64,000 bases of DNA from an uncultured Burkholderiales bacterium (GTDB taxonomy: Bacteria; Pseudomonadota; Gammaproteobacteria; Burkholderiales; Burkholderiaceae_C), in NCBI GenBank assembly GCA_945952065.1, contig CAMFGY010000009.1, forward strand, positions 62,001-126,000, written 5' to 3'. The position numbers and the translations under genes were made by a program. Shown one piece after another: positions 1 through 64,000 of the stretch; positions within the stretch are counted from its first letter, which is position 1; the number at the start of each line of letters is the position of its first letter. The notes beneath the pieces were generated by a model. The model made no database searches. It worked only from the letters and a program-made list of their open reading frames with translations, and was not told the DNA's origin.

Positions 1-1065
1 CGGGTGGACGGCGTGATGCTGGAGGTGAAAAACCTGGAGGGCACTTTGGCGGCAGAGCAGTTGGTGTCGCGCCTGAAGGTGATGGCCGAGCTGGACATTG
101 GCGAGCGCCGCCTGCCGCAAGACGGCCGCTTCAAGCTGCGCATGCAGGGGCGCGAGATCGACTTTCGCTTGTCCATCATGCCCAGCGTGTTCGGGGAAGA
201 CGCGGTGGTGCGGGTGCTGGACCGCGCGCAGATCCAGGCCCAGGGCACGCTCACGCTGGACGCGCTGGGCTTTGAGCCCGAGGCGCGCGCCGCCATCCGC
301 GCGCTGGCGCGCCAACCGCACGGCATGCTCTTGGTCACCGGCCCCACCGGCAGCGGCAAGACCACCACGCTGTATGCCGCCATCTCCGAGGTCAACACCG
401 GGCAAGACAAGATCATCACCATCGAAGACCCAGTGGAGTACCAGCTGCCCGGCGTGGTGCAGATCCCGGTGAATGAAAAAAAGGGCTTGAGCTTTGCGCG
501 CGGCCTGCGCTCGGTTTTGCGCCACGACCCCGACCGCGTGATGGTGGGCGAGATCCGTGACGCCGAAACCGCGCAGATCGCGGTGCAGGCGGCGCTGACC
601 GGCCACTTGGTCTTCTCCACCGTGCATGCCAACAATGCTTTTGACGTGGTGGGCCGCTTCATGCACATGGGGCTGGACCTCTACAACGTGGTGGCGGCGC
701 TCAATGGCGTGTTGGCCCAGCGCCTGATGCGCATCAATTGCGCGCATTGCCGCCAGCCGGTGAGCCCCAGCGATGCGGACTTGGCTGCGCTGGGCCTGAA
801 CCGCCAGCCGGGCGATCAATACATGCAGGGCATGGGCTGCAGCCACTGCCGCGGCACCGGCTACAAGGGCCGCCGCGCGGTCTCGGAGCTGCTCTGCTTG
901 GATGATGAGTTACGCGACTTGATCGCGGCCCGCGCCGCCATGAGCCGCATCAAAGAGGCCGCGCGTGAGCGGGGCATGCGCACGCTGCGCGAGGCCGCGG
1001 TGGCCCTGGTGCGGCGCGGCGAATCCACCTTGGAGGAACTCGATCGTGTCACGCTTGCCGACTGA
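1..1065 (+). CDS. Type II secretion/type IV pilus assembly ATPase, GspE/PilB family (5' end outside window)
   Basis: Hexameric cytoplasmic ATPase that powers pseudopilus or pilus assembly. The reading frame is open from the first base, so the N-terminal part lies to the left of the window. Visible are the Walker A motif GPTGSGKTTT, the Asp box around ITIEDPVEYQLPG, the Walker B region LRHDPDRVMVGEIRD and the His box TGHLVFSTVHANNA. A zinc-binding tetracysteine domain follows (CAHC and, about 40 residues later, CSHC), as is usual in GspE, PilB and MshE. It is the first visible gene of a tightly packed operon reaching 7787; its stop overlaps the next start. Family assignment is firm. Whether it is best named gspE or mshE cannot be decided here, because the membrane partner GspF/MshG is not in the window. 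Confidence 0.95.
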   Translation, partial: RVDGVMLEVKNLEGTLAAEQLVSRLKVMAELDIGERRLPQDGRFKLRMQGREIDFRLSIMPSVFGEDAVVRVLDRAQIQAQGTLTLDALGFEPEARAAIRALARQPHGMLLVTGPTGSGKTTTLYAAISEVNTGQDKIITIEDPVEYQLPGVVQIPVNEKKGLSFARGLRSVLRHDPDRVMVGEIRDAETAQIAVQAALTGHLVFSTVHANNAFDVVGRFMHMGLDLYNVVAALNGVLAQRLMRINCAHCRQPVSPSDADLAALGLNRQPGDQYMQGMGCSHCRGTGYKGRRAVSELLCLDDELRDLIAARAAMSRIKEAARERGMRTLREAAVALVRRGESTLEELDRVTLAD

Positions 1066-1909
1066 TGCTTTGAGGGGTTCACAAGCACCGACTCGCCCGG
1101 GTTTTTGGGCTCGCTGTGTGCAGCGCTTTCATGCCTGGCAACGATCGCGCGCTTTGCCGGTGGCCTCGCTCTACTGGGGCGAGGCGGGGCTGTGGAGCTT
1201 TGAGCCCGCAGCGTTGGATTCAAGCGCCGGCCCAGGCAGCCGCCAAGGCCAAAGCTGGCCCGATTTTGAAAGCTGGTGCGCCGCCCATCCGGGCCAGCAA
1301 CTGCGCATCTGGGTCGGGGGCGCTTGGGTGCACAACGTCAGCGTGCCCGCCGATATGCCGCTGGCCGATGCCCAGGCGGTGAAGGCTTATGCCCGTTTGC
1401 AATTCGTGCATTACTTCGGCGCGGCCGCGCAAGACTGGCCGCTGGCCCTGTGGCAGCCGGGCCGTGGCCCCGCCGCCGGCCAGCGCCATGCGGTGGCCTT
1501 GCAGGAGCAGGGCGGCCTGAGTCTGGCCGCGCTCAGCCAAACGGCGCAGCGCCACGGGGTGCGCATCTTGTCGCTGCGCCCGGCCTGGAGCCATGCCTTG
1601 GCGATTGCGGCCACGCTGGACCAAGCCTGGGCGCGCGCCGAGAGCTCGGGGCTGGCCTTGCTAGAAGGGCGCATGCTCAGCTGGTTGCGCTTGTCGCAGG
1701 GGCAGCTGGTGGAGGTGCAGCAGCGCTATCTGGACCAAGCCGACAGCCAAGAGCTGCAAGCCTTGATGCAGGGCCTGCAGCCCGCCAGCGGCAGCAGCCA
1801 TGCGCCCAAGCTGATGGGCTGGGGCCCGCAAGGCAGCCGCCTGAATGAAGAGGGCCTGCATGACAGCCCGCAAGCCGCGCATTGGTTGGCCTCGGAGGCA
1901 CTGGCCTGA
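1046..1909 (+). CDS. PilM/MshI/GspL-like cytoplasmic platform protein (by position)
   Basis: About 287 residues, soluble, without signal peptide or obvious membrane segment. The frame is open further upstream, but GTG at 1046 is preceded by GGAGG at 1032-1036 with good spacing, and it gives a 20-base overlap with the ATPase gene, typical of translational coupling. I see no strong family motif; the identity rests on its place between the ATPase and a PilN-like protein, where PilM/MshI or the cytoplasmic part of GspL normally lies. Those proteins have an actin-like fold and link the ATPase to the inner-membrane platform. The clear actin-like phosphate-binding motif is not visible, so it may be a degenerate relative. 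Structure prediction would settle this. Confidence 0.6.
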   Translation: MSRLPTDALRGSQAPTRPGFWARCVQRFHAWQRSRALPVASLYWGEAGLWSFEPAALDSSAGPGSRQGQSWPDFESWCAAHPGQQLRIWVGGAWVHNVSVPADMPLADAQAVKAYARLQFVHYFGAAAQDWPLALWQPGRGPAAGQRHAVALQEQGGLSLAALSQTAQRHGVRILSLRPAWSHALAIAATLDQAWARAESSGLALLEGRMLSWLRLSQGQLVEVQQRYLDQADSQELQALMQGLQPASGSSHAPKLMGWGPQGSRLNEEGLHDSPQAAHWLASEALA

Positions 1910-2562
1910 TGCGTCTGAGCGTTTTGAACCCTCCCGCGCTGCGCAGTGAGCCGGCCAGCCGCAGCAGTGCCGCCGCCCGCTGGCCCCAGCCTGATTTCAT
2001 GCCGGCGCCCCAGCGCGTGGGGTGGGGCATGTGGGTCTATCTGGGCTTGGCGCTGCTGAGCCTGGGCTTGCTTGTGGCGCAGCAGCTGCAGCTGCGCGCG
2101 CAGGCCCGCGAGCTGGACGCGCAATGGCTGCTTTTGGATCAGCTCAGCGCAGGGGCTGCCGGCGGCCCGAGCAAATCTGCAGCGGCAACGCCCGGGCCCG
2201 AGATGCAAGCCCGCGCCTGGGCCCTGGCGGATGAGTTGCGCCCGCCCATGGGCAAAGACTGGGGCAGCCGCTGGCAAGCGGTGGAACAAGCCCTGCCGCC
2301 GGGTTTGCAACTGCAGGCCATGGACATGCAAGGGCCCTTGCTGCGCTTGGAAGGATCGGCGCAAGACGCCGAGCGGGTGATGCAGCTGGTGGACCGCTTG
2401 GCGCTGCAAGCGCGCAGCCTGCCCGGCAGCGAGGTGGTCTTGACCCGACTGCAAAAGCCCGAAGGGCCCAACGACGCCGCGGCGAATGAGCTGCGCTTTG
2501 AAGTGGTGCGGCGCCAGGGCTCGGGGGCGCAGCCCGCTGCTGTTTTGAAAGGTCGGGGATGA
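1909..2562 (+). CDS. PilN/MshI-like inner-membrane platform protein
   Basis: A 217-residue protein with a short cytoplasmic N terminus, one membrane segment (about residues 34-55, rich in Leu/Gly/Val) and a periplasmic domain beginning with a short helical stretch. This is the topology of PilN and the membrane part of GspL. ATG 1909 shares its A with the preceding TGA and has GGAGG at 1894-1898; an upstream TTG in frame is less likely. The gene overlaps the next by four bases. The role, a platform component joining cytoplasmic ATPase to periplasmic partners, is inferred from topology and gene order and not from a sequence signature. Confidence 0.65.
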   Translation: MRLSVLNPPALRSEPASRSSAAARWPQPDFMPAPQRVGWGMWVYLGLALLSLGLLVAQQLQLRAQARELDAQWLLLDQLSAGAAGGPSKSAAATPGPEMQARAWALADELRPPMGKDWGSRWQAVEQALPPGLQLQAMDMQGPLLRLEGSAQDAERVMQLVDRLALQARSLPGSEVVLTRLQKPEGPNDAAANELRFEVVRRQGSGAQPAAVLKGRG

Positions 2563-3275
2563 GCGCGAGTCTGAATCTGCGCTCGGCAGGTCGCCGGGCT
2601 GGCGCGGACTGGGCGTCTTTTCAAGGTCTGCCGCGCCAGGTATTGCTGCCCTTGTTGCTGCCGGTCTGGCGGCGCCTGCCGCAGCCCGCGCAACAAGGCT
2701 TGGCCCAGCTCTGGGCCCGGCTCGGCGTGCCGGGCGTGCTGGCCACGGTTTTGAGCTTGCTGGCCTTGCTGCTCTTGTTGTGGGTCTTGCCCGCGCAAGA
2801 GCAGGCCTTGCAGCAGCAAAGAGAAGCCTTGCGCGAGCGCCGCCTGGCGCTGCAGCAGCAGGCGCAGCGCCAGCAGGGGCAAGACCCGCGCCAGTTTTTG
2901 CAAAGCTTGCCGCCCGACAGCGCGCGCCAAGCCCGCATCGCGGCGCTCTTGGCTCTGGCCAGCGAAGCCGGTCTGCCCTGGCCGCGCAGCGAGTTCCGCT
3001 ACCAAGCCGAGCCCGCGCTGGGCCTGGCGCAATACCGCATCGCCATGACGGCGCAGGGCAATTACGAGCAGTTGCGGCGTTATGTGCAAGAGGCTTTGCA
3101 GCGCGACCCGGCGCTGAGCCTGGAGTCCATCAAGGTGCGCCGCCTGCGCCCGACTGAGCCCTTGCTGAATGCCGAGTTCAGCTGGGTGCTGTACATGCAG
3201 ATGCCGCAGGCTTTGCCGCTCAAGGCGGCGCAGGGCGCGCAAGTGGAACCCAGCGCCTCGGGGGTGCGGCCATGA
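2559..3275 (+). CDS. PilO/GspM-like inner-membrane platform protein
   Basis: A 238-residue bitopic membrane protein. Residues 59-77 form a hydrophobic membrane segment rich in Leu, followed by a Gln/Arg-rich coiled coil (about 78-108) and then a small alpha/beta domain with the pattern expected for the ferredoxin-like periplasmic domain of PilO and GspM. The ATG overlaps the end of the preceding gene (ATGA), and its own stop overlaps the next start in the same way, so the four platform genes are translationally coupled. PilO-type proteins pair with PilN and reach towards the secretin. Family confidence is moderate since these proteins diverge strongly. Confidence 0.7.
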   Translation: MSASLNLRSAGRRAGADWASFQGLPRQVLLPLLLPVWRRLPQPAQQGLAQLWARLGVPGVLATVLSLLALLLLLWVLPAQEQALQQQREALRERRLALQQQAQRQQGQDPRQFLQSLPPDSARQARIAALLALASEAGLPWPRSEFRYQAEPALGLAQYRIAMTAQGNYEQLRRYVQEALQRDPALSLESIKVRRLRPTEPLLNAEFSWVLYMQMPQALPLKAAQGAQVEPSASGVRP

Positions 3276-3907
3276 GTGCGCCCCTGTATTCGTCGATGTC
3301 CACGCCAGGCGCTGCCGCCGCGCCCTCCGCTCGGCGTCGCTGGGTCTTGATGCTGGGCTTGGGGCTGACCTTGGCTGCCACGGCTTGGGTGGCCAGCCAT
3401 GAAGAGCCCAATGTCGAAGTCGCCTTGCCTGCTGCAGCGGCAGGCCCGGCCGCTCGTCCCTTGCCGCCCGCAGTGAGCGCCGACACCTCGGCCGCATCAA
3501 GCGCATCAAGCCCCTCGGTTCGTTTGGGCCGCTGGCCTGCGGCCTTGCAACCGCCGGCGGCCCAGGGTTGGCCCGATGCCGAGGCGCAGGTCTTGCAAAG
3601 CTGGGGCCTCAGCGCGGCCCAGCCAGCGCCGCCGCCCGCGCTCGCCGCCAAGCGTTCGCCCCCACCGCCGCCGGAGCCCGATGCCAATGCCGAGCCGCCA
3701 GCCGCGCCGCCCTTGGGCTATCAGTGGGTGGGGCGCATGGACGAGGCGCAGCGGCCCCGACTTGTTTTGAGCAACAACTTGCGCACCGTGGTGCTGGCCG
3801 TGGGCGAGACGCTGGACCAGCAATGGCGGCTGGACGCCATCGGCCCCAATGGCGCGCAGTTCACCTGGCTGCCCGGCGGGCAAAAGCTGAGTCTGGCTTA
3901 CCCCTGA
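3272..3907 (+). CDS. PilP/GspC/MshK-like secretin-connecting protein
   Basis: A 211-residue protein with an N-terminal membrane anchor (about residues 26-44), a long Ala/Pro-rich linker (about 45-140) and a small C-terminal beta domain starting near GYQWVGRMDEA. That architecture of anchor, flexible linker and homology-region beta domain is typical of GspC and PilP, which bind the N-terminal domain of the secretin. The next gene but for a 66-base gap is the secretin, which supports the call. Many proline-rich linker residues are low-complexity and carry no further information. Confidence 0.65.
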   Translation: MSAPLYSSMSTPGAAAAPSARRRWVLMLGLGLTLAATAWVASHEEPNVEVALPAAAAGPAARPLPPAVSADTSAASSASSPSVRLGRWPAALQPPAAQGWPDAEAQVLQSWGLSAAQPAPPPALAAKRSPPPPPEPDANAEPPAAPPLGYQWVGRMDEAQRPRLVLSNNLRTVVLAVGETLDQQWRLDAIGPNGAQFTWLPGGQKLSLAYP

Positions 3908-3973
3908 GGGGGCGCAGCTGCTTTGCCGTCCTGCATTCAACTTATCTCTTGATTTGTCCTGCACCTCCTCACC

Positions 3974-6250
3974 ATGATTCTTGCCCCCACTCCTCGGCCC
4001 CCAGCGCCATCGTCCCGGCGAGCGACTGCCTTGGCGCTGGCCTTGGCGAGCGCCTGTTTGTTGATGGCTTGCGCCAACCCGGCGCTGCGTGAATCGGAGG
4101 CCTTGCTGCAACGCGGCGAGCAAGAGGCGGCCTGGCGCTTGCTGCGCGACGCATCGGCGGTCCATCCACAAGACCAGGCCTTGCGCATGGCCTATGCCCG
4201 GCAAAGCGAGCGCAGCCTGCTGGCCCTGGCCAATCAGGCCGAAACTGCGCGGGCCGTGGGTCAACTGGACCTTGCCGAGGCGGTGCTTAAAAAGATGGAG
4301 ATGGTGGACCCCAATGCTGCGCGCAGCAAAGGCTTGCGCCAGGCGCTGCAGCGCGCCCGCCAGCATGAAGCCCAGGTGCGCAAGGCCGCGCAGTTGATGC
4401 AGGCCGGCCAGCTGGACGCCGCGCGCGCGGCGGTGCAGCAGGTCTTGGCGGAAGACCCGGGCCAGTCCGGCGCTTTGGCCTTGAACCAGCAGCTGCGCCA
4501 GAAGTTTGCGCCCGCGCCGGTGGTCAGCGGCTTGTCGGCGGCCTTTCAAAAGTCCATCAGCCTGGAGTTCCGCGAAGCGCCCTTGCGCACCGTGTTTGAG
4601 GCCATGGGGCGGGGCGGCGGCGTCAATTTTGTGTTCGACAAAGACGTGCGCGGCGACGCCAAGGTCACCATCTACCTGAAGGAGGTGAGCCTGGACGAAG
4701 CGATGCGGGTGATCCTGTCCACCCAGCAGCTGGAGCGCAAGTTGCTGAATGACAAGTCGGTGCTGATCTACCCCAACACCCAGGCCAAACAGCGCGAGCA
4801 TCAAGAGCTGGTGACGCGCAGCTTTTATCTCAATAACGCCGACGTCAAGCAGGCTCAGGCGCTGGTGCGCATGATGGCCAAGACGCGCGACATCTTCATC
4901 GACGAGCGCTTGAATCTGCTGGTGGCCCGCGACACGCCCGAGGTCATCGCCATGATCGAACAATTGATCAGCGGCCTGGACCTGCCCGAGCCCGAGGTGA
5001 TGCTGGATGTGGAGGTCTTGGAAGTGGAGACCAGCCGCGACGACCAGTTCGGCCTGAATTGGCCCTCCGAAGTGACTTACGGCCTGCCCGGCACCGCCAG
5101 CGTGGTGGAGCTGGGGCAGCGCAATGCCTTCCGCAGCATGGTGGCCAACCCGGTGCTGACCGCCAAGCTCAAGGGCGGCACCGGCGCCAGCAATGTCTTG
5201 GCCAACCCCAAGCTGCGCGCCCGCAACAAAGAAAAAGCCAAGATCCAGATCGGCGACAAAGTGCCGGTGTTCACCAGCACGTCCACCGCCAATGTGGGCG
5301 TGTCCACCGCCGTGACTTACATCGATGTGGGCCTGTCTTTGGAAGTGGAGCCCAGCATCCAGCTCGACAACGAGGTGGTGATGAAGGTCAATTTAGAGGT
5401 CAGCAGCTTGGGCCTGAAAGAAAGCTCGGGGGGCTCTCAGCCAACCAGCGCCTACCGCATTGGCAGCCGCAAGGCCAGCACCTCGCTGCGCCTGCGCGAC
5501 GGCGAAACCCAGGTGCTGGCCGGCCTGATCAGCGACGAAGACCGCAAGAGCATCAACGGCCTGCCTTATTTGTCCGAGGCGCCGATGCTGGGTCGCTTGT
5601 TCGGCGTGCAGGGTGACAACCGCAAAAAGTCCGAAATCGTCTTGCTGATCACGCCCCGGGTCCTGCGCAATCTGAACCTGCCCGATGCCAGCCGCACGGT
5701 GCTGCCTTCGGGCTTTGACGGCAACCCCGGCGCCGAAGGGACCCGCTTGCGTGCCAGCGGCGCGGTGGCCTTGCCGATGACGGGCGGCGGTGGCTTGGGG
5801 GCGGGTGGGGTGGTGGTAGCTGCGCCGCAGCTGCAAGCTCAAGCTCAGCCGCAAGCGCCAGTGGTGGCCCCTCCGCCCTTGAGCGCCGAGCCCGCAGCTG
5901 CGGCGCCAGCCCAAGGCGAAATCGAAATCAGAACCAGCGAAGAAGCGGATGTGGGCGAAACCTTGTCGGTGACGCTGTACAACAAATCGCCATACAAGGT
6001 CGAAGGCGAGGCGCGCTTTGATGTGGCCTTGTTCATGTCGGCCGAAGCCAACAACGCCGGCGGCAATGGGGTCTTGGCATTTGAGTTGCCACCCCATGGT
6101 CACCGGGTCATGGTCTTGCGGGCTCGGCCGGGTTCGGCGGGCAACAGCTCCAGCATTGAGCTGAGCAATTTGCGCGCTGCAGGCCCCAAGGGCGAAGTCC
6201 TCGGCGTGCAGGTCTCAGGGGACCCCAATGTCGCCGTCGTTGCGCGCTGA
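3974..6250 (+). CDS. Outer-membrane secretin, GspD/PilQ/MshL family, probable lipoprotein
   Basis: A 758-residue secretin forming the outer-membrane gate of the pilus/T2SS-like machine. The N terminus has a hydrophobic signal ending in LLMAC (Cys33), a plausible lipobox. Residues ~37-170 are Ala/Gln-rich helical repeats resembling TPR. The secretin short domain (SLEFREAPLRTVFEAM) and N-type domains follow, then the C-terminal pore domain with the conserved VPVFTSTS and LIxPRVLRNL regions. After the pore there is a Gly/Ala/Pro linker and an extra beta domain (about 640-758), probably cohesin-like or a pilotin-type interaction domain. No clear ribosome-binding site precedes ATG 3974. The 3' end overlaps the next pseudopilin gene by 23 bases. 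The secretin call is firm; the identity of the C-terminal domain is inference. Confidence 0.93.
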   Translation: MILAPTPRPPAPSSRRATALALALASACLLMACANPALRESEALLQRGEQEAAWRLLRDASAVHPQDQALRMAYARQSERSLLALANQAETARAVGQLDLAEAVLKKMEMVDPNAARSKGLRQALQRARQHEAQVRKAAQLMQAGQLDAARAAVQQVLAEDPGQSGALALNQQLRQKFAPAPVVSGLSAAFQKSISLEFREAPLRTVFEAMGRGGGVNFVFDKDVRGDAKVTIYLKEVSLDEAMRVILSTQQLERKLLNDKSVLIYPNTQAKQREHQELVTRSFYLNNADVKQAQALVRMMAKTRDIFIDERLNLLVARDTPEVIAMIEQLISGLDLPEPEVMLDVEVLEVETSRDDQFGLNWPSEVTYGLPGTASVVELGQRNAFRSMVANPVLTAKLKGGTGASNVLANPKLRARNKEKAKIQIGDKVPVFTSTSTANVGVSTAVTYIDVGLSLEVEPSIQLDNEVVMKVNLEVSSLGLKESSGGSQPTSAYRIGSRKASTSLRLRDGETQVLAGLISDEDRKSINGLPYLSEAPMLGRLFGVQGDNRKKSEIVLLITPRVLRNLNLPDASRTVLPSGFDGNPGAEGTRLRASGAVALPMTGGGGLGAGGVVVAAPQLQAQAQPQAPVVAPPPLSAEPAAAAPAQGEIEIRTSEEADVGETLSVTLYNKSPYKVEGEARFDVALFMSAEANNAGGNGVLAFELPPHGHRVMVLRARPGSAGNSSSIELSNLRAAGPKGEVLGVQVSGDPNVAVVAR

Positions 6251-6731
6251 AAGGGCGGGGCGCAAGCCGCAGCGCGGCTTCACCCTGGTCGAGATGCTGG
6301 CGGTGGTCACCATCGTGGGCATCTTGGCGGCGGCGGCGCAGCCGCTCAGCGTCTGGGTGCACAAGCGCCAGCAGGAGAACGAGCTGCGCCAAAACCTGCG
6401 CAGTATTCGCCAAGCCCTGGATGCCTACAAGCAAGCCGGCCAGGAGGGCCGCATTGCCGTGGCTGCTGATGCCAGCGGCTATCCGCCCAGCTTGAGCAGC
6501 CTGGTGGAAGGCGTGCCCGATTTGAAGGACCCGAAAGGCCGCAAGATTTATTTTTTGCGCCGCTTGCCGCGCGATCCCTTCGCGGACAACAGCCTGCCCG
6601 CCGCCCGCAGCTGGGGCCTGCGCAGCTATGAGAGCCCCGCCGACTCGCCCCAGCCCGGTCGTGATGTGTTCGATGTGTACTCGCGCGCCCCCGGCCTGGG
6701 CCTGGATGGCACGCCGTACCGCGAGTGGTGA
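6228..6731 (+). CDS. Pseudopilin, GspG-like, prepilin-type cleavage site
   Basis: A 167-residue pseudopilin. The N terminus is basic and short and ends in the prepilin peptidase site RG|FTLVE with Gly17 at -1, Phe18 at +1 and Glu22 at +5, followed by a hydrophobic helix (MLAVVTIVGILAAAAQPL). The C-terminal half has a GspG-like pattern ending in FDVYSRAPGLGLDGTPYREW, consistent with the calcium-loop end seen in major pseudopilins. The start overlaps the secretin gene, so translation is probably coupled. It and the next gene have the same type of C-terminal ending and are likely paralogues. Which is the major pseudopilin cannot be told from sequence alone. Confidence 0.9.
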   Translation: MSPSLRAERAGRKPQRGFTLVEMLAVVTIVGILAAAAQPLSVWVHKRQQENELRQNLRSIRQALDAYKQAGQEGRIAVAADASGYPPSLSSLVEGVPDLKDPKGRKIYFLRRLPRDPFADNSLPAARSWGLRSYESPADSPQPGRDVFDVYSRAPGLGLDGTPYREW

Positions 6732-6757
6732 GCAGCAGCAAAGCAAAGGGGCGCACG

Positions 6758-7159
6758 ATGCAGACCAGGCCAAGTGTGAGTCAGCGCAGCAGGGGCTTCA
6801 CCTTGATCGAGTTGATCGTGGTGATGGCCATCGTGGCGCTTCTGGCCGGCATCGTGGCGCCGCGCTACTTTGCCAAGGTGGAAGCCGCGCGCAGCCATGC
6901 CCTGCGCAGCTCGCTGAATGTGATGCGCAGCGCCATCGACCAATTTGCCGCTGACAAAGCGCGTTATCCCGATTCATTGCAAGAGCTGGTCGATGCCCGC
7001 TATTTGCGCCAGGTGCCCGAAGACCCGCTGAGCGGCAGCCGCAGCAGCTGGCGTTTGCTCAGCCCGCCGGCGGAGCTGGAGATGCCCGGGCAGGTCTTTG
7101 ATGTAAAAAGCGGCGCCCCCGGTCGCGCGCCCGATGGCAGCTTGTATGCGGACTGGTAG
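6758..7159 (+). CDS. Pseudopilin, GspG-like, second copy
   Basis: About 133 residues when started at ATG 6758, which has a purine-rich AAAGGGG sequence at 6744-6750; an in-frame GTG at 6725 overlaps the previous stop and would add 11 residues. The leader ends in RSRG|FTLIELIVVMAIVALLAG, with Glu at +5 and a standard pseudopilin helix. The C terminus (VFDVKSGAPGRAPDGSLYADW) matches the ending of the preceding pseudopilin, so the two are tandem paralogues of the GspG type. It is the shortest and most canonical of the three and is my best guess for the major subunit, but this is inference. Confidence 0.9.
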   Translation: MQTRPSVSQRSRGFTLIELIVVMAIVALLAGIVAPRYFAKVEAARSHALRSSLNVMRSAIDQFAADKARYPDSLQELVDARYLRQVPEDPLSGSRSSWRLLSPPAELEMPGQVFDVKSGAPGRAPDGSLYADW

Positions 7160-7787
7160 ACCCAAGCCGGGCCGCAGCCGCGGCTTCACCTATCTGTGGC
7201 TGCTGTTTGTGATGGCCCTGGGCGGGGTGGCGCTGGCCGCTCTGGGGCAGCGGCAGCAGAGCCTGCAGCAGCGTGAGCGCGAGGCCGAGCTGCGCTTTCG
7301 TGGCGAGGCCATTGCGAAGGCCTTGGCCAGCTATGCGCGCGCCACGCCTCCCGGGGCCAACCCCTTGCCGCAGCGCTTGGAAGATTTGTTGGAAGACCGC
7401 CGCAGCGGCAGCACTCGGCGCCATTTGCGCCGGCTTTATGCCGACCCCTTCACCGGGCGGGCAGACTGGGCACTTCAAATCGGCCAAATCTCGCCGGCGG
7501 GGCCAGCGCCGGGCGCTGAAAGGGAGGGGGCTGGCTTGAGCCAGGGCCCGATCTCCAGCACCTTGCAGCCGCAGGCGCAAGGGCAGGCTTTGAGGAGCGG
7601 CATCGTCGCGGTGCGCAGCCGGGCACGGCAGTTGTTGATGTCCAGCGGCTTGGCTGTGGCCAGCGTGCCCGCCAGCGCGCCCAAGCCCAGGGTCTCGGAC
7701 CTGGTTTTTGCCCCCAGCATGACGCCCGGCGCCCCGCCTGCAGCCGATGCCCATCACGGCGCGGAGGCCTCCGCGCCTGAGCCCTGA
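7134..7787 (+). CDS. Atypical minor pseudopilin lacking Glu at +5
   Basis: A 217-residue protein with a basic leader and a cleavage site RSRG|FTYLWLLFVMALGGVALA. The residue at +5 is Trp instead of the conserved Glu. Loss of this Glu is characteristic of the tip pseudopilin GspK, which caps the pseudopilus in type II secretion. The soluble domain carries PFTGRADW, a motif also common in prepilin-like proteins of MSHA-type clusters, and a long Ala/Pro-rich C terminus with no recognised fold. ATG 7134 overlaps the preceding gene by 26 bases; ATG 7146 is an alternative. Last gene of the assembly operon; a hairpin and T-run follow at 7814-7852. The tip role is inference. Confidence 0.8.
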   Translation: MAACMRTGRPKPGRSRGFTYLWLLFVMALGGVALAALGQRQQSLQQREREAELRFRGEAIAKALASYARATPPGANPLPQRLEDLLEDRRSGSTRRHLRRLYADPFTGRADWALQIGQISPAGPAPGAEREGAGLSQGPISSTLQPQAQGQALRSGIVAVRSRARQLLMSSGLAVASVPASAPKPRVSDLVFAPSMTPGAPPAADAHHGAEASAPEP

Positions 7788-7813
7788 GTCCCTGTTGCTC
7801 GCATTGCCATCCA

Positions 7814-7852
7814 GGCATGGGCTGAACGGCTCATGCCGAGATGACGTTTTTT
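7814..7852 (+). terminator. Candidate terminator after the pilus/T2SS-like operon
   Basis: Inverted repeat with arms 7814-7822 and 7829-7837 (nine pairs including one G-U, six-base loop), 26 bases after the last pseudopilin stop. A run of six T lies at 7847-7852, nine bases after the stem, further than in a classical intrinsic terminator. It sits between the operon and the LuxR-type regulator gene. Confidence 0.5.
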
Positions 7853-7950
7853 GCACAGAGCTTCAACAGGCAGTCATATGCGCTCTCTACAGTCCACGCG
7901 CCGGGTCTCCCTGCTTGTTGTTCTTTCTTTCCTTTTGAGTCGTCGCGCCC

Positions 7951-8811
7951 ATGCCAAACATGCATCCACAAGAATCGAATGACGCCGTGTTGCTCAGCAA
8001 CAGCCATATCGAAGCCATCGTGCGCGCCGCCGAGTCCGCACTGGATGTGCGGCGTCGCTATCAGTTCTTTGTTTGGACGCAGAGCAATCTGCAGGTCTTG
8101 ATTCCGCACCAGATGGCCATCTGCGGCGCCTACCAGCGCAGCCAGCGGGAGCTGGTGTTCGATGCCTTCAACAACGTCACCGTGGCCGATGAGGTCTTGC
8201 TGAGCCTGAGCGCGCCACGCTGCGTCTTGATGCAGCAGCTGCAGGGCCTGTGGCTGGAAGCGCGCTGCAAGCCGCTGCGCGTGAAGCTGGACCGGCTCGA
8301 AGGCCTGGCGCTGCAGCCGCAACTGGCCGGCCTGCGTGCGGCGGGTTTCCATGAGCTGCTGGTGCACGGTGTGTCGCGCCCGCAGCGCCCCAGCGAGATC
8401 GAAAGTTTCTTTGTCTTTGCCCACCAGACCACGCCGCTGACCCCGCAGCATTGCAGCCATCTGGAGCTGCTGATGCCTCACATCCATGCCACCTGGCAGC
8501 GGGTGCAGGTCGTGGAGCGCGAGGTCAACAGCGCGCCCAGCTCACCGGCCCCGCTTGCAGGCGTGCGTCAAAGCGGCATCACCGAGCGCGAACGGCAAAT
8601 TTTGTCTTGGCTGCGCGAGGGCATGAGCAACCAACAAGTGGGCGAGGTGCTGGGCATCAGCGCACTGACCGTGAAAAACCATGTGCAAAAGATTTTGCGC
8701 AAGCTCAATGCCGCCAACCGCGCCCAAGCCGTGGCCCGCGCCATGTCCATGAATCTGCTGGACCGCGCACCCATCGAGCTGGTCAAGCCGCCGGTGTCGC
8801 CCCAGCTTTGA
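7951..8811 (+). CDS. LuxR-family transcriptional regulator, EpsA-like
   Basis: A 286-residue regulator. Residues 1-190 form an input domain with the motif RYQFFVWTQSNLQVLIPHQM near residues 32-51, which resembles the EpsA family of regulators associated with PEP-CTERM/exopolysaccharide loci. The C terminus (about residues 208-270) is a clear LuxR-type helix-turn-helix: ITERERQILSWLREGMSNQQ, with VGEVLGISALTVKNHVQKIL immediately following. No receiver-domain phosphoacceptor is evident. It lies directly upstream of a PEP-CTERM gene on the same strand, so regulation of the secreted proteins downstream is likely, but this is inferred from position. The LuxR call is firm; the EpsA subfamily assignment is from memory of the family and is less sure. 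ATG 7960 is an alternative start. Confidence 0.82.
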   Translation: MPNMHPQESNDAVLLSNSHIEAIVRAAESALDVRRRYQFFVWTQSNLQVLIPHQMAICGAYQRSQRELVFDAFNNVTVADEVLLSLSAPRCVLMQQLQGLWLEARCKPLRVKLDRLEGLALQPQLAGLRAAGFHELLVHGVSRPQRPSEIESFFVFAHQTTPLTPQHCSHLELLMPHIHATWQRVQVVEREVNSAPSSPAPLAGVRQSGITERERQILSWLREGMSNQQVGEVLGISALTVKNHVQKILRKLNAANRAQAVARAMSMNLLDRAPIELVKPPVSPQL

Positions 8812-9201
8812 TTCAAGCAGGGACATCTTGGCGCCCTCAAACCAGGGGATTCAGGACAAGTCCCTAGTCCGTTCGGATTGTGAATTGCTGCACAGCGCGG
8901 GTATGCGTGTCATGCGCCTCGTTCACAGTTCGAGGTGTTGGTTTTGCCAGCAGTCATTCAGCAGCACGCGGCTTGACTGATCGCTCTTTGACTTCCGGGT
9001 TCAAAAGACCCAGGCGCCCATGGCCACCGCCAAATGCGAGTTTTGTTTGTTCGAAGCTGTATTTCAGGGGATGGCGGTTCAGGCGTAGCGGACCGGTTGC
9101 GCACTTTGCTTCGTCGAAGCAGAGCGCGCCGAGTTCCAGAACTGTTTTGGTTCATTGATTTGCTTATCAACCATCGACTTCTGTACTCAACGGAGAACAC
9201 T
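8812..9201. other. Long intergenic leader before the first PEP-CTERM gene
   Basis: 390 bases without a convincing gene. An open frame from 9034 joins the PEP-CTERM frame, but ATG 9202 with GGAG at 9192-9195 and an immediate signal peptide is the evident start. Two near-matches to a sigma-54 promoter (GG...GC pairs around 9094-9108 and 9149-9162) each have eleven bases between the pairs instead of ten, so I do not call them. The stretch is presumably the promoter and 5' leader of 9202-9924. Confidence 0.6.
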
Positions 9202-9924
9202 ATGCAACTGAAGAAAATCGCCCTGGCCGCTCTGGCCGCCGTCTCGTTCGCTCCGGCTTTCGCCGCCGTGAACACTTCTGACGCTCCTGAGCTGGTTTTC
9301 ATGGCTTGGAACTCCAAGGGTTCTTACTCCAAGGACCTCGGCGTTCAACTGTCCAACCTGAACGGTGTCAATACCTTTGACTTCGCTGGCGCCAAGTGGA
9401 ACGACTTCCTGGCCCTGAACGGCACGAACACCCAGTGGACCGTTGCTTCGGTTCAAGTGAACAACCCCGATGGTTTCGACCTGGGTGACATTCACTATGT
9501 CGCTGCCTTCAGCACCCATGACTTCACCGTGATCAACCAGCGCTCGAACGAAGGCACGCTGCAAATGCGTGAGCAGTTCCGTGCCATGGCTCTGGCCACT
9601 CCTGGCCAAGCCAACCACGAGCTGTCGGGTCCTGCCGGTTCTTTGGGTGACCTGAGCCTGGGCTGGGCCAACTTCGCTGACGGCGTGCCCAGCAACAATG
9701 AGATCGGCACCACCGCCAAGTTCGCTGACATCTACACCTCCAATGATGACGGCGGCGCCAATGCCATCATGGACACCTTCGGTGCTGCAAAGACTGCCAA
9801 TTTCACTGGCACAACCTTGACCATCACCACCCCGGTTGCCGCTATTCCTGAGCCAAGCACTTACGCCCTGCTGATGGGCGGTTTGTTGGCTGTGGGCTTC
9901 GTGGCCCGTCGTCGCCAAGCCTAA
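9202..9924 (+). CDS. PEP-CTERM sorting domain protein
   Basis: A 240-residue exported protein. It begins with a typical signal peptide (MQLKKIALAALAAVSFAPAFA) and ends in the PEP-CTERM sorting signal: PEPSTYALLMGG, a hydrophobic stretch and the basic tail ARRRQA. PEP-CTERM proteins are processed by exosortase and released or anchored at the envelope, often with exopolysaccharide; no exosortase gene is in this window. The body is Asn/Thr/Ala-rich with no recognised domain. It shares the motif SY[ST]KDLG near its N terminus with the second PEP-CTERM protein at 11626-12768, so the two are probably paralogues. Codons such as GCT, GTT, CGT and TTC are unusually frequent compared with the neighbours, which suggests strong expression. 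Confidence 0.9.
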   Translation: MQLKKIALAALAAVSFAPAFAAVNTSDAPELVFMAWNSKGSYSKDLGVQLSNLNGVNTFDFAGAKWNDFLALNGTNTQWTVASVQVNNPDGFDLGDIHYVAAFSTHDFTVINQRSNEGTLQMREQFRAMALATPGQANHELSGPAGSLGDLSLGWANFADGVPSNNEIGTTAKFADIYTSNDDGGANAIMDTFGAAKTANFTGTTLTITTPVAAIPEPSTYALLMGGLLAVGFVARRRQA

Positions 9925-9937
9925 GTCTTCGGTGCTG

Positions 9938-9963
9938 GTCACCCGGCCTGCGGGGCGGGTGAC
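9938..9963. terminator. Inverted repeat, possible terminator or mRNA-stabilising hairpin
   Basis: Perfect eight-base arms GTCACCCG (9938-9945) and CGGGTGAC (9956-9963) with a ten-base GC-rich loop, 14 bases after the PEP-CTERM stop. There is no T-run, so it may be a partial terminator or a 3' stabilising hairpin between two strongly expressed genes. Confidence 0.45.
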
Positions 9964-10051
9964 TCCTCGATTGAATGAATCCAGCCGCGGCTCTTCTGCC
10001 TAGGCTGTTGGTTCAACTCGCCTCAATACTTTCTGACAAAAGAGTTCCTAA

Positions 10052-11545
10052 ATGAACATCATTCGTTCCTCCGCGATTGCCCTGGCTTGCTTGGCAGCCA
10101 TTGGTTCGGCTCACGCCCTGACTCCTGCGGAAATCGACACCGCTCGTAGCAACGGCAGCCTGAAGGAAGTTTACGTGTCCGGTGCCTCTGCCCTGCGTTT
10201 GGCCCTGGGTGGCTACATGCAAGAGCTGGCTGAGCCCACTACTTTTGACGTGTTCTATTTCGGCACTACCGGTGCCGACCACCGCGCATACTCCTTCAAG
10301 CTGAACAAGCAAGTCGGTAGCTGGGCTGCTGGCACGCCTGTCTTGGTCGTCAAGCGTGACAAGGGTGGTTCCTCGCAAGGCGTGACCCCGCTGGTGAAGG
10401 TCAATGACCCGGTCGTTGCTGGTGTTGATGGCAACGGTGCCGGTCAACAGCATATGTTGGTCAGCGCTGCTTCTTGCATTGCTAACGTTGTTGCTGGTGT
10501 GGCCATCAACTCGCCCTCCACCGACGTGCAAAAGCCTGGTTTCTTCTGCTCGAGCCTGCAACAGCGTTTCGCACACGCTGGCCTGTCTGACGTTGAGCCC
10601 AAGCTCCTGCAAGAGACCGTCAACGGCGGTACCAACTTGAACGTCAGCTCCTTGAACGCCGCTGGCTTCGTGCAAAACGTGTTCGGCGTGGCCGTCAACA
10701 AGACTTTGTACCTGGCCCTGCAAAAGGCTCAAGGCTTGGTGTCTGCTTCGGCCACGACCATCGACGAAGATGCGTCCAAGCAGCCCAGCATCCCCGCTGG
10801 CTTTGTGCGCGGTGCTTTGACCGGTCAAATCTCCGGCAACCTGAGCACCAAGAAAGGTTGGAACCTGCTGATCCCATCGTCGGTTGACGCTGCTGTGGAT
10901 TCGAAGCAAGTGAACGTTTGCCGTCGTGCCAATGGTTCGGGCACACAAGCAGCTTCGAACGTTTACTTCGCTGCCAATCCTTGCGCTGGTGGCGCTGCCT
11001 TTATTCCTTCCGCCAACACCCAAGTCGGTGGCGTGAACGGCACCGTCGGCCAGGTCATCTTGGCGACCGGCCGTACAGGCTACTTCGAAGGTTCGAGCAC
11101 TGGTCAAGTTGAGAGCTGCTTGGGCACCACGGCTGAAGGCGTGAGCGCTTACGCTCTGGGCGTGATCGGCCGCGAAAACAACCCGCTGGCCAACGGTGGC
11201 GACAAGGGCTATCGCTTTGTCAAGTTGAGCGGTGTGGCTCCTGAGCGCGCCAACGTGATCGACACCTCGTACGACTTCGCGTTTGAGTCGACGATGCAAT
11301 GGTCCACCCTGTCGGCCAATGCACCTGCTGCTGACGTTGCCGCTTTCTTGACCGATGTGCGCAACAACATGGGCAAGGCTTCGGTGCTGTCCAAGCTGGA
11401 TCCGGACCTGCAAGCCGGCTTGGTGGCACTGCCGAGCACCTACACCGGTGCCTGGGCTTTGCAGACGCCTGAAGTCAAGGCTTTCAGCGCCCACGCTGCT
11501 CGCACCTCGGGCAACAGCTGCACGCCCGTGCGCATGTTCAAGTAA
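10052..11545 (+). CDS. Secreted protein with PstS/periplasmic-binding-protein-like N terminus
   Basis: A 497-residue exported protein. The signal peptide MNIIRSSAIALACLAAIGSAHA is followed by LTPAEIDTARSNGSLKEVYV, then SGASALRLALGGYM. The KEVYVSGASAL stretch resembles the first strand and phosphate-binding loop of PstS-like binding proteins (typically ISGAGAT). I see no lipobox and no ABC permease nearby, so nutrient transport is unlikely; secreted PstS-like proteins are known as substrates of some type II secretion systems. Several cysteines (around residues 145, 166, 290, 310, 350) could form disulfides, in keeping with an extracellular location. Codon use is that of a highly expressed gene, like the PEP-CTERM neighbour. 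The function remains unknown and the fold assignment is tentative. Confidence 0.75.
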   Translation: MNIIRSSAIALACLAAIGSAHALTPAEIDTARSNGSLKEVYVSGASALRLALGGYMQELAEPTTFDVFYFGTTGADHRAYSFKLNKQVGSWAAGTPVLVVKRDKGGSSQGVTPLVKVNDPVVAGVDGNGAGQQHMLVSAASCIANVVAGVAINSPSTDVQKPGFFCSSLQQRFAHAGLSDVEPKLLQETVNGGTNLNVSSLNAAGFVQNVFGVAVNKTLYLALQKAQGLVSASATTIDEDASKQPSIPAGFVRGALTGQISGNLSTKKGWNLLIPSSVDAAVDSKQVNVCRRANGSGTQAASNVYFAANPCAGGAAFIPSANTQVGGVNGTVGQVILATGRTGYFEGSSTGQVESCLGTTAEGVSAYALGVIGRENNPLANGGDKGYRFVKLSGVAPERANVIDTSYDFAFESTMQWSTLSANAPAADVAAFLTDVRNNMGKASVLSKLDPDLQAGLVALPSTYTGAWALQTPEVKAFSAHAARTSGNSCTPVRMFK

Positions 11546-11571
11546 TTGTTTGATTTAGTTTGATGGTCCAA

Positions 11572-11594
11572 GGGGAGGGGCTTTGCTCCTCCCC
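11572..11594 (+). terminator. GC-rich hairpin after the PBP-like gene
   Basis: Arms GGGGAGG (11572-11578) and CCTCCCC (11588-11594) with a nine-base loop, 27 bases after the stop at 11545 and just ahead of the next gene. No T-run follows. It could attenuate read-through into the second PEP-CTERM gene or protect the upstream message. Confidence 0.5.
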
Positions 11595-11625
11595 CTACTG
11601 CTTGCAAGACCGGATGCCAAAGCTC

Positions 11626-12768
11626 ATGAAAACTCGCAACACCTCTTATTCGCCACTCGCTCCTGCTCTATTGTTGCTGGCAGCTCTGGGGGCTGGCAGT
11701 GCCCACGCAGCCGTTCTTGGCGGCTTGCCCCATGTAGGCCTCAATACAGACAAACATGGTGGTGCAGAGTTGATTCTGGCGATCTACGATCCGGTCGCCG
11801 AAGTCTCGTACACCAAAGATCTGGGCTTGACTCCGTTCCCTTACACCGCCGGTGATAAGTACACCGACAACTTTTTCGTTTACGCGCAGCAAGACGCTGG
11901 CTATCAAAAATTCTTTGAACCCTTGAACACCGATACGAACTTCAAGGAGTTCCTCAAAAAGTCCACCAATGTAGCCAACCAAGTCTGGGGGGTGTATGCG
12001 GTGAGTGGCGTTGGAAATGACGCTTTTGACCCGCACTCTCGGCGTATGTTCACCACGCTCAATAGTGAGTGGACGGGTGGCGGCGAGAATCCTGAGTACA
12101 CCCGGCTTACAAAGTTGACCAATCAACAGTTGGAACAGAGTGTTGGATCTATTGAGACTTGGTTAACCAAGCTCAACCAGGGAATGAACTCAGGCACTGG
12201 TTTCCAGGGTAATCCTTTCAACACCCACTACCAAGCAGGCAAGGATCAGTGGGCGGATTTCAATGTCGGCGTTGATGGCTCGAGCTTTGATGTCAAAGGC
12301 GTTTCCCCTTACCTCGGCAAGGCTGAGGGCGTCGAGGGTGGCTACGTATTCGGTCAAACAGTTCTTTCAACGAACAAGGTGGGGTCGTCCTCTTGGTTCT
12401 ACTACTTGGGGACGAGCAGCGATGATGCGGGCCAAGCGCCCATCATCGACGAATTCGACAACCTCAAACACGATGCCTACTGGGGTTTGGCCAAAGACGA
12501 CAAGGGTGATTACATCCTGAGCTTTACCCAGCCCAGCGCCTTGACCCAAGTGGCCTCCGCCGCAGGCTTGCAGCGCCGCAGTTGGACCGACTTTGCGGCG
12601 GCCTATGGCCAAGCGCGTGTCTTGCTCGCCAGTGCCGATGAGTTTGCGGGCTGGGCACCCAGCAGTAGCAATCTCAGCGCGGTGACGGCTGTGCCTGAGC
12701 CGGCCACTTACGGCTTGATGGCTTTGGGCCTGCTGGTCATTGGCGCGCGCGCTCGCAAGCGCGCTTGA
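11626..12768 (+). CDS. PEP-CTERM sorting domain protein, second
   Basis: A 380-residue exported protein. The frame is open from 11560, but that part runs through the hairpin at 11572-11594; ATG 11626 begins a good signal peptide (MKTRNTSYSPLAP then a Leu/Ala core ending SAHA), with ATG 11614 as an alternative. The C terminus is a PEP-CTERM signal: VPEPATYGLMALGLLVIGAR plus a basic tail. Like the first PEP-CTERM protein it has an ELILAIYDP...SYTKDLG stretch soon after the signal peptide, suggesting common origin with a longer, divergent body. No enzymatic motif was recognised. Codon use is less biased than in 9202-11545, so expression may be lower. A strong terminator follows at 12799. Confidence 0.88.
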   Translation: MKTRNTSYSPLAPALLLLAALGAGSAHAAVLGGLPHVGLNTDKHGGAELILAIYDPVAEVSYTKDLGLTPFPYTAGDKYTDNFFVYAQQDAGYQKFFEPLNTDTNFKEFLKKSTNVANQVWGVYAVSGVGNDAFDPHSRRMFTTLNSEWTGGGENPEYTRLTKLTNQQLEQSVGSIETWLTKLNQGMNSGTGFQGNPFNTHYQAGKDQWADFNVGVDGSSFDVKGVSPYLGKAEGVEGGYVFGQTVLSTNKVGSSSWFYYLGTSSDDAGQAPIIDEFDNLKHDAYWGLAKDDKGDYILSFTQPSALTQVASAAGLQRRSWTDFAAAYGQARVLLASADEFAGWAPSSSNLSAVTAVPEPATYGLMALGLLVIGARARKRA

Positions 12769-12798
12769 GCGAAACACCGCTCGAGAAAAGGCTTGGAT

Positions 12799-12822
12799 GC
12801 CGCGCATCGCGCGGCTTTTTTT
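12799..12822 (+). terminator. Rho-independent terminator
   Basis: Perfect seven-pair stem GCCGCGC/GCGCGGC (12799-12805 and 12809-12815) with a three-base loop, followed directly by seven T. It ends the PEP-CTERM transcription unit. Confidence 0.92.
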
Positions 12823-12846
12823 GACCTGCAAAGTTTCGACGGCGAA

Positions 12847-12894
12847 CACCCCCTGAGCGGGGTGGGCCCATGAGCCGATCGGCTCATGTTTTTT
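12847..12894 (+). terminator. Tandem hairpins, the second a palindrome followed by a T-run
   Basis: First hairpin: CACCCC (12847-12852) and GGGGTG (12859-12864). Second: the 20-base perfect palindrome CATGAGCCGATCGGCTCATG at 12869-12888, followed by six T at 12889-12894. The second could work as an intrinsic terminator or, because a palindrome reads the same on both strands, as an operator. It lies just upstream of the TpsB gene, and an in-frame ATG at 12886 falls inside it. Confidence 0.6.
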
Positions 12895-12930
12895 CATCAC
12901 GAATTCACCGGCCCTGGTGACACTGAGCTC

Positions 12931-14664
12931 ATGGACCTCCACAAGATCCGCGCCCATCGCAGGGCGCGGTTTTACTTTCGGCTGCCTGTCTTGAACTCCG
13001 CGAGTTGGCTCGGCTGCCTCGCTGGCGCAGCCTTGGCCTTCGCCGGGCCGGTGATGGCGCAAGCGCCCAGCACGCCGGCAGGCAATGCGCAAGAAGCGCC
13101 CATCCCCGTGCCCAAGTTCGACATCTTGGAGTACGAGATCGAGGGCAACACCCGCTTGACTGAGCGCCAGATCGAAGCGGCGGTGCTGCCCTTTTTGGGC
13201 TTGCAGCTGGGCATGAACGAGGTGGAGGCTGCGCGTGCGGCCTTGGAGAAGGCCTACCAAAGCGCCGGCTATCTGACCGTGTTTGTGGACATCCCCGAGC
13301 AGCGCGTCGATGGCGGGGTGATCCGCCTGACTGTGCTGGAAGGCCGCGTCGGCAGCCTGCAGGTGACCGGCTCGAAGTATTTTGCGCAGGGGCGCATCCG
13401 CACGGCGGTTGCCGAATTGGCGCCGGGCACGGTGCCTAACTTCAATACCGTGCAGCAGCAACTCGCCAGCGTCAGCCGGGGCGATGAGCGCCGGGTGCAG
13501 CCGATTCTGCGCCCGGGCCGTGCGCCCGGCACGGTGGAAGCCGAGCTGAAGGTGGAAGACACCCTGCCCCTGGGCGGCAGCCTGGAGGTGAGCAATGCCG
13601 CCGCCGCGGGCACCGACCCCTTCCGCGTCTCGGCTAATCTGCATTACGACAACTTCCTGCAAAAAGACCATCAGATCTCGTTCACCTGGATGGGCGCGCC
13701 GCGCTCGCCCAAGCAGTCGCGGGTCTTGGTGTTCAACTACCAAGCGCCGCTGGGCGAGGGCGACTCCTTGATTTTCTCGGCGGTGGACTCCAGCAGCGAT
13801 TTGGATTCCCTGGGCGGCACCCGCGTGCTGGGCAAGGGCACGACGCTGGGTCTGCGCTACAGCCTCTCTAAAGTCTTGGCCAATTCTTTTCATGGCCTGA
13901 GCCTGGGGGCGGACTACAAAAACCTCAGCGAAGACGTGATGAGCAGCGCCGGTGTGATTGCCTCGCCGCTGCAATACCTGCCCCTGCAACTGGCCTACAA
14001 CGGCAATATCTGGGGCGAGGGCGCGCAGCATCAACTCAGCGTGACGCTGACCCAGGGCCTGCGCTCGCTGCTGCAACGCACCCGCCAAGACTGTCTCTTG
14101 GCCAATAACGAATACGGCCCGGCCGACCAGTTCGCCTGCAAGCGGCGCGGTGCGGACGGCGGCTTCTCGGTGCTGCGCGCTGACTGGCGTGTGAGCCAGC
14201 GCTTTGGGCCGGTGGAGCTGGCGGGCCGCTTGAACGGCCAGCTCAGCACCCAAGCCCTGACCAGCGCCGAACAGTTCACCCTGGGCGGTGCCGATACGGT
14301 GCGGGGTTATGCCGAAGGCGCGGTGGCGGGCGACCAGGGCTTGCTGGCTTCGCTGGAGTTGCGCAGCCGCAATCTGGCTTCCAGCTTCAGCGCGCTGCGC
14401 GAAGAGCCCGAGTGGAGCAATTTGCCGCCTTTCAGCGACTTCACGCTCTACGGTTTTGTAGACGCCGCCCGCGTCACCTTGTTCAACCCCGAGCCGGGCC
14501 AGCAGGGGCGCACGCCGATGCTGGGCTTGGGGCTGGGCCTGCGTTTGGCGGTGCGCCCGGGCTTGAGCTTGTCGCTGGACTGGGGCCAGCGCCACAAGCC
14601 GGTGCCCGGCAAACCGAATGCCTCCAAAGACCATGTGCATGCCCGAGCGGCGCTGCGCTTTTGA
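12931..14664 (+). CDS. Two-partner secretion outer-membrane transporter, TpsB/FhaC/ShlB family
   Basis: A Omp85-superfamily transporter that exports its TpsA partner across the outer membrane. With ATG 12931 the protein has 577 residues, close to the family norm. A signal peptide ends near AGPVMA|QAPS. A POTRA pair follows, starting at FDILEYEIEGNTRLTERQIE, with the typical GVIRLTVLEGRVG end of a POTRA domain, and then a long beta barrel with FTLGGADTVRGY, the conserved L6 loop VRGY motif (V-R-G-Y), and a C-terminal strand ending in aromatic Phe. ATG 12886 is also in frame but lies inside the palindromic hairpin at 12869-12888, so I prefer 12931. The next gene, 66 bases on, encodes the matching giant exoprotein. 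Confidence 0.93.
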   Translation: MDLHKIRAHRRARFYFRLPVLNSASWLGCLAGAALAFAGPVMAQAPSTPAGNAQEAPIPVPKFDILEYEIEGNTRLTERQIEAAVLPFLGLQLGMNEVEAARAALEKAYQSAGYLTVFVDIPEQRVDGGVIRLTVLEGRVGSLQVTGSKYFAQGRIRTAVAELAPGTVPNFNTVQQQLASVSRGDERRVQPILRPGRAPGTVEAELKVEDTLPLGGSLEVSNAAAAGTDPFRVSANLHYDNFLQKDHQISFTWMGAPRSPKQSRVLVFNYQAPLGEGDSLIFSAVDSSSDLDSLGGTRVLGKGTTLGLRYSLSKVLANSFHGLSLGADYKNLSEDVMSSAGVIASPLQYLPLQLAYNGNIWGEGAQHQLSVTLTQGLRSLLQRTRQDCLLANNEYGPADQFACKRRGADGGFSVLRADWRVSQRFGPVELAGRLNGQLSTQALTSAEQFTLGGADTVRGYAEGAVAGDQGLLASLELRSRNLASSFSALREEPEWSNLPPFSDFTLYGFVDAARVTLFNPEPGQQGRTPMLGLGLGLRLAVRPGLSLSLDWGQRHKPVPGKPNASKDHVHARAALRF

Positions 14665-14730
14665 CTCTCGCCTTGTTCAAGCTCGTTTGACTTTGAACTC
14701 TTGACCTGAACGAAACCTCATCGAACCGCC

Positions 14731-17700
14731 ATGGCCTCCACCACTCGCTCCAAGCCGATCACCAAGCCCGTCACCCAGGCGTCGCTGCGTCGTCCCGCTT
14801 GGGGCCAGCGCAGCTGGCTGTTGCACCCCCTGGCCGCGGCACTGGCCAGCGCCTTGCCCTTGCAGGCCATGGCGCAGTCGCGTGTGGTGGCGCCCAAGCC
14901 GCCGTCGGCCAATGCGGTGCCGGTGCCGGCGGGCACGTTGTCGGGTTGGCGGGTGAGTGGGCAGGGCCAGGCGGCCCTGCCGGTGGGCGTGCCCAATGCC
15001 CAAGGCGGGCAAGATATGCGCATCCGCCAGGAGAGCCAGCGCGCCATTTACCAATGGCAGAGCTTCAATATCGGCTCGGCCAGCTCGGTCACCTTTGACA
15101 TGGCGCAGCCCGGCGGCAGCGCCTTGAACCGCGTGGGCGGCAAAGACCCCAGCCAAATCTTCGGCAAGCTCAGCGCCACCAACGGCGGCGAGGTGCTGCT
15201 GTACAACCCGAACGGCATTCTGTTCGGGCGCGGCGGCAGCGTGGATGTGGGCAGCTTGGTGGCCACCACGCTGAACCCCAAGAACGAAGACTATTTGAAT
15301 GGTTTTGTCGGCAATATCACCGGCGGTTCGGCAGCCTTCAAATGGGACAACAGCAAAGACGGCGCACCCTATGTGGACGAAAGCAACTTTGTGCGGGTGG
15401 AGACCGGCGCTGAGCTGAAGACGGCCGAAGGCGGCCGCATTTATCTCTATGCCAAGCGGGTGGAGAACGAAGGCAAGCTGACGGCGCCGGGCGGGCAAAT
15501 CGTGCTGGCTGGTGGCCCTGAGGTGTATTACAAGCTGCCGCTGGACAAACGCAGCTCCGAACTGGAAGCGCTCTACGCCTCGGAAGCCAACCCCGAGGTG
15601 CCCTCGCTGCGCGGGCTGTTGGTGGAAGTGGGCAAGGCCGGCAGGGCCACCGGCGAAGGCTCGGTCTGGAATTCGCCAACGGGCCAAATCAGCACGCCGC
15701 GCGGCAACACCACCTTGGTGGGGCTGGCGGTCAATCAATCAGGCCGCATCAGCGCCAGCACCAGCGTCAGTCAAAACGGCTCGATCTTGCTGTTGGCGCA
15801 AGGCGATGCCTTGGACAGCGTGGCCGACAACGTCTCGCCCAGCGACCCGCGCTACAAGCGCGCCTCGCGCAGCGGTAAGCTGGAGTTGGGCCCCAAGAGT
15901 GTGACCGAGGTGACGGTGCAAAACACCGGTGCCGATGGCAAGGTCTTGCTTTCGGATGACAACACCACCTTTGTGCGCTCGCGTCTGGACCTGGCGGGCA
16001 AGACCATTGTGGTGGGCGAGCAGGCGCAAATCATTGCCCCGGGCGCACAAGCGGAGCTGCGGGCGCTGAGCACACCCAGCTATGTGGGCGGCTTGCTGAC
16101 CCGCGAGCACTTGGACGTCAGCGGCCAAAACGGCCGCATCGTGATCGGCGCCGGTGCCCGCATCGATCTGGCCGGCACCCAAGACACCGAGCTGAGTGTG
16201 GCCCGCAATTTTGTGACCACCGAATTGCTCGGCAGCAATGACCTGAAAGACGCGCCGCTGCAAAAAGACGGCCTGCTGTATCGCAACAAAGTGACCCTGG
16301 ACCTGCGCCAGGACTCGGTCATCCTGGGTGACCTGGGCAGCTATCGCAAGAGCTTGCAGCGCAGCGCCAGCGAGCGCATGGCCAGTGGCGGCAGCTTGCG
16401 CCTCTTGGCCGGTGAAGCGGTGTACACCCATGCGAGTTCGAGCCTGTCGGTCGCCGGGGGACAAGTCCGTTATGTCGAGGCCGAGGTGCGGCCGACCCAG
16501 CTGATCGCCAGCAACGGCCAAAGCTACAACCTGAACAACGCACCCAAAGACATCGTCTACGCCGGCATCAGCAATGCAGGCAGCAACAAGGTCAAGTACG
16601 ACCGCTGGGGCGCCATGGTGTCTTATGGCGCGCTCAGCTCGGCCCGCCTGGAAGCGGGCTATGTGGAAGGCAAATCGGCGGGCAGTTTGACGGTGGTGGC
16701 GCCGCGCCTCTCCCTGGACGGCAGCTTGGCAGGCGCAACGCAAAGTGGCCGCCGCCAATTGGCCGGCCTGGATGCGCTGGCCGGTTTGGGTCAGCTGCGC
16801 CTGGGTGCAGTGCAAAACCGCACCCTGTTTGGCGAAGGCAGCTACGGCGGCGCCATCTTGGAGCGCTTCAGTGTGGACGCCTCGCGCGAGGCCTTGGGCG
16901 CCGCGCAATGGGACCAGCTGATGGCCAAGCCCGACAGCGAGATGCCGCTGCTGCGCTCGGGCATGGCGGCCAACCGTTTGCTGAGCTCGGGTTTCCAAAG
17001 CGTGGCCATCGCGGCGGACGGGGATGTCAGCCTCAATGCCGCCTTGAATCTGGCGGCTCGCAGCAGCTTCAGCCTGTTGTCGGAGCGCGGCGGCGTGAAG
17101 CTGGCCGGCAATTTGCGCTCGGCCTCTGGCACGGTGAACTTGCGCAGCTTGGAGGGCTCGGTGGAGCTGGCACCGGGCACGCAGGTGGATGTGGCGGGGC
17201 GCTGGGTCAATCTGGCGCAGGACCCGCTGGCTTCGCCGTTGAATCAAAGCGGTGGCAGCGTGTTGGTGCAGGCCGGCAAGTCGGTCAATGTGGGCGCGGG
17301 CTCGGTCTTGGATGTGTCCGGCGGCGCCATGCTGACCGGCAACAGCAAGATGGGTGACTGCGCCGCGGACCGCTTGTGCGGCGCCGCCGCCGGCAGCCTG
17401 GTCCTGGCGGCGGGCTCGGCCAACCCGGTGCTGGATGCGGCCAGCCGGCAGCTGCAGCTCGGCGGCGCCGAGTTGCGCGGCTTCTCTATGACGCAGGGCG
17501 GTGCCTTGAAGCTGGTGGCGGCCTCGGCCCAGATCGGCGCTGCCAGTGCTGGCGCCGCGCCGGCCAATCTGAATTTGGGCACCGAGTTTTTCAGCCAAGG
17601 CGGTTTCCAAGACTTCGTCATTGACGGACGCAGCTTCCTGAACCTGGCCAGCGGCGCACAACTCAAGCCCAATCTCTTGCTGTGGCAAGCCAAGCCCACG

Positions 17701-20700
17701 CTGCGCGAGCAAGGCTCCGATGTGGCTTTGAGCAAGGTGTTCAACACCGGCCGGCAGGTCAATGGCTTGCCCAAGTCGCTCAAGCTGAGCCTGCGTTCCA
17801 GCGGTTTTGGCGAGGGCCGCAGTGATGGCCGTTTGGACATCGGCAATGCCAGCGCTATTGAGCTGCCGGGCGCCTCGACCTTGGACCTCTCTGCCGGCAC
17901 CAGCCTGGCCTTCAACGGCCGGGTGCAAGCACCGGGCGGCTCCGTGGTGCTCAAGGTGGCGGTGAATGAGGAAACCGACCCCAAGCCGGCGGCCGATGCC
18001 AATTTGGCCCGCTATCTGTGGCTGGGCGCGGGCAGCGCCATCCAAGTGGCCGGGCAAGAGCAGTCTGAAGTGGGCAGCGATGGCCGCAAGACCGGCCGGG
18101 TGCTGGCGGGCGGCAAGGTCAGCCTGGAGGCGGCAGGCACTTATGGCACCAGCCTGGTGCTGCAGCAAGGCAGCCAGATCGACATCCGTGGCGCCAAGGG
18201 CGAGCTCGATGTGCGCCAGCGGGTGGAAGGCGGCGAGCGGGTCTCGCGCCAGACCCTGGCCAGCAGTGCGGGGTCGTTGAGCATCACCGGCAACCAAGAC
18301 ATGCGCTTGGAAGGCGAGCTGCGCGCCCAGGCGGGCGACGCCTCGCAAGCAGGAGGCAAGGTCGTTGTTCGTTTGAGAGCGGCCCGCAACAGTGCCGATT
18401 TGGGCGCATTGCCGCCCATCCAAGACCTGCGCTTGGAGCGTGAGCTCAGCGCCGAGACCGCCAAGCTGAGCAGCAAAGACTTGCGCCCTGCCTCCGAGCT
18501 GAAGGGGCAGGCCCGGGTCTCCAGCCAGTGGCTGCAGGCCAGCGGTGCCAGCGAGCTGAGCTTGACGGCGCAAGAGCGCCTCAGCGTGGGCGAGGGCGTG
18601 GCGCTCAATTTGGGCGGCGCGATTCAGATCGACACCCCGGTGCTGGCGATGGCTTCGGGCGCCAACAGCGCCAGCCTGAGTGCGCCGCAACTGAAGTGGC
18701 TCAACATGCAGGCCACGGTATCGGCCACAGTGGATAGGCCGCAGCCCCAGGCCAGCACGGGGGCCGGCAATTTGCAGCTGCAGGGGACGGAGCGCTTGGC
18801 CCTGGAAGGCCGGCTGGTCACCCAAAACCTGGGCGGCTTGAAGCTGCAGTCATCGGGCGACCTGCTCCTGCAAGGCGGCTTCTACAACGTGGACAAGCGC
18901 CTGAGCGGCTTGCTCAGCACGCAGGCCGATATGACGCTGAGCGCGGCTCAGGTGGTGCCGGGCACCGACCAGGAATTCCGCCTGCAAGCCGCAGGCCGCA
19001 GCGTGGCTTTTGCAAGCGTGGGCGCCAGCCCGGCACTGCCTTGGAGTGCGGGCGGCAGCTTGATTGTGGAGGCCGACTTCATCAACCAGGGCGGGCGTTT
19101 GCGTGCGCCGGCCGGTCGCATCGAATTGCAAGGTGCGCGCTCGGTGGCCTTGCTGGCGGGCAGCGAGACCTCGGTGAGCGCAGCGGGCCAAGACTTTTTG
19201 TTCGGCCAATGGTCGGGCGAGCGTTGGAACACGCCCGGCAGCCAGCTGGCCTTGGGCCAGAGCGCGGCCCCCGCCAAGGCGGTGGTGCTGAATGCCGGTA
19301 GCACGGGCTCGGTGCGCGTGGATGCGGGGGCGCAGCTGGATCTGAGCGGCGGCGGCACGCTCAAGGCTTGGCAGTTTGTGCCCGGCCCTGGCGGCTCCAA
19401 AGACGTGTTCGACGGCGCGGACGGCGCTTTCGCGATTGTGCCCAGCCATGCCTCCGGCGGTGCCGCAGGCACCCAAGGCTTGGGTGCGGTGAACCTGCCG
19501 GCTTCGGGGCGCCAAATCACTTTGGGGGCAGGCGGGCCGGTGCCGGCGGGCACCTACACCTTGCTGCCTGCGCGCTATGCCTTGTTGGAGGGCGCCTTCT
19601 TGCTGCGGCCCGTCACCAATGCGGGCAATCCGCTGACCCTGGGCACAGCGGTGCAACGCGAGGATGGCACGGTCTGGGTGGGCGCTCAGCTGGGTCAGGC
19701 CGGCACGGGCGTGCGCGACGCATTGCCCAGCACCTGGCAGGTTTTGAGCCCTGCGCAGGCGCGCAAGTTCAGCGAAATCCGCATGGCACAGGCGGATGAG
19801 TTCTTCAGCCATCTGGCCGCCAAGCAAGACCGCCCGACGCCGGCGCTCAGCCGCGACGCCGGCAATTTGGTGGTGGCCGCGCAGCGGGCCGATGTGCAAG
19901 GCGCCATGCGCTTCACCGCCGCCAGCAATGAAGCCGGTCAGCGCGGCAGCGCGGGTGCGGCCTTCTTCTCGGCCGAGCGCATCCAGGTGGGCGGCACCCC
20001 GCCCGCCAAGGGCAACGGCAGTTTGTGGCTGGACCCGGCGCAGCTCTCGGCGCTGCAAGTGCAGAACCTGGTGCTTGGCGCCACGCCGGGCAGCGCCGAA
20101 CAGCCGCTGAGCCTGAATGTGCAAAGCCGCGATGTGCAGGTGCTGAACGGGCCTGAGCGCGTCTTGAAGGCCGAAAACCTGCTGCTGCTGGCCAAGGATC
20201 AACTCAGTCTGGGTCAAGGCGCGGTGGTGCAAACCGCGCTGGTGCCGCAAGCCAGCCAAGCCGGCAATGCGCAGAACTGGCGCGTCAGCGGCGATGGTGC
20301 GGCCTTGCTGATGAGCGCCCGTAACGATGGCACTCAGCTGACTCGCACGGGCGCCAAGCGCGAGGCCGGCCGCCTGCTGGTGGCCGACGGCGTGAGCCTG
20401 AACGCGGCCGGCGGCAGCCTGCTGCTGGACTCGACGCAGGCCAGCAGTGTGGGCACTGAGGTCAGCTTCAAGGCGGCGCAGATTGGCCTGGGCGTGCCAC
20501 GCATCCAAGTGGGCGGCACCCAGGCATTGCAGTCCGACAGCCTGCTGCTCAGCAGCGCGCTGCTCAAGCAAATGGGCTCGGCCGATCAATTGCTGTTGCG
20601 GAGCTATTCCAGCCTGGACCTGTTGGCCGGCGTGGGACTGGGCTCGGCCTCGCTGGGCCAGCTGAGCCTGGACACGCCCAGCGTGCAAGTGCTGGGCGAA

Positions 20701-23700
20701 GGCACGGCGACCCTGCAGGCGCAAAGCCTGCTGCTCAGCAACAGCACTGGCTTGCTGCCGCAAACCACGGACAAGGCGAGCACCGGCCGCCTGGTGGTGG
20801 ACGTGCGCGCCGGCGCGGCAGCGTCCTCAGCAGTGTCTTCAGGGGCGCAGTCTTCGGGCACGCTCACCCTGGGCCCAGGCGCACAAAACCTGCACGCCGC
20901 CACGGTGGAGTTGGCGGCGGATCGCGCGCTCTTGCTCCAGGGCAAGAGTCAGCTGAAGGTCGATGGCGATTTGCAAGTGCGCACGCCAGTCCTGCGGGCC
21001 AGCCAATTGGCCGATGCGCAATGGCTGGTGCGTGGCGCGGCGGACTTGGGCGCGGGCGATGGTCAGAGCCCAGCCTCAAGCAGCAGCAGTTTGGCGGCGG
21101 CCGCGGCGCAGTTGCAGCTCAGCGCGGAACGCCTGCGTGTGGCCACGGGGCTGGACTTGCCCTCGGGCCAACTGAGTTTGCAAAGCACGGGCGCTGCGGC
21201 CACGGATGGTGTCTTCATTGAGAACAAGGCCTGGCTGAATGTGGCGGGCCGCAGCGAAAAAATTGGCGACAAAGTGACGGCCCATTTGGCCGCGGGCCGC
21301 ATCAGCCTCGCCAGCGCGCAAGGCGATGTGGCGGTGAACAGCGGCGCCAAGCTGGATCTCTCGGCCGCGGGCTTGAACAGTGCCAAGGCAGCCGAGTCGG
21401 GTGATGCCGGTCGCTTGGATTTGAGCGCCCCGCAGGGCCGCTTGCTGCTGGCCGGAGACATCCAGGCGGCAGCGGCTTCGGCCGAGCGCGGCGGTGTGCT
21501 CGGCATGGACAGCGCGCAGGCCTTCAACTTGGCGGAGCTGAGCGGGGTCTTGCAGCGCGCGGGCCGCTTTGCGTTTGCCGATGCGGTCTCGGTGCGCAAC
21601 CGCCAGGGCGACCAAAGCCTGCCGGCCGGAGTCAGCCTGCAGGCCCAGCGTCTGGCGCTGACGGCCGATGCCGGCAGCCTGGTGCTGGAGGGCCAACTGC
21701 TGGCTCCTGGCACGGACGCCAACGCCGGCTACATCGCCTTGAATGCGCGCGACGACATTCGCGTGCAAGCAGGGGCGCAGATGCTGGCACGCGGCGGCGC
21801 CGGCGGCACGCTCAGCCTGAACAGCCAGCAAGGCCAGCTGAGCCTGCTGCCAGGCGCGCAAATTGACTTGAGCGCGGCGCCCGGCCAAGCCCAGGGCGCA
21901 GGCGCGGAGCTTTTGCTGCGCGCGGCGCGCGAGGGCCAGGATGTGCGCATCGCCGCTCTCGGCGCCACGCTCATCGGCGTTCAGCGCATCGATGTTGAAG
22001 GCTTCAAGGTCTATGACGGTGTGAATCAGCTGGTGGACGGCCTCGTGCCCATGCCCACGTTGACGCCGACCGGTGTGCCCACGGCGACGCCCACGACCAC
22101 TCCGACGGTGACGCCCACGACGACGCCGACGATCACCCCAACGACGACGCCGACCACGACGCCGACGGCCACCCCAACCACCACGCCTACCACCACGCCG
22201 ACGGCGACACCGACGACCACCCCAACCACGACGCCGACAACGACGCCAACGACGACACCGACGACGACGCCAACCACGACGCCGACGACGACCCCCACGA
22301 ACGCGCCGACCAATCCGTCCGAGGGCAATGGCGCCAGCACCGGCACCATCAAGCCGCCGCCCGCGCCGACCAAGCCGACGCAGGCTCCCACGGCCGCGCC
22401 GGTCACCAATCCTTCGACGGGTAACGGCGACAGCACGGGGACGATCAAGCCTCCTGCGCCCCCGACAAAGCCCACGACAGCGCCCACGGCCGGCCCAACC
22501 TCCGCGCCGACCCCGGCGCCCACGGCTGCACCCACGCCAGCGCCGACCCCGGCGCCCACGGCTGCACCCACGCCCGCGCCGACCCCGGCGCCCACAGCGG
22601 CACCGACGCCCGCGCCGACTCCTGCGCCTACAGCTGCACCGACGCCAGCGCCGACTCCGGCGCCTACGGCTGCACCTACACCGGCACCGACCCCTGCACC
22701 GACGCCAGCGCCTACGGCTGCGCCAACACCGACCTCGCCCTCAGCAGGCAATGGCAGCGGCACGGGCACGATCAAGCCGCCGCCACCGCCCACCGGCCCG
22801 ACGGCAGCACCTACCGCTGCTCCCACCGCTGCACCTACAGCCGCTCCGACGCCTGCGCCTACGGCCGCGCCGACCCCGGCTCCCACACCTGCGCCTGCTC
22901 CCACCGTTCCCCCCACCACGCCCTCAGCGGGCAATGGGGCCAGCACGGGCACGATCAAGCCGCCCGTGGCCACGCTGGCTCCGTCTTTGCAGGGTCGAGT
23001 CACAGGCGGGCAGGGCGCGGCCATTGAAGCCGGCTCGACAGCCACACAACCCTCGACCGGCAATGGCGACACCACCGGTAGCGCCAAGCCGCCCACGCCG
23101 CCGGTGAGCGAAGGGCAGACAGCCAAGCCGACCATCGCGCCGACGGTGTCACCGACCGTCGCGCCCACCTTGCCGCCCACGACCGAGCCCACGCAGCCGC
23201 CGGTGGACCCGACGATCTTGGGCTTGGGCCGTGTCGTCTATGACAACGCGCTCTTCATGGGGGCTGACCAAGGCAGCGCCCAGAAGATCGCACAGCGCCT
23301 CAGCGCGGGCAATGCCGATGTGCAGGCTTTGATGCGTGTGCGGCCGGGTGTGGAAATTCGAAGCAGCGGCAAGCTGGAGTTGCAGTCCAACTGGGCGATG
23401 CCTGTGTTGAGCCAGGAGCAGCTGCGGGCCAGCCCGCAAGCGGCCGAGGCCGCCATCACCTTGCGTGCGGCTGGCGACCTTTTGCTGAAGGCCGACCTTT
23501 CCACCGGTTTTGGCCTCTCGCCTGTGGCGGGGGCTGACCGCGTGGGCACGTCCGACCGGGCGGGTGCCATCCGCTTGGTGGCGGGGGCTGATTTGAACAG
23601 CGCAGATCCGCTGGCCACGCAGCGCCTGAACTTGGCCACAGCCGAGGCGAGCGGCGGGTCTTTGCGCATTGGCAGCGACGCGGCGCAAGTCACGCCGGTG

Positions 23701-26700
23701 CGGGTGCGAACCACCACCGGCCGTCTGGACCTGGCTGCAGCGCTGGACATGGAGCTGCTCAACAGTGCCGCCACGGTGCTCAGCCAGGGCGCGCCCGTGG
23801 GCGTCAAGACCCCGGTCGCGGTGGAAGAAAACAAGGCCCAACCCGAGGCCTTGGTGCTGGCCAGCCAGGCGCTGCGGGCGCAAGCCTTGGCGCGCGCTTT
23901 GGATGCGCAGGAGACTTACACCGCCACCGAACCGTCCCAGGGCAATGGCGACAGCACCGGCAATGTGCGGCCGCCCAACCCGCAAACTCAGCCGGGCAAA
24001 ACCGCCACGCCGACGGAGCCTCCGACAGCAGGGCCGACGACGGGGCCCACGACAGGCCCGACCACAGGCCCGACGGCCGAGCCCACGCAGCAGCCCACGG
24101 TGCCGCCGGAGCCGGTGGCAGCCGTGCCGGTGACGCGTTATCAAAAAGTGCTGGACTTGTTGGCCAGCGAACTCGACCCCTCGGGTCTGAGCCCCTTCAC
24201 CCGAGGTGGACGCAACATCACGGTGCGGGCGGGCCGCGACGTCATCGGCGCCAAGCCTGAGACCGAGCAGCGTTATGTCACCGATTGGCTGTGGCGCGCG
24301 CACACCGAAGACATCACGGCCAGCTGGTTCGCGCGCCCTGACAAGTTTGCGCAAGGCATTGCGACCTTGGGCGGCGGTGATGTGGCGGTGCAGGCCGGGC
24401 GCGATGTCACCCATCTGCGTGCGGCCGCGGCGGGCAGCGGCTTCAAGCTGACGCCCGCCTTCCAGCCCGAAGGCATTGCCAATGCCGAACAGTTTGGCGG
24501 CGGCGCCCTGCGGGTGGATGCTGGGCAGGATGTGGTCAGCGGGCAGTTCTTTGCCGCGCAGCGCTCCCTCTCGGTGAAGGCAGCGGGCGAGCTGCGGGCC
24601 GATGCGGGCCTGGATCCCTTGTTGGCGCCGCATGCCTTGCAACTGGTCTACCAAGACGCGGCAGTGCGCTTGCAAAGCGGGCGCGATATGAATGTGGCCA
24701 GCGTGCGCAATCTGTCCTATGCCTATGCGACGACGCAGAACTCACTGGGTCAGAGCTTGGTCTTGCCGGGCCAGGATGTGCAGAGCAGTTTGTTGATGCA
24801 AAGCGCCGGTGGGTCGATTCGCTATGCCGGCGTGGCGCAGCGCAAGCCCGGCGATATCGACGATCTGTCCAAGATCGTGCCCACCGATTTGCGGGCCTAT
24901 GCACCGAACGGGGCGCTGACGATGGCTTCGCTCACGCAGTGGAGCGCCGCCAGCGACCCCGCCTCTGCACGCAGCTCGCTGGCCGCCAAGGGCCAGGTGC
25001 AACTTGACGACTTCAAGGTCATGGCCATGGGCAGCGGCGAGCCCAATCTGGGGGGCGAGCGTCTGGACCTCTTGCAACAAGTGGCCGATGCGGCTTTGAA
25101 GGTGCGTGATGCCCAGGGTCAGCAGCAGCTGGACCGCAGCAAGCGAGAGCCGGTGCAAGTGGTGTCGGCCAGCGGCGATGTGCTGCTGCAAGGGCGCCTG
25201 AGCTCGGCCCGGCCGGTGGACATTCAGGCCGGGCGCGATGTGCGCTTCGATGTGGGCGGCGTGGTCTCGGTGCAGCATCAAAGCGGTGCGGGCGCAGAAG
25301 TCACCCGCATCAAGGCCGGGCGCGATGTGGCCTTCCAGGAGAACGGCGCGGGCGCCGGCATTCAGGTGGCAGGCCCGGGCGAGCTCTTGGTCTTGGCCGG
25401 TCGCGATGTGAATCTGGGCGGCAGCGCCGGCATCGTGGCCAGCGGCAATTTGGCCAACAGCGTGCTCTTGCCTGCACAAGGCAGCAATCTGACCGTGGTG
25501 GCGGGCCTGCGCGAAGATGGGTCGGACTATCTGGCTGCGACGCAGCAAGGCTTCCACGTCTTGGGCGCCTCGGGTCTGACGGGCAAGCTGGGTCAAGCCT
25601 TTGCCCTGTTGGGTGGCAAGAGTGCGACGGCGGCCGAGTTTGATCGCATGAGCGCCGCCGCGCAGCTGCAAGCGCTCAAACCGCTGATGAGCGCGGCCAA
25701 GCTTGACGCGGTGTTGAGCAGTTATGTGCGCGGTTTGCCCGCGCGTGCGGATGCGGCGGAGCAGCGCTTGCGGCAGGCGCTGCTGCTGGGCAAGCCCATC
25801 AACGACCCCGCCGTGGATGAGGCTTTGAAGGGCCGCGCCAGCAAGGTGGAGCCTGCCTGGTCGGCGCTCAGCCCGGCGCAAGCCTTGGCGGCCTATGAGA
25901 CGCTCTCAAGCAGCCAGCAGGCTCAGGCGGTGACTCGCGTGCTGTTGGCACAGCTGGGCCAACTGCCGGCCAGCCAGCGCGAGGCCAAGCTGAGCGCCTT
26001 GGCCTCGGCAGAGCAACTGGGGGCGCTGGCCGCGTACGTCAGCACGCAAACCGGCAAGGCCGTTGGCGCGGATCAGGCCTTGAGTGGCTTCTCGGCCCTG
26101 CCGCAGGAGCGTCAGATGCCTTGGTTGAACCGCATGCTGATGGGCGAGCTGCGCTCGGCCGGCCGCGCGGCCTCGATCTTGGATGCCGACGAGCGTTGGG
26201 CCCGATATGGCAGCGCCTATCTGGCCGTGGACCTCTTGTTCCCGCAAGACCGGCCGAGCTCGCAGATCGTGATGTCCTCCAGCCAGATCAAAACCATGCA
26301 GAAGGCGGACATCACCGTCATCAACCCCGGTGGCGGGGCGGTGGCCGGCGACTTGGTGGCCAAGTCGGAGAAGGCGGGCGGCAAGCGGCCCTCGGATCTG
26401 GGCTTGGTGACCGTCAGCGGTGGCGATATCAACACCGTGGTGCAGGGCAGCTTCGAGGTCAATTCCTCGCGGGTCTTCACGCTCGAAAAGGGCAATGTGT
26501 TGATGTGGTCGTCGGCGGGCAATCTGGACGCCGGCCGAGGCGCCAAGACGGTCAGTGGCGCGCCGGCGCCGGTGCTGCGGCTGGACTCCGAAGGCCGCCT
26601 GGTGTTTGACACCTCGGGCTCCTTCAGCGGCAGCGGTATCGCGGTGCTGAGCGCGGGCAGCGATTTGGATCTGTACGCGCCCACCGGCGAGATCAATGCC

Positions 26701-26964
26701 GGCGAGGCGGGCATTCGCTCCAAGGGCAATGCCTTCCTGGGCGCGGAGCGCTTGGTCAATGCCAATGACATCCAGGTCTCGGGGGCCCGCAGCGGCGCGG
26801 CGCCCGAGCCGGTGGCGGCGGTGCCGATTGCCTTGCCGGTCAGCGAGGCCTTGACCAGTGCGGCCACCGGTGTCAGCGCCGGCGACAAGGACGACGACGA
26901 GCGCAAGCGTCGCAACCGCCGTCGCAATCTGTTGCTGGAGTTCCTGGGCTTTGGCAACGGTTGA
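14731..26964 (+). CDS. Giant two-partner secretion exoprotein, filamentous haemagglutinin (TpsA) family with Pro/Thr stalks
   Basis: A 4,077-residue surface or secreted protein, by far the largest in the window. A long signal peptide (about 48 residues, ending LQAMAQ) is followed by the TPS secretion domain, with the diagnostic NPNGILF at residues 159-165. Beta-helix-type repeats rich in Gly, Ala, Leu and Ser continue to about 2440. A first Pro/Thr-rich stalk spans about 2442-2830, a short folded segment 2835-3065, and a second stalk about 3068-3131. The C-terminal third ([20 protein letters not shown] onward) resembles the DUF3739-type end of large haemagglutinins. The last 25 residues are first acidic, then strongly basic (KRRNRRR). 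The TpsB partner is immediately upstream. Probable role: a long adhesin or matrix fibre. The domain boundaries and the DUF3739 name are my estimates. Confidence 0.95.
22054..23217 (+). repeat. Pro/Thr-rich repeat tract coding for the first stalk of the giant adhesin
   Basis: Within the adhesin gene. From 22054 the period is four residues (PTTT and variants, 12 bases); from about 22499 it becomes a 12-residue pattern built from [12 protein letters not shown] (36 bases), then PTAA/PTPA from about 22795. Third codon positions vary between repeats (acc, acg, aca for Thr), so the array is not a recent simple-sequence expansion but is kept at protein level. Such Pro/Thr tracts are normally extended, flexible and often O-glycosylated. 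Five of six copies of a separate GNG motif are embedded in it. Confidence 0.92.
22315..23976 (+). repeat. Six dispersed copies of a 15-residue motif P-S-x-G-N-G-x-x-T-G-x-x-[KR]-P-P
   Basis: Copies start at 22315, 22411, 22738, 22921, 23050 and 23932 (residues 2529, 2561, 2670, 2731, 2774 and 3068), each 45 bases and all in the same frame. Typical members read [30 protein letters not shown] and [15 protein letters not shown]. They interrupt the Pro/Thr tracts at irregular spacing. Synonymous positions differ between copies, indicating selection on the peptide. I know no named motif that matches. Confidence 0.9.
23995..24111 (+). repeat. Second, shorter Pro/Thr-rich stalk of the giant adhesin
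   Basis: Codes for a [20 protein letters not shown] type tract with Gly in place of the Ala or Thr of the first stalk. It follows the sixth GNG motif directly and precedes the [14 protein letters not shown] start of the C-terminal region. Together with the first stalk it isolates a folded segment of about 235 residues. Confidence 0.85.
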
Positions 26965-27023
26965 TCGACCCGCGGGCTTTCATTTTTCACTGCAAGCATT
27001 TCTCTCTTATTTGGATCATCGAT

Positions 27024-28739
27024 ATGCGTAACGCACAAATTCGTCGGGCAGTTGCTGCTCTTGCACTGTTGGGCGCGGGCCTACCGGGCGTCGCCCATGC
27101 GTGGTGGAACAGCGAATGGACCGGCCGTACCCGCATCACGCTGAACACCTCGGCGCAAGGGATCGAAACCAAGGAGGCCGCCAGCAATGTGGCGGTGGCC
27201 GTGCGTTTGCACTCGGGCAACTTTGACTTCACCGCCGCCAAGGAAGACGGCTCGGACCTGCGCGTCATTGCGGCCGATGACAAAACGCCGCTGAAGTTCA
27301 GCGTCGAGCGTTTTGACGGCGTCAATGAACTGGCCGTGCTGTGGGTGCAGGTGCCCAGCGTGCTGCCGGGCAGCGACAAGAACCAGTTCTATGTGTACTC
27401 GGGCAATGCCAAGGCCGCCGCGGAGCCGGGCGACTCGGTGGCCGCAGCGGGTTTTGATGCCGGCACCCTGGCGGCCTTTCACTTCAGCGACAAAGCGCCG
27501 GCCGGTGCCGACCACCAAGGCGGTGTGAAGCCCGAAGGCGCCATCAGCATTGAGCCCAATGGCTTGCTGGCCGCCAGTGCCAGGCTGACCGGGCAGGCCA
27601 TCGTCTACCCGCTGAGCGACAAGGCTGTTGTGGACGGCGGCAATCAAATGACGCTGTCGCTGTGGGTCAAGCTGGACGCAGTGGAGCGTGCCGGCCTGGT
27701 TCAGTGGGGCGATTTGAAACTGGCCGTCAAAGGCGGCAAGCTGAGCCTGAGCACCGGCAAGGCAGAACTTTCCGGCGGCGAGATCGCCCCGGCCAAGTGG
27801 ACCCATCTGGCCCTGCGCTTGGGCCTGGGCAAGGCCACCTTGTTTGTGGGCGGCGCGCAAGTGGCGCAAGGCGATGCAGCCACGCCAGCGCTGGGCAACA
27901 GCCTGCGCGTGGGTGAGGGCGCAACGGGTCTGGCCGACGAGCTGCAGATCTCCAGTGTCTTGCGCAGTGCGGAGTGGTTGGCTGTGTCGGGCGGGACGCA
28001 AGGGGCCGAAAGCCGCTTGGTGGCTTCGCAGCGCGAAACCACCGAGACCGCCGGCGGCGACGAGCATGGCGGCCATATGGCCATTTTGGTGAAGAACCTG
28101 ACGACCGACGCCTGGGTGGTCATCATCATCTTGGCCGTGATGTTTGTGATCGCCGCCTGGGTGACGATTGCCAAGGCCATCTTGGTCAGCCGCGCCGACA
28201 AGGACAACCGCGCTTTCTTGAAGCGCTTCCGCGATGCCGACAAAGACCTGCTGACCCTGGCCCAGGGTGCCAAGCACAAGCATTCGCCACTGTTCCGTTT
28301 GTACGAAGCCGGTGTGCAGCAGCTGCAAAAGCGCAAGGTGGGTGAGCAGGGCGCGGCCGCCCTGACCGGCCCGGCGATGAATGCGGTCAAGGCCTCGGTG
28401 GACGCCGACTTTGTTCGTGAGAACGCGCACCTGAACTCGAATATGGTGCTCTTGACGATTGCGATTGCTGGCGGCCCCTTCCTGGGTCTGCTGGGCACGG
28501 TGGTCGGCGTGATGATCACCTTTGCGGCAATTGCGGCCGCCGGCGATGTGAACGTGAACGCCATCGCGCCGGGCATTGCCTCGGCTCTGTTGGCCACGGT
28601 GGCGGGCCTGGGCGTCGCGATTCCGGCGCTGTTTGCCTACAACTACCTGGCCGCCAAGATCAAGAACGTGTCCTCGGACATGCAGATCTTCATCGACGAG
28701 TTCATCACCCGCGTGGCCGAAGTGCACGGCGCGCCGTGA
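27024..28739 (+). CDS. DUF2341/LamG-type periplasmic domain fused to an ExbB/TolQ/MotA proton channel
   Basis: A 571-residue fusion. The frame is open from TTG 26961, overlapping the adhesin stop, but ATG 27024 starts a signal peptide (MRNAQIRRAVAALALLGAGL, cleavage after AHA). The mature protein starts with WWNSEWTGRTRITLNT, the beginning of a DUF2341-type domain, followed by a concanavalin/LamG-like beta domain (about 170-325). A membrane segment at about 364-388 and two more (about 473-500 and 515-540, containing GGPFLGLLGTVVGVMITFAA and IASALLATVAGLGVAIPALF) form the ExbB/TolQ channel. Ordinary ExbB proteins lack such a periplasmic domain. With two ExbD and a TonB-like protein just downstream, this is the motor of a proton-motive-force module. 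What the extracytoplasmic domain binds is unknown; carbohydrate is possible. Confidence 0.9.
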   Translation: MRNAQIRRAVAALALLGAGLPGVAHAWWNSEWTGRTRITLNTSAQGIETKEAASNVAVAVRLHSGNFDFTAAKEDGSDLRVIAADDKTPLKFSVERFDGVNELAVLWVQVPSVLPGSDKNQFYVYSGNAKAAAEPGDSVAAAGFDAGTLAAFHFSDKAPAGADHQGGVKPEGAISIEPNGLLAASARLTGQAIVYPLSDKAVVDGGNQMTLSLWVKLDAVERAGLVQWGDLKLAVKGGKLSLSTGKAELSGGEIAPAKWTHLALRLGLGKATLFVGGAQVAQGDAATPALGNSLRVGEGATGLADELQISSVLRSAEWLAVSGGTQGAESRLVASQRETTETAGGDEHGGHMAILVKNLTTDAWVVIIILAVMFVIAAWVTIAKAILVSRADKDNRAFLKRFRDADKDLLTLAQGAKHKHSPLFRLYEAGVQQLQKRKVGEQGAAALTGPAMNAVKASVDADFVRENAHLNSNMVLLTIAIAGGPFLGLLGTVVGVMITFAAIAAAGDVNVNAIAPGIASALLATVAGLGVAIPALFAYNYLAAKIKNVSSDMQIFIDEFITRVAEVHGAP

Positions 28740-28781
28740 AGCACTTGGCCCTCCTTTTTTGTCTGATGCGGAGCGCGCGCC

Positions 28782-29195
28782 ATGTCGGCTGACGTCAAAA
28801 GTGACAACCAACCGTATGACGAGATCAACGTCACACCGATGTTGGATCTGGCCTATGTGCTGCTGGTGGTCTTCATCATCTTGACCACCGCCTCGGTGCA
28901 AGGGGTCAAGGTGAAGTCGCCCACCACCCAGGCCACCAGCAACTTGGCCAAGCCGCAGGTGCGGGCGGTGACCATCACCGCCGACGGCGCGGTGTATCTG
29001 GATGCCTATCCCGTCAGCATGGATCAGATGCGTGACACATTGGCCCAGTACAAAGCAGCCAATCCGGCGCTGCCGCTGGTGCTGAAGGCGGACGCCTCGG
29101 CCCAGTACGAAAAAGTGATGGAGGTCTTGGAGGTGGTGAAGAAGCTCGACATCACCGAGATCGGCCTGGTCACCAAGCGCGCCGCGCCGGAATAA
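28782..29195 (+). CDS. ExbD/TolR biopolymer transport protein, first copy
   Basis: A 137-residue inner-membrane protein with one N-terminal membrane segment. The motif EINVTPMLDLAYVLLVVFII carries the conserved Asp22 that conducts protons with ExbB, followed by a periplasmic ExbD fold. The sequence VYLDAYPVSMDQMRDTLAQY in the periplasmic part is typical. It lies 42 bases after the ExbB fusion and 31 bases before a second ExbD. Confidence 0.93.
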   Translation: MSADVKSDNQPYDEINVTPMLDLAYVLLVVFIILTTASVQGVKVKSPTTQATSNLAKPQVRAVTITADGAVYLDAYPVSMDQMRDTLAQYKAANPALPLVLKADASAQYEKVMEVLEVVKKLDITEIGLVTKRAAPE

Positions 29196-29226
29196 ACAGA
29201 GCAAAGCAAAGCAAAAAGAGCAAGCC

Positions 29227-29628
29227 ATGCAAGTCATCAATGAAGTCAAGCCGATTGACACCATCAACGTCACGCCGATGTTGGACCTGGCCTATGTGCT
29301 GCTGGTGGTGTTCATTCTGATGACCACGGCCTCGGTGCAAGGGCTCACCATCACCCTGCCCAAGCCCAGCAACAAGCCCAGCGCTGAAAAGCATGAGCTG
29401 AAGATCGTGCAGGTCATGCCCGATGGCGGCGTGCTGCTCAATGGTGTGGGCGTGAGCCTGCCGGAGTTGGAGCAACAGCTGCAGCAGGCCAAGAGCCTGG
29501 ATGCGCAGATGTCGGTGGCCATCAAGGGCGATGCGCGCACCCAGTACGCCAGCGTGGTGGCGGTGATCGATCTGTGCAACAAGCTGCAGGTCAATATGGG
29601 CCTGGTCACGGCCAAGATCGGCACTTGA
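29227..29628 (+). CDS. ExbD/TolR biopolymer transport protein, second copy
   Basis: A 133-residue ExbD with TINVTPMLDLAYVLLVVFIL (Asp20) as in the first copy; the membrane helices of the two are nearly identical while the periplasmic halves differ. ExbD works as a dimer inside an ExbB pentamer, so the two copies may form a heterodimer with distinct periplasmic ends, one possibly contacting the TonB-like protein. This is inference. A good Shine-Dalgarno-like purine run (AAAGAGC) precedes the ATG. Confidence 0.93.
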   Translation: MQVINEVKPIDTINVTPMLDLAYVLLVVFILMTTASVQGLTITLPKPSNKPSAEKHELKIVQVMPDGGVLLNGVGVSLPELEQQLQQAKSLDAQMSVAIKGDARTQYASVVAVIDLCNKLQVNMGLVTAKIGT

Positions 29629-29639
29629 GGACGGCCATC

Positions 29640-30362
29640 ATGAGTACAGGTTTGGCCGAAGAACATTTGGACGATTCGCCGCAGCGCATCTGGCTGATTC
29701 GCGCTGCTGTGGCGCTGGGCTTTTTGGCCCTGGTGGGGGCGGGCTATTGGGCCGTCAAAGGCATGAAGCCCACCGAAGCGCCCAAGCGCCAGGTCGCCAA
29801 GATCAGCATCCTGCCCGACAACCCGCCGCCGCCTCCGCCGCCCAAGCCCGAGCTGAAAAAGCCCGAGCCGCCCAAGGACGAGCCCAAGCAGGTGATGCGC
29901 GACGAGCCCGTCAAGCAGGCCGAGGTCCCCAAGCCGGCGAACGAACCCATCAAGATGGAAGGTGCGGCCGGCGACGGCCCCAGCGCCTTCGCCGCCGGCG
30001 GTGTCAGCAAGGAGTACAGCGGCGGTGCTGCCAATACCGGCGCAGCCGGCACGGGCGGTGGCACGGTGGTGGACCGCGCGCAAGAGCGGCTCTATGCCAA
30101 CAGTGCGCGCCAGATGTTGCGCGATGAAATCGAGCGCCGCTTGAAGAGCGAGGCCGAGCAGCTGACCGCCACCTTCGCCATCTGGCTGGACCGCGACGGC
30201 GCCATTCAGCGCTATGAGTTGACCCCCACCGGCGACGTCAGCCATGACAAGGCCTTGCGCCTGGCCCTGGACGAAACCTCGCGCCAGTTCAAGCTGCTGC
30301 CGCCGCCCAATGGCATGAACCAGCCCATGCGCTTTCGCTTGAGCGTGCGGCCGCAGGCTTGA
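29640..30362 (+). CDS. TonB-like energy transducer
   Basis: About 240 residues when started at ATG 29640, which has GAGG eight bases upstream; the open frame extends further left into the ExbD gene. Residues 18-39 form the membrane anchor, followed by a Pro/Lys/Glu-rich periplasmic spacer (60-103, with a run of seven Pro) and a Gly/Ala-rich stretch. The C-terminal domain (about 145-240, YANSARQMLRDEIERRLKSE onward, ending MRFRLSVRPQA) has a TonB/TolA-like pattern. TonB proteins carry proton-motive energy from ExbB-ExbD to an outer-membrane partner. No TonB-dependent receptor is encoded nearby; the partner could be the porin or TpsB, which would be unusual. Confidence 0.82.
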   Translation: MSTGLAEEHLDDSPQRIWLIRAAVALGFLALVGAGYWAVKGMKPTEAPKRQVAKISILPDNPPPPPPPKPELKKPEPPKDEPKQVMRDEPVKQAEVPKPANEPIKMEGAAGDGPSAFAAGGVSKEYSGGAANTGAAGTGGGTVVDRAQERLYANSARQMLRDEIERRLKSEAEQLTATFAIWLDRDGAIQRYELTPTGDVSHDKALRLALDETSRQFKLLPPPNGMNQPMRFRLSVRPQA

Positions 30363-30423
30363 GCGCGCCGCGCGCGCCCGACCGAATTTGATTTGAACCT
30401 TTCCTCCTTTTTTCGCCTCAGTC

Positions 30424-32205
30424 ATGAACACTCCACACCCGAGCCCACGCCGCTTTGCGCCAACGCTTCGCCTGAGCACGATGGCGCTGGCCGCCGTCGT
30501 GGCTTGCAGCCAGCCCGTCTTGGCCCAGCAGGGCCCGGCCAGCGCCGATGAAAAGCAAGAGCTGGCCGCCTTGCGCGCCACCACCCAGGCCTTGATCGAG
30601 GCCCTGGTGTCGCAGGGCTTGATCACCCGCGAGCGCGCCGAGACCATTCTCAAACAAGCCCGCCAAGCCGCGGCTGCGGGCAACGCGCCGGCTGAGCCGC
30701 AATGGGGCACGCCCCTCGCTGCCGGTGCGGCGGTCGGCGCTGCTGCCGCGGCAGCTAACGCCAAGGTCGTGCGGGTGCCTTATGTGCCGGAGACCACGCG
30801 CCAGCAAATGCGCGACGAGATCAAGGCCGATGTGCTGGCCCAGGCCCGCAGCGAACGTTGGGGTGAGCCCGGCGCGCTGCCGGAGTGGATCTCGCGCGTG
30901 AAGGTCGGCGGTGATGTGCGGGTGCGCGCGCAAAGCGACAAGTTCGATCAAGCCAATGAGCCGGCATGGCTTTACAACAACCAGACCGGCACGCCTGCCT
31001 GGGCGCCTGATCTGAAAAACACCACCCAGGACCGTGAGCGCCTGACGCTGCGCGCCCGTCTGGACGTGGAGGCACAGCTGTCCGATCAAGTGCAAGCCGG
31101 CCTGCGCCTTTCCAGCGGCGGCAGCACCGGCCCGGCCTCCACCAGCCAAACCTTGGGCAGCAGCAATAGCGGGGGCTTCAACCGCTATGCCCTGAGCCTG
31201 GACCGCGCTTGGCTGCGCTGGCAGCCGCCCGCCGGCTGGCAAGGCCTGAGTGCCGACTTTGGCCGCATGCCCAACCCCTTTTACAGCAGCGATCTGACCT
31301 GGTCAGACGACCTGGCTTTTGACGGTGTGGCCGCCAAGATGCAGCACTACTTCGCTGCACGCAAAGGCCTGTTCGCCACCGCCGGTGTCTTCCCGGTGCA
31401 GGAGTTGGAGTTGACGACGCGCGACAAATGGCTGCTGGGTGCGCAGCTCGGCGCCGAATTTGAAGTGGCCAAGGGCGCGCAATTCAAGCTGGGCTTGGCC
31501 TACTACCAATTCAAGAACATCGAAGGTCAGCGCGAAACGCAGGCGCTGCCCAGCGGCCCCAGCAGCGGCTCGGCCAACTACTTCAGCAGCCAGTACCCCA
31601 GCAGCTGGCGCGCCAAGGGCAACACCCTGATCAATATCAACGACGCCACCAGCACGGCAGCGCCGACCTGGGGCCTGGCCTCCAAGTTCAAGCCCATCAA
31701 CTTGACGGCAGGCCTGAGCGTGGATGCACTGGCGCCGGTGATGCTGAACTTCAGCTTTGATTGGGTGAAGAACACCGGCTTCGATCTGGCCGACATTCGC
31801 GCGCGCTCGGGTGCAGCGCTCAACGACCCCTCAGCGCCGCTGCTGAACAAGACCACCGCGGTGCAGGGTCGGGTGCAAGCGGGCTCGGCGCGCTTGGCCA
31901 AGCGTGGCGATTGGCAGGGCTTCCTGGCCTATCGCTATATGGAGCGCGACGCCTGGGTGGACGCTTTCACCGACACCACCTGGCATTTGGGCGGCACCAA
32001 TTACAAGGGCTGGTCTTTGGGCGGCAATTACGCCTTCGATCGCAACTTCTGGCTGGGCGCGCGCTGGACCAGCACCCGCAACCTGGACGACGGCGTGCGC
32101 TTCTTGGTTGACCCCAAAGACCCGCAGTCGCCCATGACCACGTATTACAGCAATTTCCCATTGCGCATCGACGTGATCCAGCTGGATCTGAACGCTCGCT
32201 TCTGA
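30424..32205 (+). CDS. Putative outer-membrane porin with N-terminal helical domain
   Basis: A 593-residue exported protein. The signal peptide ends near QPVLAQ|QGP. Residues 40-130 are mostly helical with an Ala-rich stretch, LAALRATTQALIEALVSQGL, resembling the periplasmic coiled-coil part of trimeric porin-like proteins. From about 155 (WISRVKVGGDVRVRAQSDKF) a 14-18-strand beta barrel follows, ending in IDVIQLDLNARF with the C-terminal Phe expected of an outer-membrane protein. It resembles the Porin_5 group of putative porins. It lies between the TonB-like gene and a coiled-coil gene. Whether it is a passive pore or an energised partner of the TonB-like protein is not known. Confidence 0.85.
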   Translation: MNTPHPSPRRFAPTLRLSTMALAAVVACSQPVLAQQGPASADEKQELAALRATTQALIEALVSQGLITRERAETILKQARQAAAAGNAPAEPQWGTPLAAGAAVGAAAAAANAKVVRVPYVPETTRQQMRDEIKADVLAQARSERWGEPGALPEWISRVKVGGDVRVRAQSDKFDQANEPAWLYNNQTGTPAWAPDLKNTTQDRERLTLRARLDVEAQLSDQVQAGLRLSSGGSTGPASTSQTLGSSNSGGFNRYALSLDRAWLRWQPPAGWQGLSADFGRMPNPFYSSDLTWSDDLAFDGVAAKMQHYFAARKGLFATAGVFPVQELELTTRDKWLLGAQLGAEFEVAKGAQFKLGLAYYQFKNIEGQRETQALPSGPSSGSANYFSSQYPSSWRAKGNTLININDATSTAAPTWGLASKFKPINLTAGLSVDALAPVMLNFSFDWVKNTGFDLADIRARSGAALNDPSAPLLNKTTAVQGRVQAGSARLAKRGDWQGFLAYRYMERDAWVDAFTDTTWHLGGTNYKGWSLGGNYAFDRNFWLGARWTSTRNLDDGVRFLVDPKDPQSPMTTYYSNFPLRIDVIQLDLNARF

Positions 32206-32215
32206 GGTGGCCCGC

Positions 32216-32911
32216 ATGAGTAGCAAAACCTTGTTTGTTGGATCTCGGCCGGTGTGGGCGGCCGTGCTCATGGTGTGCGCCGCTGTGGCCCTGCCGGCTC
32301 AGGCGCAGGACGCCAAGGTCTCGAAAGAACGCGAGGCCTTGCGCCGCTCGCAAAGCGCCTTGAAGGCGGCCCAAGAACAGCAAGCCAGCTTGCAGGCAGA
32401 AAAGACCAAGCTGGAACAAGAAAAGACCTCGGCCGAGCAAGAGGCGGCCAAGGCCCGCTCGCAGGCCCAGGGCCAGGCCGCCAAGCTCAAGGCCCTGGAA
32501 GCGCAAGCGCAAAAGCTGCAAGCCGAGTTGCAAGCCGCTGAAGCCGCGCGTCAGGCCTCCGAGAGCAGCGCCAAGAGCCGCGAGCAAGAGCTGCAACAGC
32601 AGTTGCTGGCGGCGCGCCGCGAAAGCAATGAGCGCCAGCAAGCGGTGCAAGTCACCACCCGCCTGCTGGAGCGCAGCACGCAGGCGCTGGCCGATGCCGA
32701 AGAGAAAAACCGCAAGCTCTACGCCGTGGGCCAAGAAGCCATCAAACGTTATCTGACCCGCACGCCTTCAGAGATCACCGGCATCGGCGACCCGCTGTTC
32801 GGCTTCACCGAGATTCGCTTGGAAAACGTGGCCGGTGAACTGCGCGCGCAGATGGATGCGCAGCAGTTGAAGCCGGTGGCTTCGATACCTGCGCCCTCGT
32901 CGACGCGCTGA
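32216..32911 (+). CDS. Periplasmic coiled-coil protein
   Basis: A 231-residue exported protein. ATG 32216 has GAGGTGG just upstream and begins a signal peptide ending PAQAQ|DAK; a GTG at 32207 in the same frame is less likely. Residues 35-165 are an almost uninterrupted coiled coil (Lys/Glu/Gln/Ala heptads, for example LQAEKTKLEQEKTSAEQEAA). The C terminus (about 165-231) is a small conserved-looking end with LYAVGQEAIKRYLTRTP and IGDPLFGFTEIRLENVAGEL. It is the last gene of the operon, and its stop is only nine bases from the convergent glycosyltransferase gene. A role as periplasmic rod or spacer for the porin/Ton module is plausible but unproven. Confidence 0.8.
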   Translation: MSSKTLFVGSRPVWAAVLMVCAAVALPAQAQDAKVSKEREALRRSQSALKAAQEQQASLQAEKTKLEQEKTSAEQEAAKARSQAQGQAAKLKALEAQAQKLQAELQAAEAARQASESSAKSREQELQQQLLAARRESNERQQAVQVTTRLLERSTQALADAEEKNRKLYAVGQEAIKRYLTRTPSEITGIGDPLFGFTEIRLENVAGELRAQMDAQQLKPVASIPAPSSTR

Positions 32912-32920
32912 GCGGCAGAC

Positions 32921-33907
32921 TCAATACCCGAACCGCGCCTTGTAGCTCGAAGGCGCGATGCGGCGCTGCAGGTAGTCGATGCCGCTGAATTCGGCGTAGT
33001 CGGCCAGGCTGCGCTCCTGGCCCAGGCCGTAGACGCCCAGATCGGCTTGGGCCCATAACAGCGCAGTCAAGCGGCGATTGGCGGCCTCGCTCAAAACGCT
33101 GGCGCGCACCTTGCGCTGCGCGTCCAGCTCGGGTGACCAATGCATGGGTCGGCCCGAGCCTGCGGCGCCCACATAGTGGTGGTAGAGCGGCACGGCGGGC
33201 ACATGAAAAATGTCCCAGCCCCGGGTCCAGGCGCGCAGGGCCAAAGACTGCTCTTCGCCGTGGAAGTACAAAAACGGGTCATAGGGCAGGGCGTTCACCA
33301 CCGCGCCGGGCGCAAACAAGCAGCCGGCCGCCACATGCAGGCCGTAGATGGGCTTGTCGCTGGCCACCGGCACCGCCTCGAAGTACAGCACCGGGTGGGC
33401 GGGGTCGAACTGGCAATCGGTCTTGACCACATGGGCCAGCACCTGTGTGCTGACCATCTGCGCCACCGGTTGGCCGTCCACCAGGCTGAAGGGGTTGGGG
33501 TAGGCGGTGATCAGGCAGCGGGGGTTCAGGCGCTGGCAGGCGTGCCCCCAGCGGATCAGGCGCTCATCCCAGCCGGGCTCGAACCAGGTGTGCGAGTCCA
33601 CTTGCAAAAACCATTCTTCGCCTTGGTGCAAGCCCATGGCCAGGGCGCGCGCCCAGCAGGGGCCACGCGCCTCCAAGGGGTGGATGTGGATGCGGCGCAC
33701 CTGGGCCTGCAAGGCATCGGGCAGCCGCAGGCAGAGCTCGGGCATTTGCTGCTCCACCAGACCGATGAAGACGCGCTCCGGGTGGCTGGCCTGGCGCAGC
33801 GCGCTGCGCAGGGTAAAGCCCAGCAACGGGTCGCAAAACGCGGCCACGCTGAGGAAGATGCGCTCACGAGCTGGGGTCGTCGTGGCCGCTGCGTGCAGCC
33901 CGCTCAC
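32921..33907 (-). CDS. Glycosyltransferase, GlcNAc-transferase (Skp1 GnT-like) family
   Basis: A 328-residue glycosyltransferase. The pattern IFLSVAAFCDPLL near the start, the metal-binding DSH at residues 104-106 (QVDSHTWFEPGWD), AAGCLFAPGA, and FHGEEQSLALRAWTRGWDIF around 215-234 followed by HHY 243-245 match the family of GlcNAc transferases related to the Skp1 hydroxyproline enzyme. In that family the donor is UDP-GlcNAc; in bacteria the acceptor is mostly unknown. It overlaps the methyltransferase gene by four bases (ATGA), so the two are one operon. It converges on the adhesin/Ton operon. Modification of the Pro/Thr stalks is an attractive possibility but entirely inferred. Confidence 0.82.
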   Translation of the reverse strand: MSGLHAAATTTPARERIFLSVAAFCDPLLGFTLRSALRQASHPERVFIGLVEQQMPELCLRLPDALQAQVRRIHIHPLEARGPCWARALAMGLHQGEEWFLQVDSHTWFEPGWDERLIRWGHACQRLNPRCLITAYPNPFSLVDGQPVAQMVSTQVLAHVVKTDCQFDPAHPVLYFEAVPVASDKPIYGLHVAAGCLFAPGAVVNALPYDPFLYFHGEEQSLALRAWTRGWDIFHVPAVPLYHHYVGAAGSGRPMHWSPELDAQRKVRASVLSEAANRRLTALLWAQADLGVYGLGQERSLADYAEFSGIDYLQRRIAPSSYKARFGY

Positions 33908-34569
33908 GCCGGCCGGTAGCTGGTTTCGCGCCCATGGTCGACCAGGCGCAGCCGCGCCGGCCGCACCAGGCTTTGGCGGTCATGGAACTCATGGATGGGC
34001 AGGCTCAGCGCATTGACGCCCTCGACCACCTGACTCAGCGCCGGCCCCACGGGCAAATAGCCGCGCAGCAGGTACAGGCCGACCGAGCGGCAGTTCTCCC
34101 AGGCCCAAAGATCGTGCCAGCCCAGGTCGCGCTCGCTCCAGGCCGACACATGCGCTTCAGCGGCCACGCCGTCCACCACGCCCTGCACCACGAACTCCGG
34201 CGCCAGCACCAGGATGTAGGCGCTGCGGTAGACCAGGAAATTGAGCAGATCCAGGCCCACGCTCTTGGGCATGTGCTCGATGCAGTCGCCCAGAATCACC
34301 AGATCGAACTGCGCATCCAGCGCCTGCGGCTGAGCCTGCCATTGCGCGGCGCTGCCTTGCAAGACTTCGTGATAAAGCTCGCTCAGGCCATATTCCTCGA
34401 TATAGCGGCGCTCGGGCTCAATGGCGCTGCGCCGGCATTGCGGCGTGAGCCGGGCCAGCATCTGGCCGTATTTGCCCGCGCCGCAGCCGATGTCGAGCGC
34501 GCTGCGCGGCGCCAAGGTGGCGATCAAATGCTCCGCCAGCGAATCAAAAACTGAGAAGGATCCAGGCAT
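33904..34569 (-). CDS. Class I SAM-dependent methyltransferase
   Basis: A 221-residue methyltransferase. The SAM-binding motif I is ALDIGCGAGKYG (residues 25-35), followed by motif II around AIEPERRYIEEYG and LVILGDCIEHMPKS as motif IV. This is the type often found with glycosyltransferases of surface polysaccharides. It is upstream of and coupled to the glycosyltransferase, so it probably methylates a sugar or another part of the same product. No substrate can be deduced. Confidence 0.88.
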   Translation of the reverse strand: MPGSFSVFDSLAEHLIATLAPRSALDIGCGAGKYGQMLARLTPQCRRSAIEPERRYIEEYGLSELYHEVLQGSAAQWQAQPQALDAQFDLVILGDCIEHMPKSVGLDLLNFLVYRSAYILVLAPEFVVQGVVDGVAAEAHVSAWSERDLGWHDLWAWENCRSVGLYLLRGYLPVGPALSQVVEGVNALSLPIHEFHDRQSLVRPARLRLVDHGRETSYRPA

Positions 34570-34711
34570 GATGGGCCCAGTCTAGATGGGCCGAATGACC
34601 TACAGATGACCATGCGATGACTGGCGGGGCGGCGCGATACCCACTTGGCCGGCGTCTTTCGTGCATAGCCCTTTCTTGTCCGCTCGTCGCCCAACTTTCC
34701 GTGAGCGAGGC

Positions 34712-35605
34712 TCATGCGCCGGGTGGTTTGTGAGACTTGCGGGCGGTCTCGACGATGGCGCGCGCGGCCAGCAGCGCCTCAGCCAGCTCGGAAGCGCTGG
34801 GGGCTCGCATTTTCAAATGCCCGCTGTTGACGCGCCCCTCGACGCTTGCTTGGCCAACGCCAGGCGGCTGCAAGGCGATCCAGGCGGCCATCAGGCCCAA
34901 GCGCTCGGTGTAGTCCAGCCCCCAGGCCTCGTTGGAATTGAACGCGTTGTAAAGCGTCGGAAGGTCGCCCGCTTGCGCATCGGCGCGGATCGCGTTTCGC
35001 ACTTCGGCCTGCAAGCTTGCATCTACTTGGGGCCAGTGGCGCCCGGCCGCGTAGGCCGCAGCAGCGCCTGGGATCTTGCCGCGCATCGCTTTCAAGGCCA
35101 AGTCGGGCAGCAGCGCTTGATGAGCCTCAATGACGGTCTGGCAACGGCCAGCCTCTGCGCGATGTTTCACAAGATGTTCAGCCAAAGCGGTTGCAGCCTC
35201 TTTGGGAAGGGCGCCGCGATCCAAGGTCGACTGAAAGGCCTCTTCCAATTCGGAATGACTGGCACATTGGTTCAGCCAAATGACAGCCTGCCAGGCCGCC
35301 TTCGGGTCGTCGCTCTGGTGGGCACGCTCAATATGCGGCCCGTACCCTTCGGAGCCAATGCCAGGCGACAGCGCTGCCGGGGCGGCTGGCTGAGGCGCAG
35401 AAGCTGCCAAGGGTATCGCTCGGGTCGCGGCAAAGATTTGACCCTCGGCCGATGAGGCACCCGATGCAAGGGGCGTGATCTTGGCGGGCTGCCCAGCCGC
35501 GTCCATCGATGGTTCGGCCGGTTCGTGCCATGCGTGATAGCCAGCGAACAGCAAGCCGACTCCGGCGAGAGCAACTATCGGCAGGGTTCTTCTGAGGCTG
35601 GGCAT
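34712..35605 (-). CDS. Uncharacterised membrane-anchored protein
   Basis: A 297-residue protein with an N-terminal anchor or uncleaved signal (LPIVALAGVGLLFAGYHAW, residues 8-26), a low-complexity Ala/Ser/Pro spacer (27-95) and a mainly helical domain (about 95-290) with two cysteines, in IWLNQCASHSELEE and RCQTVIEAH. I do not recognise a family. Codon use is less GC-rich in the third position than in neighbours. It has no obvious operon partner: the methyltransferase lies 142 bases downstream in the same direction and the next gene diverges. Confidence 0.75.
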   Translation of the reverse strand: MPSLRRTLPIVALAGVGLLFAGYHAWHEPAEPSMDAAGQPAKITPLASGASSAEGQIFAATRAIPLAASAPQPAAPAALSPGIGSEGYGPHIERAHQSDDPKAAWQAVIWLNQCASHSELEEAFQSTLDRGALPKEAATALAEHLVKHRAEAGRCQTVIEAHQALLPDLALKAMRGKIPGAAAAYAAGRHWPQVDASLQAEVRNAIRADAQAGDLPTLYNAFNSNEAWGLDYTERLGLMAAWIALQPPGVGQASVEGRVNSGHLKMRAPSASELAEALLAARAIVETARKSHKPPGA

Positions 35606-35769
35606 GTCGGACTCACGACCTTGTTGAACGGTTCGGTCAGTCTAATGATTCTTGATTGAAGGTAGCCCTCAGGGCAAAGGCTTCGCTGTGCGAACTCTGG
35701 CTCTCTCTCGTGCCTGCCGATCAAGGAACAGCCACAATGCCCCCACACGAATCAGGAGACTCGCCCATC

Positions 35770-37401
35770 ATGACTTCCACCCCGCGCTTTGATTGGAACA
35801 AGAGCTACCCCAGTGTGCGCAGCCCGGTGTTTGCGCGCAATATCGTGTCCACCTCGCATCCGCTGGCCGCGCAAGCGGGCTTGCGCATCTTGGCCCAGGG
35901 CGGCAATGCGGTGGACGCGGCCATTGCCACGGCGGCCTGCATGACCCTGGTGGAGCCTTGCAGCAATGGCCTGGGCTCGGACGCGTTTTGCATTCTTTGG
36001 GACGGGCAGCAGTTGCATGGCTTGAACGCCTCGGGCACCGCCCCGGCGGCGTGGACGCCTGATTATTTTTTCAAGACCTATGGGGCGGATTTGAAAGCGC
36101 CTCCGAAGCGTGGCTGGGGCGGCGTGACCGTGCCGGGCGCGGTGGCGGGCTGGGTGGCCTTGAGCGAGCGCTTTGGCAAGCTGCCGTTTGGCGACTTGAT
36201 GGCGCCGGCGATTGAAATCGCCGAGCGCGGTTATGCGGTGCCGGTGGTGGTGCAAAGCAAATGGGCGATGGCGGCGGCGGTGGCGGAGCTGACCCAGCAA
36301 GCCGGTTTTGCCGAGGCCTTTTTGCCGCGTGGCCGGGCGCCCGAGGTGGGCGAGTTGTTCAAATTCCCGGCGGCGGCGCGCACCCTGCGTTTGATCGCAG
36401 ACAGCAAGGGCGAGGCCTTCTACCGAGGCGAGGTGGCCGAGGCGGTGGAAGCCTTTGCCCGGCAGACCGGGGGCGCGATGACGGCGGCCGACTTTGCGGC
36501 CTATCAGCCCGAGTGGGTGACGCCCATCTCGCAAAGCTATGCCGGCCATGAGCTGCATGAGATTCCGCCCAATGGCCAGGGCATTGCGGCCCTGATTGCG
36601 CTGGGGATCTTGAAGCACCTGGACCTGCCCAGCCATGCGGTGGACGGCGTGGCCTCGCAGCATTTGCAGATCGAGGCCATGAAGCTGGCCTTCGCTGATG
36701 TGTACCGTTATGTGGGCGATGCACGCAGCATGAACGTCACCGCCGCCGAGATGCTGGAACCCGCCTATCTGGCCGAGCGCGCCAAACTGATCGACCCGCG
36801 CCGGGCGCAAGACTTCCAGTGCGGCAACCCGGTCAAGGGCGGCACCATCTACCTCACCACGGCCGACGAGCGCGGCATGATGGTGAGCTTCATCCAGAGC
36901 AATTACATGGGCTTTGGCTCGGGCTTGGTGCTGCCGGGCTACGGGGTTTCGCTGCAAAACCGGGGTCATTGCTTCACGCTGGAAGCCGGCCACGCGAATC
37001 AAGTCGCGCCGGGCAAGCGCCCCTTCCACACCATCATCCCGGCCTTCTTGACCCAAAACGGTCAGCCGGTGATGAGTTACGGGGTGATGGGCGGCAATAT
37101 GCAGCCGCAAGGCCATATGCAGACCCTGGTGCGCATGCTGGACTATGGCCAGAACCCGCAGGCCGCTTGCGATGCGCCGCGCTGGCGCTTCAACGAGGGC
37201 TTGTCGCTGAATGTAGAGCCGCATATGGCGCCCGACACCATCGCCGGCTTGCAAGCACTGGGCCACCAGATCGGCGACATCCACGACAGTTATCAAGACT
37301 TTGGCGCCGGCCAGTTCATCTGGCGCTTGGGCGAGCCGGCCGAGGCCGGCTATGTGGCGGCCAGCGACGCGCGCCGCGACGGGGCCGCCGTTGGTTTCTG
37401 A
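35770..37401 (+). CDS. Gamma-glutamyltransferase family protein
   Basis: About 543 residues. ATG 35770 has AGGAG at 35754-35758; ATG 35737 (with AAGGAA upstream) is a valid alternative. The family signature GGNAVDAAIATAACMTLVEP is clear, as is LGSDAFCILWDGQQLHGLNA. The expected small-subunit start is at GGTIYLTTAD, where Thr359 would be the autocatalytic nucleophile, followed by GFGSGLVLPGYGVSLQNRG. Such enzymes cleave or transfer gamma-glutamyl groups, for instance from glutathione. No signal peptide is visible, so it belongs to the cytoplasmic-type family members whose true substrate is often unknown. The next gene starts eight bases later. Confidence 0.9.
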   Translation: MTSTPRFDWNKSYPSVRSPVFARNIVSTSHPLAAQAGLRILAQGGNAVDAAIATAACMTLVEPCSNGLGSDAFCILWDGQQLHGLNASGTAPAAWTPDYFFKTYGADLKAPPKRGWGGVTVPGAVAGWVALSERFGKLPFGDLMAPAIEIAERGYAVPVVVQSKWAMAAAVAELTQQAGFAEAFLPRGRAPEVGELFKFPAAARTLRLIADSKGEAFYRGEVAEAVEAFARQTGGAMTAADFAAYQPEWVTPISQSYAGHELHEIPPNGQGIAALIALGILKHLDLPSHAVDGVASQHLQIEAMKLAFADVYRYVGDARSMNVTAAEMLEPAYLAERAKLIDPRRAQDFQCGNPVKGGTIYLTTADERGMMVSFIQSNYMGFGSGLVLPGYGVSLQNRGHCFTLEAGHANQVAPGKRPFHTIIPAFLTQNGQPVMSYGVMGGNMQPQGHMQTLVRMLDYGQNPQAACDAPRWRFNEGLSLNVEPHMAPDTIAGLQALGHQIGDIHDSYQDFGAGQFIWRLGEPAEAGYVAASDARRDGAAVGF

Positions 37402-37408
37402 GCAAGGG

Positions 37409-38251
37409 GTGAAGGCGGGGCTGTCGCTGGGCTGGCAGACCGAGATGGGGCTGACCGGCTTTGACGGCAGGGTCAGCGAGCGGCCCGATTGCGTGGTGAT
37501 GCGCACGCCCAGCAACCCGCTGTTTTACTGGGGCAATTGCCTACTCTTGCCGCAGCCACCACGGGACGCCGATCTGCCGCATTGGCTGCAACGCTTTGAA
37601 GACGAAGTGGGCTGCCACACCCAAGAGTCCGGCCATGTGGCCATTGGCTTTGACGCCAGCGAGCCGCATGAGCCGTTGATTCAATGGGCAAGAGCGGGCT
37701 TTGAAATCTATGCCACCGAGACCCTGGTGCTGCAGGCCCAGGCGGCGCGCCCCGGGCCCCGAACCTTGGCGCCGGGCTTTGCCTTTCGCGCGCTGGACTT
37801 GCGGGACGCGGCCGATTTGCAGCGCGCCCTGGACCTGCAATGCGCCACCATGGCCCCGGGCTTTGATCCCGCCGGCTATCGCCGCCATCGGGCACAGCAA
37901 CTGCAGCGCTATGCCGCCATGCAAGAGGCGGGGCTGGGTGCTTGGTTTGGCATCTGGGACGGCGAGCATTTGCGGGCCGATTGCGGGCTGTTTGGCGTGG
38001 GGCCTGGGCTGGGGCGCTTTCAGCAGGTGGCCACCCATCCCGCGTGGCGGCGGCGCGGGCTGTGCACCGCCTTGATTGCCGCGGTCACGCAGCAGGGCTT
38101 TGAGAGCCTGGGCCTGCAGCGCCTGGTGATCTGCGCCGACCCGGACGATGTGGCCATTGGCATTTATGAGTCGCTGGGTTTTCAGCGCGAGTCGCGCACG
38201 CTGTCGGCGCAGCGTCGGCCTGCGCGGGACCGCGGCGCTGCAGCCCCTTGA
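37409..38251 (+). CDS. GNAT-family acetyltransferase
   Basis: About 280 residues if started at GTG 37409; ATG 37445 and an upstream TTG are alternatives, since no clear ribosome-binding site points to one. The C-terminal half is a GNAT domain with the acetyl-CoA-binding sequence RFQQVATHPAWRRRGLCTAL and the terminal IYESLGFQRES motif. The N-terminal half (SNPLFYWGNCLLL) is a divergent domain seen in larger GNAT proteins. It follows the gamma-glutamyltransferase-like gene closely and is probably cotranscribed. Substrate unknown. Confidence 0.82.
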   Translation: MKAGLSLGWQTEMGLTGFDGRVSERPDCVVMRTPSNPLFYWGNCLLLPQPPRDADLPHWLQRFEDEVGCHTQESGHVAIGFDASEPHEPLIQWARAGFEIYATETLVLQAQAARPGPRTLAPGFAFRALDLRDAADLQRALDLQCATMAPGFDPAGYRRHRAQQLQRYAAMQEAGLGAWFGIWDGEHLRADCGLFGVGPGLGRFQQVATHPAWRRRGLCTALIAAVTQQGFESLGLQRLVICADPDDVAIGIYESLGFQRESRTLSAQRRPARDRGAAAP

Positions 38252-38593
38252 TCCTTGGCCATGGCTTTTTGCATGCGACTCGCGGCAGCGAGCCTGATAG
38301 GATAGGGCCTCTTTTCACAAGACCTCCGCCATGACCAAGCTCCTGGACCGCGACCGATGCAGCGCATGCGCTGGCCTCGGTGCGCCTGCGAGAACCCTGG
38401 GTCAGGGCGCACAGCGGGCTCTAGCGCTTTGACGCTTGCCCCCTAGGCTTGAGCACACACGCGGTGCCCAGTTTTTGGCGGATGTGGCCGGTGGCCGCTT
38501 CGCCCCGGGTCTCAGGACGATTCCCTGCTTCTCTACGCAAAGCCCCTGAAGGCCGCGACGGAATCCCTGCCCCAGTCTTTGGAGTTTTTTCCC
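38252..38593. other. Intergenic stretch without a confident gene
   Basis: About 340 bases. A 33-codon frame begins at ATG 38331 (MTKLLDRDRCSACAGLGAPA), and a shift of frame near 38356 gives another short stretch to a stop near 38423; this could be a decayed gene but the match to any family is too weak to name. The right part contains the promoter region and GGAG (38580-38583) of the MFS gene. Confidence 0.4.
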
Positions 38594-39976
38594 ATGCAAC
38601 AAACCATGTCCTGGTTTGATCGCTTGCGCAGCGCCATCACGCTGCCGCCGAATGATCTTTTGCGAGACGCCGTTTACCGGCGCCTTTGGTCGTCCATCCT
38701 GATCAGCTCTTTGGGCGGCCAGGTCACCATGCTGGCCCTGCCTTTGACGGCGGCGCTGCTGCTCAATGCCAGCCCCACGCAGATGGGCTTGCTGACGACC
38801 ATGGAGATCCTGCCCTTTGTGCTGTTCTCGCTGCCCTCGGGGGTGTGGCTGGACCGGGTGCGCAAGCTGCCGGTTTACATCTGGGGCGAGACCCTGCTGG
38901 CGATTGCGGTGGCCACTGTGCCCCTGGCCGCGGTGATGGGCTGGCTGAACATGACCTGGCTCTATGTGGTGGGCTTTGTGCTGGGCACGGTCTACACCAC
39001 GGCAGGCAGTGCGGCGCAAATCGTGCTGACCCAGGTGGTCAGCCGCGAGCGCTTGGTGGAGGCCCATGCCAAGAATGCCCTGGCCTCCAGCGGCGCTGAG
39101 GTGGTGGGGCCAGGTCTTGCGGGCATGCTGATCAAGCTGATGGGCGCGCCGATGGCGCTGGCGGTGGACGCGGTGCTGGTGATGATCTCCGCCCTGATTC
39201 TGCGCGGCATCAAGGTGCAGGAGCAGTTGCGCAAGTCGGAGGATTCGCAGTTCTGGCGCGACTTGAAAGCCGGTGTGCAGTTTGTGCGCGAGCGTGCCTT
39301 GCTGATCGCCCTGGCCGCCACGGTGGGCGGCTGGCAGCTCTTCAACAATGCCGCGCAAGTGGTGCAAATTCTGTTCGCCACCCGCAGCCTGGGCCTGAGC
39401 GCTCAGCAAGTGGGCATGAGCTATGTGGCCCTGGGGGCCGGCACGGTGCTGGCCAGTGTGTTCGGCCACCGCATCAGCGCCAAGCTGGGCCCCGGGCCTT
39501 GTTTGGTGGCGGGGGTGAGCGTCACCGGCCTGGGCTGGCTGGGTTTGTCTTTGGCGCCGGTGGGGCCGATTGGCATTGCGGCTTTTGCATTCATGCTGTT
39601 CAGCTTTGGTGTCGGCGCGGTGCTGATCTTCATCAACTTCTTGTCGCTGCGCCAGGCGGTGACGCCCGCGCCCATGCTGGGCCGCATGACCAGCACCATG
39701 CGCTGGTTGATTTTGCTGCCGGCCGGGCCGGGCGCTTTGGCGGGCGGCTGGCTGGGCGAGCACCTGGGTCTGCGCTCGGCGCTGATGTTTGCCGGCGTGG
39801 GCACTTTGCTGCTGGGCGGCTTGGCCTGGCGCTACCCGGTGCTGCGCGGCGTGCGCGAATTGCCCAAGCCAGAGAGCGATGAATTCGACGAGCAGCAGCT
39901 CGGCGCCGAGGCCATGCCCGGCCCTGGTTTTGAGACACAGACCGATGCCTTGTCCCAGCCTCGGTCCGACAAGTGA
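38594..39976 (+). CDS. MFS transporter
   Basis: About 460 residues with 12 predicted membrane segments. ATG 38594 has GGAG at a spacing of about ten bases; an upstream TTG is not needed. The loop between segments 2 and 3 carries GVWLDRVRKLPVYIWGETLL, the DxxRR-type motif A of the major facilitator superfamily. It resembles the EntS/DHA3-like exporters. Substrate cannot be inferred. A GNAT acetyltransferase follows after 16 bases and may be in the same operon. Confidence 0.88.
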   Translation: MQQTMSWFDRLRSAITLPPNDLLRDAVYRRLWSSILISSLGGQVTMLALPLTAALLLNASPTQMGLLTTMEILPFVLFSLPSGVWLDRVRKLPVYIWGETLLAIAVATVPLAAVMGWLNMTWLYVVGFVLGTVYTTAGSAAQIVLTQVVSRERLVEAHAKNALASSGAEVVGPGLAGMLIKLMGAPMALAVDAVLVMISALILRGIKVQEQLRKSEDSQFWRDLKAGVQFVRERALLIALAATVGGWQLFNNAAQVVQILFATRSLGLSAQQVGMSYVALGAGTVLASVFGHRISAKLGPGPCLVAGVSVTGLGWLGLSLAPVGPIGIAAFAFMLFSFGVGAVLIFINFLSLRQAVTPAPMLGRMTSTMRWLILLPAGPGALAGGWLGEHLGLRSALMFAGVGTLLLGGLAWRYPVLRGVRELPKPESDEFDEQQLGAEAMPGPGFETQTDALSQPRSDK

Positions 39977-39992
39977 ATCAGGGAGATCCGAG

Positions 39993-40571
39993 ATGCCCGC
40001 AAGACCTGACCCCATTTTGATCGAGGTGCCCGAGAGCCTGGAGACCGAGCGACTGCTGATCGCCGCGCCCCGGCCCGGCATTGGCCCCGCCATGGCGGTA
40101 GCCATTGCCGAGTCCATAGGCCAACTCAGCCCTTGGCTGCCCTGGGCGCAGCAAGCGCCGAGCTTTGAAGACTCGGAGGCGGTGGCACGCCGCCAATGCG
40201 CCGACTTTGTGGCGCGGCGCGATTTGGTCTATCAATTCTATGACCGCGCGCCCGAGGGCCGCCGCCTGCTGGGCGGCAGCGGCTTGCACCGCATCGATTG
40301 GGAGGTGCGTCGCTTTGAGATCGGCTACTGGATACGCGCCAGCGCCCAGGGTAAGGGCTATGTGAGCGAGGCGGTGCGAGCCTTGACCCGGCTGGCTTTT
40401 GAGCAGCTGCAAGCGCGCCGGGTGGAGATTCGCATGGACGAGAGCAATGCCCGCAGCCGCGCCGTGGCCGAACGCTGCGGCTTCGAGCTCGAAGGCATTT
40501 TGCGCTGCGACAGCCTCACGCCGAGCGGCGAGCCGCGCAACACTTGTGTTTATGCCCGCATTGCGGCTTGA
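39993..40571 (+). CDS. GNAT acetyltransferase, RimJ/RimL type
   Basis: A 192-residue protein. The open frame extends into the MFS gene, but ATG 39993 follows GGGAGA (39980-39985) well. LETERLLIAAPRPGIGPAMA is the RimJ/RimL-like start, IGYWIRASAQGKGYVSEAVR the acetyl-CoA loop, and NARSRAVAERCGFELEGILR the terminal part of the GNAT fold. Such enzymes acetylate N-terminal amino groups of ribosomal proteins or small molecules; the substrate here is unknown. Confidence 0.9.
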   Translation: MPARPDPILIEVPESLETERLLIAAPRPGIGPAMAVAIAESIGQLSPWLPWAQQAPSFEDSEAVARRQCADFVARRDLVYQFYDRAPEGRRLLGGSGLHRIDWEVRRFEIGYWIRASAQGKGYVSEAVRALTRLAFEQLQARRVEIRMDESNARSRAVAERCGFELEGILRCDSLTPSGEPRNTCVYARIAA

Positions 40572-40586
40572 GTTGGTGGCGTCGAC

Positions 40587-41501
40587 TCAGTCCTGCGCCA
40601 GCTTGGCTTTGTAGAAGGCCATAAAGGCCTGCACTTGCGGTGGCTGATGGCGGCCGGGCGGGAACACCGCGTACTGCCCACCCTCGGGCAGGCGCCATTG
40701 CGGCAACAGGCGTTGCAGCCGGCCCGACTCCAGCGCGGCCGCCACGCTGGCGCTGTCGAGTGCGGTGATGCCCGCACCGGCTTCGGCCAGGCTGCGCAGG
40801 GTGCCGGGGTTGTCGGTGCGCAAACGGGGATGCTTCATGCGTACCGTCTGGCTGTGGCCCTGTTTGTCGCTGAACTTCCAGGTCAGCGGCGTGCTCAGCA
40901 GGGTCAGCGCCAGCCAGTCATAGCGGGCTAAATCCTCGGGCTTTTTGGGGCGACCGACGCGCTGCAAATAGTCCGGCGAGGCGACCAGGATCTGCTCAAA
41001 GCGCCCCAGCTTGACGGCCCGCAGCGAGGAGTCGGGCAACCAGCCTTTGCGAAGCGCGATGTCTATGCCCTCGCGCACCAAGTCCGCCACCCGGTCATTG
41101 CTGCGCAAGTCGATTTCCAGCTTGGGGTGCAGGGCGGCGAACTCCGCCACATAGGCCGCCAACTGATGCACTGCATGCTCCACCGTGCAGGCAATGCGCA
41201 GCGTGCCACTCAACTCGCGGGGCGCCTCGCTGCGGCTGGCCTGGCTGAGCCCCTGCTGCGCCAAACGCAGCGCCGGAATGCTGGTTTGCATCAGTCGGGC
41301 GCCGGCCTCCGTCAGCGTCAAACGCCGGGTGGTGCGATGAAAAAGCTCCTGGGCCAGCGCGGTCTCGAGCCGGCGCACTTGCAGGCTCAGGCGCGCTTTG
41401 CTGCTGTCCATGCGTTCGGCCGCAGCGGTGAAGCTGCCTGCTTCGGCCACGGCCGCAAAGGCCAGCACATCATTCAGATCGACATGGGGGGCTGTGTTCA
41501 T
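40587..41501 (-). CDS. LysR-family transcriptional regulator
   Basis: A 304-residue regulator. The N-terminal winged helix (VLAFAAVAEAGSFTAAAERM and following RLSLQVRRLETALAQELFHR, then TTRRLTLTEAGARL) is the canonical LysR DNA-binding domain, followed by an effector domain of the periplasmic-binding-protein type. It is transcribed divergently from an NAD(P)-binding protein gene, the usual arrangement of a LysR regulator and its target, and the shared 129-base gap has two palindromic direct repeats at 41529 and 41567. Confidence 0.93.
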   Translation of the reverse strand: MNTAPHVDLNDVLAFAAVAEAGSFTAAAERMDSSKARLSLQVRRLETALAQELFHRTTRRLTLTEAGARLMQTSIPALRLAQQGLSQASRSEAPRELSGTLRIACTVEHAVHQLAAYVAEFAALHPKLEIDLRSNDRVADLVREGIDIALRKGWLPDSSLRAVKLGRFEQILVASPDYLQRVGRPKKPEDLARYDWLALTLLSTPLTWKFSDKQGHSQTVRMKHPRLRTDNPGTLRSLAEAGAGITALDSASVAAALESGRLQRLLPQWRLPEGGQYAVFPPGRHQPPQVQAFMAFYKAKLAQD

Positions 41502-41528
41502 CTGCCTTTGCTCTTCTGTTTGTTTGTC

Positions 41529-41577
41529 ATTGAATCAATAACAATCAGTTTAGTTTGTCGGTCTTTATTGAATCAAT
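41529..41577. promoter_or_regulatory. Two palindromic 11-base operator candidates in the LysR divergent region
   Basis: ATTGAATCAAT occurs at 41529-41539 and again at 41567-41577, an exact direct repeat with starts 38 bases apart; each is itself an odd-length palindrome (ATTGA-A-TCAAT). Placement between the divergent LysR gene and its probable target suggests a pair of LysR-type binding sites. Confidence 0.6.
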
Positions 41578-41630
41578 CAAAAGCGGCAAAGTGGAGCCCA
41601 TCGCAACCCATCCCCAACAGGAGTTCTTGT

Positions 41631-42269
41631 ATGAAGATTGCTTTGATTGGCGCCACCGGTTTCATTGGCTCACACCTGCTGCAAGAAGCGGTGCAGCGTG
41701 GCCATCAAGTGACGGCCCTGGTTCAACACCCTGAAAAGGTCCCAGCCTTGCCTGGCGTGCAGGCCAAAGCGCTGGATGCGCTCAACACCGCCGCCTTGAC
41801 GGAGGCATTGCGCGACCACGACCTTGTGCTCAGCGCTTTCAGCGGCCATGCGCAGCCCGATGTATTGGGCTATTTTTTGCAGGGATTTCAGTCGATTTTG
41901 AGCGCCACCAAGGCCGCGGCGGTGCCGCGTCTTTTGGTCGTGGGGGGCGCGGGCTCCTTGGAAGTGGCGCCTGGGGTCCATCTCTTGGACACCCCGCAGT
42001 TCCCGGCCGAATGGAAGGCTTCGGCGGAAGGCGCACGCCAAGCCCTGAGCTTGCTGCGCGCCGAGCCTGCGCTGGATTGGACGCTGTTGAGCCCGGCCGC
42101 CATGCTGGCACCCGGCGAGCGCACCGGTGTCTTCCGTCTGGGCGGTGATCAGCTGATGACAGACGCGCAGGGCCAGAGCCGCATCAGCGTGGCCGACTAT
42201 GCGGTGGCCATGCTCGATGAGTTGGAGCGGCCGGCACACCGTCGCCAGCGTTTCAGCGTGGCGTATTGA
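41631..42269 (+). CDS. NAD(P)-binding reductase-like protein (atypical SDR)
   Basis: A 212-residue protein. ATG 41631 follows AGGAG (41618-41622 region) and begins MKIALIGATGFIGSHLLQEA, the Rossmann GxxGxxG dinucleotide-binding motif, with HQVTALVQHPEKV after it. It resembles the atypical short-chain dehydrogenases such as YwnB or biliverdin-reductase-B-type flavin reductases. The conserved motif LLVVGGAGSLEV is also present. The gene is divergent from a LysR gene and probably controlled by it. Substrate not deducible. Confidence 0.85.
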   Translation: MKIALIGATGFIGSHLLQEAVQRGHQVTALVQHPEKVPALPGVQAKALDALNTAALTEALRDHDLVLSAFSGHAQPDVLGYFLQGFQSILSATKAAAVPRLLVVGGAGSLEVAPGVHLLDTPQFPAEWKASAEGARQALSLLRAEPALDWTLLSPAAMLAPGERTGVFRLGGDQLMTDAQGQSRISVADYAVAMLDELERPAHRRQRFSVAY

Positions 42270-42287
42270 GTCGACCCGGAATCGCGC

Positions 42288-43031
42288 TCAGGCCGGTGAA
42301 AACCGATCCACCGCGTCGGTGATGATGCCGTCCACGCCGCGGGCGATCAGGGCCTGGGCGGCCTCGGCATCGTTCACCGTGTAGACCAAGGCCTTCATGC
42401 CGGCGGCATGGATGGCACTGACGGTGGCCTCGTCCATCACGCGGTAGTTGGTGATGACGGCGGCGCAGCCCAGGGCCTGGGCCTCGCTCAGCCAGCCTTC
42501 GCGCAAGTTGTCGAGCAGCAAGCCGCGCAAGATCTCGGGCGCGGTTTCGCGGGCGCCTTGCAAGGCCTCGGGTTCGAAGGAGCTGAACAGCGGCGCAAGG
42601 CCAGAGCCGCCCCACAAGTGCAAAACCTCGCGGCCGACGACTTGGCCGGTGCGCAAGGCTTGGCCGGGCGTGGGCTTGATTTCGATATTGAAGCCGTAGC
42701 GATTGGCCAAGACGAAGCGGGCCAGTGCTTCCAAGCTGGGCAGCGGCTCGCCGGCATAGGCGCGGCTGTGCCAGCTGCCGGCGTCCAGGCGCGAGAGTTC
42801 GCCCCAGGGCAAGTCGCCCGCCACGCCTTGGCCATTGCTGGTGCGCTCCAGCGTGGCGTCATGCAGCAGAAATGGAATGCCCTCGCTGGAGAGCTTCACA
42901 TCGCATTCAAAGGCCCGGTAGCCGTGTTGCGCACCGAGGCGAAAAGCGGCCAAGGTGTTCTCCGGGGCTAACTTGCCAGCGCCTCGGTGTGCGATCCAAA
43001 AAGGCAGGGGCCAGGGGGAAGCTGCTTGCAT
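42288..43031 (-). CDS. ugpQ: Glycerophosphodiester phosphodiesterase
   Basis: A 247-residue enzyme that hydrolyses glycerophosphodiesters to glycerol-3-phosphate and an alcohol. WIAHRGAGKLAPENTLAAFR carries the catalytic HRG and the PENT sequence; FECDVKLSSEGIPFLLHDAT carries the ExD pair and the HD catalytic residue. The position, ten bases after ugpC, is the usual ugp gene order, so it supplies glycerol-3-phosphate from exogenous or intracellular diesters. No signal peptide, hence cytoplasmic. Confidence 0.93.
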   Translation of the reverse strand: MQAASPWPLPFWIAHRGAGKLAPENTLAAFRLGAQHGYRAFECDVKLSSEGIPFLLHDATLERTSNGQGVAGDLPWGELSRLDAGSWHSRAYAGEPLPSLEALARFVLANRYGFNIEIKPTPGQALRTGQVVGREVLHLWGGSGLAPLFSSFEPEALQGARETAPEILRGLLLDNLREGWLSEAQALGCAAVITNYRVMDEATVSAIHAAGMKALVYTVNDAEAAQALIARGVDGIITDAVDRFSPA

Positions 43032-43041
43032 TGCAAAGCTC

Positions 43042-44127
<1,086 letters not shown>

Positions 44128-44214
44128 ATTTGTTTGTTTCTTTGCTGATCTAAACGAGTGGTTCTGCGCGGAGAACCTGCTCAATCAGTTGGGGGTCGAT
44201 CTCTAGTCAGTTGA

Positions 44215-44252
44215 GGACAGAGCTGCCCCTGAGTACAGGGGCAGGTCTGTCC
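44215..44252 (-). promoter_or_regulatory. Strong intercistronic hairpin between ugpE and ugpC
   Basis: Inverted repeat with arms GGACAGA+CTGCCCCTG (44215-44231, one mismatch at 44222) and CAGGGGCAG+TCTGTCC (44236-44252, mismatch at 44245), a four-base loop, 16 paired bases in all. It lies ten bases after the ugpE stop on the transcribed minus strand and no T-run follows. Candidate for mRNA stabilisation or reduced expression of the downstream genes. Confidence 0.65.
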
Positions 44253-44261
44253 CCAAGAGCA

Positions 44262-45113
44262 TTATTTTTCCGTATCCACCAAGCCTTTGACGAACCAGCG
44301 CTGCATCAAGATCACCACCAGGGCCGGCGGGATCATGGCCAGCAAGGCGGTGGCCATGATGATGTTCCAGTCGTTGGCGGCGTCGCCGCCGCTGATCATG
44401 CGTTTGATGCCGATCACCACCGGGTACATGCTTTCTTCGGTGGTCACCAACAAGGGCCAGAGGTATTGGTTCCAACCGTAGATGAACTGGATCACGAACA
44501 AGGCGGCGATGCTGGTGCTGGACAGTGGCAGCAGCACGTCCTTGAAAAAGCGCATCGGGCCGGCGCCGTCCATGCGGGCGGCTTCCACCAACTCGTCCGG
44601 CACGGTCATGAAGAACTGGCGGAACAAAAAGGTGGCGGTGGCTGAGGCGATCAAGGGCACGGTCAGGCCGGCGTAGCTATTGAGCAGCCCTAAGTCGGAG
44701 ATGACCTGGTAGGTGGGCAGGATGCGCACCTCCACCGGCAGCATCAGCGTGACGAAGATGGCCCAGAAGAAAAAGCTCTTGAAGGGAAAGCGGAAGTAGA
44801 CGATGGCGAAGGCCGAGAGCAGCGAAATCGCGATCTTGCCCAGCGCAATCACCAGCGCCGTCACCAGGCTGACCCACATCATCTGCGCCACCGGCGCTTT
44901 GGAACCCGCCCCGCCGGCATGGCCGAACAGGGCGGCGCCGTAGTTGTCGGCGAAATGGCTGCCCGGCAGCAGCGGCATGGGGGCTTGCACGATGGCCTCG
45001 GCCGTGTGCGTGCTGGCCACAAAAGCGATGTAGAGCGGGAAGGCAACGATCAGCACGCCCAGCAGCAGGACCAGATGGGAGAGCACGGTCAGGCCCTTGT
45101 TTTTCTCAACCAT
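44262..45113 (-). CDS. ugpE: sn-Glycerol-3-phosphate ABC transporter, permease
   Basis: A 283-residue inner-membrane permease with six predicted membrane segments. The EAA loop of binding-protein-dependent permeases is visible as ELVEAARMDGAGPMRFFKDV, the site where the ATPase docks. It is one base from the preceding ugpA stop in the transcribed direction. Named ugpE by position in the ugpBAECQ order and by length. Confidence 0.92.
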   Translation of the reverse strand: MVEKNKGLTVLSHLVLLLGVLIVAFPLYIAFVASTHTAEAIVQAPMPLLPGSHFADNYGAALFGHAGGAGSKAPVAQMMWVSLVTALVIALGKIAISLLSAFAIVYFRFPFKSFFFWAIFVTLMLPVEVRILPTYQVISDLGLLNSYAGLTVPLIASATATFLFRQFFMTVPDELVEAARMDGAGPMRFFKDVLLPLSSTSIAALFVIQFIYGWNQYLWPLLVTTEESMYPVVIGIKRMISGGDAANDWNIIMATALLAMIPPALVVILMQRWFVKGLVDTEK

Positions 45114-45114
45114 A

Positions 45115-45996
45115 TCAGTAGCTCACCCGCTTCTCGACATAACGGAACTGCAAGACGGTCAGGGCCACCACGATGATCATCAAGACCACCGATTGCGCGG
45201 CCGAGCCGCCCAGGTCCATGGCCTTGAAGCCGTCGTAATAGACCTTGTAGACCAGGATGGCCGTGTCTTTGCCGGGGCCGCCGTGGGTGGCGGCGTCGAT
45301 GATGCCGAAGGTATCAAAGAAGGCGTAGACGACGTTGATCACCAGCAGGAAGAAGGTGGTGGGCGAGAGCAGCGGGAACACAATGGTCCAAAAACGCCGC
45401 CAGGGGCCGGCGCCGTCAATCGCTGCGGCTTCGATCAGCGACTTGGGGATGGACTGCAAGCCCGCCAAGAAGAACAAGAAGTTGTAGGAAATCTGCTTCC
45501 ACACTGCGGCCAGCACCACCAGCGTCATCGCATGGTTGGAGTTGAGCAAATGGTTCCAGGGGATGCCGATGGCATTGAGCGCGTACGACACCACGCCGAT
45601 GGAGGGCGCAAACATAAAGAGCCACAGCACCCCGGCGATCGCCGGTGCCACCGCATAGGGCCAGATCAGCAGGGTTTTGTAAAAGCCCGCGCCCTTGACC
45701 ACCCGGTCGGCCATCACCGCCAGCAGCAGCGAGACCGCAATGCCGATGCTGGCCACCAGGGCCGAGAACAGCGCCGTGGTCTTGAAGGAGGCGAGATAGC
45801 TGGCGTCTTTGAAGAGCTCGCGGAAGTTCTCCAAGCGCACCCATTCGGTTGACAGCCCGAAAGCGTCTTGGCGCTGCATCGATTGCAAAATCGCCTGACC
45901 GGCGGGCCAGAAAAAGAACACCGAGATCACCAAGAGCTGCGGGGCCAGCAGCAGCCAGGGCAGCCAAGAGGTTTTGAATTGAACGCGTTTTTCCAT
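45115..45996 (-). CDS. ugpA: sn-Glycerol-3-phosphate ABC transporter, permease
   Basis: A 293-residue permease with six membrane segments and the EAA loop [20 protein letters not shown]. The N-terminal [20 protein letters not shown] is the typical UgpA/MalF-type start. It is followed by ugpE with one base between the genes and preceded by a hairpin after ugpB. Confidence 0.92.
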
Positions 45997-46031
45997 GGGG
46001 CGGGCTTGGGTGACTGGACGCTAAAAACAAG

Positions 46032-46067
46032 AACCCGCCGCGTCGGGGAACTCCGTCACGGCGGGTT
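46032..46067 (-). terminator. Hairpin with T-run between ugpB and ugpA, likely attenuator
   Basis: Nine-base perfect arms AACCCGCCG (46032-46040) and CGGCGGGTT (46059-46067). Read on the minus strand the stem is followed by CTTGTTTTT. Sitting right after the binding-protein gene, it probably lets ugpB be expressed above the rest of the operon, as is common in binding-protein operons. Confidence 0.6.
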
Positions 46068-46086
46068 GATTGTGGATCAGCCGAGC

Positions 46087-47406
46087 TTAGCTTTTATTGG
46101 CTTTTTGAAAGCGCTCCAGCTGCTCATTGCCGCGCTGGATGGCGGCGTCCAAGCCTTCTTTGGCGCTCTTCTTACCGCCCCAGACCTGTTCCATCTCTTC
46201 GTCGATGATGGTGCGGATCTGCACAAAATTGCCCAGGCGGATGCCGCGTGACTTGTCGGTGGTCTTGCGGATCATCTGGGTCACCGCCACATCGGTGCCG
46301 GGGTTGGCCTTGTAGAAGCCGCTCTTGTCGGTCAGCTCAAACGCGGCCTTGGTGACCGGCAAGTAGCCAGTGCGCTTGTGGCTTTCCGAGGCCACCTCGG
46401 CCTGGGCCAGGTAGTTGAAGAAAGCGGCCACGCCCTTGTACTCGGCCGGCTTTTTGCCCGCCATCACCCACAGACTGGCGCCGCCGATCACGGTGTTTTG
46501 CGGTGCACCGGCCACATCAGGGTAGTAGGGCAGGGGGGCGATGCCGCTGGCGAACTTGGCGTTCTTTTTGATATTGGCGTACATGCCGGAGCTGCCGGTC
46601 ATCATGGCGCATTCGCCCGAGACAAAGGTGGCGTCGGCGGCATTGCCGCGGCCCTTGTAGACCAGCAGGCCTTGCTTGCTCATATTCGCCAGGTTCTCGA
46701 TGTGGCGCACATGCAGCGGGGTGTTGAAGGCCAAGCGGGTGTCCAGGCCGCCGAAGCCATTGTTCTTGGTGGCGTACTCGACGTTGTGCCAGGCCGAGAA
46801 GCTCTCCAGCTGCGTCCAGCTCACCCAAGAGGTGGTGAAGGGGCATTTGTGGCCGCTGGCCTTGAGTTTGGCGGCGGCCAGCGCCACCTCGGGCCAGGTG
46901 GCGGGCGGCTTGTTGGGGTCGATGCCGGCCGCCTTCAGCGCATCTTTGTTGTAGTGGAAGACGGTGGTGGAGCTGTTGAAGGGGAAGCTCAGCATCTGGC
47001 CGTTCGGCGCGGTGTAGTAGCCGGCCACGGCGGGCACATAGGCGCTGGGGTCGAACTTGGCGCCGCCTTCTTTCATCACCTCGGCGACGGGCTTGATCGC
47101 GCCCTTGCTGGCCATCATGGTGGCGGTGCCGACTTCAAACACTTGCAGGATGTGCGGCGCATTGCCGGCGCGGAAGGCGGCGATGGCGGCGGTCATCGAT
47201 TCGTCGTAGCTGCCCTTGTAGGTGGGCACGATCTTCACGTCTTTTTGGCTGGCATTGAAGTCCTTGGCCAGGTCGTTGACCCAGTCGCCCAAGCCGCCGC
47301 TCATCGAGTGCCACCATTGCACTTCCACCTGGGCCTGGGCCGAGGTGCTGATCAGTCCGCCGGCCAGCAGCAGGCCGAGGGCAAGGGGCAGTCTCTTGAT
47401 AGTCAT
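46087..47406 (-). CDS. ugpB: sn-Glycerol-3-phosphate-binding periplasmic protein
   Basis: A 439-residue periplasmic binding protein. The frame is open from 47538, but ATG 47406 starts the signal peptide (MTIKRLPLALGLLLAGGLIS, cleavage after AQA) with GGAG upstream. The mature start VEVQWWHSMSGGLGDWVNDL is the classic family-1 binding-protein beginning of UgpB. FPFNSSTTVFHYNKDALKAA and GGASLWVMAGKKPAEYKGVA are further typical segments. As the first gene of ugpBAECQ it receives glycerol-3-phosphate or glycerophosphodiesters. Confidence 0.95.
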   Translation of the reverse strand: MTIKRLPLALGLLLAGGLISTSAQAQVEVQWWHSMSGGLGDWVNDLAKDFNASQKDVKIVPTYKGSYDESMTAAIAAFRAGNAPHILQVFEVGTATMMASKGAIKPVAEVMKEGGAKFDPSAYVPAVAGYYTAPNGQMLSFPFNSSTTVFHYNKDALKAAGIDPNKPPATWPEVALAAAKLKASGHKCPFTTSWVSWTQLESFSAWHNVEYATKNNGFGGLDTRLAFNTPLHVRHIENLANMSKQGLLVYKGRGNAADATFVSGECAMMTGSSGMYANIKKNAKFASGIAPLPYYPDVAGAPQNTVIGGASLWVMAGKKPAEYKGVAAFFNYLAQAEVASESHKRTGYLPVTKAAFELTDKSGFYKANPGTDVAVTQMIRKTTDKSRGIRLGNFVQIRTIIDEEMEQVWGGKKSAKEGLDAAIQRGNEQLERFQKANKS

Positions 47407-47828
47407 ATTTGGAAGCTCCGTCGTGATGGAATGGGAAAGACAAACATCCAATGTTCGGCGCGAATTGTGACAGTTCGGCGCCGCGGATTGGGCGCGCTTC
47501 GCACGAAACGAAGCGTCAATTGCTGGGCGGCGAAGCACGGTGCTGGGGCAAGGGCATTGCGCGGGCGAGCTTGGCTTGATGCTGCGCTGCGGTAGGATCG
47601 GCGTCCGGTCCGGGCCTGTCAGCCTCGCCGGCTGGGCGAGCGCTCAACCCAAGGGCAGCCCAGAGCGCAGGACTGAAGGCCCGCGCTTCGATCCCGATCA
47701 GTTTGTCTCACGATGCCCAGGGCCAAAAGCCCGCCAGCGCCGTTGCAAAATTCCAGCCTTGTGACCGAGGCCTTCCCAGGAGGCCGGGTTGCAGCCCACC
47801 ATGGGCGCTTTGCCAGCGCCCGGCCGCC
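47407..47828. other. Divergent promoter region of ugpB and the FAD/Fe-S oxidoreductase gene
   Basis: 422 bases. It contains a perfect seven-base inverted repeat, CGCTTCG (47495-47501) and CGAAGCG (47509-47515), seven bases apart and about 90 bases upstream of ugpB. The frame of the oxidoreductase is open from 47703, but ATG 47829 looks like the start. No Pho-box-like repeat was convincing by eye, and I call no promoter. Confidence 0.5.
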
Positions 47829-50800
47829 ATGAATGCACCGCATCCGCTGATGTCTGTCCCCGCTCAAGATTTGCCCACCGCCCCGTCCGGTGCGGACGGC
47901 ACTGTTGCCGCCCCCCGTTTGCGCGAAATCCCCTACAACTACACCTCGTTCTCCGACCGCGAGATCGTCATTCGCCTGCTTGGCCAGCCCGCTTGGGGCC
48001 TGCTCAACCAGCTGCGCCAAGAGCGCCGCACGGGCCGCTCGGCGCGCATGTTGTACGAGGTCTTGGGTGATATCTGGGTGGTGCAGCGCAACCCCTATCT
48101 GCAAGACGATTTGCTGGACAACCCCAAGCGCCGCAGCCTTTTGATTGAGGCCTTGGAGCACCGTTTGCACGAGGTGGAGAGGCGCCGCGATCCGGCCAGC
48201 GATCCGCAGCGCGACGCCTCGGTGGGCGAGCTCTTGGCGGCGGCCCGCAAGGCCATCAATCAATTCGCGGCGCAGTTTGATGAAGTGGCCGAGTTGCGCC
48301 GCCGCACCCTGCGCCTGCTGGGCCGGGCGACGGCGCGCGACAACATCAAGTTCGACGGGCTGGCGCGGGTCTCGCATGTGACCGATGCCACCGACTGGCG
48401 GGTGGAGTACCCCTTTGTCGTGCTGACGCCCGACACCGAGGCCGAGATGGCGCAACTGGTCAAGGGTTGTATTGAGCTGGGCCTGACCATCATCCCGCGT
48501 GGCGGCGGCACCGGCTACACCGGCGGGGCCGTGCCCTTGGTGTGGAACAGCGCGGTCATCAACACCGAAAAGCTCGAAGCCCTGCGCGGCGTCGAAATGA
48601 TGACCCTGCCCGGCATGCACCGTGAGGTGGCCACCATCTTCAGCGAGGCCGGGGTGGTGACGCAGCGCGTGGCCGATCTGGCAGAAGCCCATGGCTATGT
48701 GTTCGCGGTCGACCCGACCAGCGCCGAAGCCTCCTGCGTGGGCGGCAATGTGGCGATGAATGCCGGCGGCAAGAAGGCGGTGCTGTGGGGCACGGCGCTC
48801 GACAACCTCGCGTCGTGGCGCATGGTGACACCCGACGCCAAGTGGTTGGAGGTGGTACGCCTCAACCACAATATGGGCAAGATCCATGATGTGGAAACGG
48901 CCAGCTTCGAGCTGCGTTACTTTGACGCTTCGGGTAAAAAGCTGGAGCGCAGCGAGCGCTTGGACATCCCTGGCCGCGTCTTCCGCAAAGAAGGCCTGGG
49001 CAAAGACGTCACCGACAAATTCCTGGCCGGCTTGCCCGGCATCCAAAAAGAAGGCTGCGACGGCCTGATCACCAGCGCCCGCTGGGTGGTGCACAAAATG
49101 CCAGCCCATGTGCGCACCGTGTGCCTGGAGTTCTTTGGCAACCCCAAAGACTGCGTGCCGGCGATTGTGGACATCAAAGACTTCATGTTTGCCGAGGCCA
49201 AGCGCCCCGGCGGCGCCATTTTGGCGGGCCTGGAGCATCTGGATGACCGCTACCTGAAGGCAGTGGGCTACGCCACCAAGAGCAAGCGCGCCAATCTGGC
49301 GGGGGCTGCCAGCGGCGGCTTGCCCAAGATGGTGCTGGTGGGCGATATCGTTGGCGAAGACGCCGATGCAGTGGCCCGCGCCACCTCGGAAGTGGTGCGT
49401 CTGGCCAATGCCCGCAACGGCGAAGGCTTTGTGGCCATCAGCGCCGATGCGCGCAAGAAGTTCTGGCTGGATCGCAAACGCACCGCGGCCATCAGCAAGC
49501 ACACCAATGCCTTCAAGGTGAACGAGGACGTGGTGATCCCGCTGCCGCGCATGGGTGAGTACACCCTGGGCATCGAGCGCATCAATATCGAGCTGAGCTT
49601 GCGCAACAAGCTGGGCTTTGTGGCAGCGCTGAAAAAGCTCTTCAGCCAAGGGCCGCTACCCTTGGGCAAGAGCGATGACGCCGGCGACATCCCCAGCGCC
49701 GAGCTGCTGGGCGACCGGGTTCAACAGGCGCTGGCGCTGTTGGAGGAAGTCGGCAAGCAATGGCAGCTGTGGCTGGATCAGCTGGATGTGGTGCAGGCCG
49801 AAGGGCGCAGCTTCTTTGACCAGCTGCAAGACCACAGCTTGCGCGCGTCTTGGAAGACGCAAATCCTCAAGCCGCTGCAGGCCATCTTCACCGGCGGCGC
49901 CTTCGCCGCCATCTTGGATGAATGCAAACGCATCCACCAAGAGCAGCTGCGCGGCCGCGTCTGGGTGGCGCTGCACATGCATGCCGGTGACGGCAATGTG
50001 CACACCAATATCCCGGTCAACTCCGACAACTATGAGATGCTGCAAACCGCGCATGAGGCGGTGGGCCGCATCATGAAGCTGGCGCGCAGCCTCGACGGCG
50101 TGATCTCCGGCGAGCACGGCATTGGCATCACCAAGCTGGAGTTCTTGAGCGACGAAGAACTGGCGCCTTTTGCCGACTACAAGGCCAAGGTCGACCCGCA
50201 AGGGCGCTTCAACAAGGGCAAGCTGCTTCGTCCGGAAGCCTCCACCCATGGCACGTTTGCCGATCTGACCAATGCCTACACGCCCAGCTTCGGGCTGATG
50301 GGGCATGAGTCGCTGATCATGCAGCAGAGCGATATCGGCGCCATCAGCGATTCGATCAAGGACTGCCTGCGCTGCGGCAAATGCAAGCCGGTCTGCGCCA
50401 CCCATGTGCCGCGCGCCAATCTGCTTTACTCGCCGCGTAACAAGATCCTGGCCACCTCGCTGCTGGTCGAAGCCTTCCTCTACGAAGAGCAAACCCGCCG
50501 CGGCATCTCGATCAAGCATTGGGAAGAGTTCGAGGATGTGGCCGACCATTGCACCGTTTGCCACAAATGCGCCAACCCCTGCCCGGTCAAAATTGACTTT
50601 GGCGATGTGACCATGAATATGCGCAACCTCTTGCGCAAGATGGGTCAAAAGAGCTTCCGTCCCGGCAATGCCGCGGCCATGTTCATGCTCAATGCCACCA
50701 ACCCCGAGACCATCAAAATGGCCCGGGCCGCCATGGTGGGCGTGGGCTTCAAGGCCCAGCGCATGGCGCATGAGGTGTTGAAGACCTTTGCCAAAAAACA

Positions 50801-51776
50801 GACCCAGGCGCCACGCGCCACCCTCGGGCCGGCGCCCATCAAAGAGCAGGTCATTCACTTCATCAACAAAAAGCTGCCCGGGGGCCTGCCCAAGAAGACG
50901 GCGCGCGCCTTGCTGGACATCGAAGACAAGGACTACGTGCCCATCATCCGCTCGCCTGAGGCCACCACGGCTGAAACCGAGGCGGTGTTCTACTTCCCCG
51001 GCTGCGGTTCGGAGCGGCTGTTCAGCCAGGTGGGCCTGGCCACCCAGGCCATGCTTTGGCATGCCGGGGTGCAGACCGTGCTGCCGCCGGGCTATTTGTG
51101 CTGCGGCTATCCGCAGCGCGGCTCGGGCCAGTTTGACCGCGCCGAGAAGATGATCACCGACAACCGGGTGCTCTTCCACCGCGTGGCCAACACCTTGAAC
51201 TACCTGGACATCAAAACCGTTGTGGTCAGCTGCGGCACCTGCTATGACCAGTTGCAGGGCTATAAGTTTGAAGAAATCTTCCCCGGCTGCCGCATCATCG
51301 ATATCCACGAGTACCTGCTGGAAAAAGGCATCACCTTGGGCAGCAGCAAGAGCTACCTCTACCACGACCCTTGCCACACGCCGATGAAGCAGCAGGAGCC
51401 GATGAAGACCGTCAAGGCCTTGGTAGGGGACGGAGTGGTGGAAAGCAAGCGCTGCTGCGGCGAGAGCGGCACCTTGGGCGTGACCCGGCCGGATATTTCC
51501 ACGCAAATCCGCTTCCGCAAAGAAGAAGAGTTGCGCAAGACCGAGGCCCAGCTGCGCGACAGCGGCAAGGTGGCGGCGGCCGAGAACCTGAAAATCCTCA
51601 CCAGCTGCCCCAGCTGCTTGCAGGGCCTGAGCCGCTATGGCGGCGATCTGCAAAACGGCTTGCTCGAAGCCGACTACATCGTGGTGGAAATGGCCCGGCA
51701 AATCCTGGGCGAAAACTGGATGCCCGAGTACGTGGCCAAGGCCAATAACGGCGGCATCGAACGCGTGCTGGTCTGA
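47829..51776 (+). CDS. Giant FAD-linked oxidase/4Fe-4S/CCG-domain oxidoreductase (DUF3683-type, GlcD-GlcF-like fusion)
   Basis: A 1,315-residue protein joining, in one chain, parts that are separate in glycolate or lactate oxidases. An N-terminal DUF3683-like region (about 1-190) is followed by the FAD-binding PCMH domain with [16 protein letters not shown] near residue 222 and the FAD-linked oxidase C-terminal domain ending in [11 protein letters not shown]. Two ferredoxin-type clusters follow: [11 protein letters not shown] (residue 846 on) and [12 protein letters not shown] (908 on). Two cysteine-rich CCG domains come last, with [10 protein letters not shown] near 1091 and CCGESGTLG near 1209, the latter binding a cluster as in GlcF/HdrB. 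Likely substrate: a 2-hydroxyacid such as D-lactate, delivering electrons to quinone. The exact substrate is not deducible. Start ATG 47829 is chosen on sequence character. Confidence 0.92.
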
Positions 51777-51941
51777 GCCCCTGGCCGCTGGCGCTGCCGG
51801 GCTGTGTCAAAACAGCCTGGCGGCTATCGCGTGAATTCGGCGCCTTTTTGGGCGCGCTTTGTCCTTCTCGCCTGCTTGGTGAGGTTTTGAAATTGTGGTC
51901 AACTGATCACAAGGCCGAGACCATTTCTGAGCAAGGATCTT

Positions 51942-54900
51942 GTGAGGACATTCGACCCAACCGTCGCCCTGTTCGTCGATGACGCTGAGCTAGCGGCGTT
52001 GGACGACGCTCTGGCCTTGTGGTCCGGGCCTTCGCGTCTGGCCATTTTGGTGCCCTTGGCGTGGTATCTGCGCCAGCGCGATGGGCGGCGCGCCTTGCAG
52101 TTGGTGGACGAGGCCGAAGCCTTGATGATGGGCCTGGACTTGGAGCCCGAGGCCGCCCAGCGCGGAAGCGCCCGCTTGCTGCTGGTGCGTGCCGAAACTG
52201 ATTGGCTCAAGGGCCAGCCCGATCTGGCCGAACCCAAGCTGCTGCGCGCGATTGCACAGTTTGAGCAGTACGGCGATCCCATCGGCGCCGGGGATGGCCG
52301 GGGCCTGCTGGCCTCTTTGGCGATTGAGCGTGGGCAGCCGCAGCAGCGCGATGAGATGCTGCGTGCCGCGCAAGAAGACTTTCGCGCTGGCGGCGATGAA
52401 GAACGCTTGCTGGCGGGCATGGCGCGCGAGCTCTTGTACGCGGCCTTTCGTGATGCCAAAGCCACCGCTTTGAAAGTGGCCGCGCAGTTTGACGCCGAGC
52501 GCGACTATGGGCCGGTGGTGATGGCCTTGCTGGCCAGCGTGCGTGCGGTGGTGGCCGGCTACACCGATGACTTGGCAGGGTCCATCAAGCACTTCACCCT
52601 GGCCCGCGATTGCGCCTTGCGCACCGGGCAGATGCGGCTGGCGATTGTGTCTGCCGGCAATGGCGCCGATTCGTTTTCTTCTCTGGGGGATTTTGATGCG
52701 GCGCTGGAATGGTCGGCCCAGTCGCTGGAATGGGCACGGCGCAGCGGCTGGCCGGCCATGCTGGGCCTGGCCCTGAGCCAGTCTGCGAATGTGCTGCGCC
52801 TTTTGGGGCGGCGCGAGGACGCACGCACCAATCTGCAAGAGGCCTTGTCGGTCCTGGCGGTGTTGAACAAGTCGAACAACTATGTGATGACGCTGCAAAA
52901 CCTGGGTGAGCTCTTGCTCGACCTGGGCGAATTGCCTCAGGCCCAAGAGCGTTTCGCCCAGGCCGAGGCCTCGGCCGCGGTGCTGGGTGAGCCGATGTTG
53001 CAACTGCGCTGCTTCCGTGGGCAGGCTTTGACATTGGCGCGTTTGGGTCAATGGCCCGAGGCCTTGGCCAAGGCCCAGTTGGCCCAGGCTCTGGCTGAGC
53101 AGCACAGCAATGTGGAAGAGCAGATCAAGGTTTTGCGGGTGATGGCCGAGGTCTATCGCCACCCCGGTTTGCCCGCACCGCCGCAGCTGCAAAGAGAAAG
53201 CGCCGAATTGCATTTTTTGCAGCAGGCCCTGGAGCGTGTGGCGGCCGTGGGTGGCTTGTCGGCGCCCACCGAGTTGTTGGATGACTTGGCTCGGGCCCAT
53301 GCGCAGATGGGGGACTTCGCCGCGGCCTACCGCTACGCCATGCAGTCCAGCGCGGCACGCGAGAGCAGCCGCGTGGCCGAAGGGCATAAGCGCGCCATCG
53401 CCTTGCAAGTGCGCCAGGATACCGAGCGCGCGCATGCCGAGGCCGAACACCAGCGCCAATTGGCGCAAACCGAGGCGCGTCGTGCTGCCGCTTTGCAAGC
53501 GACCAGTGACACCTTGGAGGCCTTGGGGCAGATCGGCCGTGAAGTGACCGCTTGCCGCAATGCCGACGAGGTGTTTGCCGCGCTCAATCGGCATGTGCAT
53601 CGCTTGATGGACGCTTCGTTCTTTGGCGTGAGCTTGCTGGACCCGGAGCAACGCCGCTTGGAGATGGTGTTTGCGATGGAGGGCGATCAGTCGGTGCCGG
53701 GCGCCCAGTTTGCGCTGGACCATCCCAGCTCCCATTTCGCCCGTTGTGCGCGTGAGTCGGCCGAGTTGGTGATCGAAGTCGAGCCGGTCGATGAGGGCTT
53801 GGCGGCGCTGCCCGGGGCCCTAGAAACGCTCAGCATGATGTATTTCCCTCTGCTGCTTGGCGACCGGGTTTTGGGGGTGATGTCGGTGCAGTCGCCCCAG
53901 CCCCATGCCTATGGCGAGCGCGAAATGTCCATCATGCGGGCCCTGTGTGGCTACGGCGCGATTGCGCTGGACAATGCCAGCGCCTACCGTCAGCTGGAAG
54001 TGGCCACCGCCGCCAAAGGCCAGTTCCTGGCCAATATGAGCCACGAGATCCGCACGCCCATGAATGCGGTACTGGGCATGCTCAAGCTCTTGCAAAACAC
54101 CGACCTGGACGAGCGCCAGCTGGACTACACCCTCAAGGCCGCCGGCGCCGCCAAATCCTTGCTGGGCCTGATCAACGACATCCTCGATTTCTCCAAGATG
54201 GATGCCGGCAAGATGACGCTGGACCCCCAGCCGCTGGCCGTCGATCAGCTGATGCGCGATTTGTCGGTGATAGTGTCGGCCAATGTCGGCAAAAAGCCGG
54301 TCGAGGTCTTGTTTGATATCGACCCCCAGGTGCCGCCGGTGCTGGTGGCCGATGCCTTGCGCCTGCAACAGGTGCTGATCAATCTGAGCGGCAATGCGAT
54401 CAAGTTCACGGCCCAGGGCGAAGTCTTGATCCGCATCGAATTGCTGCAACGCCAGGCGCAGAGCGCCTCGCTGCGCTTTTCGGTGCGCGACAGCGGCATA
54501 GGCATTGCGCCTGAGCATCAAAAGCGCATTTTCGAGGGCTTCTCTCAGGCCGAGGTTTCCACCACCCGCCGATTTGGTGGCACCGGCTTGGGGCTGAATA
54601 TCTCCAAGCGCTTGGTCGAGTTGATGGGCGGCCAGCTGGCGCTGCAAAGCGAGCTCGGCCAGGGCAGCACCTTTTCCTTCACGCTGGAGTTGCCGATTGG
54701 CCCGCCGCTGGCGCAGACCGGGCAGCAGGCGGCTGAACCTGCAGGCCATGAGGCTTTGCAACTCTTGGTCGTTGATGACAATGCCCTGGCCCGCGAGCTG
54801 TTGCAGCATATGGTGGAGTCGCTGGGGTGGCAGGCACAAGTTGCGGCCAGCGGCGGCGAGGCGCTGGCGCTGCTGGAAGCGCGCCGCAGCTCGGGCGCCA

Positions 54901-56027
54901 GCGCGTTTGACGCCGTCTTGATGGACTGGGAAATGCCCGGCATGGACGGTTGGCTGACGATCGCGCGCATGCGCGAGGCCTTGGGCACGGACGCCCCAGT
55001 GACGGTGATGGTGACGGCGCATGGCCGCGAACGGCTGGCCGAGCGCAGCGACCAAGAGCAAGCCAGCTTGAATGGCATTTTGGTCAAGCCTGTCACCGCG
55101 GCCATGCTGCATGACATGGTGCTGAACGTGCGGGCCGGGCATTCCAATGTGCGGCACCGGGCGCGCCCGCGGGGCGCGAATCGGCAGGCTTTGAAAGGCG
55201 TGCGCTTGCTGGTGGTCGAGGATAACGAGTTAAATCAGCAGGTGGCCAAAGAGCTGCTGCAGCAAGCCGGGGCCGAGTTGCAATTGGCCGGCGATGGGCG
55301 CCAGGGTGTCGAGATGCTGCGTCAGCACCCTGGCGCGTTTGATCTGGTTTTGATGGACCTGCAGATGCCGGTGATGGATGGCTTCAACGCGACCCGATTG
55401 ATTCGCTGCGAGACGGGCGAGGGGCTGGGCTTGAAGACCTTGCCCATTGTGGCGATGACCGCCAATGCGATGGCCTCCGACCGAGACGAATGCCTGGCGG
55501 CGGGCATGAACGACCATGTCAGCAAACCTTTTGAAATCGATCAGCTGGTGCGGGTGGTCTTGCGTTTGTTGGGGCGGCAAGATGCTGCCGTGGCTGCGCC
55601 GCCCAAGCTGGCCACCTTGGCGCTTCCGGCTGAACTGCAGGCCAAAGCCCGGGACTATGGCATTGAGGCTCAGACGGCCATCGATCGTTTCATGGGCAAG
55701 GCCGAGCTGTACCAGCGCATGGTCAAGGCCTTTTGCATCAGCGCAGAGAGTTTACCGGGGCAAGTCGACACCTTTTTGTCCCTGGGGCAGTTGCCTGAGG
55801 CGCAAATGGCTTTGCACAGCTTCAAGGGCTTGGCGGCCACTTTGGGGGCGAGCGAGTTGGCCCGTTGGGGCACGGAGGGAGAGGCTCTGCTGAAGGCCGC
55901 ACAGGTGCCGGATACGGCTTGGCGGGCCGGTCTGGCCCAGGCTGTCAGCACCCACACCTCGCAATTGAGGGCCTTGGCGGCCGATATCGCAGCGCTGGCC
56001 GCGCCGCCGCAATCGCCGCCGGCCTGA
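51942..56027 (+). CDS. Hybrid sensor histidine kinase with helical-repeat N terminus, GAF, two receivers and Hpt
   Basis: A 1,361-residue multidomain signalling protein started at GTG 51942 behind AAGGA. Residues ~20-475 are TPR-like helical repeats, then a short coiled coil, a GAF domain (about 540-680), the HisKA dimerisation region with [10 protein letters not shown] and His701, and an ATPase domain with NAIKFTAQG and the [17 protein letters not shown] boxes. Receiver 1 has the phosphoacceptor Asp995 ([11 protein letters not shown]), receiver 2 Asp1139 ([11 protein letters not shown]), and the C-terminal Hpt has His1292 ([13 protein letters not shown]). No membrane segment is seen, so it senses a cytoplasmic signal, probably through the repeats or GAF. 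The full chain allows an internal four-step phosphorelay; the output regulator is elsewhere. Confidence 0.95.
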
Positions 56028-56028
56028 G

Positions 56029-57033
56029 TCAGTCGGCGCTGAGATGGCGTTCCTTGATCAAGGCATGCCAGATTTTTGTTTCTTGTCGGATGAGGCCGTC
56101 CAATGTGGGGCCATCGCTGGGGGCAAGCTCCAGGCCAAAGTCTTCCAGCCTGGCCCGCAGCTCCGGTTGGGCCAGGGCTTTTTGCAGCTCATTGCTGAGG
56201 CGGCTGCGCAGGGCCTCCGGCGTGCCTTTGGGGACGAACAAACCTTGCCAGGCGGCGATGTCGATCTCCTTGATCCCCAGCTCTTCCAAGGTGGGTACAT
56301 CGGGCAAGGCCGCGATGCGCTTGTTGCTCAGCACGGCCAGTGCTTTGAGCTTGCCGGCGCGCAGTTGCGGCAGGGCGGCGGCGCTGTCCAAGATGGCCAT
56401 GGGCACCACGCCCGCGATCACGTCTTGCAACGCAAAAGCCGTGCCGCGGTAGGGCACATGAACAATGAAAGTCTGCGTTTTCGCCTTGATCATCTCCATG
56501 GCCAAATGGTGCGGGCTGCCCACGCCGGCCGAGGCATAGCTGTATTTGCCGGGGTGAGCCTTGACCTCCTGCAACCACTGCCCGGCGTGGCTGAAGCCGG
56601 ACTGCGGGTTGACCGTCAAGATCAAAGGGAAGCGCGCCATCAAGCCCAGTGGTGCGAAATCGCTGGTGGCATAGGGCAGCTTTTTGTACATCGCTGAATT
56701 GAAGACCATCACCCCGTTGTCGCCGCTGAGCCAGGTGTAGCCATCGGCCGGCGCCTTGGCGACCGCGTCGCTGCCAATGATGCCGGCCGCACCCGGCCGG
56801 TTGTCGATGATGAGGGTCTGGCCCAGCTGTTTGCTCAGCTGCGGGGCCAATTGTCGGGCGAGGAAGTCGGAGCCACCGCCGGCCGGATATGCCACCACCC
56901 ATTTGATCGACTTGCTGGGCCAAACCTCGGCCTCGGCGGGGCCAAGGCAGGCGGCCCAGGCCAGCGCCAACAAGAGCCAAGGCTGAACGCGTGCACGGCG
57001 ACGATTTGCAAGGGAGAACTGGGGGTGCGGCAT
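56029..57033 (-). CDS. Tripartite-tricarboxylate-type substrate-binding protein (TctC/Bug family)
   Basis: A 334-residue periplasmic binding protein. The frame is open further upstream, but ATG 57033 follows GGAG and begins a signal peptide ending near AEA|EVWP. WPSKSIKWVVAYPAGGGSDF, then IIDNRPGAAGIIGSDAVAKA, is the Bug-family signature with a cavity-forming AGGGSD loop. Further features are VHVPYRG and LPDVPTLEELG. TctA/TctB membrane partners are not near, which is common since most Bug proteins in Burkholderiales are orphans. Substrate unknown, usually a carboxylate. It converges on the histidine kinase, one base apart. Confidence 0.93.
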   Translation of the reverse strand: MPHPQFSLANRRRARVQPWLLLALAWAACLGPAEAEVWPSKSIKWVVAYPAGGGSDFLARQLAPQLSKQLGQTLIIDNRPGAAGIIGSDAVAKAPADGYTWLSGDNGVMVFNSAMYKKLPYATSDFAPLGLMARFPLILTVNPQSGFSHAGQWLQEVKAHPGKYSYASAGVGSPHHLAMEMIKAKTQTFIVHVPYRGTAFALQDVIAGVVPMAILDSAAALPQLRAGKLKALAVLSNKRIAALPDVPTLEELGIKEIDIAAWQGLFVPKGTPEALRSRLSNELQKALAQPELRARLEDFGLELAPSDGPTLDGLIRQETKIWHALIKERHLSAD

Positions 57034-57099
57034 GGGAGAACTCCAGCAGGGGAGGGCTTGATACAGTCGCAGCATCTTAGCCATGCCGCTTTTTCTGAA

Positions 57100-57552
57100 A
57101 TGAAGCCCTCGTCCTCGCCTTCGCCCTTGCCGACTTGTCCCCTTTGTCAGGAGCCCGGTGGCTTGGAGATTTTGCGCCAGCCCAAGTGGCGTTTGGTGCG
57201 CGTCGAAGATGAGCACTTCCCGGCTTTTTATCGCCTGATCTGGCAAGCCCATGTGGCCGAATTCAGCACGCTCAGTGCCGCTGATCGCAGTGAATGTATG
57301 GAGGCGGTGGCGACGGTGGAAACGGTGCTGCGTGAAGCGCTGCAGCCGACCAAGATCAACTTGGCCACATTGGGCAATGTGGTGCCGCATTTGCACTGGC
57401 ATATCGTGGCGCGCTTCGATTGGGACAGCCACTTCCCCAATCCGATCTGGGCTGCACCGCTGCGCACGCTGCAAGGCAAGGCCCTGGATCGCCTGAGCCT
57501 GGGTCTTGAGGCGCTGGATGCACGCGTGCGTGCCGCATTCGAAGCGCATTGA
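57100..57552 (+). CDS. HIT-family nucleotide hydrolase
   Basis: A 150-residue protein. The open frame reaches left to 56851 across the TctC gene, but ATG 57100 starts the protein. The histidine triad is HLHWHIVAR (near residue 95-103), which fits HIT proteins that hydrolyse nucleoside phosphoramidates or diadenosine polyphosphates. CPLCQEPGG near the start resembles a zinc-binding start found in many HIT proteins. It is divergent from the TctC-like gene. Substrate not deducible. Confidence 0.88.
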   Translation: MKPSSSPSPLPTCPLCQEPGGLEILRQPKWRLVRVEDEHFPAFYRLIWQAHVAEFSTLSAADRSECMEAVATVETVLREALQPTKINLATLGNVVPHLHWHIVARFDWDSHFPNPIWAAPLRTLQGKALDRLSLGLEALDARVRAAFEAH

Positions 57553-57622
57553 TGCGGCAAGCGCCGGGGCGCCCTGGGGCGGCGTACACTGGGCCAGGGT
57601 TTGGGATCAAGGAGTCGTTTGA

Positions 57623-58390
57623 ATGCTGACGCGCCGCGAACTGAACGGCCTGTTCTTGGCCTCCGCGGTCCCAGCGCTGCCCCCAGTCCGCGCTTCGTCG
57701 GCCAATAGCCCGCTGCTGCGAGGTCTGACCGAAAACCTGGCGCCCTTGAATTACTTGGGTGAGGCCGGCCCCGCCGGCTTCAGCGTCGAGCTGCTGCGAG
57801 GCATGGCGCGTGAGGCGCAGCTGCGGCTTGAGATTGAAGTGCAGCCCTGGGTTCGGGCGGTTCGTGCGGCCGCGGAGATGCGCGACTCGGTGCTTTTCTC
57901 CTTGGCCCGCTTGCCCGAGCGAGAGTCGCAATACCAATGGGTGGGCCCCATCAGCGAGCGCCGTATCCTGATCTACCGTTTGAGCAAGCGCAGTGAACTG
58001 AACTTCACCGGCCTGAATCAATTGCAGGGCAGCCGCCTGGGCGTGGTGCGCGAGTCTGCGGCGGGCAAGCAACTGCTCGCCTTGGGGCTCAAGCCGGATG
58101 AAGAGATGGAATGGGCGCAAGACGACGCCAGCAATCTGCGCAAACTGCTGGCCAGCCGCATGGAGTATCTGGTGATGCTCGATTGGGCGGCCGCGTGGCA
58201 ATTGCGTCAGCACAAGCTGCCCTACTCGGCGCTGACCCCGGTCTTTGAGCTCGACACACGCTTGGCCTATTGGTACGGTTTACATCCGAACGCCGACCCT
58301 TTGATTCGGCAGCGCTTGCAAGCCGCTTTGGACACGCTCAAACGCGACGGCCGCTATGCAAAACTGCGGCGTCAGTATTTTGAAGATTGA
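57623..58390 (+). CDS. Solute-binding-protein family 3-like protein
   Basis: A 255-residue protein of the bacterial extracellular solute-binding family 3 (amino acid type). The N terminus MLTRRELNGLFLASAVPALP is a signal, with the RR reminiscent of Tat-type leaders but without the full motif. LTENLAPLNYLGEAGPAGFS is the typical first-domain start, and GSRLGVVRESAAGKQLLALG the second. No transporter permease is nearby, so it may serve as a sensory or orphan protein. The TPR-like gene 41 bases downstream may be cotranscribed. Confidence 0.82.
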   Translation: MLTRRELNGLFLASAVPALPPVRASSANSPLLRGLTENLAPLNYLGEAGPAGFSVELLRGMAREAQLRLEIEVQPWVRAVRAAAEMRDSVLFSLARLPERESQYQWVGPISERRILIYRLSKRSELNFTGLNQLQGSRLGVVRESAAGKQLLALGLKPDEEMEWAQDDASNLRKLLASRMEYLVMLDWAAAWQLRQHKLPYSALTPVFELDTRLAYWYGLHPNADPLIRQRLQAALDTLKRDGRYAKLRRQYFED

Positions 58391-58431
58391 TCCGAACCAG
58401 AGAGCTTAGTGATCGAAGAAGGGCGAGAACC

Positions 58432-59616
58432 ATGGACATGTCGAGCGCAAATGCGCAGGTGGCGGCAGCCCTGCCAGGTCTGGAGTCTCAGTGGCTCGCG
58501 GCGCAGGCGCTGATGCAAGTGGGCAAGCTGGAAGCGGCTCATGCGGCCAGCCAAGCGGGTGTGGCGGCAATTCAGGCTTTAGACGCGGGTGCGGACGAAG
58601 CTTTGCTGGATCTTGAGTTCCGCCTGCGCTTGCTGGGTGTCTCGGCCTTGAGTCAATGGGATCAGTTCGACGCGGTCTTGCGCGAGTGCGCCACGATGTT
58701 GGATCGGGTGTCTCTGGATCAGCCCTCGCGCCAGCGTGCCCTGTTGATGAACCAACTGGCCTTTGCGCACACCCAATTTGGCATGCCCGAGCAGGCTTTG
58801 CGTGCCGCTCAAGTGGCCTTGCAAGACAGTCTTTGGTTGAAGGACCGTTTGTTGACGGCCCAATCCCTTGAACGCTTGGCCATGACCTACGGCTTCATGA
58901 AAGACGCGGCCAATGCCGAGCGCTTGATGAGCGAAGCGCTGGGTTTCATGGACCAGCACAGCCCTGTGCATGAACGACTGCGGCGCTTTTCCAATGCGGC
59001 CCATCTGAGCTGCAATTTGCACGATATGTACCAAGAGGCGGGGCAGGGTGCCGAGGCTTTGGCTGCGCTGCGCAAGGTGGAAAGCTTTGTCAATGAGGCT
59101 GACGGTTTGGTGCCCGCGATGTCGGGGGACTATATGGCCCATATGTGGCGGGCCAATCTGGCGCGCTGGCATCGACGCTGTGGACGTTTGCAGTTAGCTC
59201 GCGGCATTTTCCAGGCGGCTTTGGACCAAGCCGAAGCCGCCGCCTGGCATGCGGTGCGGCGCCCGGCCTTGCTGGAACTGGGCTTGATGGCGGAAGGCGA
59301 AGGCGACGCGCCTGCCGCACTGGCCTTGTTGCTGCGGGTGTTTGAGCCCGGCGATATTCGGGTCCGCGATGTGGTGGCCATGCCCACCTACCAAGCGCTG
59401 CAACGTTTGTATGCCTTGTCCGGGCAAGACGAACTGGCCCGGGTTGCGGCGCAGGGCCGGGCCGCTCGTCAAGCGCGCCGCGAGCAGGCCACGCGTGCGG
59501 CGCAAACGGAGCTGCCTCGCCTCAGTGCCCGTATTGCGCAAGCGCTGGCCGAGGCGGACCGAGCTCGGCTGGACGAGGTGATTCAAAGCCTTCGTGAGCA
59601 AAAAGCTCAGCGCTAG
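58432..59616 (+). CDS. Helical-repeat (TPR-like) protein of unknown function
   Basis: A 394-residue, mainly helical, Ala/Leu/Arg-rich protein. The frame opens at 58387, before which there is the binding-protein stop, but ATG 58432 is preceded by AGGGCGAG and looks like the start. Several TPR-like pairs are visible (LAFAHTQFGMPEQALRAAQV; ERLAMTYGFMKDAANAERLM). The end is a charged helix with LPRLSARIAQALAEADRARL. It looks like the N-terminal repeat region of some diguanylate cyclases and hybrid kinases, such as the one at 51942, but with no output domain. Cytoplasmic by absence of a signal. Function unknown; partner-binding is the natural guess. Confidence 0.75.
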   Translation: MDMSSANAQVAAALPGLESQWLAAQALMQVGKLEAAHAASQAGVAAIQALDAGADEALLDLEFRLRLLGVSALSQWDQFDAVLRECATMLDRVSLDQPSRQRALLMNQLAFAHTQFGMPEQALRAAQVALQDSLWLKDRLLTAQSLERLAMTYGFMKDAANAERLMSEALGFMDQHSPVHERLRRFSNAAHLSCNLHDMYQEAGQGAEALAALRKVESFVNEADGLVPAMSGDYMAHMWRANLARWHRRCGRLQLARGIFQAALDQAEAAAWHAVRRPALLELGLMAEGEGDAPAALALLLRVFEPGDIRVRDVVAMPTYQALQRLYALSGQDELARVAAQGRAARQARREQATRAAQTELPRLSARIAQALAEADRARLDEVIQSLREQKAQR

Positions 59617-59660
59617 AAAGGCGCTGCTGCTGAGTCGGGCTGGATGCTGTGAGGCTTTGT

Positions 59661-59679
59661 CTCGCGCAAGAGCCGCGAG
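59661..59679. terminator. Inverted repeat between convergent genes
   Basis: CTCGCG (59661-59666) and CGCGAG (59674-59679) with a seven-base loop, extended by GAGGC upstream and GCCTC overlapping the second arm as a competing pairing. Situated between the TPR-like gene and the convergent ornithine-cyclodeaminase gene, it could be a bidirectional terminator. There is no T-run, so confidence is low. Confidence 0.35.
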
Positions 59680-59701
59680 CCTCAGAGCCCAAGCCTAGCG
59701 C

Positions 59702-60760
59702 TCAAGCAGCCAGACGGCTCGCAGCGCGCAACTGGTTTTGGGCCGGGCTGCCGAGCTGACCGAACAAGTCTTTGGGGTCGGCCATCGAAGGAATCAGGGC
59801 CACGTCTTGCCCCAGGCCCAGTTCGCGGGCGCAGTCGCGCAGCAGGCGCAGGGCGGAGAAGTCTTCCAGCGCAAAGCCCACGGAGTCGAAGAAGGTGATG
59901 TCTGCGTCGGATTCGCGGCCCTTGCGGATGCCTTTGAGCACTTGCCAGAACTCGGTGACTGCAAAGTCGGCGGGCATTTGCTGCACATCGCCCTCGATGC
60001 GCGACTGCGGCTCAAATTCCACAAACACTTTGGATGCTTCCAGCACGCCGCGGTGCATCTCGGTTTTGCCGGGGCAGTCGCCGCCAACGCCGTTGATGTG
60101 CATGCCGGGCTCAATCATCTCGGGCGTGATGATGGTGGCATTGGTTTTGTCGGCGGTCACGGTGGTGACGATGTCGGCACCGCGCACCGCCTCAGCCGTG
60201 CTTTGGCATGGGATCAACTTCAGGCCCGCAATGCCGGCCAGATTGCGCTGCAGCTTGGCCGTGGCGGCGGGCTCGATGTCAAAGAGGCGAATCTCGTCAA
60301 TGCCCAGCAGGTAGTGGAAGGCCAGGGCCTGGAATTCGCTTTGCGCGCCATTGCCGATCAAGGCCATGCTGCGGGCGTTTTTGCGCGCCAGCGCCTTGGC
60401 GGCCATCACCGAGGTGGCGGCGGTGCGGATGGCGGTGGTCAGCGTCAATTCGCTGAGCAGTTCCGGCCGCCCGGTGGCGACCTCGGCCAGCAGGCCCACG
60501 GCCATCACCGTGGGCAGGCCCGACTTGGTGTTCTTGGGGTGGCCGTTGACGTATTTGAAGCTGTAGAGCTCGCCGTCGGCGATGGGCATCAACTCGATCA
60601 CGCCGTCCTGCGAATGGCTGGCCACACGGGCACATTTGTCGAATTCGGCCCAGCGCAGATAGTCGGCTTCCAAATAGCCCACCATGCGCTTGAACACTTC
60701 GGGCAGGCCCAGGGTTTGGGTGATGTGAGCGACGTCTTGGGTGGTCAGCAGCGTGGTCAT
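59702..60760 (-). CDS. Ornithine cyclodeaminase
   Basis: A 352-residue enzyme of the ornithine cyclodeaminase/mu-crystallin family, which converts L-ornithine to L-proline and ammonia using bound NAD. Substrate- and NAD-binding segments are visible: a Gly-rich Rossmann loop LIGNGAQSEFQALAF, the substrate part VNGHPKNTKSGLPTVMAVGL, and GADIVTTVTADKTNATIITP. The later MHINGVGGDCPGKTEMHRGV matches ornithine cyclodeaminases of length about 350. It is divergent from an Lrp/AsnC gene and is probably its target. Confidence 0.93.
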   Translation of the reverse strand: MTTLLTTQDVAHITQTLGLPEVFKRMVGYLEADYLRWAEFDKCARVASHSQDGVIELMPIADGELYSFKYVNGHPKNTKSGLPTVMAVGLLAEVATGRPELLSELTLTTAIRTAATSVMAAKALARKNARSMALIGNGAQSEFQALAFHYLLGIDEIRLFDIEPAATAKLQRNLAGIAGLKLIPCQSTAEAVRGADIVTTVTADKTNATIITPEMIEPGMHINGVGGDCPGKTEMHRGVLEASKVFVEFEPQSRIEGDVQQMPADFAVTEFWQVLKGIRKGRESDADITFFDSVGFALEDFSALRLLRDCARELGLGQDVALIPSMADPKDLFGQLGSPAQNQLRAASRLAA

Positions 60761-60849
60761 GAAAGTCTCCGTAGTTCTCGTTGGGAGAGATTCTTGCCAA
60801 GCCGGCTGTTAGCGAGAAGAGCAAAAACTGATCAATAAGTGATAGAAAC

Positions 60850-60885
60850 TTGCCATTTCGTCAGGGGCAATTGCCAATATGGCAA
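60850..60885. promoter_or_regulatory. Clustered TTGCCA half-sites, probable Lrp/AsnC operator
   Basis: TTGCCA (60850-60855), then a GGCAA (60866-60870), and the perfect inverted repeat TTGCCA-ATA-TGGCAA at 60871-60885, in the 207-base divergent gap between the ornithine cyclodeaminase gene and the Lrp/AsnC gene. Arrangement and place suggest binding of the regulator. Confidence 0.6.
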
Positions 60886-60967
60886 AATTTGCTCGAGCTT
60901 GGGCGCCTCTCGCCCCGCTGTTTGCAGATATGGCTTTGGGTCAAGGCCCATTCAAGAACGGACGCGC

Positions 60968-61393
60968 ATGGACAGTCTGGACCAACAATTGCTCGCGCTT
61001 TTGCGCCTGGATGCCCGCGCCAGCGTGGCCACCTTGGCCAACAAGCTGAAGGTTTCTCGTGGCACGGTCAGCAACCGCATCACCAAGCTGGAAGACAGCG
61101 GGGTGATCGTGGGCTACACCGTCAAGCTGCGGCCCGACGTCACGCCCAATGAAATCACCGCCTGGACCAGCATTGCGGTGGAGGGCAACAAGACCCGCGA
61201 GGTGATCAGCATCTTGCTGGGCGAACCCGGCGTCTGCGGGCTGTTTGACACCAATGGGCGCTGGGATCTGCTGGCCGAGCTGCGTGCCGCCAGTTTGGGC
61301 GAGTTGGCCGAGGTGCTGGAGCGGGTGCGCCTGATCAAAGGCATTGGCGCCACCGAAACCAGCATCCATTTGCAGAGCTACAAGCTGTCTTGA
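60968..61393 (+). CDS. Lrp/AsnC-family transcriptional regulator
   Basis: A 141-residue regulator. The frame opens at 60839, but ATG 60968 begins MDSLDQQLLALLRLDARASV, the normal start. A helix-turn-helix (ATLANKLKVSRGTVSNRITK and LEDSGVIVGYTVKL) is followed by a RAM-type ligand domain with VEGNKTREVISILLGEPGV. These proteins often respond to amino acids and control amino-acid catabolism; the divergent ornithine cyclodeaminase supports ornithine, arginine or proline as the signal. That is inference. Confidence 0.92.
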   Translation: MDSLDQQLLALLRLDARASVATLANKLKVSRGTVSNRITKLEDSGVIVGYTVKLRPDVTPNEITAWTSIAVEGNKTREVISILLGEPGVCGLFDTNGRWDLLAELRAASLGELAEVLERVRLIKGIGATETSIHLQSYKLS

Positions 61394-61424
61394 TCCTTCG
61401 TCCTGCGGCCCTGCGCCGCAGGGC

Positions 61425-63842
61425 TCAGCGGGCCGCGCTGAGGGTGGAGGCGGGGGCGGCATCCATTTGATGCCGTGCCGGGCCAGCCAGCAAGGGCGTC
61501 GCTTGGCCCGCGGCCCATTGCGCATGGCCCGCCCCGTAGTAGGGCGAGAGCGGATGGCCGCTTTGGCCACCAGGCATGCTCAACAAACCCTCGTCTTCCT
61601 GTCCAGGCGACACCACCAAGCGTTGCGATTGCCCGAAGGCCGGATGGGCCACATGGGGCAGGTTGGAGTCGCCACTTTGCGGCAGCGAAGGCATGTCCAA
61701 GAACCAAGACAAAGCCGGGATGGCCTTGGACAGCACATGCTGGATGCGGCTGGCGTTGTGTTGGCCCCAGTGCGCTTGGGCCAAGGGCTTGCGCCCGTTT
61801 TGCGTCAGTTCTTGAACGGCGGCGTCCACTTGCCCCAGCACAAAAGCGTCCCAACTGGCATAAGCCGGGGGCAAGAGATGGGCCGGGCGTTGCGCCAGGG
61901 CCAGGCTGGCGCTGGTTTCGAAATGCGCTTGCCATTTGAAGCGCTGCTTGTCATCGGCTTGTTGGGGCCCCAGTGTGGGCGTGCTCCAGGCCTGCCACAA
62001 AGCGTCAAGGATGCGCAGACGCACCGTGCGGATCAGAAGGTAGCCCGGCTGATCGACATCGGCCCGGCCATTCCATTGCTGCATATGGCGCAGCACCTCG
62101 GCGTGTGCCGGGCTGGCTTGGACGATGGGGCTGAGTTTGTCGCGCCAGCTTTGGATGAAGCGAGCTTCGTCATCGAAGTGCAGGGCCGCGATGCTGTCGC
62201 GGTCATGCAGGGTTTTTTCGCGAAGGCGGTCGCGAATCTGCTGTGCACGCGCGCCCAAACCAAAGCCCCCGTCGCCGATCAAATCGCCCATCGCCCCGCC
62301 CAGCTGCCGGTTGTTGGCCGTCCACAGCTGACCGTCTTGCGGGTTCAGCAAGCGTGGATAGTCCTGGGGGGCGAGCCAGCGCGCGGCGGGCAGATCGGGG
62401 CTTTGGAATCGCGCATAGCTCTGCGTCAAAGTGCGTTGCGCCCAGATGCGACCCGCGATGCTCCAGGCGATCTGGCCCTGCGCATCTGCGACCAGAAAAT
62501 TCTGGTGCGGAATGCCGGACAGGGCGGCCGTCTGCAAAGCCTGCTGAACATTGCGGGCTTGCATCATGCGATCCAGTTCGAGGTTGTAGGCCTCGCCTTG
62601 GTGGGCGATCCAGCGCAGCGCGTAATGCCGGCCCTGGTGCTCTCGCAGCAGCGGCGCGCCGTCGAGCTCTTCAATGCGCAGCACATGCGCCGGTCCGCCC
62701 TTGACCGCGATGCGCTCCTCCCGGCTTTGCAGGCGGCCACTGGCGCGCAGCGCGCTCAAGTCCTGCGGCAGTTGGATCCAGTCGAACCATTGGCCGTAGG
62801 CATTGGTGAAGCCCCAGGCCACATGGCCGTTGCTGCCCACCACCAGGGCGGGCAGACCGGGCAGGGTCAGCCCGGCTGCGCGCAACTGCCTTCGACTCTC
62901 GGGGGACTTCAATTCCAATTGCGCGCGATACCAAATGCTGGGCACCCCCAGGGCCAGATGCATATCGTCAGCCAAGAAGGCGCGACCGGTTTTGCTGCGA
63001 GCGGCCGATACCGCCCAGTTGTTGCTGCCCACCAAACCGGCTTCATCAGGTGTGCGCAGCGCAAGAGGCGGCATCGCCAGCGCAGGCCGGGCTCCCGCTT
63101 GGGGGCGCAAGTCCAAGAGCTCGGCGCTGGGCAGCGTGGGCGCAGGCAGCTGACTGCCGTCCAAGGCTGCGTCCCAGGGCCCGCCTCTTGGGTTCAGCCA
63201 GTCAAACAAGGCATCACCGCTGCGCTCGCGCAAGCGAGCCAACTCGAAGCCGCTCTCAACGCTTTGGCCCTGCAGCATCCAGAACATTTCGCCCGCCACC
63301 AGCAGCGAATCAACGGCCTGCCAAGCTTGTGGCTCGGCCTGCAGCAACAGGTATTGCCAAGGGCGCATGCGCAAGGCTTGCAGCCCCGCATTGACGCCCT
63401 CGGTATAGGCTTGCAGCAAGGCTTGGTCGGCCGCAGGCAGTTGCTGCAAGCGTTCGCTGAGGCGGGCGCGCAGCCGATGGGCACGGCGCTCTTGGTCGCG
63501 CGGCAGGGCTTTGGCGCCGAACAGGGCGGCCAATTCACCGGCTGCCGAGCGGCGCGTCAGGTCCATCTCAAAGAAGCGCTCCTGCGCATGCAAAAAGCCC
63601 AGGCCTCGGGCCAGATCGGGGCGGGTCTGCCCCTGCAGCACGGCGGTGCCCAGCGCATCGCGCTGCAGGCTCAGCGGGGCTTGCAAGCCCGGCAAGGTGA
63701 TGCCGCCATCCAGCTGCGGCAAGCTGGCGCGCAGCAAGAGCCAGACGGTCAAAGCGAGCACCAGCAGCAAAGCCAGCAGGCCCAAAACCAGGCGCTTGAG
63801 CAAGCGCCGCCAGCCAGAAGAAGGCGAGACATGTGCATTCAT
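61425..63842 (-). CDS. Penicillin acylase family protein (Ntn hydrolase)
   Basis: An 805-residue member of the penicillin-acylase/AHL-acylase family. After an N-terminal membrane segment (about 14-37, a Leu-rich stretch) the alpha part begins, and the beta-chain start is GSNNWAVS with Ser273 as the expected N-terminal nucleophile after self-cleavage. LADDMHLALGVPSIWYRAQL follows as usual. These enzymes cleave amide bonds of beta-lactams, acyl-homoserine lactones or peptides; the family cannot be separated by sequence alone. The first helix may be an uncleaved anchor, placing it in the periplasm. It ends 31 bases from the convergent Lrp/AsnC gene. Confidence 0.92.
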   Translation of the reverse strand: MNAHVSPSSGWRRLLKRLVLGLLALLLVLALTVWLLLRASLPQLDGGITLPGLQAPLSLQRDALGTAVLQGQTRPDLARGLGFLHAQERFFEMDLTRRSAAGELAALFGAKALPRDQERRAHRLRARLSERLQQLPAADQALLQAYTEGVNAGLQALRMRPWQYLLLQAEPQAWQAVDSLLVAGEMFWMLQGQSVESGFELARLRERSGDALFDWLNPRGGPWDAALDGSQLPAPTLPSAELLDLRPQAGARPALAMPPLALRTPDEAGLVGSNNWAVSAARSKTGRAFLADDMHLALGVPSIWYRAQLELKSPESRRQLRAAGLTLPGLPALVVGSNGHVAWGFTNAYGQWFDWIQLPQDLSALRASGRLQSREERIAVKGGPAHVLRIEELDGAPLLREHQGRHYALRWIAHQGEAYNLELDRMMQARNVQQALQTAALSGIPHQNFLVADAQGQIAWSIAGRIWAQRTLTQSYARFQSPDLPAARWLAPQDYPRLLNPQDGQLWTANNRQLGGAMGDLIGDGGFGLGARAQQIRDRLREKTLHDRDSIAALHFDDEARFIQSWRDKLSPIVQASPAHAEVLRHMQQWNGRADVDQPGYLLIRTVRLRILDALWQAWSTPTLGPQQADDKQRFKWQAHFETSASLALAQRPAHLLPPAYASWDAFVLGQVDAAVQELTQNGRKPLAQAHWGQHNASRIQHVLSKAIPALSWFLDMPSLPQSGDSNLPHVAHPAFGQSQRLVVSPGQEDEGLLSMPGGQSGHPLSPYYGAGHAQWAAGQATPLLAGPARHQMDAAPASTLSAAR

Positions 63843-63982
63843 GGCGCGGATTGTGGCCGCGGGCGCCCGGGTCGCCGATGGGGGTTTGTACGCCGCGCCG
63901 CCATGGCCGGGCTTGGGCCGGGCTTGGCAGGGGCTTGCCCCGACCCGCGCCGAGTGATGCCGACCTTCCCTAGAATCCCGCC

Positions 63983-64000
63983 ATGCTTTTGACTGACCGA
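63983..64000 (+). CDS. Start of a gene that continues beyond the window
   Basis: ATG 63983 with MLLTDR as its first visible codons, preceded by a TAGAAT -10-like sequence (63971-63976). Too little is present to identify the product. Confidence 0.3.

Follow-up and report, generated by a model that had tools for sequence, protein, structure and literature searches.

The genes at the start of the 64,000-nucleotide stretch analysed here (the window) are one conserved system, with boundaries other than those drawn in an earlier note on this DNA. The core comprises a CTERM (exosortase-type) protein, a PstS-like protein, TpsB, a giant TpsA with a DUF3739 end, a DUF2341/LamG-ExbB fusion, ExbD, TonB, a Porin_5 protein and a coiled-coil protein. 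The giant TpsA, its exporter, the Ton motor with its porin, and the small exported proteins tend to be co-inherited across many bacteria, and since the same order recurs in many genomes, the clustering is not a product of chance. We propose, with a probability of roughly 45%, that the locus represents a distinct class of two-partner secretion (TPS), in which a dedicated motor driven by the proton-motive force is coupled to the giant exoprotein.

All parts named by the earlier note lie on the + strand of the same locus (Table 1), and the analysis confirmed the families it had claimed (T2SS/T4P-like components, EpsA, two PEP-CTERM proteins, TpsB/TpsA, an ExbB fusion, two ExbD, and TonB-like, porin and coiled-coil proteins). 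Its extent of ~33 kb did not hold, since the locus begins outside the window: a GspF gene (L003:14253-15515) starts ~1.7 kb upstream. NCBIfam matches in the secretion block fall below equivalog cut-offs for GspD (168 vs 351), GspG (58 vs 89), PilQ, and GspE (450 vs 630, scored on the in-window fragment alone); because of the GspD and GspG values we call the block ‘T2SS-like’. Both PEP-CTERM proteins carry the sorting signal, and the same genome encodes two exosortases outside the locus (C6 and C29), the combination expected of a PEP-CTERM/exosortase system. The terminator-like hairpin suggests that a separate unit begins at tpsB.

Table 1. Features of the locus, in window coordinates.
Feature	Position	Strand	Basis or remark
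GspE-like ATPase, 3' end	1..1065	+	T2SSE (Pfam); start upstream of window
Gene without family assignment	965-1909	+	T2SS/T4P-like block
PilN-like	1882-2562	+	Pfam PilN
Gene without family assignment	2559-3275	+	T2SS/T4P-like block
Gene without family assignment	3272-3907	+	T2SS/T4P-like block
Secretin, TPR at N-terminus	3974-6250	+	Pfam Secretin
Pseudopilin	6228-6731	+	Pfam N_methyl
Pseudopilin	6725-7159	+	Pfam N_methyl
Pilin-like, third	7134-7787	+	N-terminus alone; no family match
EpsA, LuxR-family regulator	7951-8811	+	TIGR03020, 175.2 bits (cut-off 170)
PEP-CTERM protein 1	9034-9924	+	PF07589, TIGR02595, both above cut-off
PstS-like (phosphate-binding-protein-like) exported protein, predicted	10052-11545	+	R-x-x-x-S-G-T motif; family profile
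PEP-CTERM protein 2	11560-12768	+	PF07589, TIGR02595, both above cut-off
Terminator-like hairpin and T run	12799..12815	+	Consensus scan only; between PEP-CTERM 2 and TpsB
TpsB	12886-14664	+	PF08479 POTRA_2, PF03865 ShlB/FhaC
TpsA, 4077 aa	14731-26964	+	TPS domain, residues 90-289; DUF3739, residues 3921-4023
TpsA C-terminal motif codons, LLLEFLGFG	26929..26955	+	Tails comparison, alignment A7
DUF2341+LamG+ExbB fusion	26961-28739	+	Pfam; predicted model
ExbD 1	28782-29195	+	PF02472
ExbD 2	29227-29628	+	PF02472
TonB/TolA-type energy transducer	29574-30362	+	TonB_2; start probably ~29640 (alignment A5)
Porin_5	30424-32205	+	Pfam, E 3e-161
Exported coiled-coil protein	32207-32911	+	Alignment A6

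Among 369 Gammaproteobacteria genomes, the DUF2341-ExbB fusion was found in 22, DUF3739 in 23 and full-length Porin_5 in 24; 21 genomes hold all three markers and 345 none (Fisher 6e-31 and 2e-33, values that overstate independence because the genomes are related). These counts leave out G264 and G326, whose matches, in frames of 1632 and 2406 aa, are confined to model positions 3-325, as well as Porin_5 matches that are partial and weaker (best E 1.8e-34). Some TPS exoprotein is present in 122 of the genomes, 100 of which lack all three markers at the thresholds used. DUF3739 and the ExbB fusion lie on the same contig, at most 23 kb apart, in 20 of the 21 genomes; DUF3739 was also found in 12 of 13 additional genomes or records that carry the fusion, and similar cassettes recur in Verrucomicrobiota loci and on eight of the nine plasmid stretches inspected. 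Only 15 of 21 class-locus stretches showed TpsB, and the TPS pair lies on the opposite strand in two. Thus, for the earlier claim that all parts form one system, the gene-neighbourhood test gave a divided answer: TPS, Ton and porin genes are conserved together, the opposite of the independent occurrence that would have counted against it, and the result for the T2SS-like block is mixed.

The T2SS-like block often lies next to the cassette but can be separated from it. Its gene order is conserved, and the two are adjacent in 22 of the 23 testable genomes of a later Burkholderiales sample; we therefore regard it as an optional partner, rejecting the unrelated neighbour considered on a first genus search, where linkage was found in 6 of 13 fusion-bearing genomes (G120 confirmed). 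Block and cassette occur in other arrangements in G120, G149, G184, G439, G281 and Cupriavidus. In G013, G121, G123 and most other families, no such block adjoins the cassette; this also holds for 17 of the 21 class loci, and in G125 and G129 the block occurs without the ExbB fusion.

The N-terminal TPS domain of TpsA (PF05860, E 3.4e-24; adhes_NPXG TIGR01901 also matches) and an adjoining TpsB with POTRA_2 and a ShlB/FhaC barrel place the pair in type Vb. At the end of DUF3739-type TpsA proteins, after a variable linker, a strand-like motif is present in 45 of 51 tails, compared with a single match among 1104 windows taken elsewhere in these proteins. It is absent from all 14 control TpsA proteins, which also lack DUF3739 (13 measure 3,059-6,172 aa and one 1,048 aa; left out were L170, in which a frame other than the TPS one is longest, and L171, L172, L184, L185 and L189, whose C-terminus lies outside the stretch). 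The pattern was formulated after inspection of 38 tails; six of the nine first seen afterwards carry it (leaving out L162 and L166, already seen, and L164, not closed). This motif, new here, presumably resembles a TonB box and may serve the dedicated TonB as a handle.

The ExbB fusion consists of a signal helix, a DUF2341 and LamG/ConA-like part that is probably periplasmic, and an ExbB/TolQ channel (Pfam); the predicted model likewise has beta domains followed by ExbB helices, with Foldseek matches to TolQ/ExbB. T513 and T546, which we take to correspond to E. coli ExbB channel residues, are invariant across 26 sequences, INVTPMLD, including the membrane Asp, occurs in both ExbD, and TonB has a C-terminal TonB_2 match (22.3 bits vs a cut-off of 22); together these are the features of a Ton system. 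Porin_5 is predicted to form an N-terminal helical hairpin, a disordered linker and a barrel of 16 long strands (mean pLDDT 70.6). Its N-terminal arm is conserved (alignment A3; predicted model), as is an RVPYVPE-helix motif (~30772-30792; A3). Neither Pfam nor the model revealed a plug domain in Porin_5, which does not show the plug and 22-strand barrel of a TonB-dependent transporter and is therefore no ordinary TonB target. The C-terminal part of the coiled-coil protein is conserved in alignment A6 (n=33: Burkholderiales, other class loci, plasmids, Verrucomicrobiota).

In the mechanism we propose, TpsB would export the N-terminal TPS domain and long body of TpsA, and the DUF3739 region, variable linker and strand-like motif would remain in, or reachable from, the periplasm. 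A ring of ExbB with lectin-like periplasmic domains and two kinds of ExbD would drive the dedicated TonB, which may dock on the TpsA tail, the N-terminal arm of Porin_5, or both, and in this way power the fibre's secretion, its retention or its release; at the outer membrane, Porin_5 would make up a base together with the coiled-coil protein. The CTERM and PstS-like proteins would be exported partners, displayed or secreted with exosortase help and, in this lineage, with assistance from the T2SS-like machine, whose substrates they may be. That TpsA would be energised is favoured because of the near-joint occurrence of the three markers, the gene order and the C-terminal motif (computed directly, like the domains), the invariant channel Thr residues and the conserved Porin_5 arm. 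PopC, secreted through Oar in a Ton-dependent manner (PMC6434023, accessible text), provides a precedent; the counterpoint is that TPS translocation, or type V, is considered to proceed without an energy source (PMC5422565, accessible text). Also counted against an energised TPS are the plug-less Porin_5, the virulence of P. aeruginosa mutants (below), the incomplete presence of TpsB and the motif's frequency in the later tails. A more tentative idea, on the doubtful side, is that the giant fibre never leaves the cell completely: its C-terminal strand motif would be a handle of the TonB-box kind on which a private ExbB-ExbD-TonB motor acts, so that the proton-motive force would export, hold, retract or shed the adhesin.

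The protein called PBP-like in the earlier note is present, and more specifically is predicted to be PstS-like: the family profile has four PDB matches at E <=1, all phosphate-binding proteins (best E 1.6e-4), with which the family's R-x-x-x-S-G-T motif aligns. PBP_like_2 was found in 5 of 40 family members, and Pfam gave no match for the window protein by itself. The gene precedes tpsB in 26 of 26 Burkholderiales loci, 25 of which have a CTERM protein, and lies near the cassette in 14 of the 21 class loci, with a CTERM gene immediately upstream in 11 of the 14; CTERM and PstS-like genes accompany one large branch of the cassette. This placement would suit energised uptake, an unlikely alternative in which TpsA would be a capture fibre, Ton would open Porin_5 and the PstS-like protein would bind the product, a phosphorus analogue of HxuA/HxuC. 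A PstS domain joined to a histidine kinase beside the G383 cassette, alkaline phosphatases near the Methylomagnum fusion (with a relative of one near G254) and the induction of P. aeruginosa pdt genes under phosphate starvation (accessible parts of PMC4971064 and PMC7035377) point the same way, and from these a phosphorus-scavenging role of some kind may be read. However, the Porin_5 model, plug-less with 16 long strands, argues against uptake, the PstS-like profile has no match in Pdt-type plasmid or Verrucomicrobiota loci, and the window contains no Pho box (0 matches at <=3 mismatches vs 3.25 expected by chance), so direct Pho-box control was rejected. A PstS-like cluster across four loci was also considered; the PstS domain was confirmed for the G383 member, the one scanned, and the wider cluster was dropped because its other members look linked via kinase-like parts.

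The motor could instead perform mechanical envelope work, neither secretion nor uptake, by tethering the outer membrane (as Tol-Pal and OmpM) or moving the adhesin, as the Glt/Agl gliding motors move a surface adhesin. The closest Foldseek fold of Porin_5 is OmpM1, an outer-membrane attachment porin, the ExbB part is most similar to TolQ, and the window has two ExbD genes and a coiled-coil partner. Each of the 21 class loci (Gammaproteobacteria), however, has a single ExbD, Pfam detects neither a peptidoglycan-binding nor an SLH domain in either Porin_5 or the coiled-coil protein, and the specific link to a DUF3739 TpsA would stay unexplained; we regard mechanical work as quite improbable. A genomic island of surface genes working separately under shared regulation, without a joint machine, would accommodate the separable T2SS-like block and the hairpin before tpsB, but is rendered very improbable by the near one-to-one co-occurrence of the three families, their absence from most TPS-bearing genomes and a gene order conserved across phyla.

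The joint inheritance points to a possible coupling of TPS export to an energy source, which this process is believed not to require, and the near-constant pairing of a giant TPS class with a proton motor and a porin makes the no-energy rule testable. It thereby offers a function to check for the P. aeruginosa exbB2-exbD2-tonB4-PA0696-0699 genes, of which the Ton genes were termed uncharacterised in 2020 (accessible text). DUF3739 and the C-terminal motif provide a concrete handle for recognising this TPS class, and exosortase-sorted and PstS-like proteins are tied to a secretion machine.

The earlier statement that no described system has these parts was too strong, as the P. aeruginosa pdt/exbB2D2/tonB4/PA0696-0699 genes share the cassette order (accessible parts of PMC2729926 and PMC7035377); in literature searches for a described TPS-Ton system, only this locus came close. 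It comprises pdtA / phdA-pdtB-exbB2-exbD2-tonB4-PA0696-PA0701, with the Hxc T2SS and VreAIR (PUMA3), and has been described as both a regulon and a transcription unit (PMC2729926, PMC4971064, PMC7035377, accessible parts). Like the window, it has a TPS pair, ExbB, ExbD, TonB, a presumed outer-membrane porin and the gene after it (PA0697), all in the same order; set against the published gene table, the order TpsB-ExbB-ExbD-TonB-porin-next gene, with a TPS exoprotein, is found again, tpsA in the window sitting between tpsB and the ExbB fusion. A T2SS is adjacent in both, Hxc in P. aeruginosa and T2SS-like in the window. The sigma/anti-sigma/STN genes (VreA/VreI/VreR), YbjN and PPIase are particular to the P. 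aeruginosa locus, whereas CTERM and PstS-like proteins, EpsA, two ExbD and a different T2SS-like machine are particular to the window type. The PPIase, YbjN, sigma and FecR profiles had no match in any of 28 records, made up of 27 retrieved stretches plus that of the window itself; STN matched five, probably as cross-hits because every match falls at the tonB position. Homology of the two loci is thus a putative one, argued from gene order and published annotation. P. aeruginosa tpsA, tpsB, tonB-homologue and PA0696 mutants retained wild-type virulence in zebrafish embryos in an induced background (PMC2729926, accessible text).

Classical TPS systems (FHA/FhaC, HMW1, CdiA/CdiB) share the TPS domain and POTRA_2/ShlB exporter with the window; what sets the window apart is DUF3739, the motif at the TpsA C-terminus and a Ton/porin cassette of its own. 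Vibrio TonB2/TtpC, like the window, has an ExbB-type protein with an extra periplasmic domain, DUF3450 in TtpC as opposed to DUF2341/LamG here. The HxuABC haemopexin system also encodes a TPS pair with a TonB-linked function (PMC5422565, accessible text), but HxuC is a TonB-dependent transporter, whereas the window pairs a porin lacking a plug with a complete motor of its own. Finally, Myxococcus Oar/PopC exemplifies protein export across the outer membrane requiring ExbB/ExbD/TonB (PMC6434023, accessible text); Oar is a TonB-dependent transporter, in contrast to the window's TpsB, which belongs to the Omp85 family.

Every protein family that the earlier note listed for the window was detected there, and the unit it proposed, one surface-assembly system of pilus/T2SS-like machinery, small exported proteins, a giant TpsA adhesin and a Ton module, proved broadly right and the finding real. 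A GspF gene lies immediately upstream of the window, two exosortases are encoded elsewhere in its genome, and the closest relatives by ExbB fusion are Paucibacter/Roseateles, of the Burkholderiales. We use 'cassette' for TpsB, a giant TpsA ending in DUF3739, a DUF2341/LamG-ExbB fusion, ExbD, TonB, Porin_5 and a coiled-coil gene. Reading 40 kb around the second T2SS-like cluster of the same genome, where a PEP-CTERM protein adjoins pseudopilins, gave no TPS or Ton matches; most genomes of the genus have similar secretins (48-51%).

Coordinates of features in and around the locus (G, sampled genomes, G000 being the window's own; C, contigs; L, fetched loci)
Feature	Position	Strand	Remark
Window	C9:62001-126000		within a 5.27 Mb genome
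Secretin	window 3974-6250		TPR repeats N-terminal to N0/STN domain
TonB-dependent receptor and subtilase	L003:7258-9666 and 12194-14101	minus	immediately upstream of the locus
Second T2SS-like cluster	G000:C25:31263-33452 (L105)		same genome; secretin 49% identical
PstS domain fused to histidine kinase	L154:2079-4673		near G383 cassette; possible phosphate sensor

A scan with the ExbB fusion yielded 46 distinct loci, mostly Burkholderiales by title, in which tblastn with the window proteins placed ExbD after the fusion in all 46, TonB in 39, Porin_5 in 41, part of TpsA in 39 and the coiled-coil protein in 33, many of the stretches being short. Longer reading covered 27 stretches and the window's own; removal of the second T2SS-like copy of the window's genome and of G132, which starts inside tpsA, left 26 Burkholderiales loci, window included. 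In 21 of these the T2SS-like block is found upstream, in the same orientation; in G120 it lies downstream, in G149 downstream and inverted, and it is absent from the stretches read in G013, G121 and G123 (about 10 kb upstream of EpsA covered). These stretches were picked partly for a nearby secretin; in a less selected count of 28 genomes, secretin and fusion lie no more than 30 kb apart in 22 of 23 testable cases (G137 the sole exception), five being untestable with a contig end too close. For 18 of the linked genomes the length of the fetched contig confirmed its identity; linkage in G148, G152 and G154 rests on coordinates, and stretch L028 contains both genes. Within the window's genus, the T2SS-like secretin is linked in 6 of 13 genomes with a full fusion, clearly unlinked in three and too close to contig ends for a verdict in four; G125 and G129 carry it without a fusion. 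G120 (L097-L099) has a second, divergent TpsA/TpsB pair immediately upstream of the cassette, in the opposite orientation.

Co-inheritance was assessed in one sample of 369 Gammaproteobacteria genomes, searched four times (fusion, DUF3739, Porin_5, TPS domain). Full DUF2341-ExbB was present in 22 genomes (24 rows, two removed as partial) spanning 16 families, DUF3739 over cut-off in 23, and full-length Porin_5 (E < 1e-100) in 24, with some match in 54, the others weaker and partial. All three markers occur in 21 genomes and none in 345, the exceptions being G267 (85% complete), with fusion and porin without DUF3739, and G264 (220 contigs, DUF3739 match at a contig end) and G362 (64% complete), with DUF3739 and porin without the fusion. 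Fisher tests gave 6e-31 and 2e-33, values overstated because the genomes are related. DUF3739 and fusion share a contig, at most 23 kb apart, in 20 of the 21; any TPS domain was found in 122 genomes, 100 of them without any of the three markers at the thresholds used. DUF3739 was also found in 12 of 13 further fusion-bearing genomes or records (all but the L040 genome), and DUF2341 in 15 of 120 genomes of an earlier family sample. From this co-inheritance, which leaves the motor's job unspecified, we conclude that motor, porin and DUF3739 TpsA belong together. G281, G298 and G312 each carry a second full-length DUF2341-ExbB copy.

Outside the Burkholderiales set, 21 class loci were read from 20 of the 22 fusion genomes (G233 left out; window apart). 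All have ExbD and TonB; 20 carry Porin_5, 19 the coiled-coil gene, 18 DUF3739 TpsA and 15 TpsB, several of the stretches ending early. G411 and G476 encode the TPS pair on the opposite strand. Among plasmids, 11 records carry the full fusion and nine stretches were read, eight of which hold TpsB, fusion, ExbD, TonB, porin and coiled-coil genes together, the Methylomagnum stretch being without TpsB and porin as far as read. YbjN and PPIase genes also occur in six (Cupriavidus, two Klebsiella, Burkholderia, Variovorax, Methylosinus) and sigma/FecR/STN genes in four, features of a second, Pdt-like type of cassette. In Verrucomicrobiota loci L042, L049 and L050, TpsB directly precedes the fusion, and porin, coiled-coil gene and TpsA follow it; L046 encodes its DUF3739 TpsA on the opposite strand, and the stretch contains no porin. 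The cassette has T2SS genes beside it in four of the 21 class loci (G114, G184, G439, G281), in L046 and in three loci on plasmids (Cupriavidus, Burkholderia, Aquabacterium olei); G436 shows pseudopilin-like frames only. Three recurrent neighbour families near the cassettes of G199, G281 and G480 look, by eye, exopolysaccharide export-like.

The tails of DUF3739 proteins have a common terminal element, hydrophobic-x-[VLF]-[EQDR]-hydrophobic-hydrophobic-G-[FY]-G, preceded by a variable linker that is often rich in Ala; in the window TpsA the element reads LLLEFLGFG and lies 11 residues from the end. It may resemble a SusC-type TonB box. A slightly wider pattern matched 45 of 51 DUF3739 proteins when their final 150 residues were scanned, as against 7 of 10200 shuffled tails and, elsewhere in those proteins, 1 of 1104 windows; of the misses (G153, G123, G132, G199, G312, G383), all but G132 show near variants or could be read so. 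The pattern was composed after viewing 38 tails, and matched six of nine seen later. Neither motif nor DUF3739 profile was found in 14 other TpsA (13 of 3,059-6,172 aa, one of 1,048 aa), identified via TPS frames of the 369-genome TPS-domain search.

The fusion model (mean pLDDT 76.5) comprises a signal helix, a beta-rich domain (55-147), a ConA-like domain (169-359), a low-confidence linker and ExbB helices; Foldseek matched the helices to TolQ/ExbB and the remainder to jelly-roll binding domains, the sequence profile matched TolQ/ExbB and an arabinanase domain, and the threonines of the channel do not vary among 26 sequences. By analogy with ExbB in general, the fusion would form a five-subunit ring with its extra domain on the periplasmic side. 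In the Porin_5 model (mean pLDDT 70.6), two N-terminal helices are followed by a disordered linker, then by a conserved RVPYVPE-helix element and finally by 16 long strands with no plug; its best fold match is OmpM1, the Veillonella outer-membrane attachment porin, and a PDB search with the Porin_5 sequence profile found nothing at E values of 1 or below. The reading we judge most likely, tentatively (probability roughly 0.45), is that the motor is coupled to the TpsA tail.

The window's PBP-like protein alone had no Pfam match; a profile of 40 family sequences matched four PDB sequences with E values of 1 or below (lowest 1.6e-4), every one a phosphate-binding protein with which the family's R-x-x-x-S-G-T motif aligned, and PBP_like_2 matched five of the 40. 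This PstS-like gene precedes tpsB in all 26 Burkholderiales loci, 25 of which (all but G120) have a CTERM protein by tail pattern. It lies near the cassette in 14 of 21 class loci, with a CTERM gene directly upstream in 11; of the other three, one is at a stretch edge and two are without a CTERM gene. No CTERM tails were seen in five class loci checked that have no PstS-like gene, and a single weak look-alike in 11 plasmid and Verrucomicrobiota loci; NCBIfam backs the tails as PEP-CTERM or VPLPA-CTERM-like in 10 of 10 scanned proteins, several just below cut-off. Second in rank, and rather unlikely, is phosphorus-themed uptake driven by the Ton module. Besides the PstS-like protein, phosphatases near two loci, the PstS-kinase fusion near one and published phosphate control in P. 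aeruginosa favour a phosphorus theme, but Pho boxes were not found in the window and Pdt-type loci have no PstS-like gene. Mechanical envelope work by the motor, ranked third, is more doubtful still, and the absence of any joint machine is the least probable reading.

Searches of one open-access library gave no paper on the CTERM/PstS-like cassette type, the DUF3739-Ton tie or the tail motif; one source mentions DUF2341 on ExbB-type proteins, function unknown (PMC12505986). The earlier note knew of no described system with exactly these parts. As described in two papers, the P. aeruginosa locus pdtA, phdA-pdtB-exbB2-exbD2-tonB4-PA0696-PA0701, with Hxc T2SS and VreAIR, has the cassette order seen here; PA0696 is a putative outer-membrane porin, PA0698 YbjN-like and PA0699 a PPIase, and the Ton genes are termed 'still uncharacterized' (PMC7035377, PMC4971064). 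In the former, pdtA/pdtB are important for virulence in C. elegans (PMC7035377); a 2009 paper reports that tpsA, tpsB, tonB and PA0696 mutants retain zebrafish-embryo virulence, and that PUMA3 clusters of other bacteria are accompanied by TPS, ExbBD and PA0696 homologues (PMC2729926). With the P. aeruginosa locus as its nearest described relative, the present locus is a variant of that kind, not a new kind.
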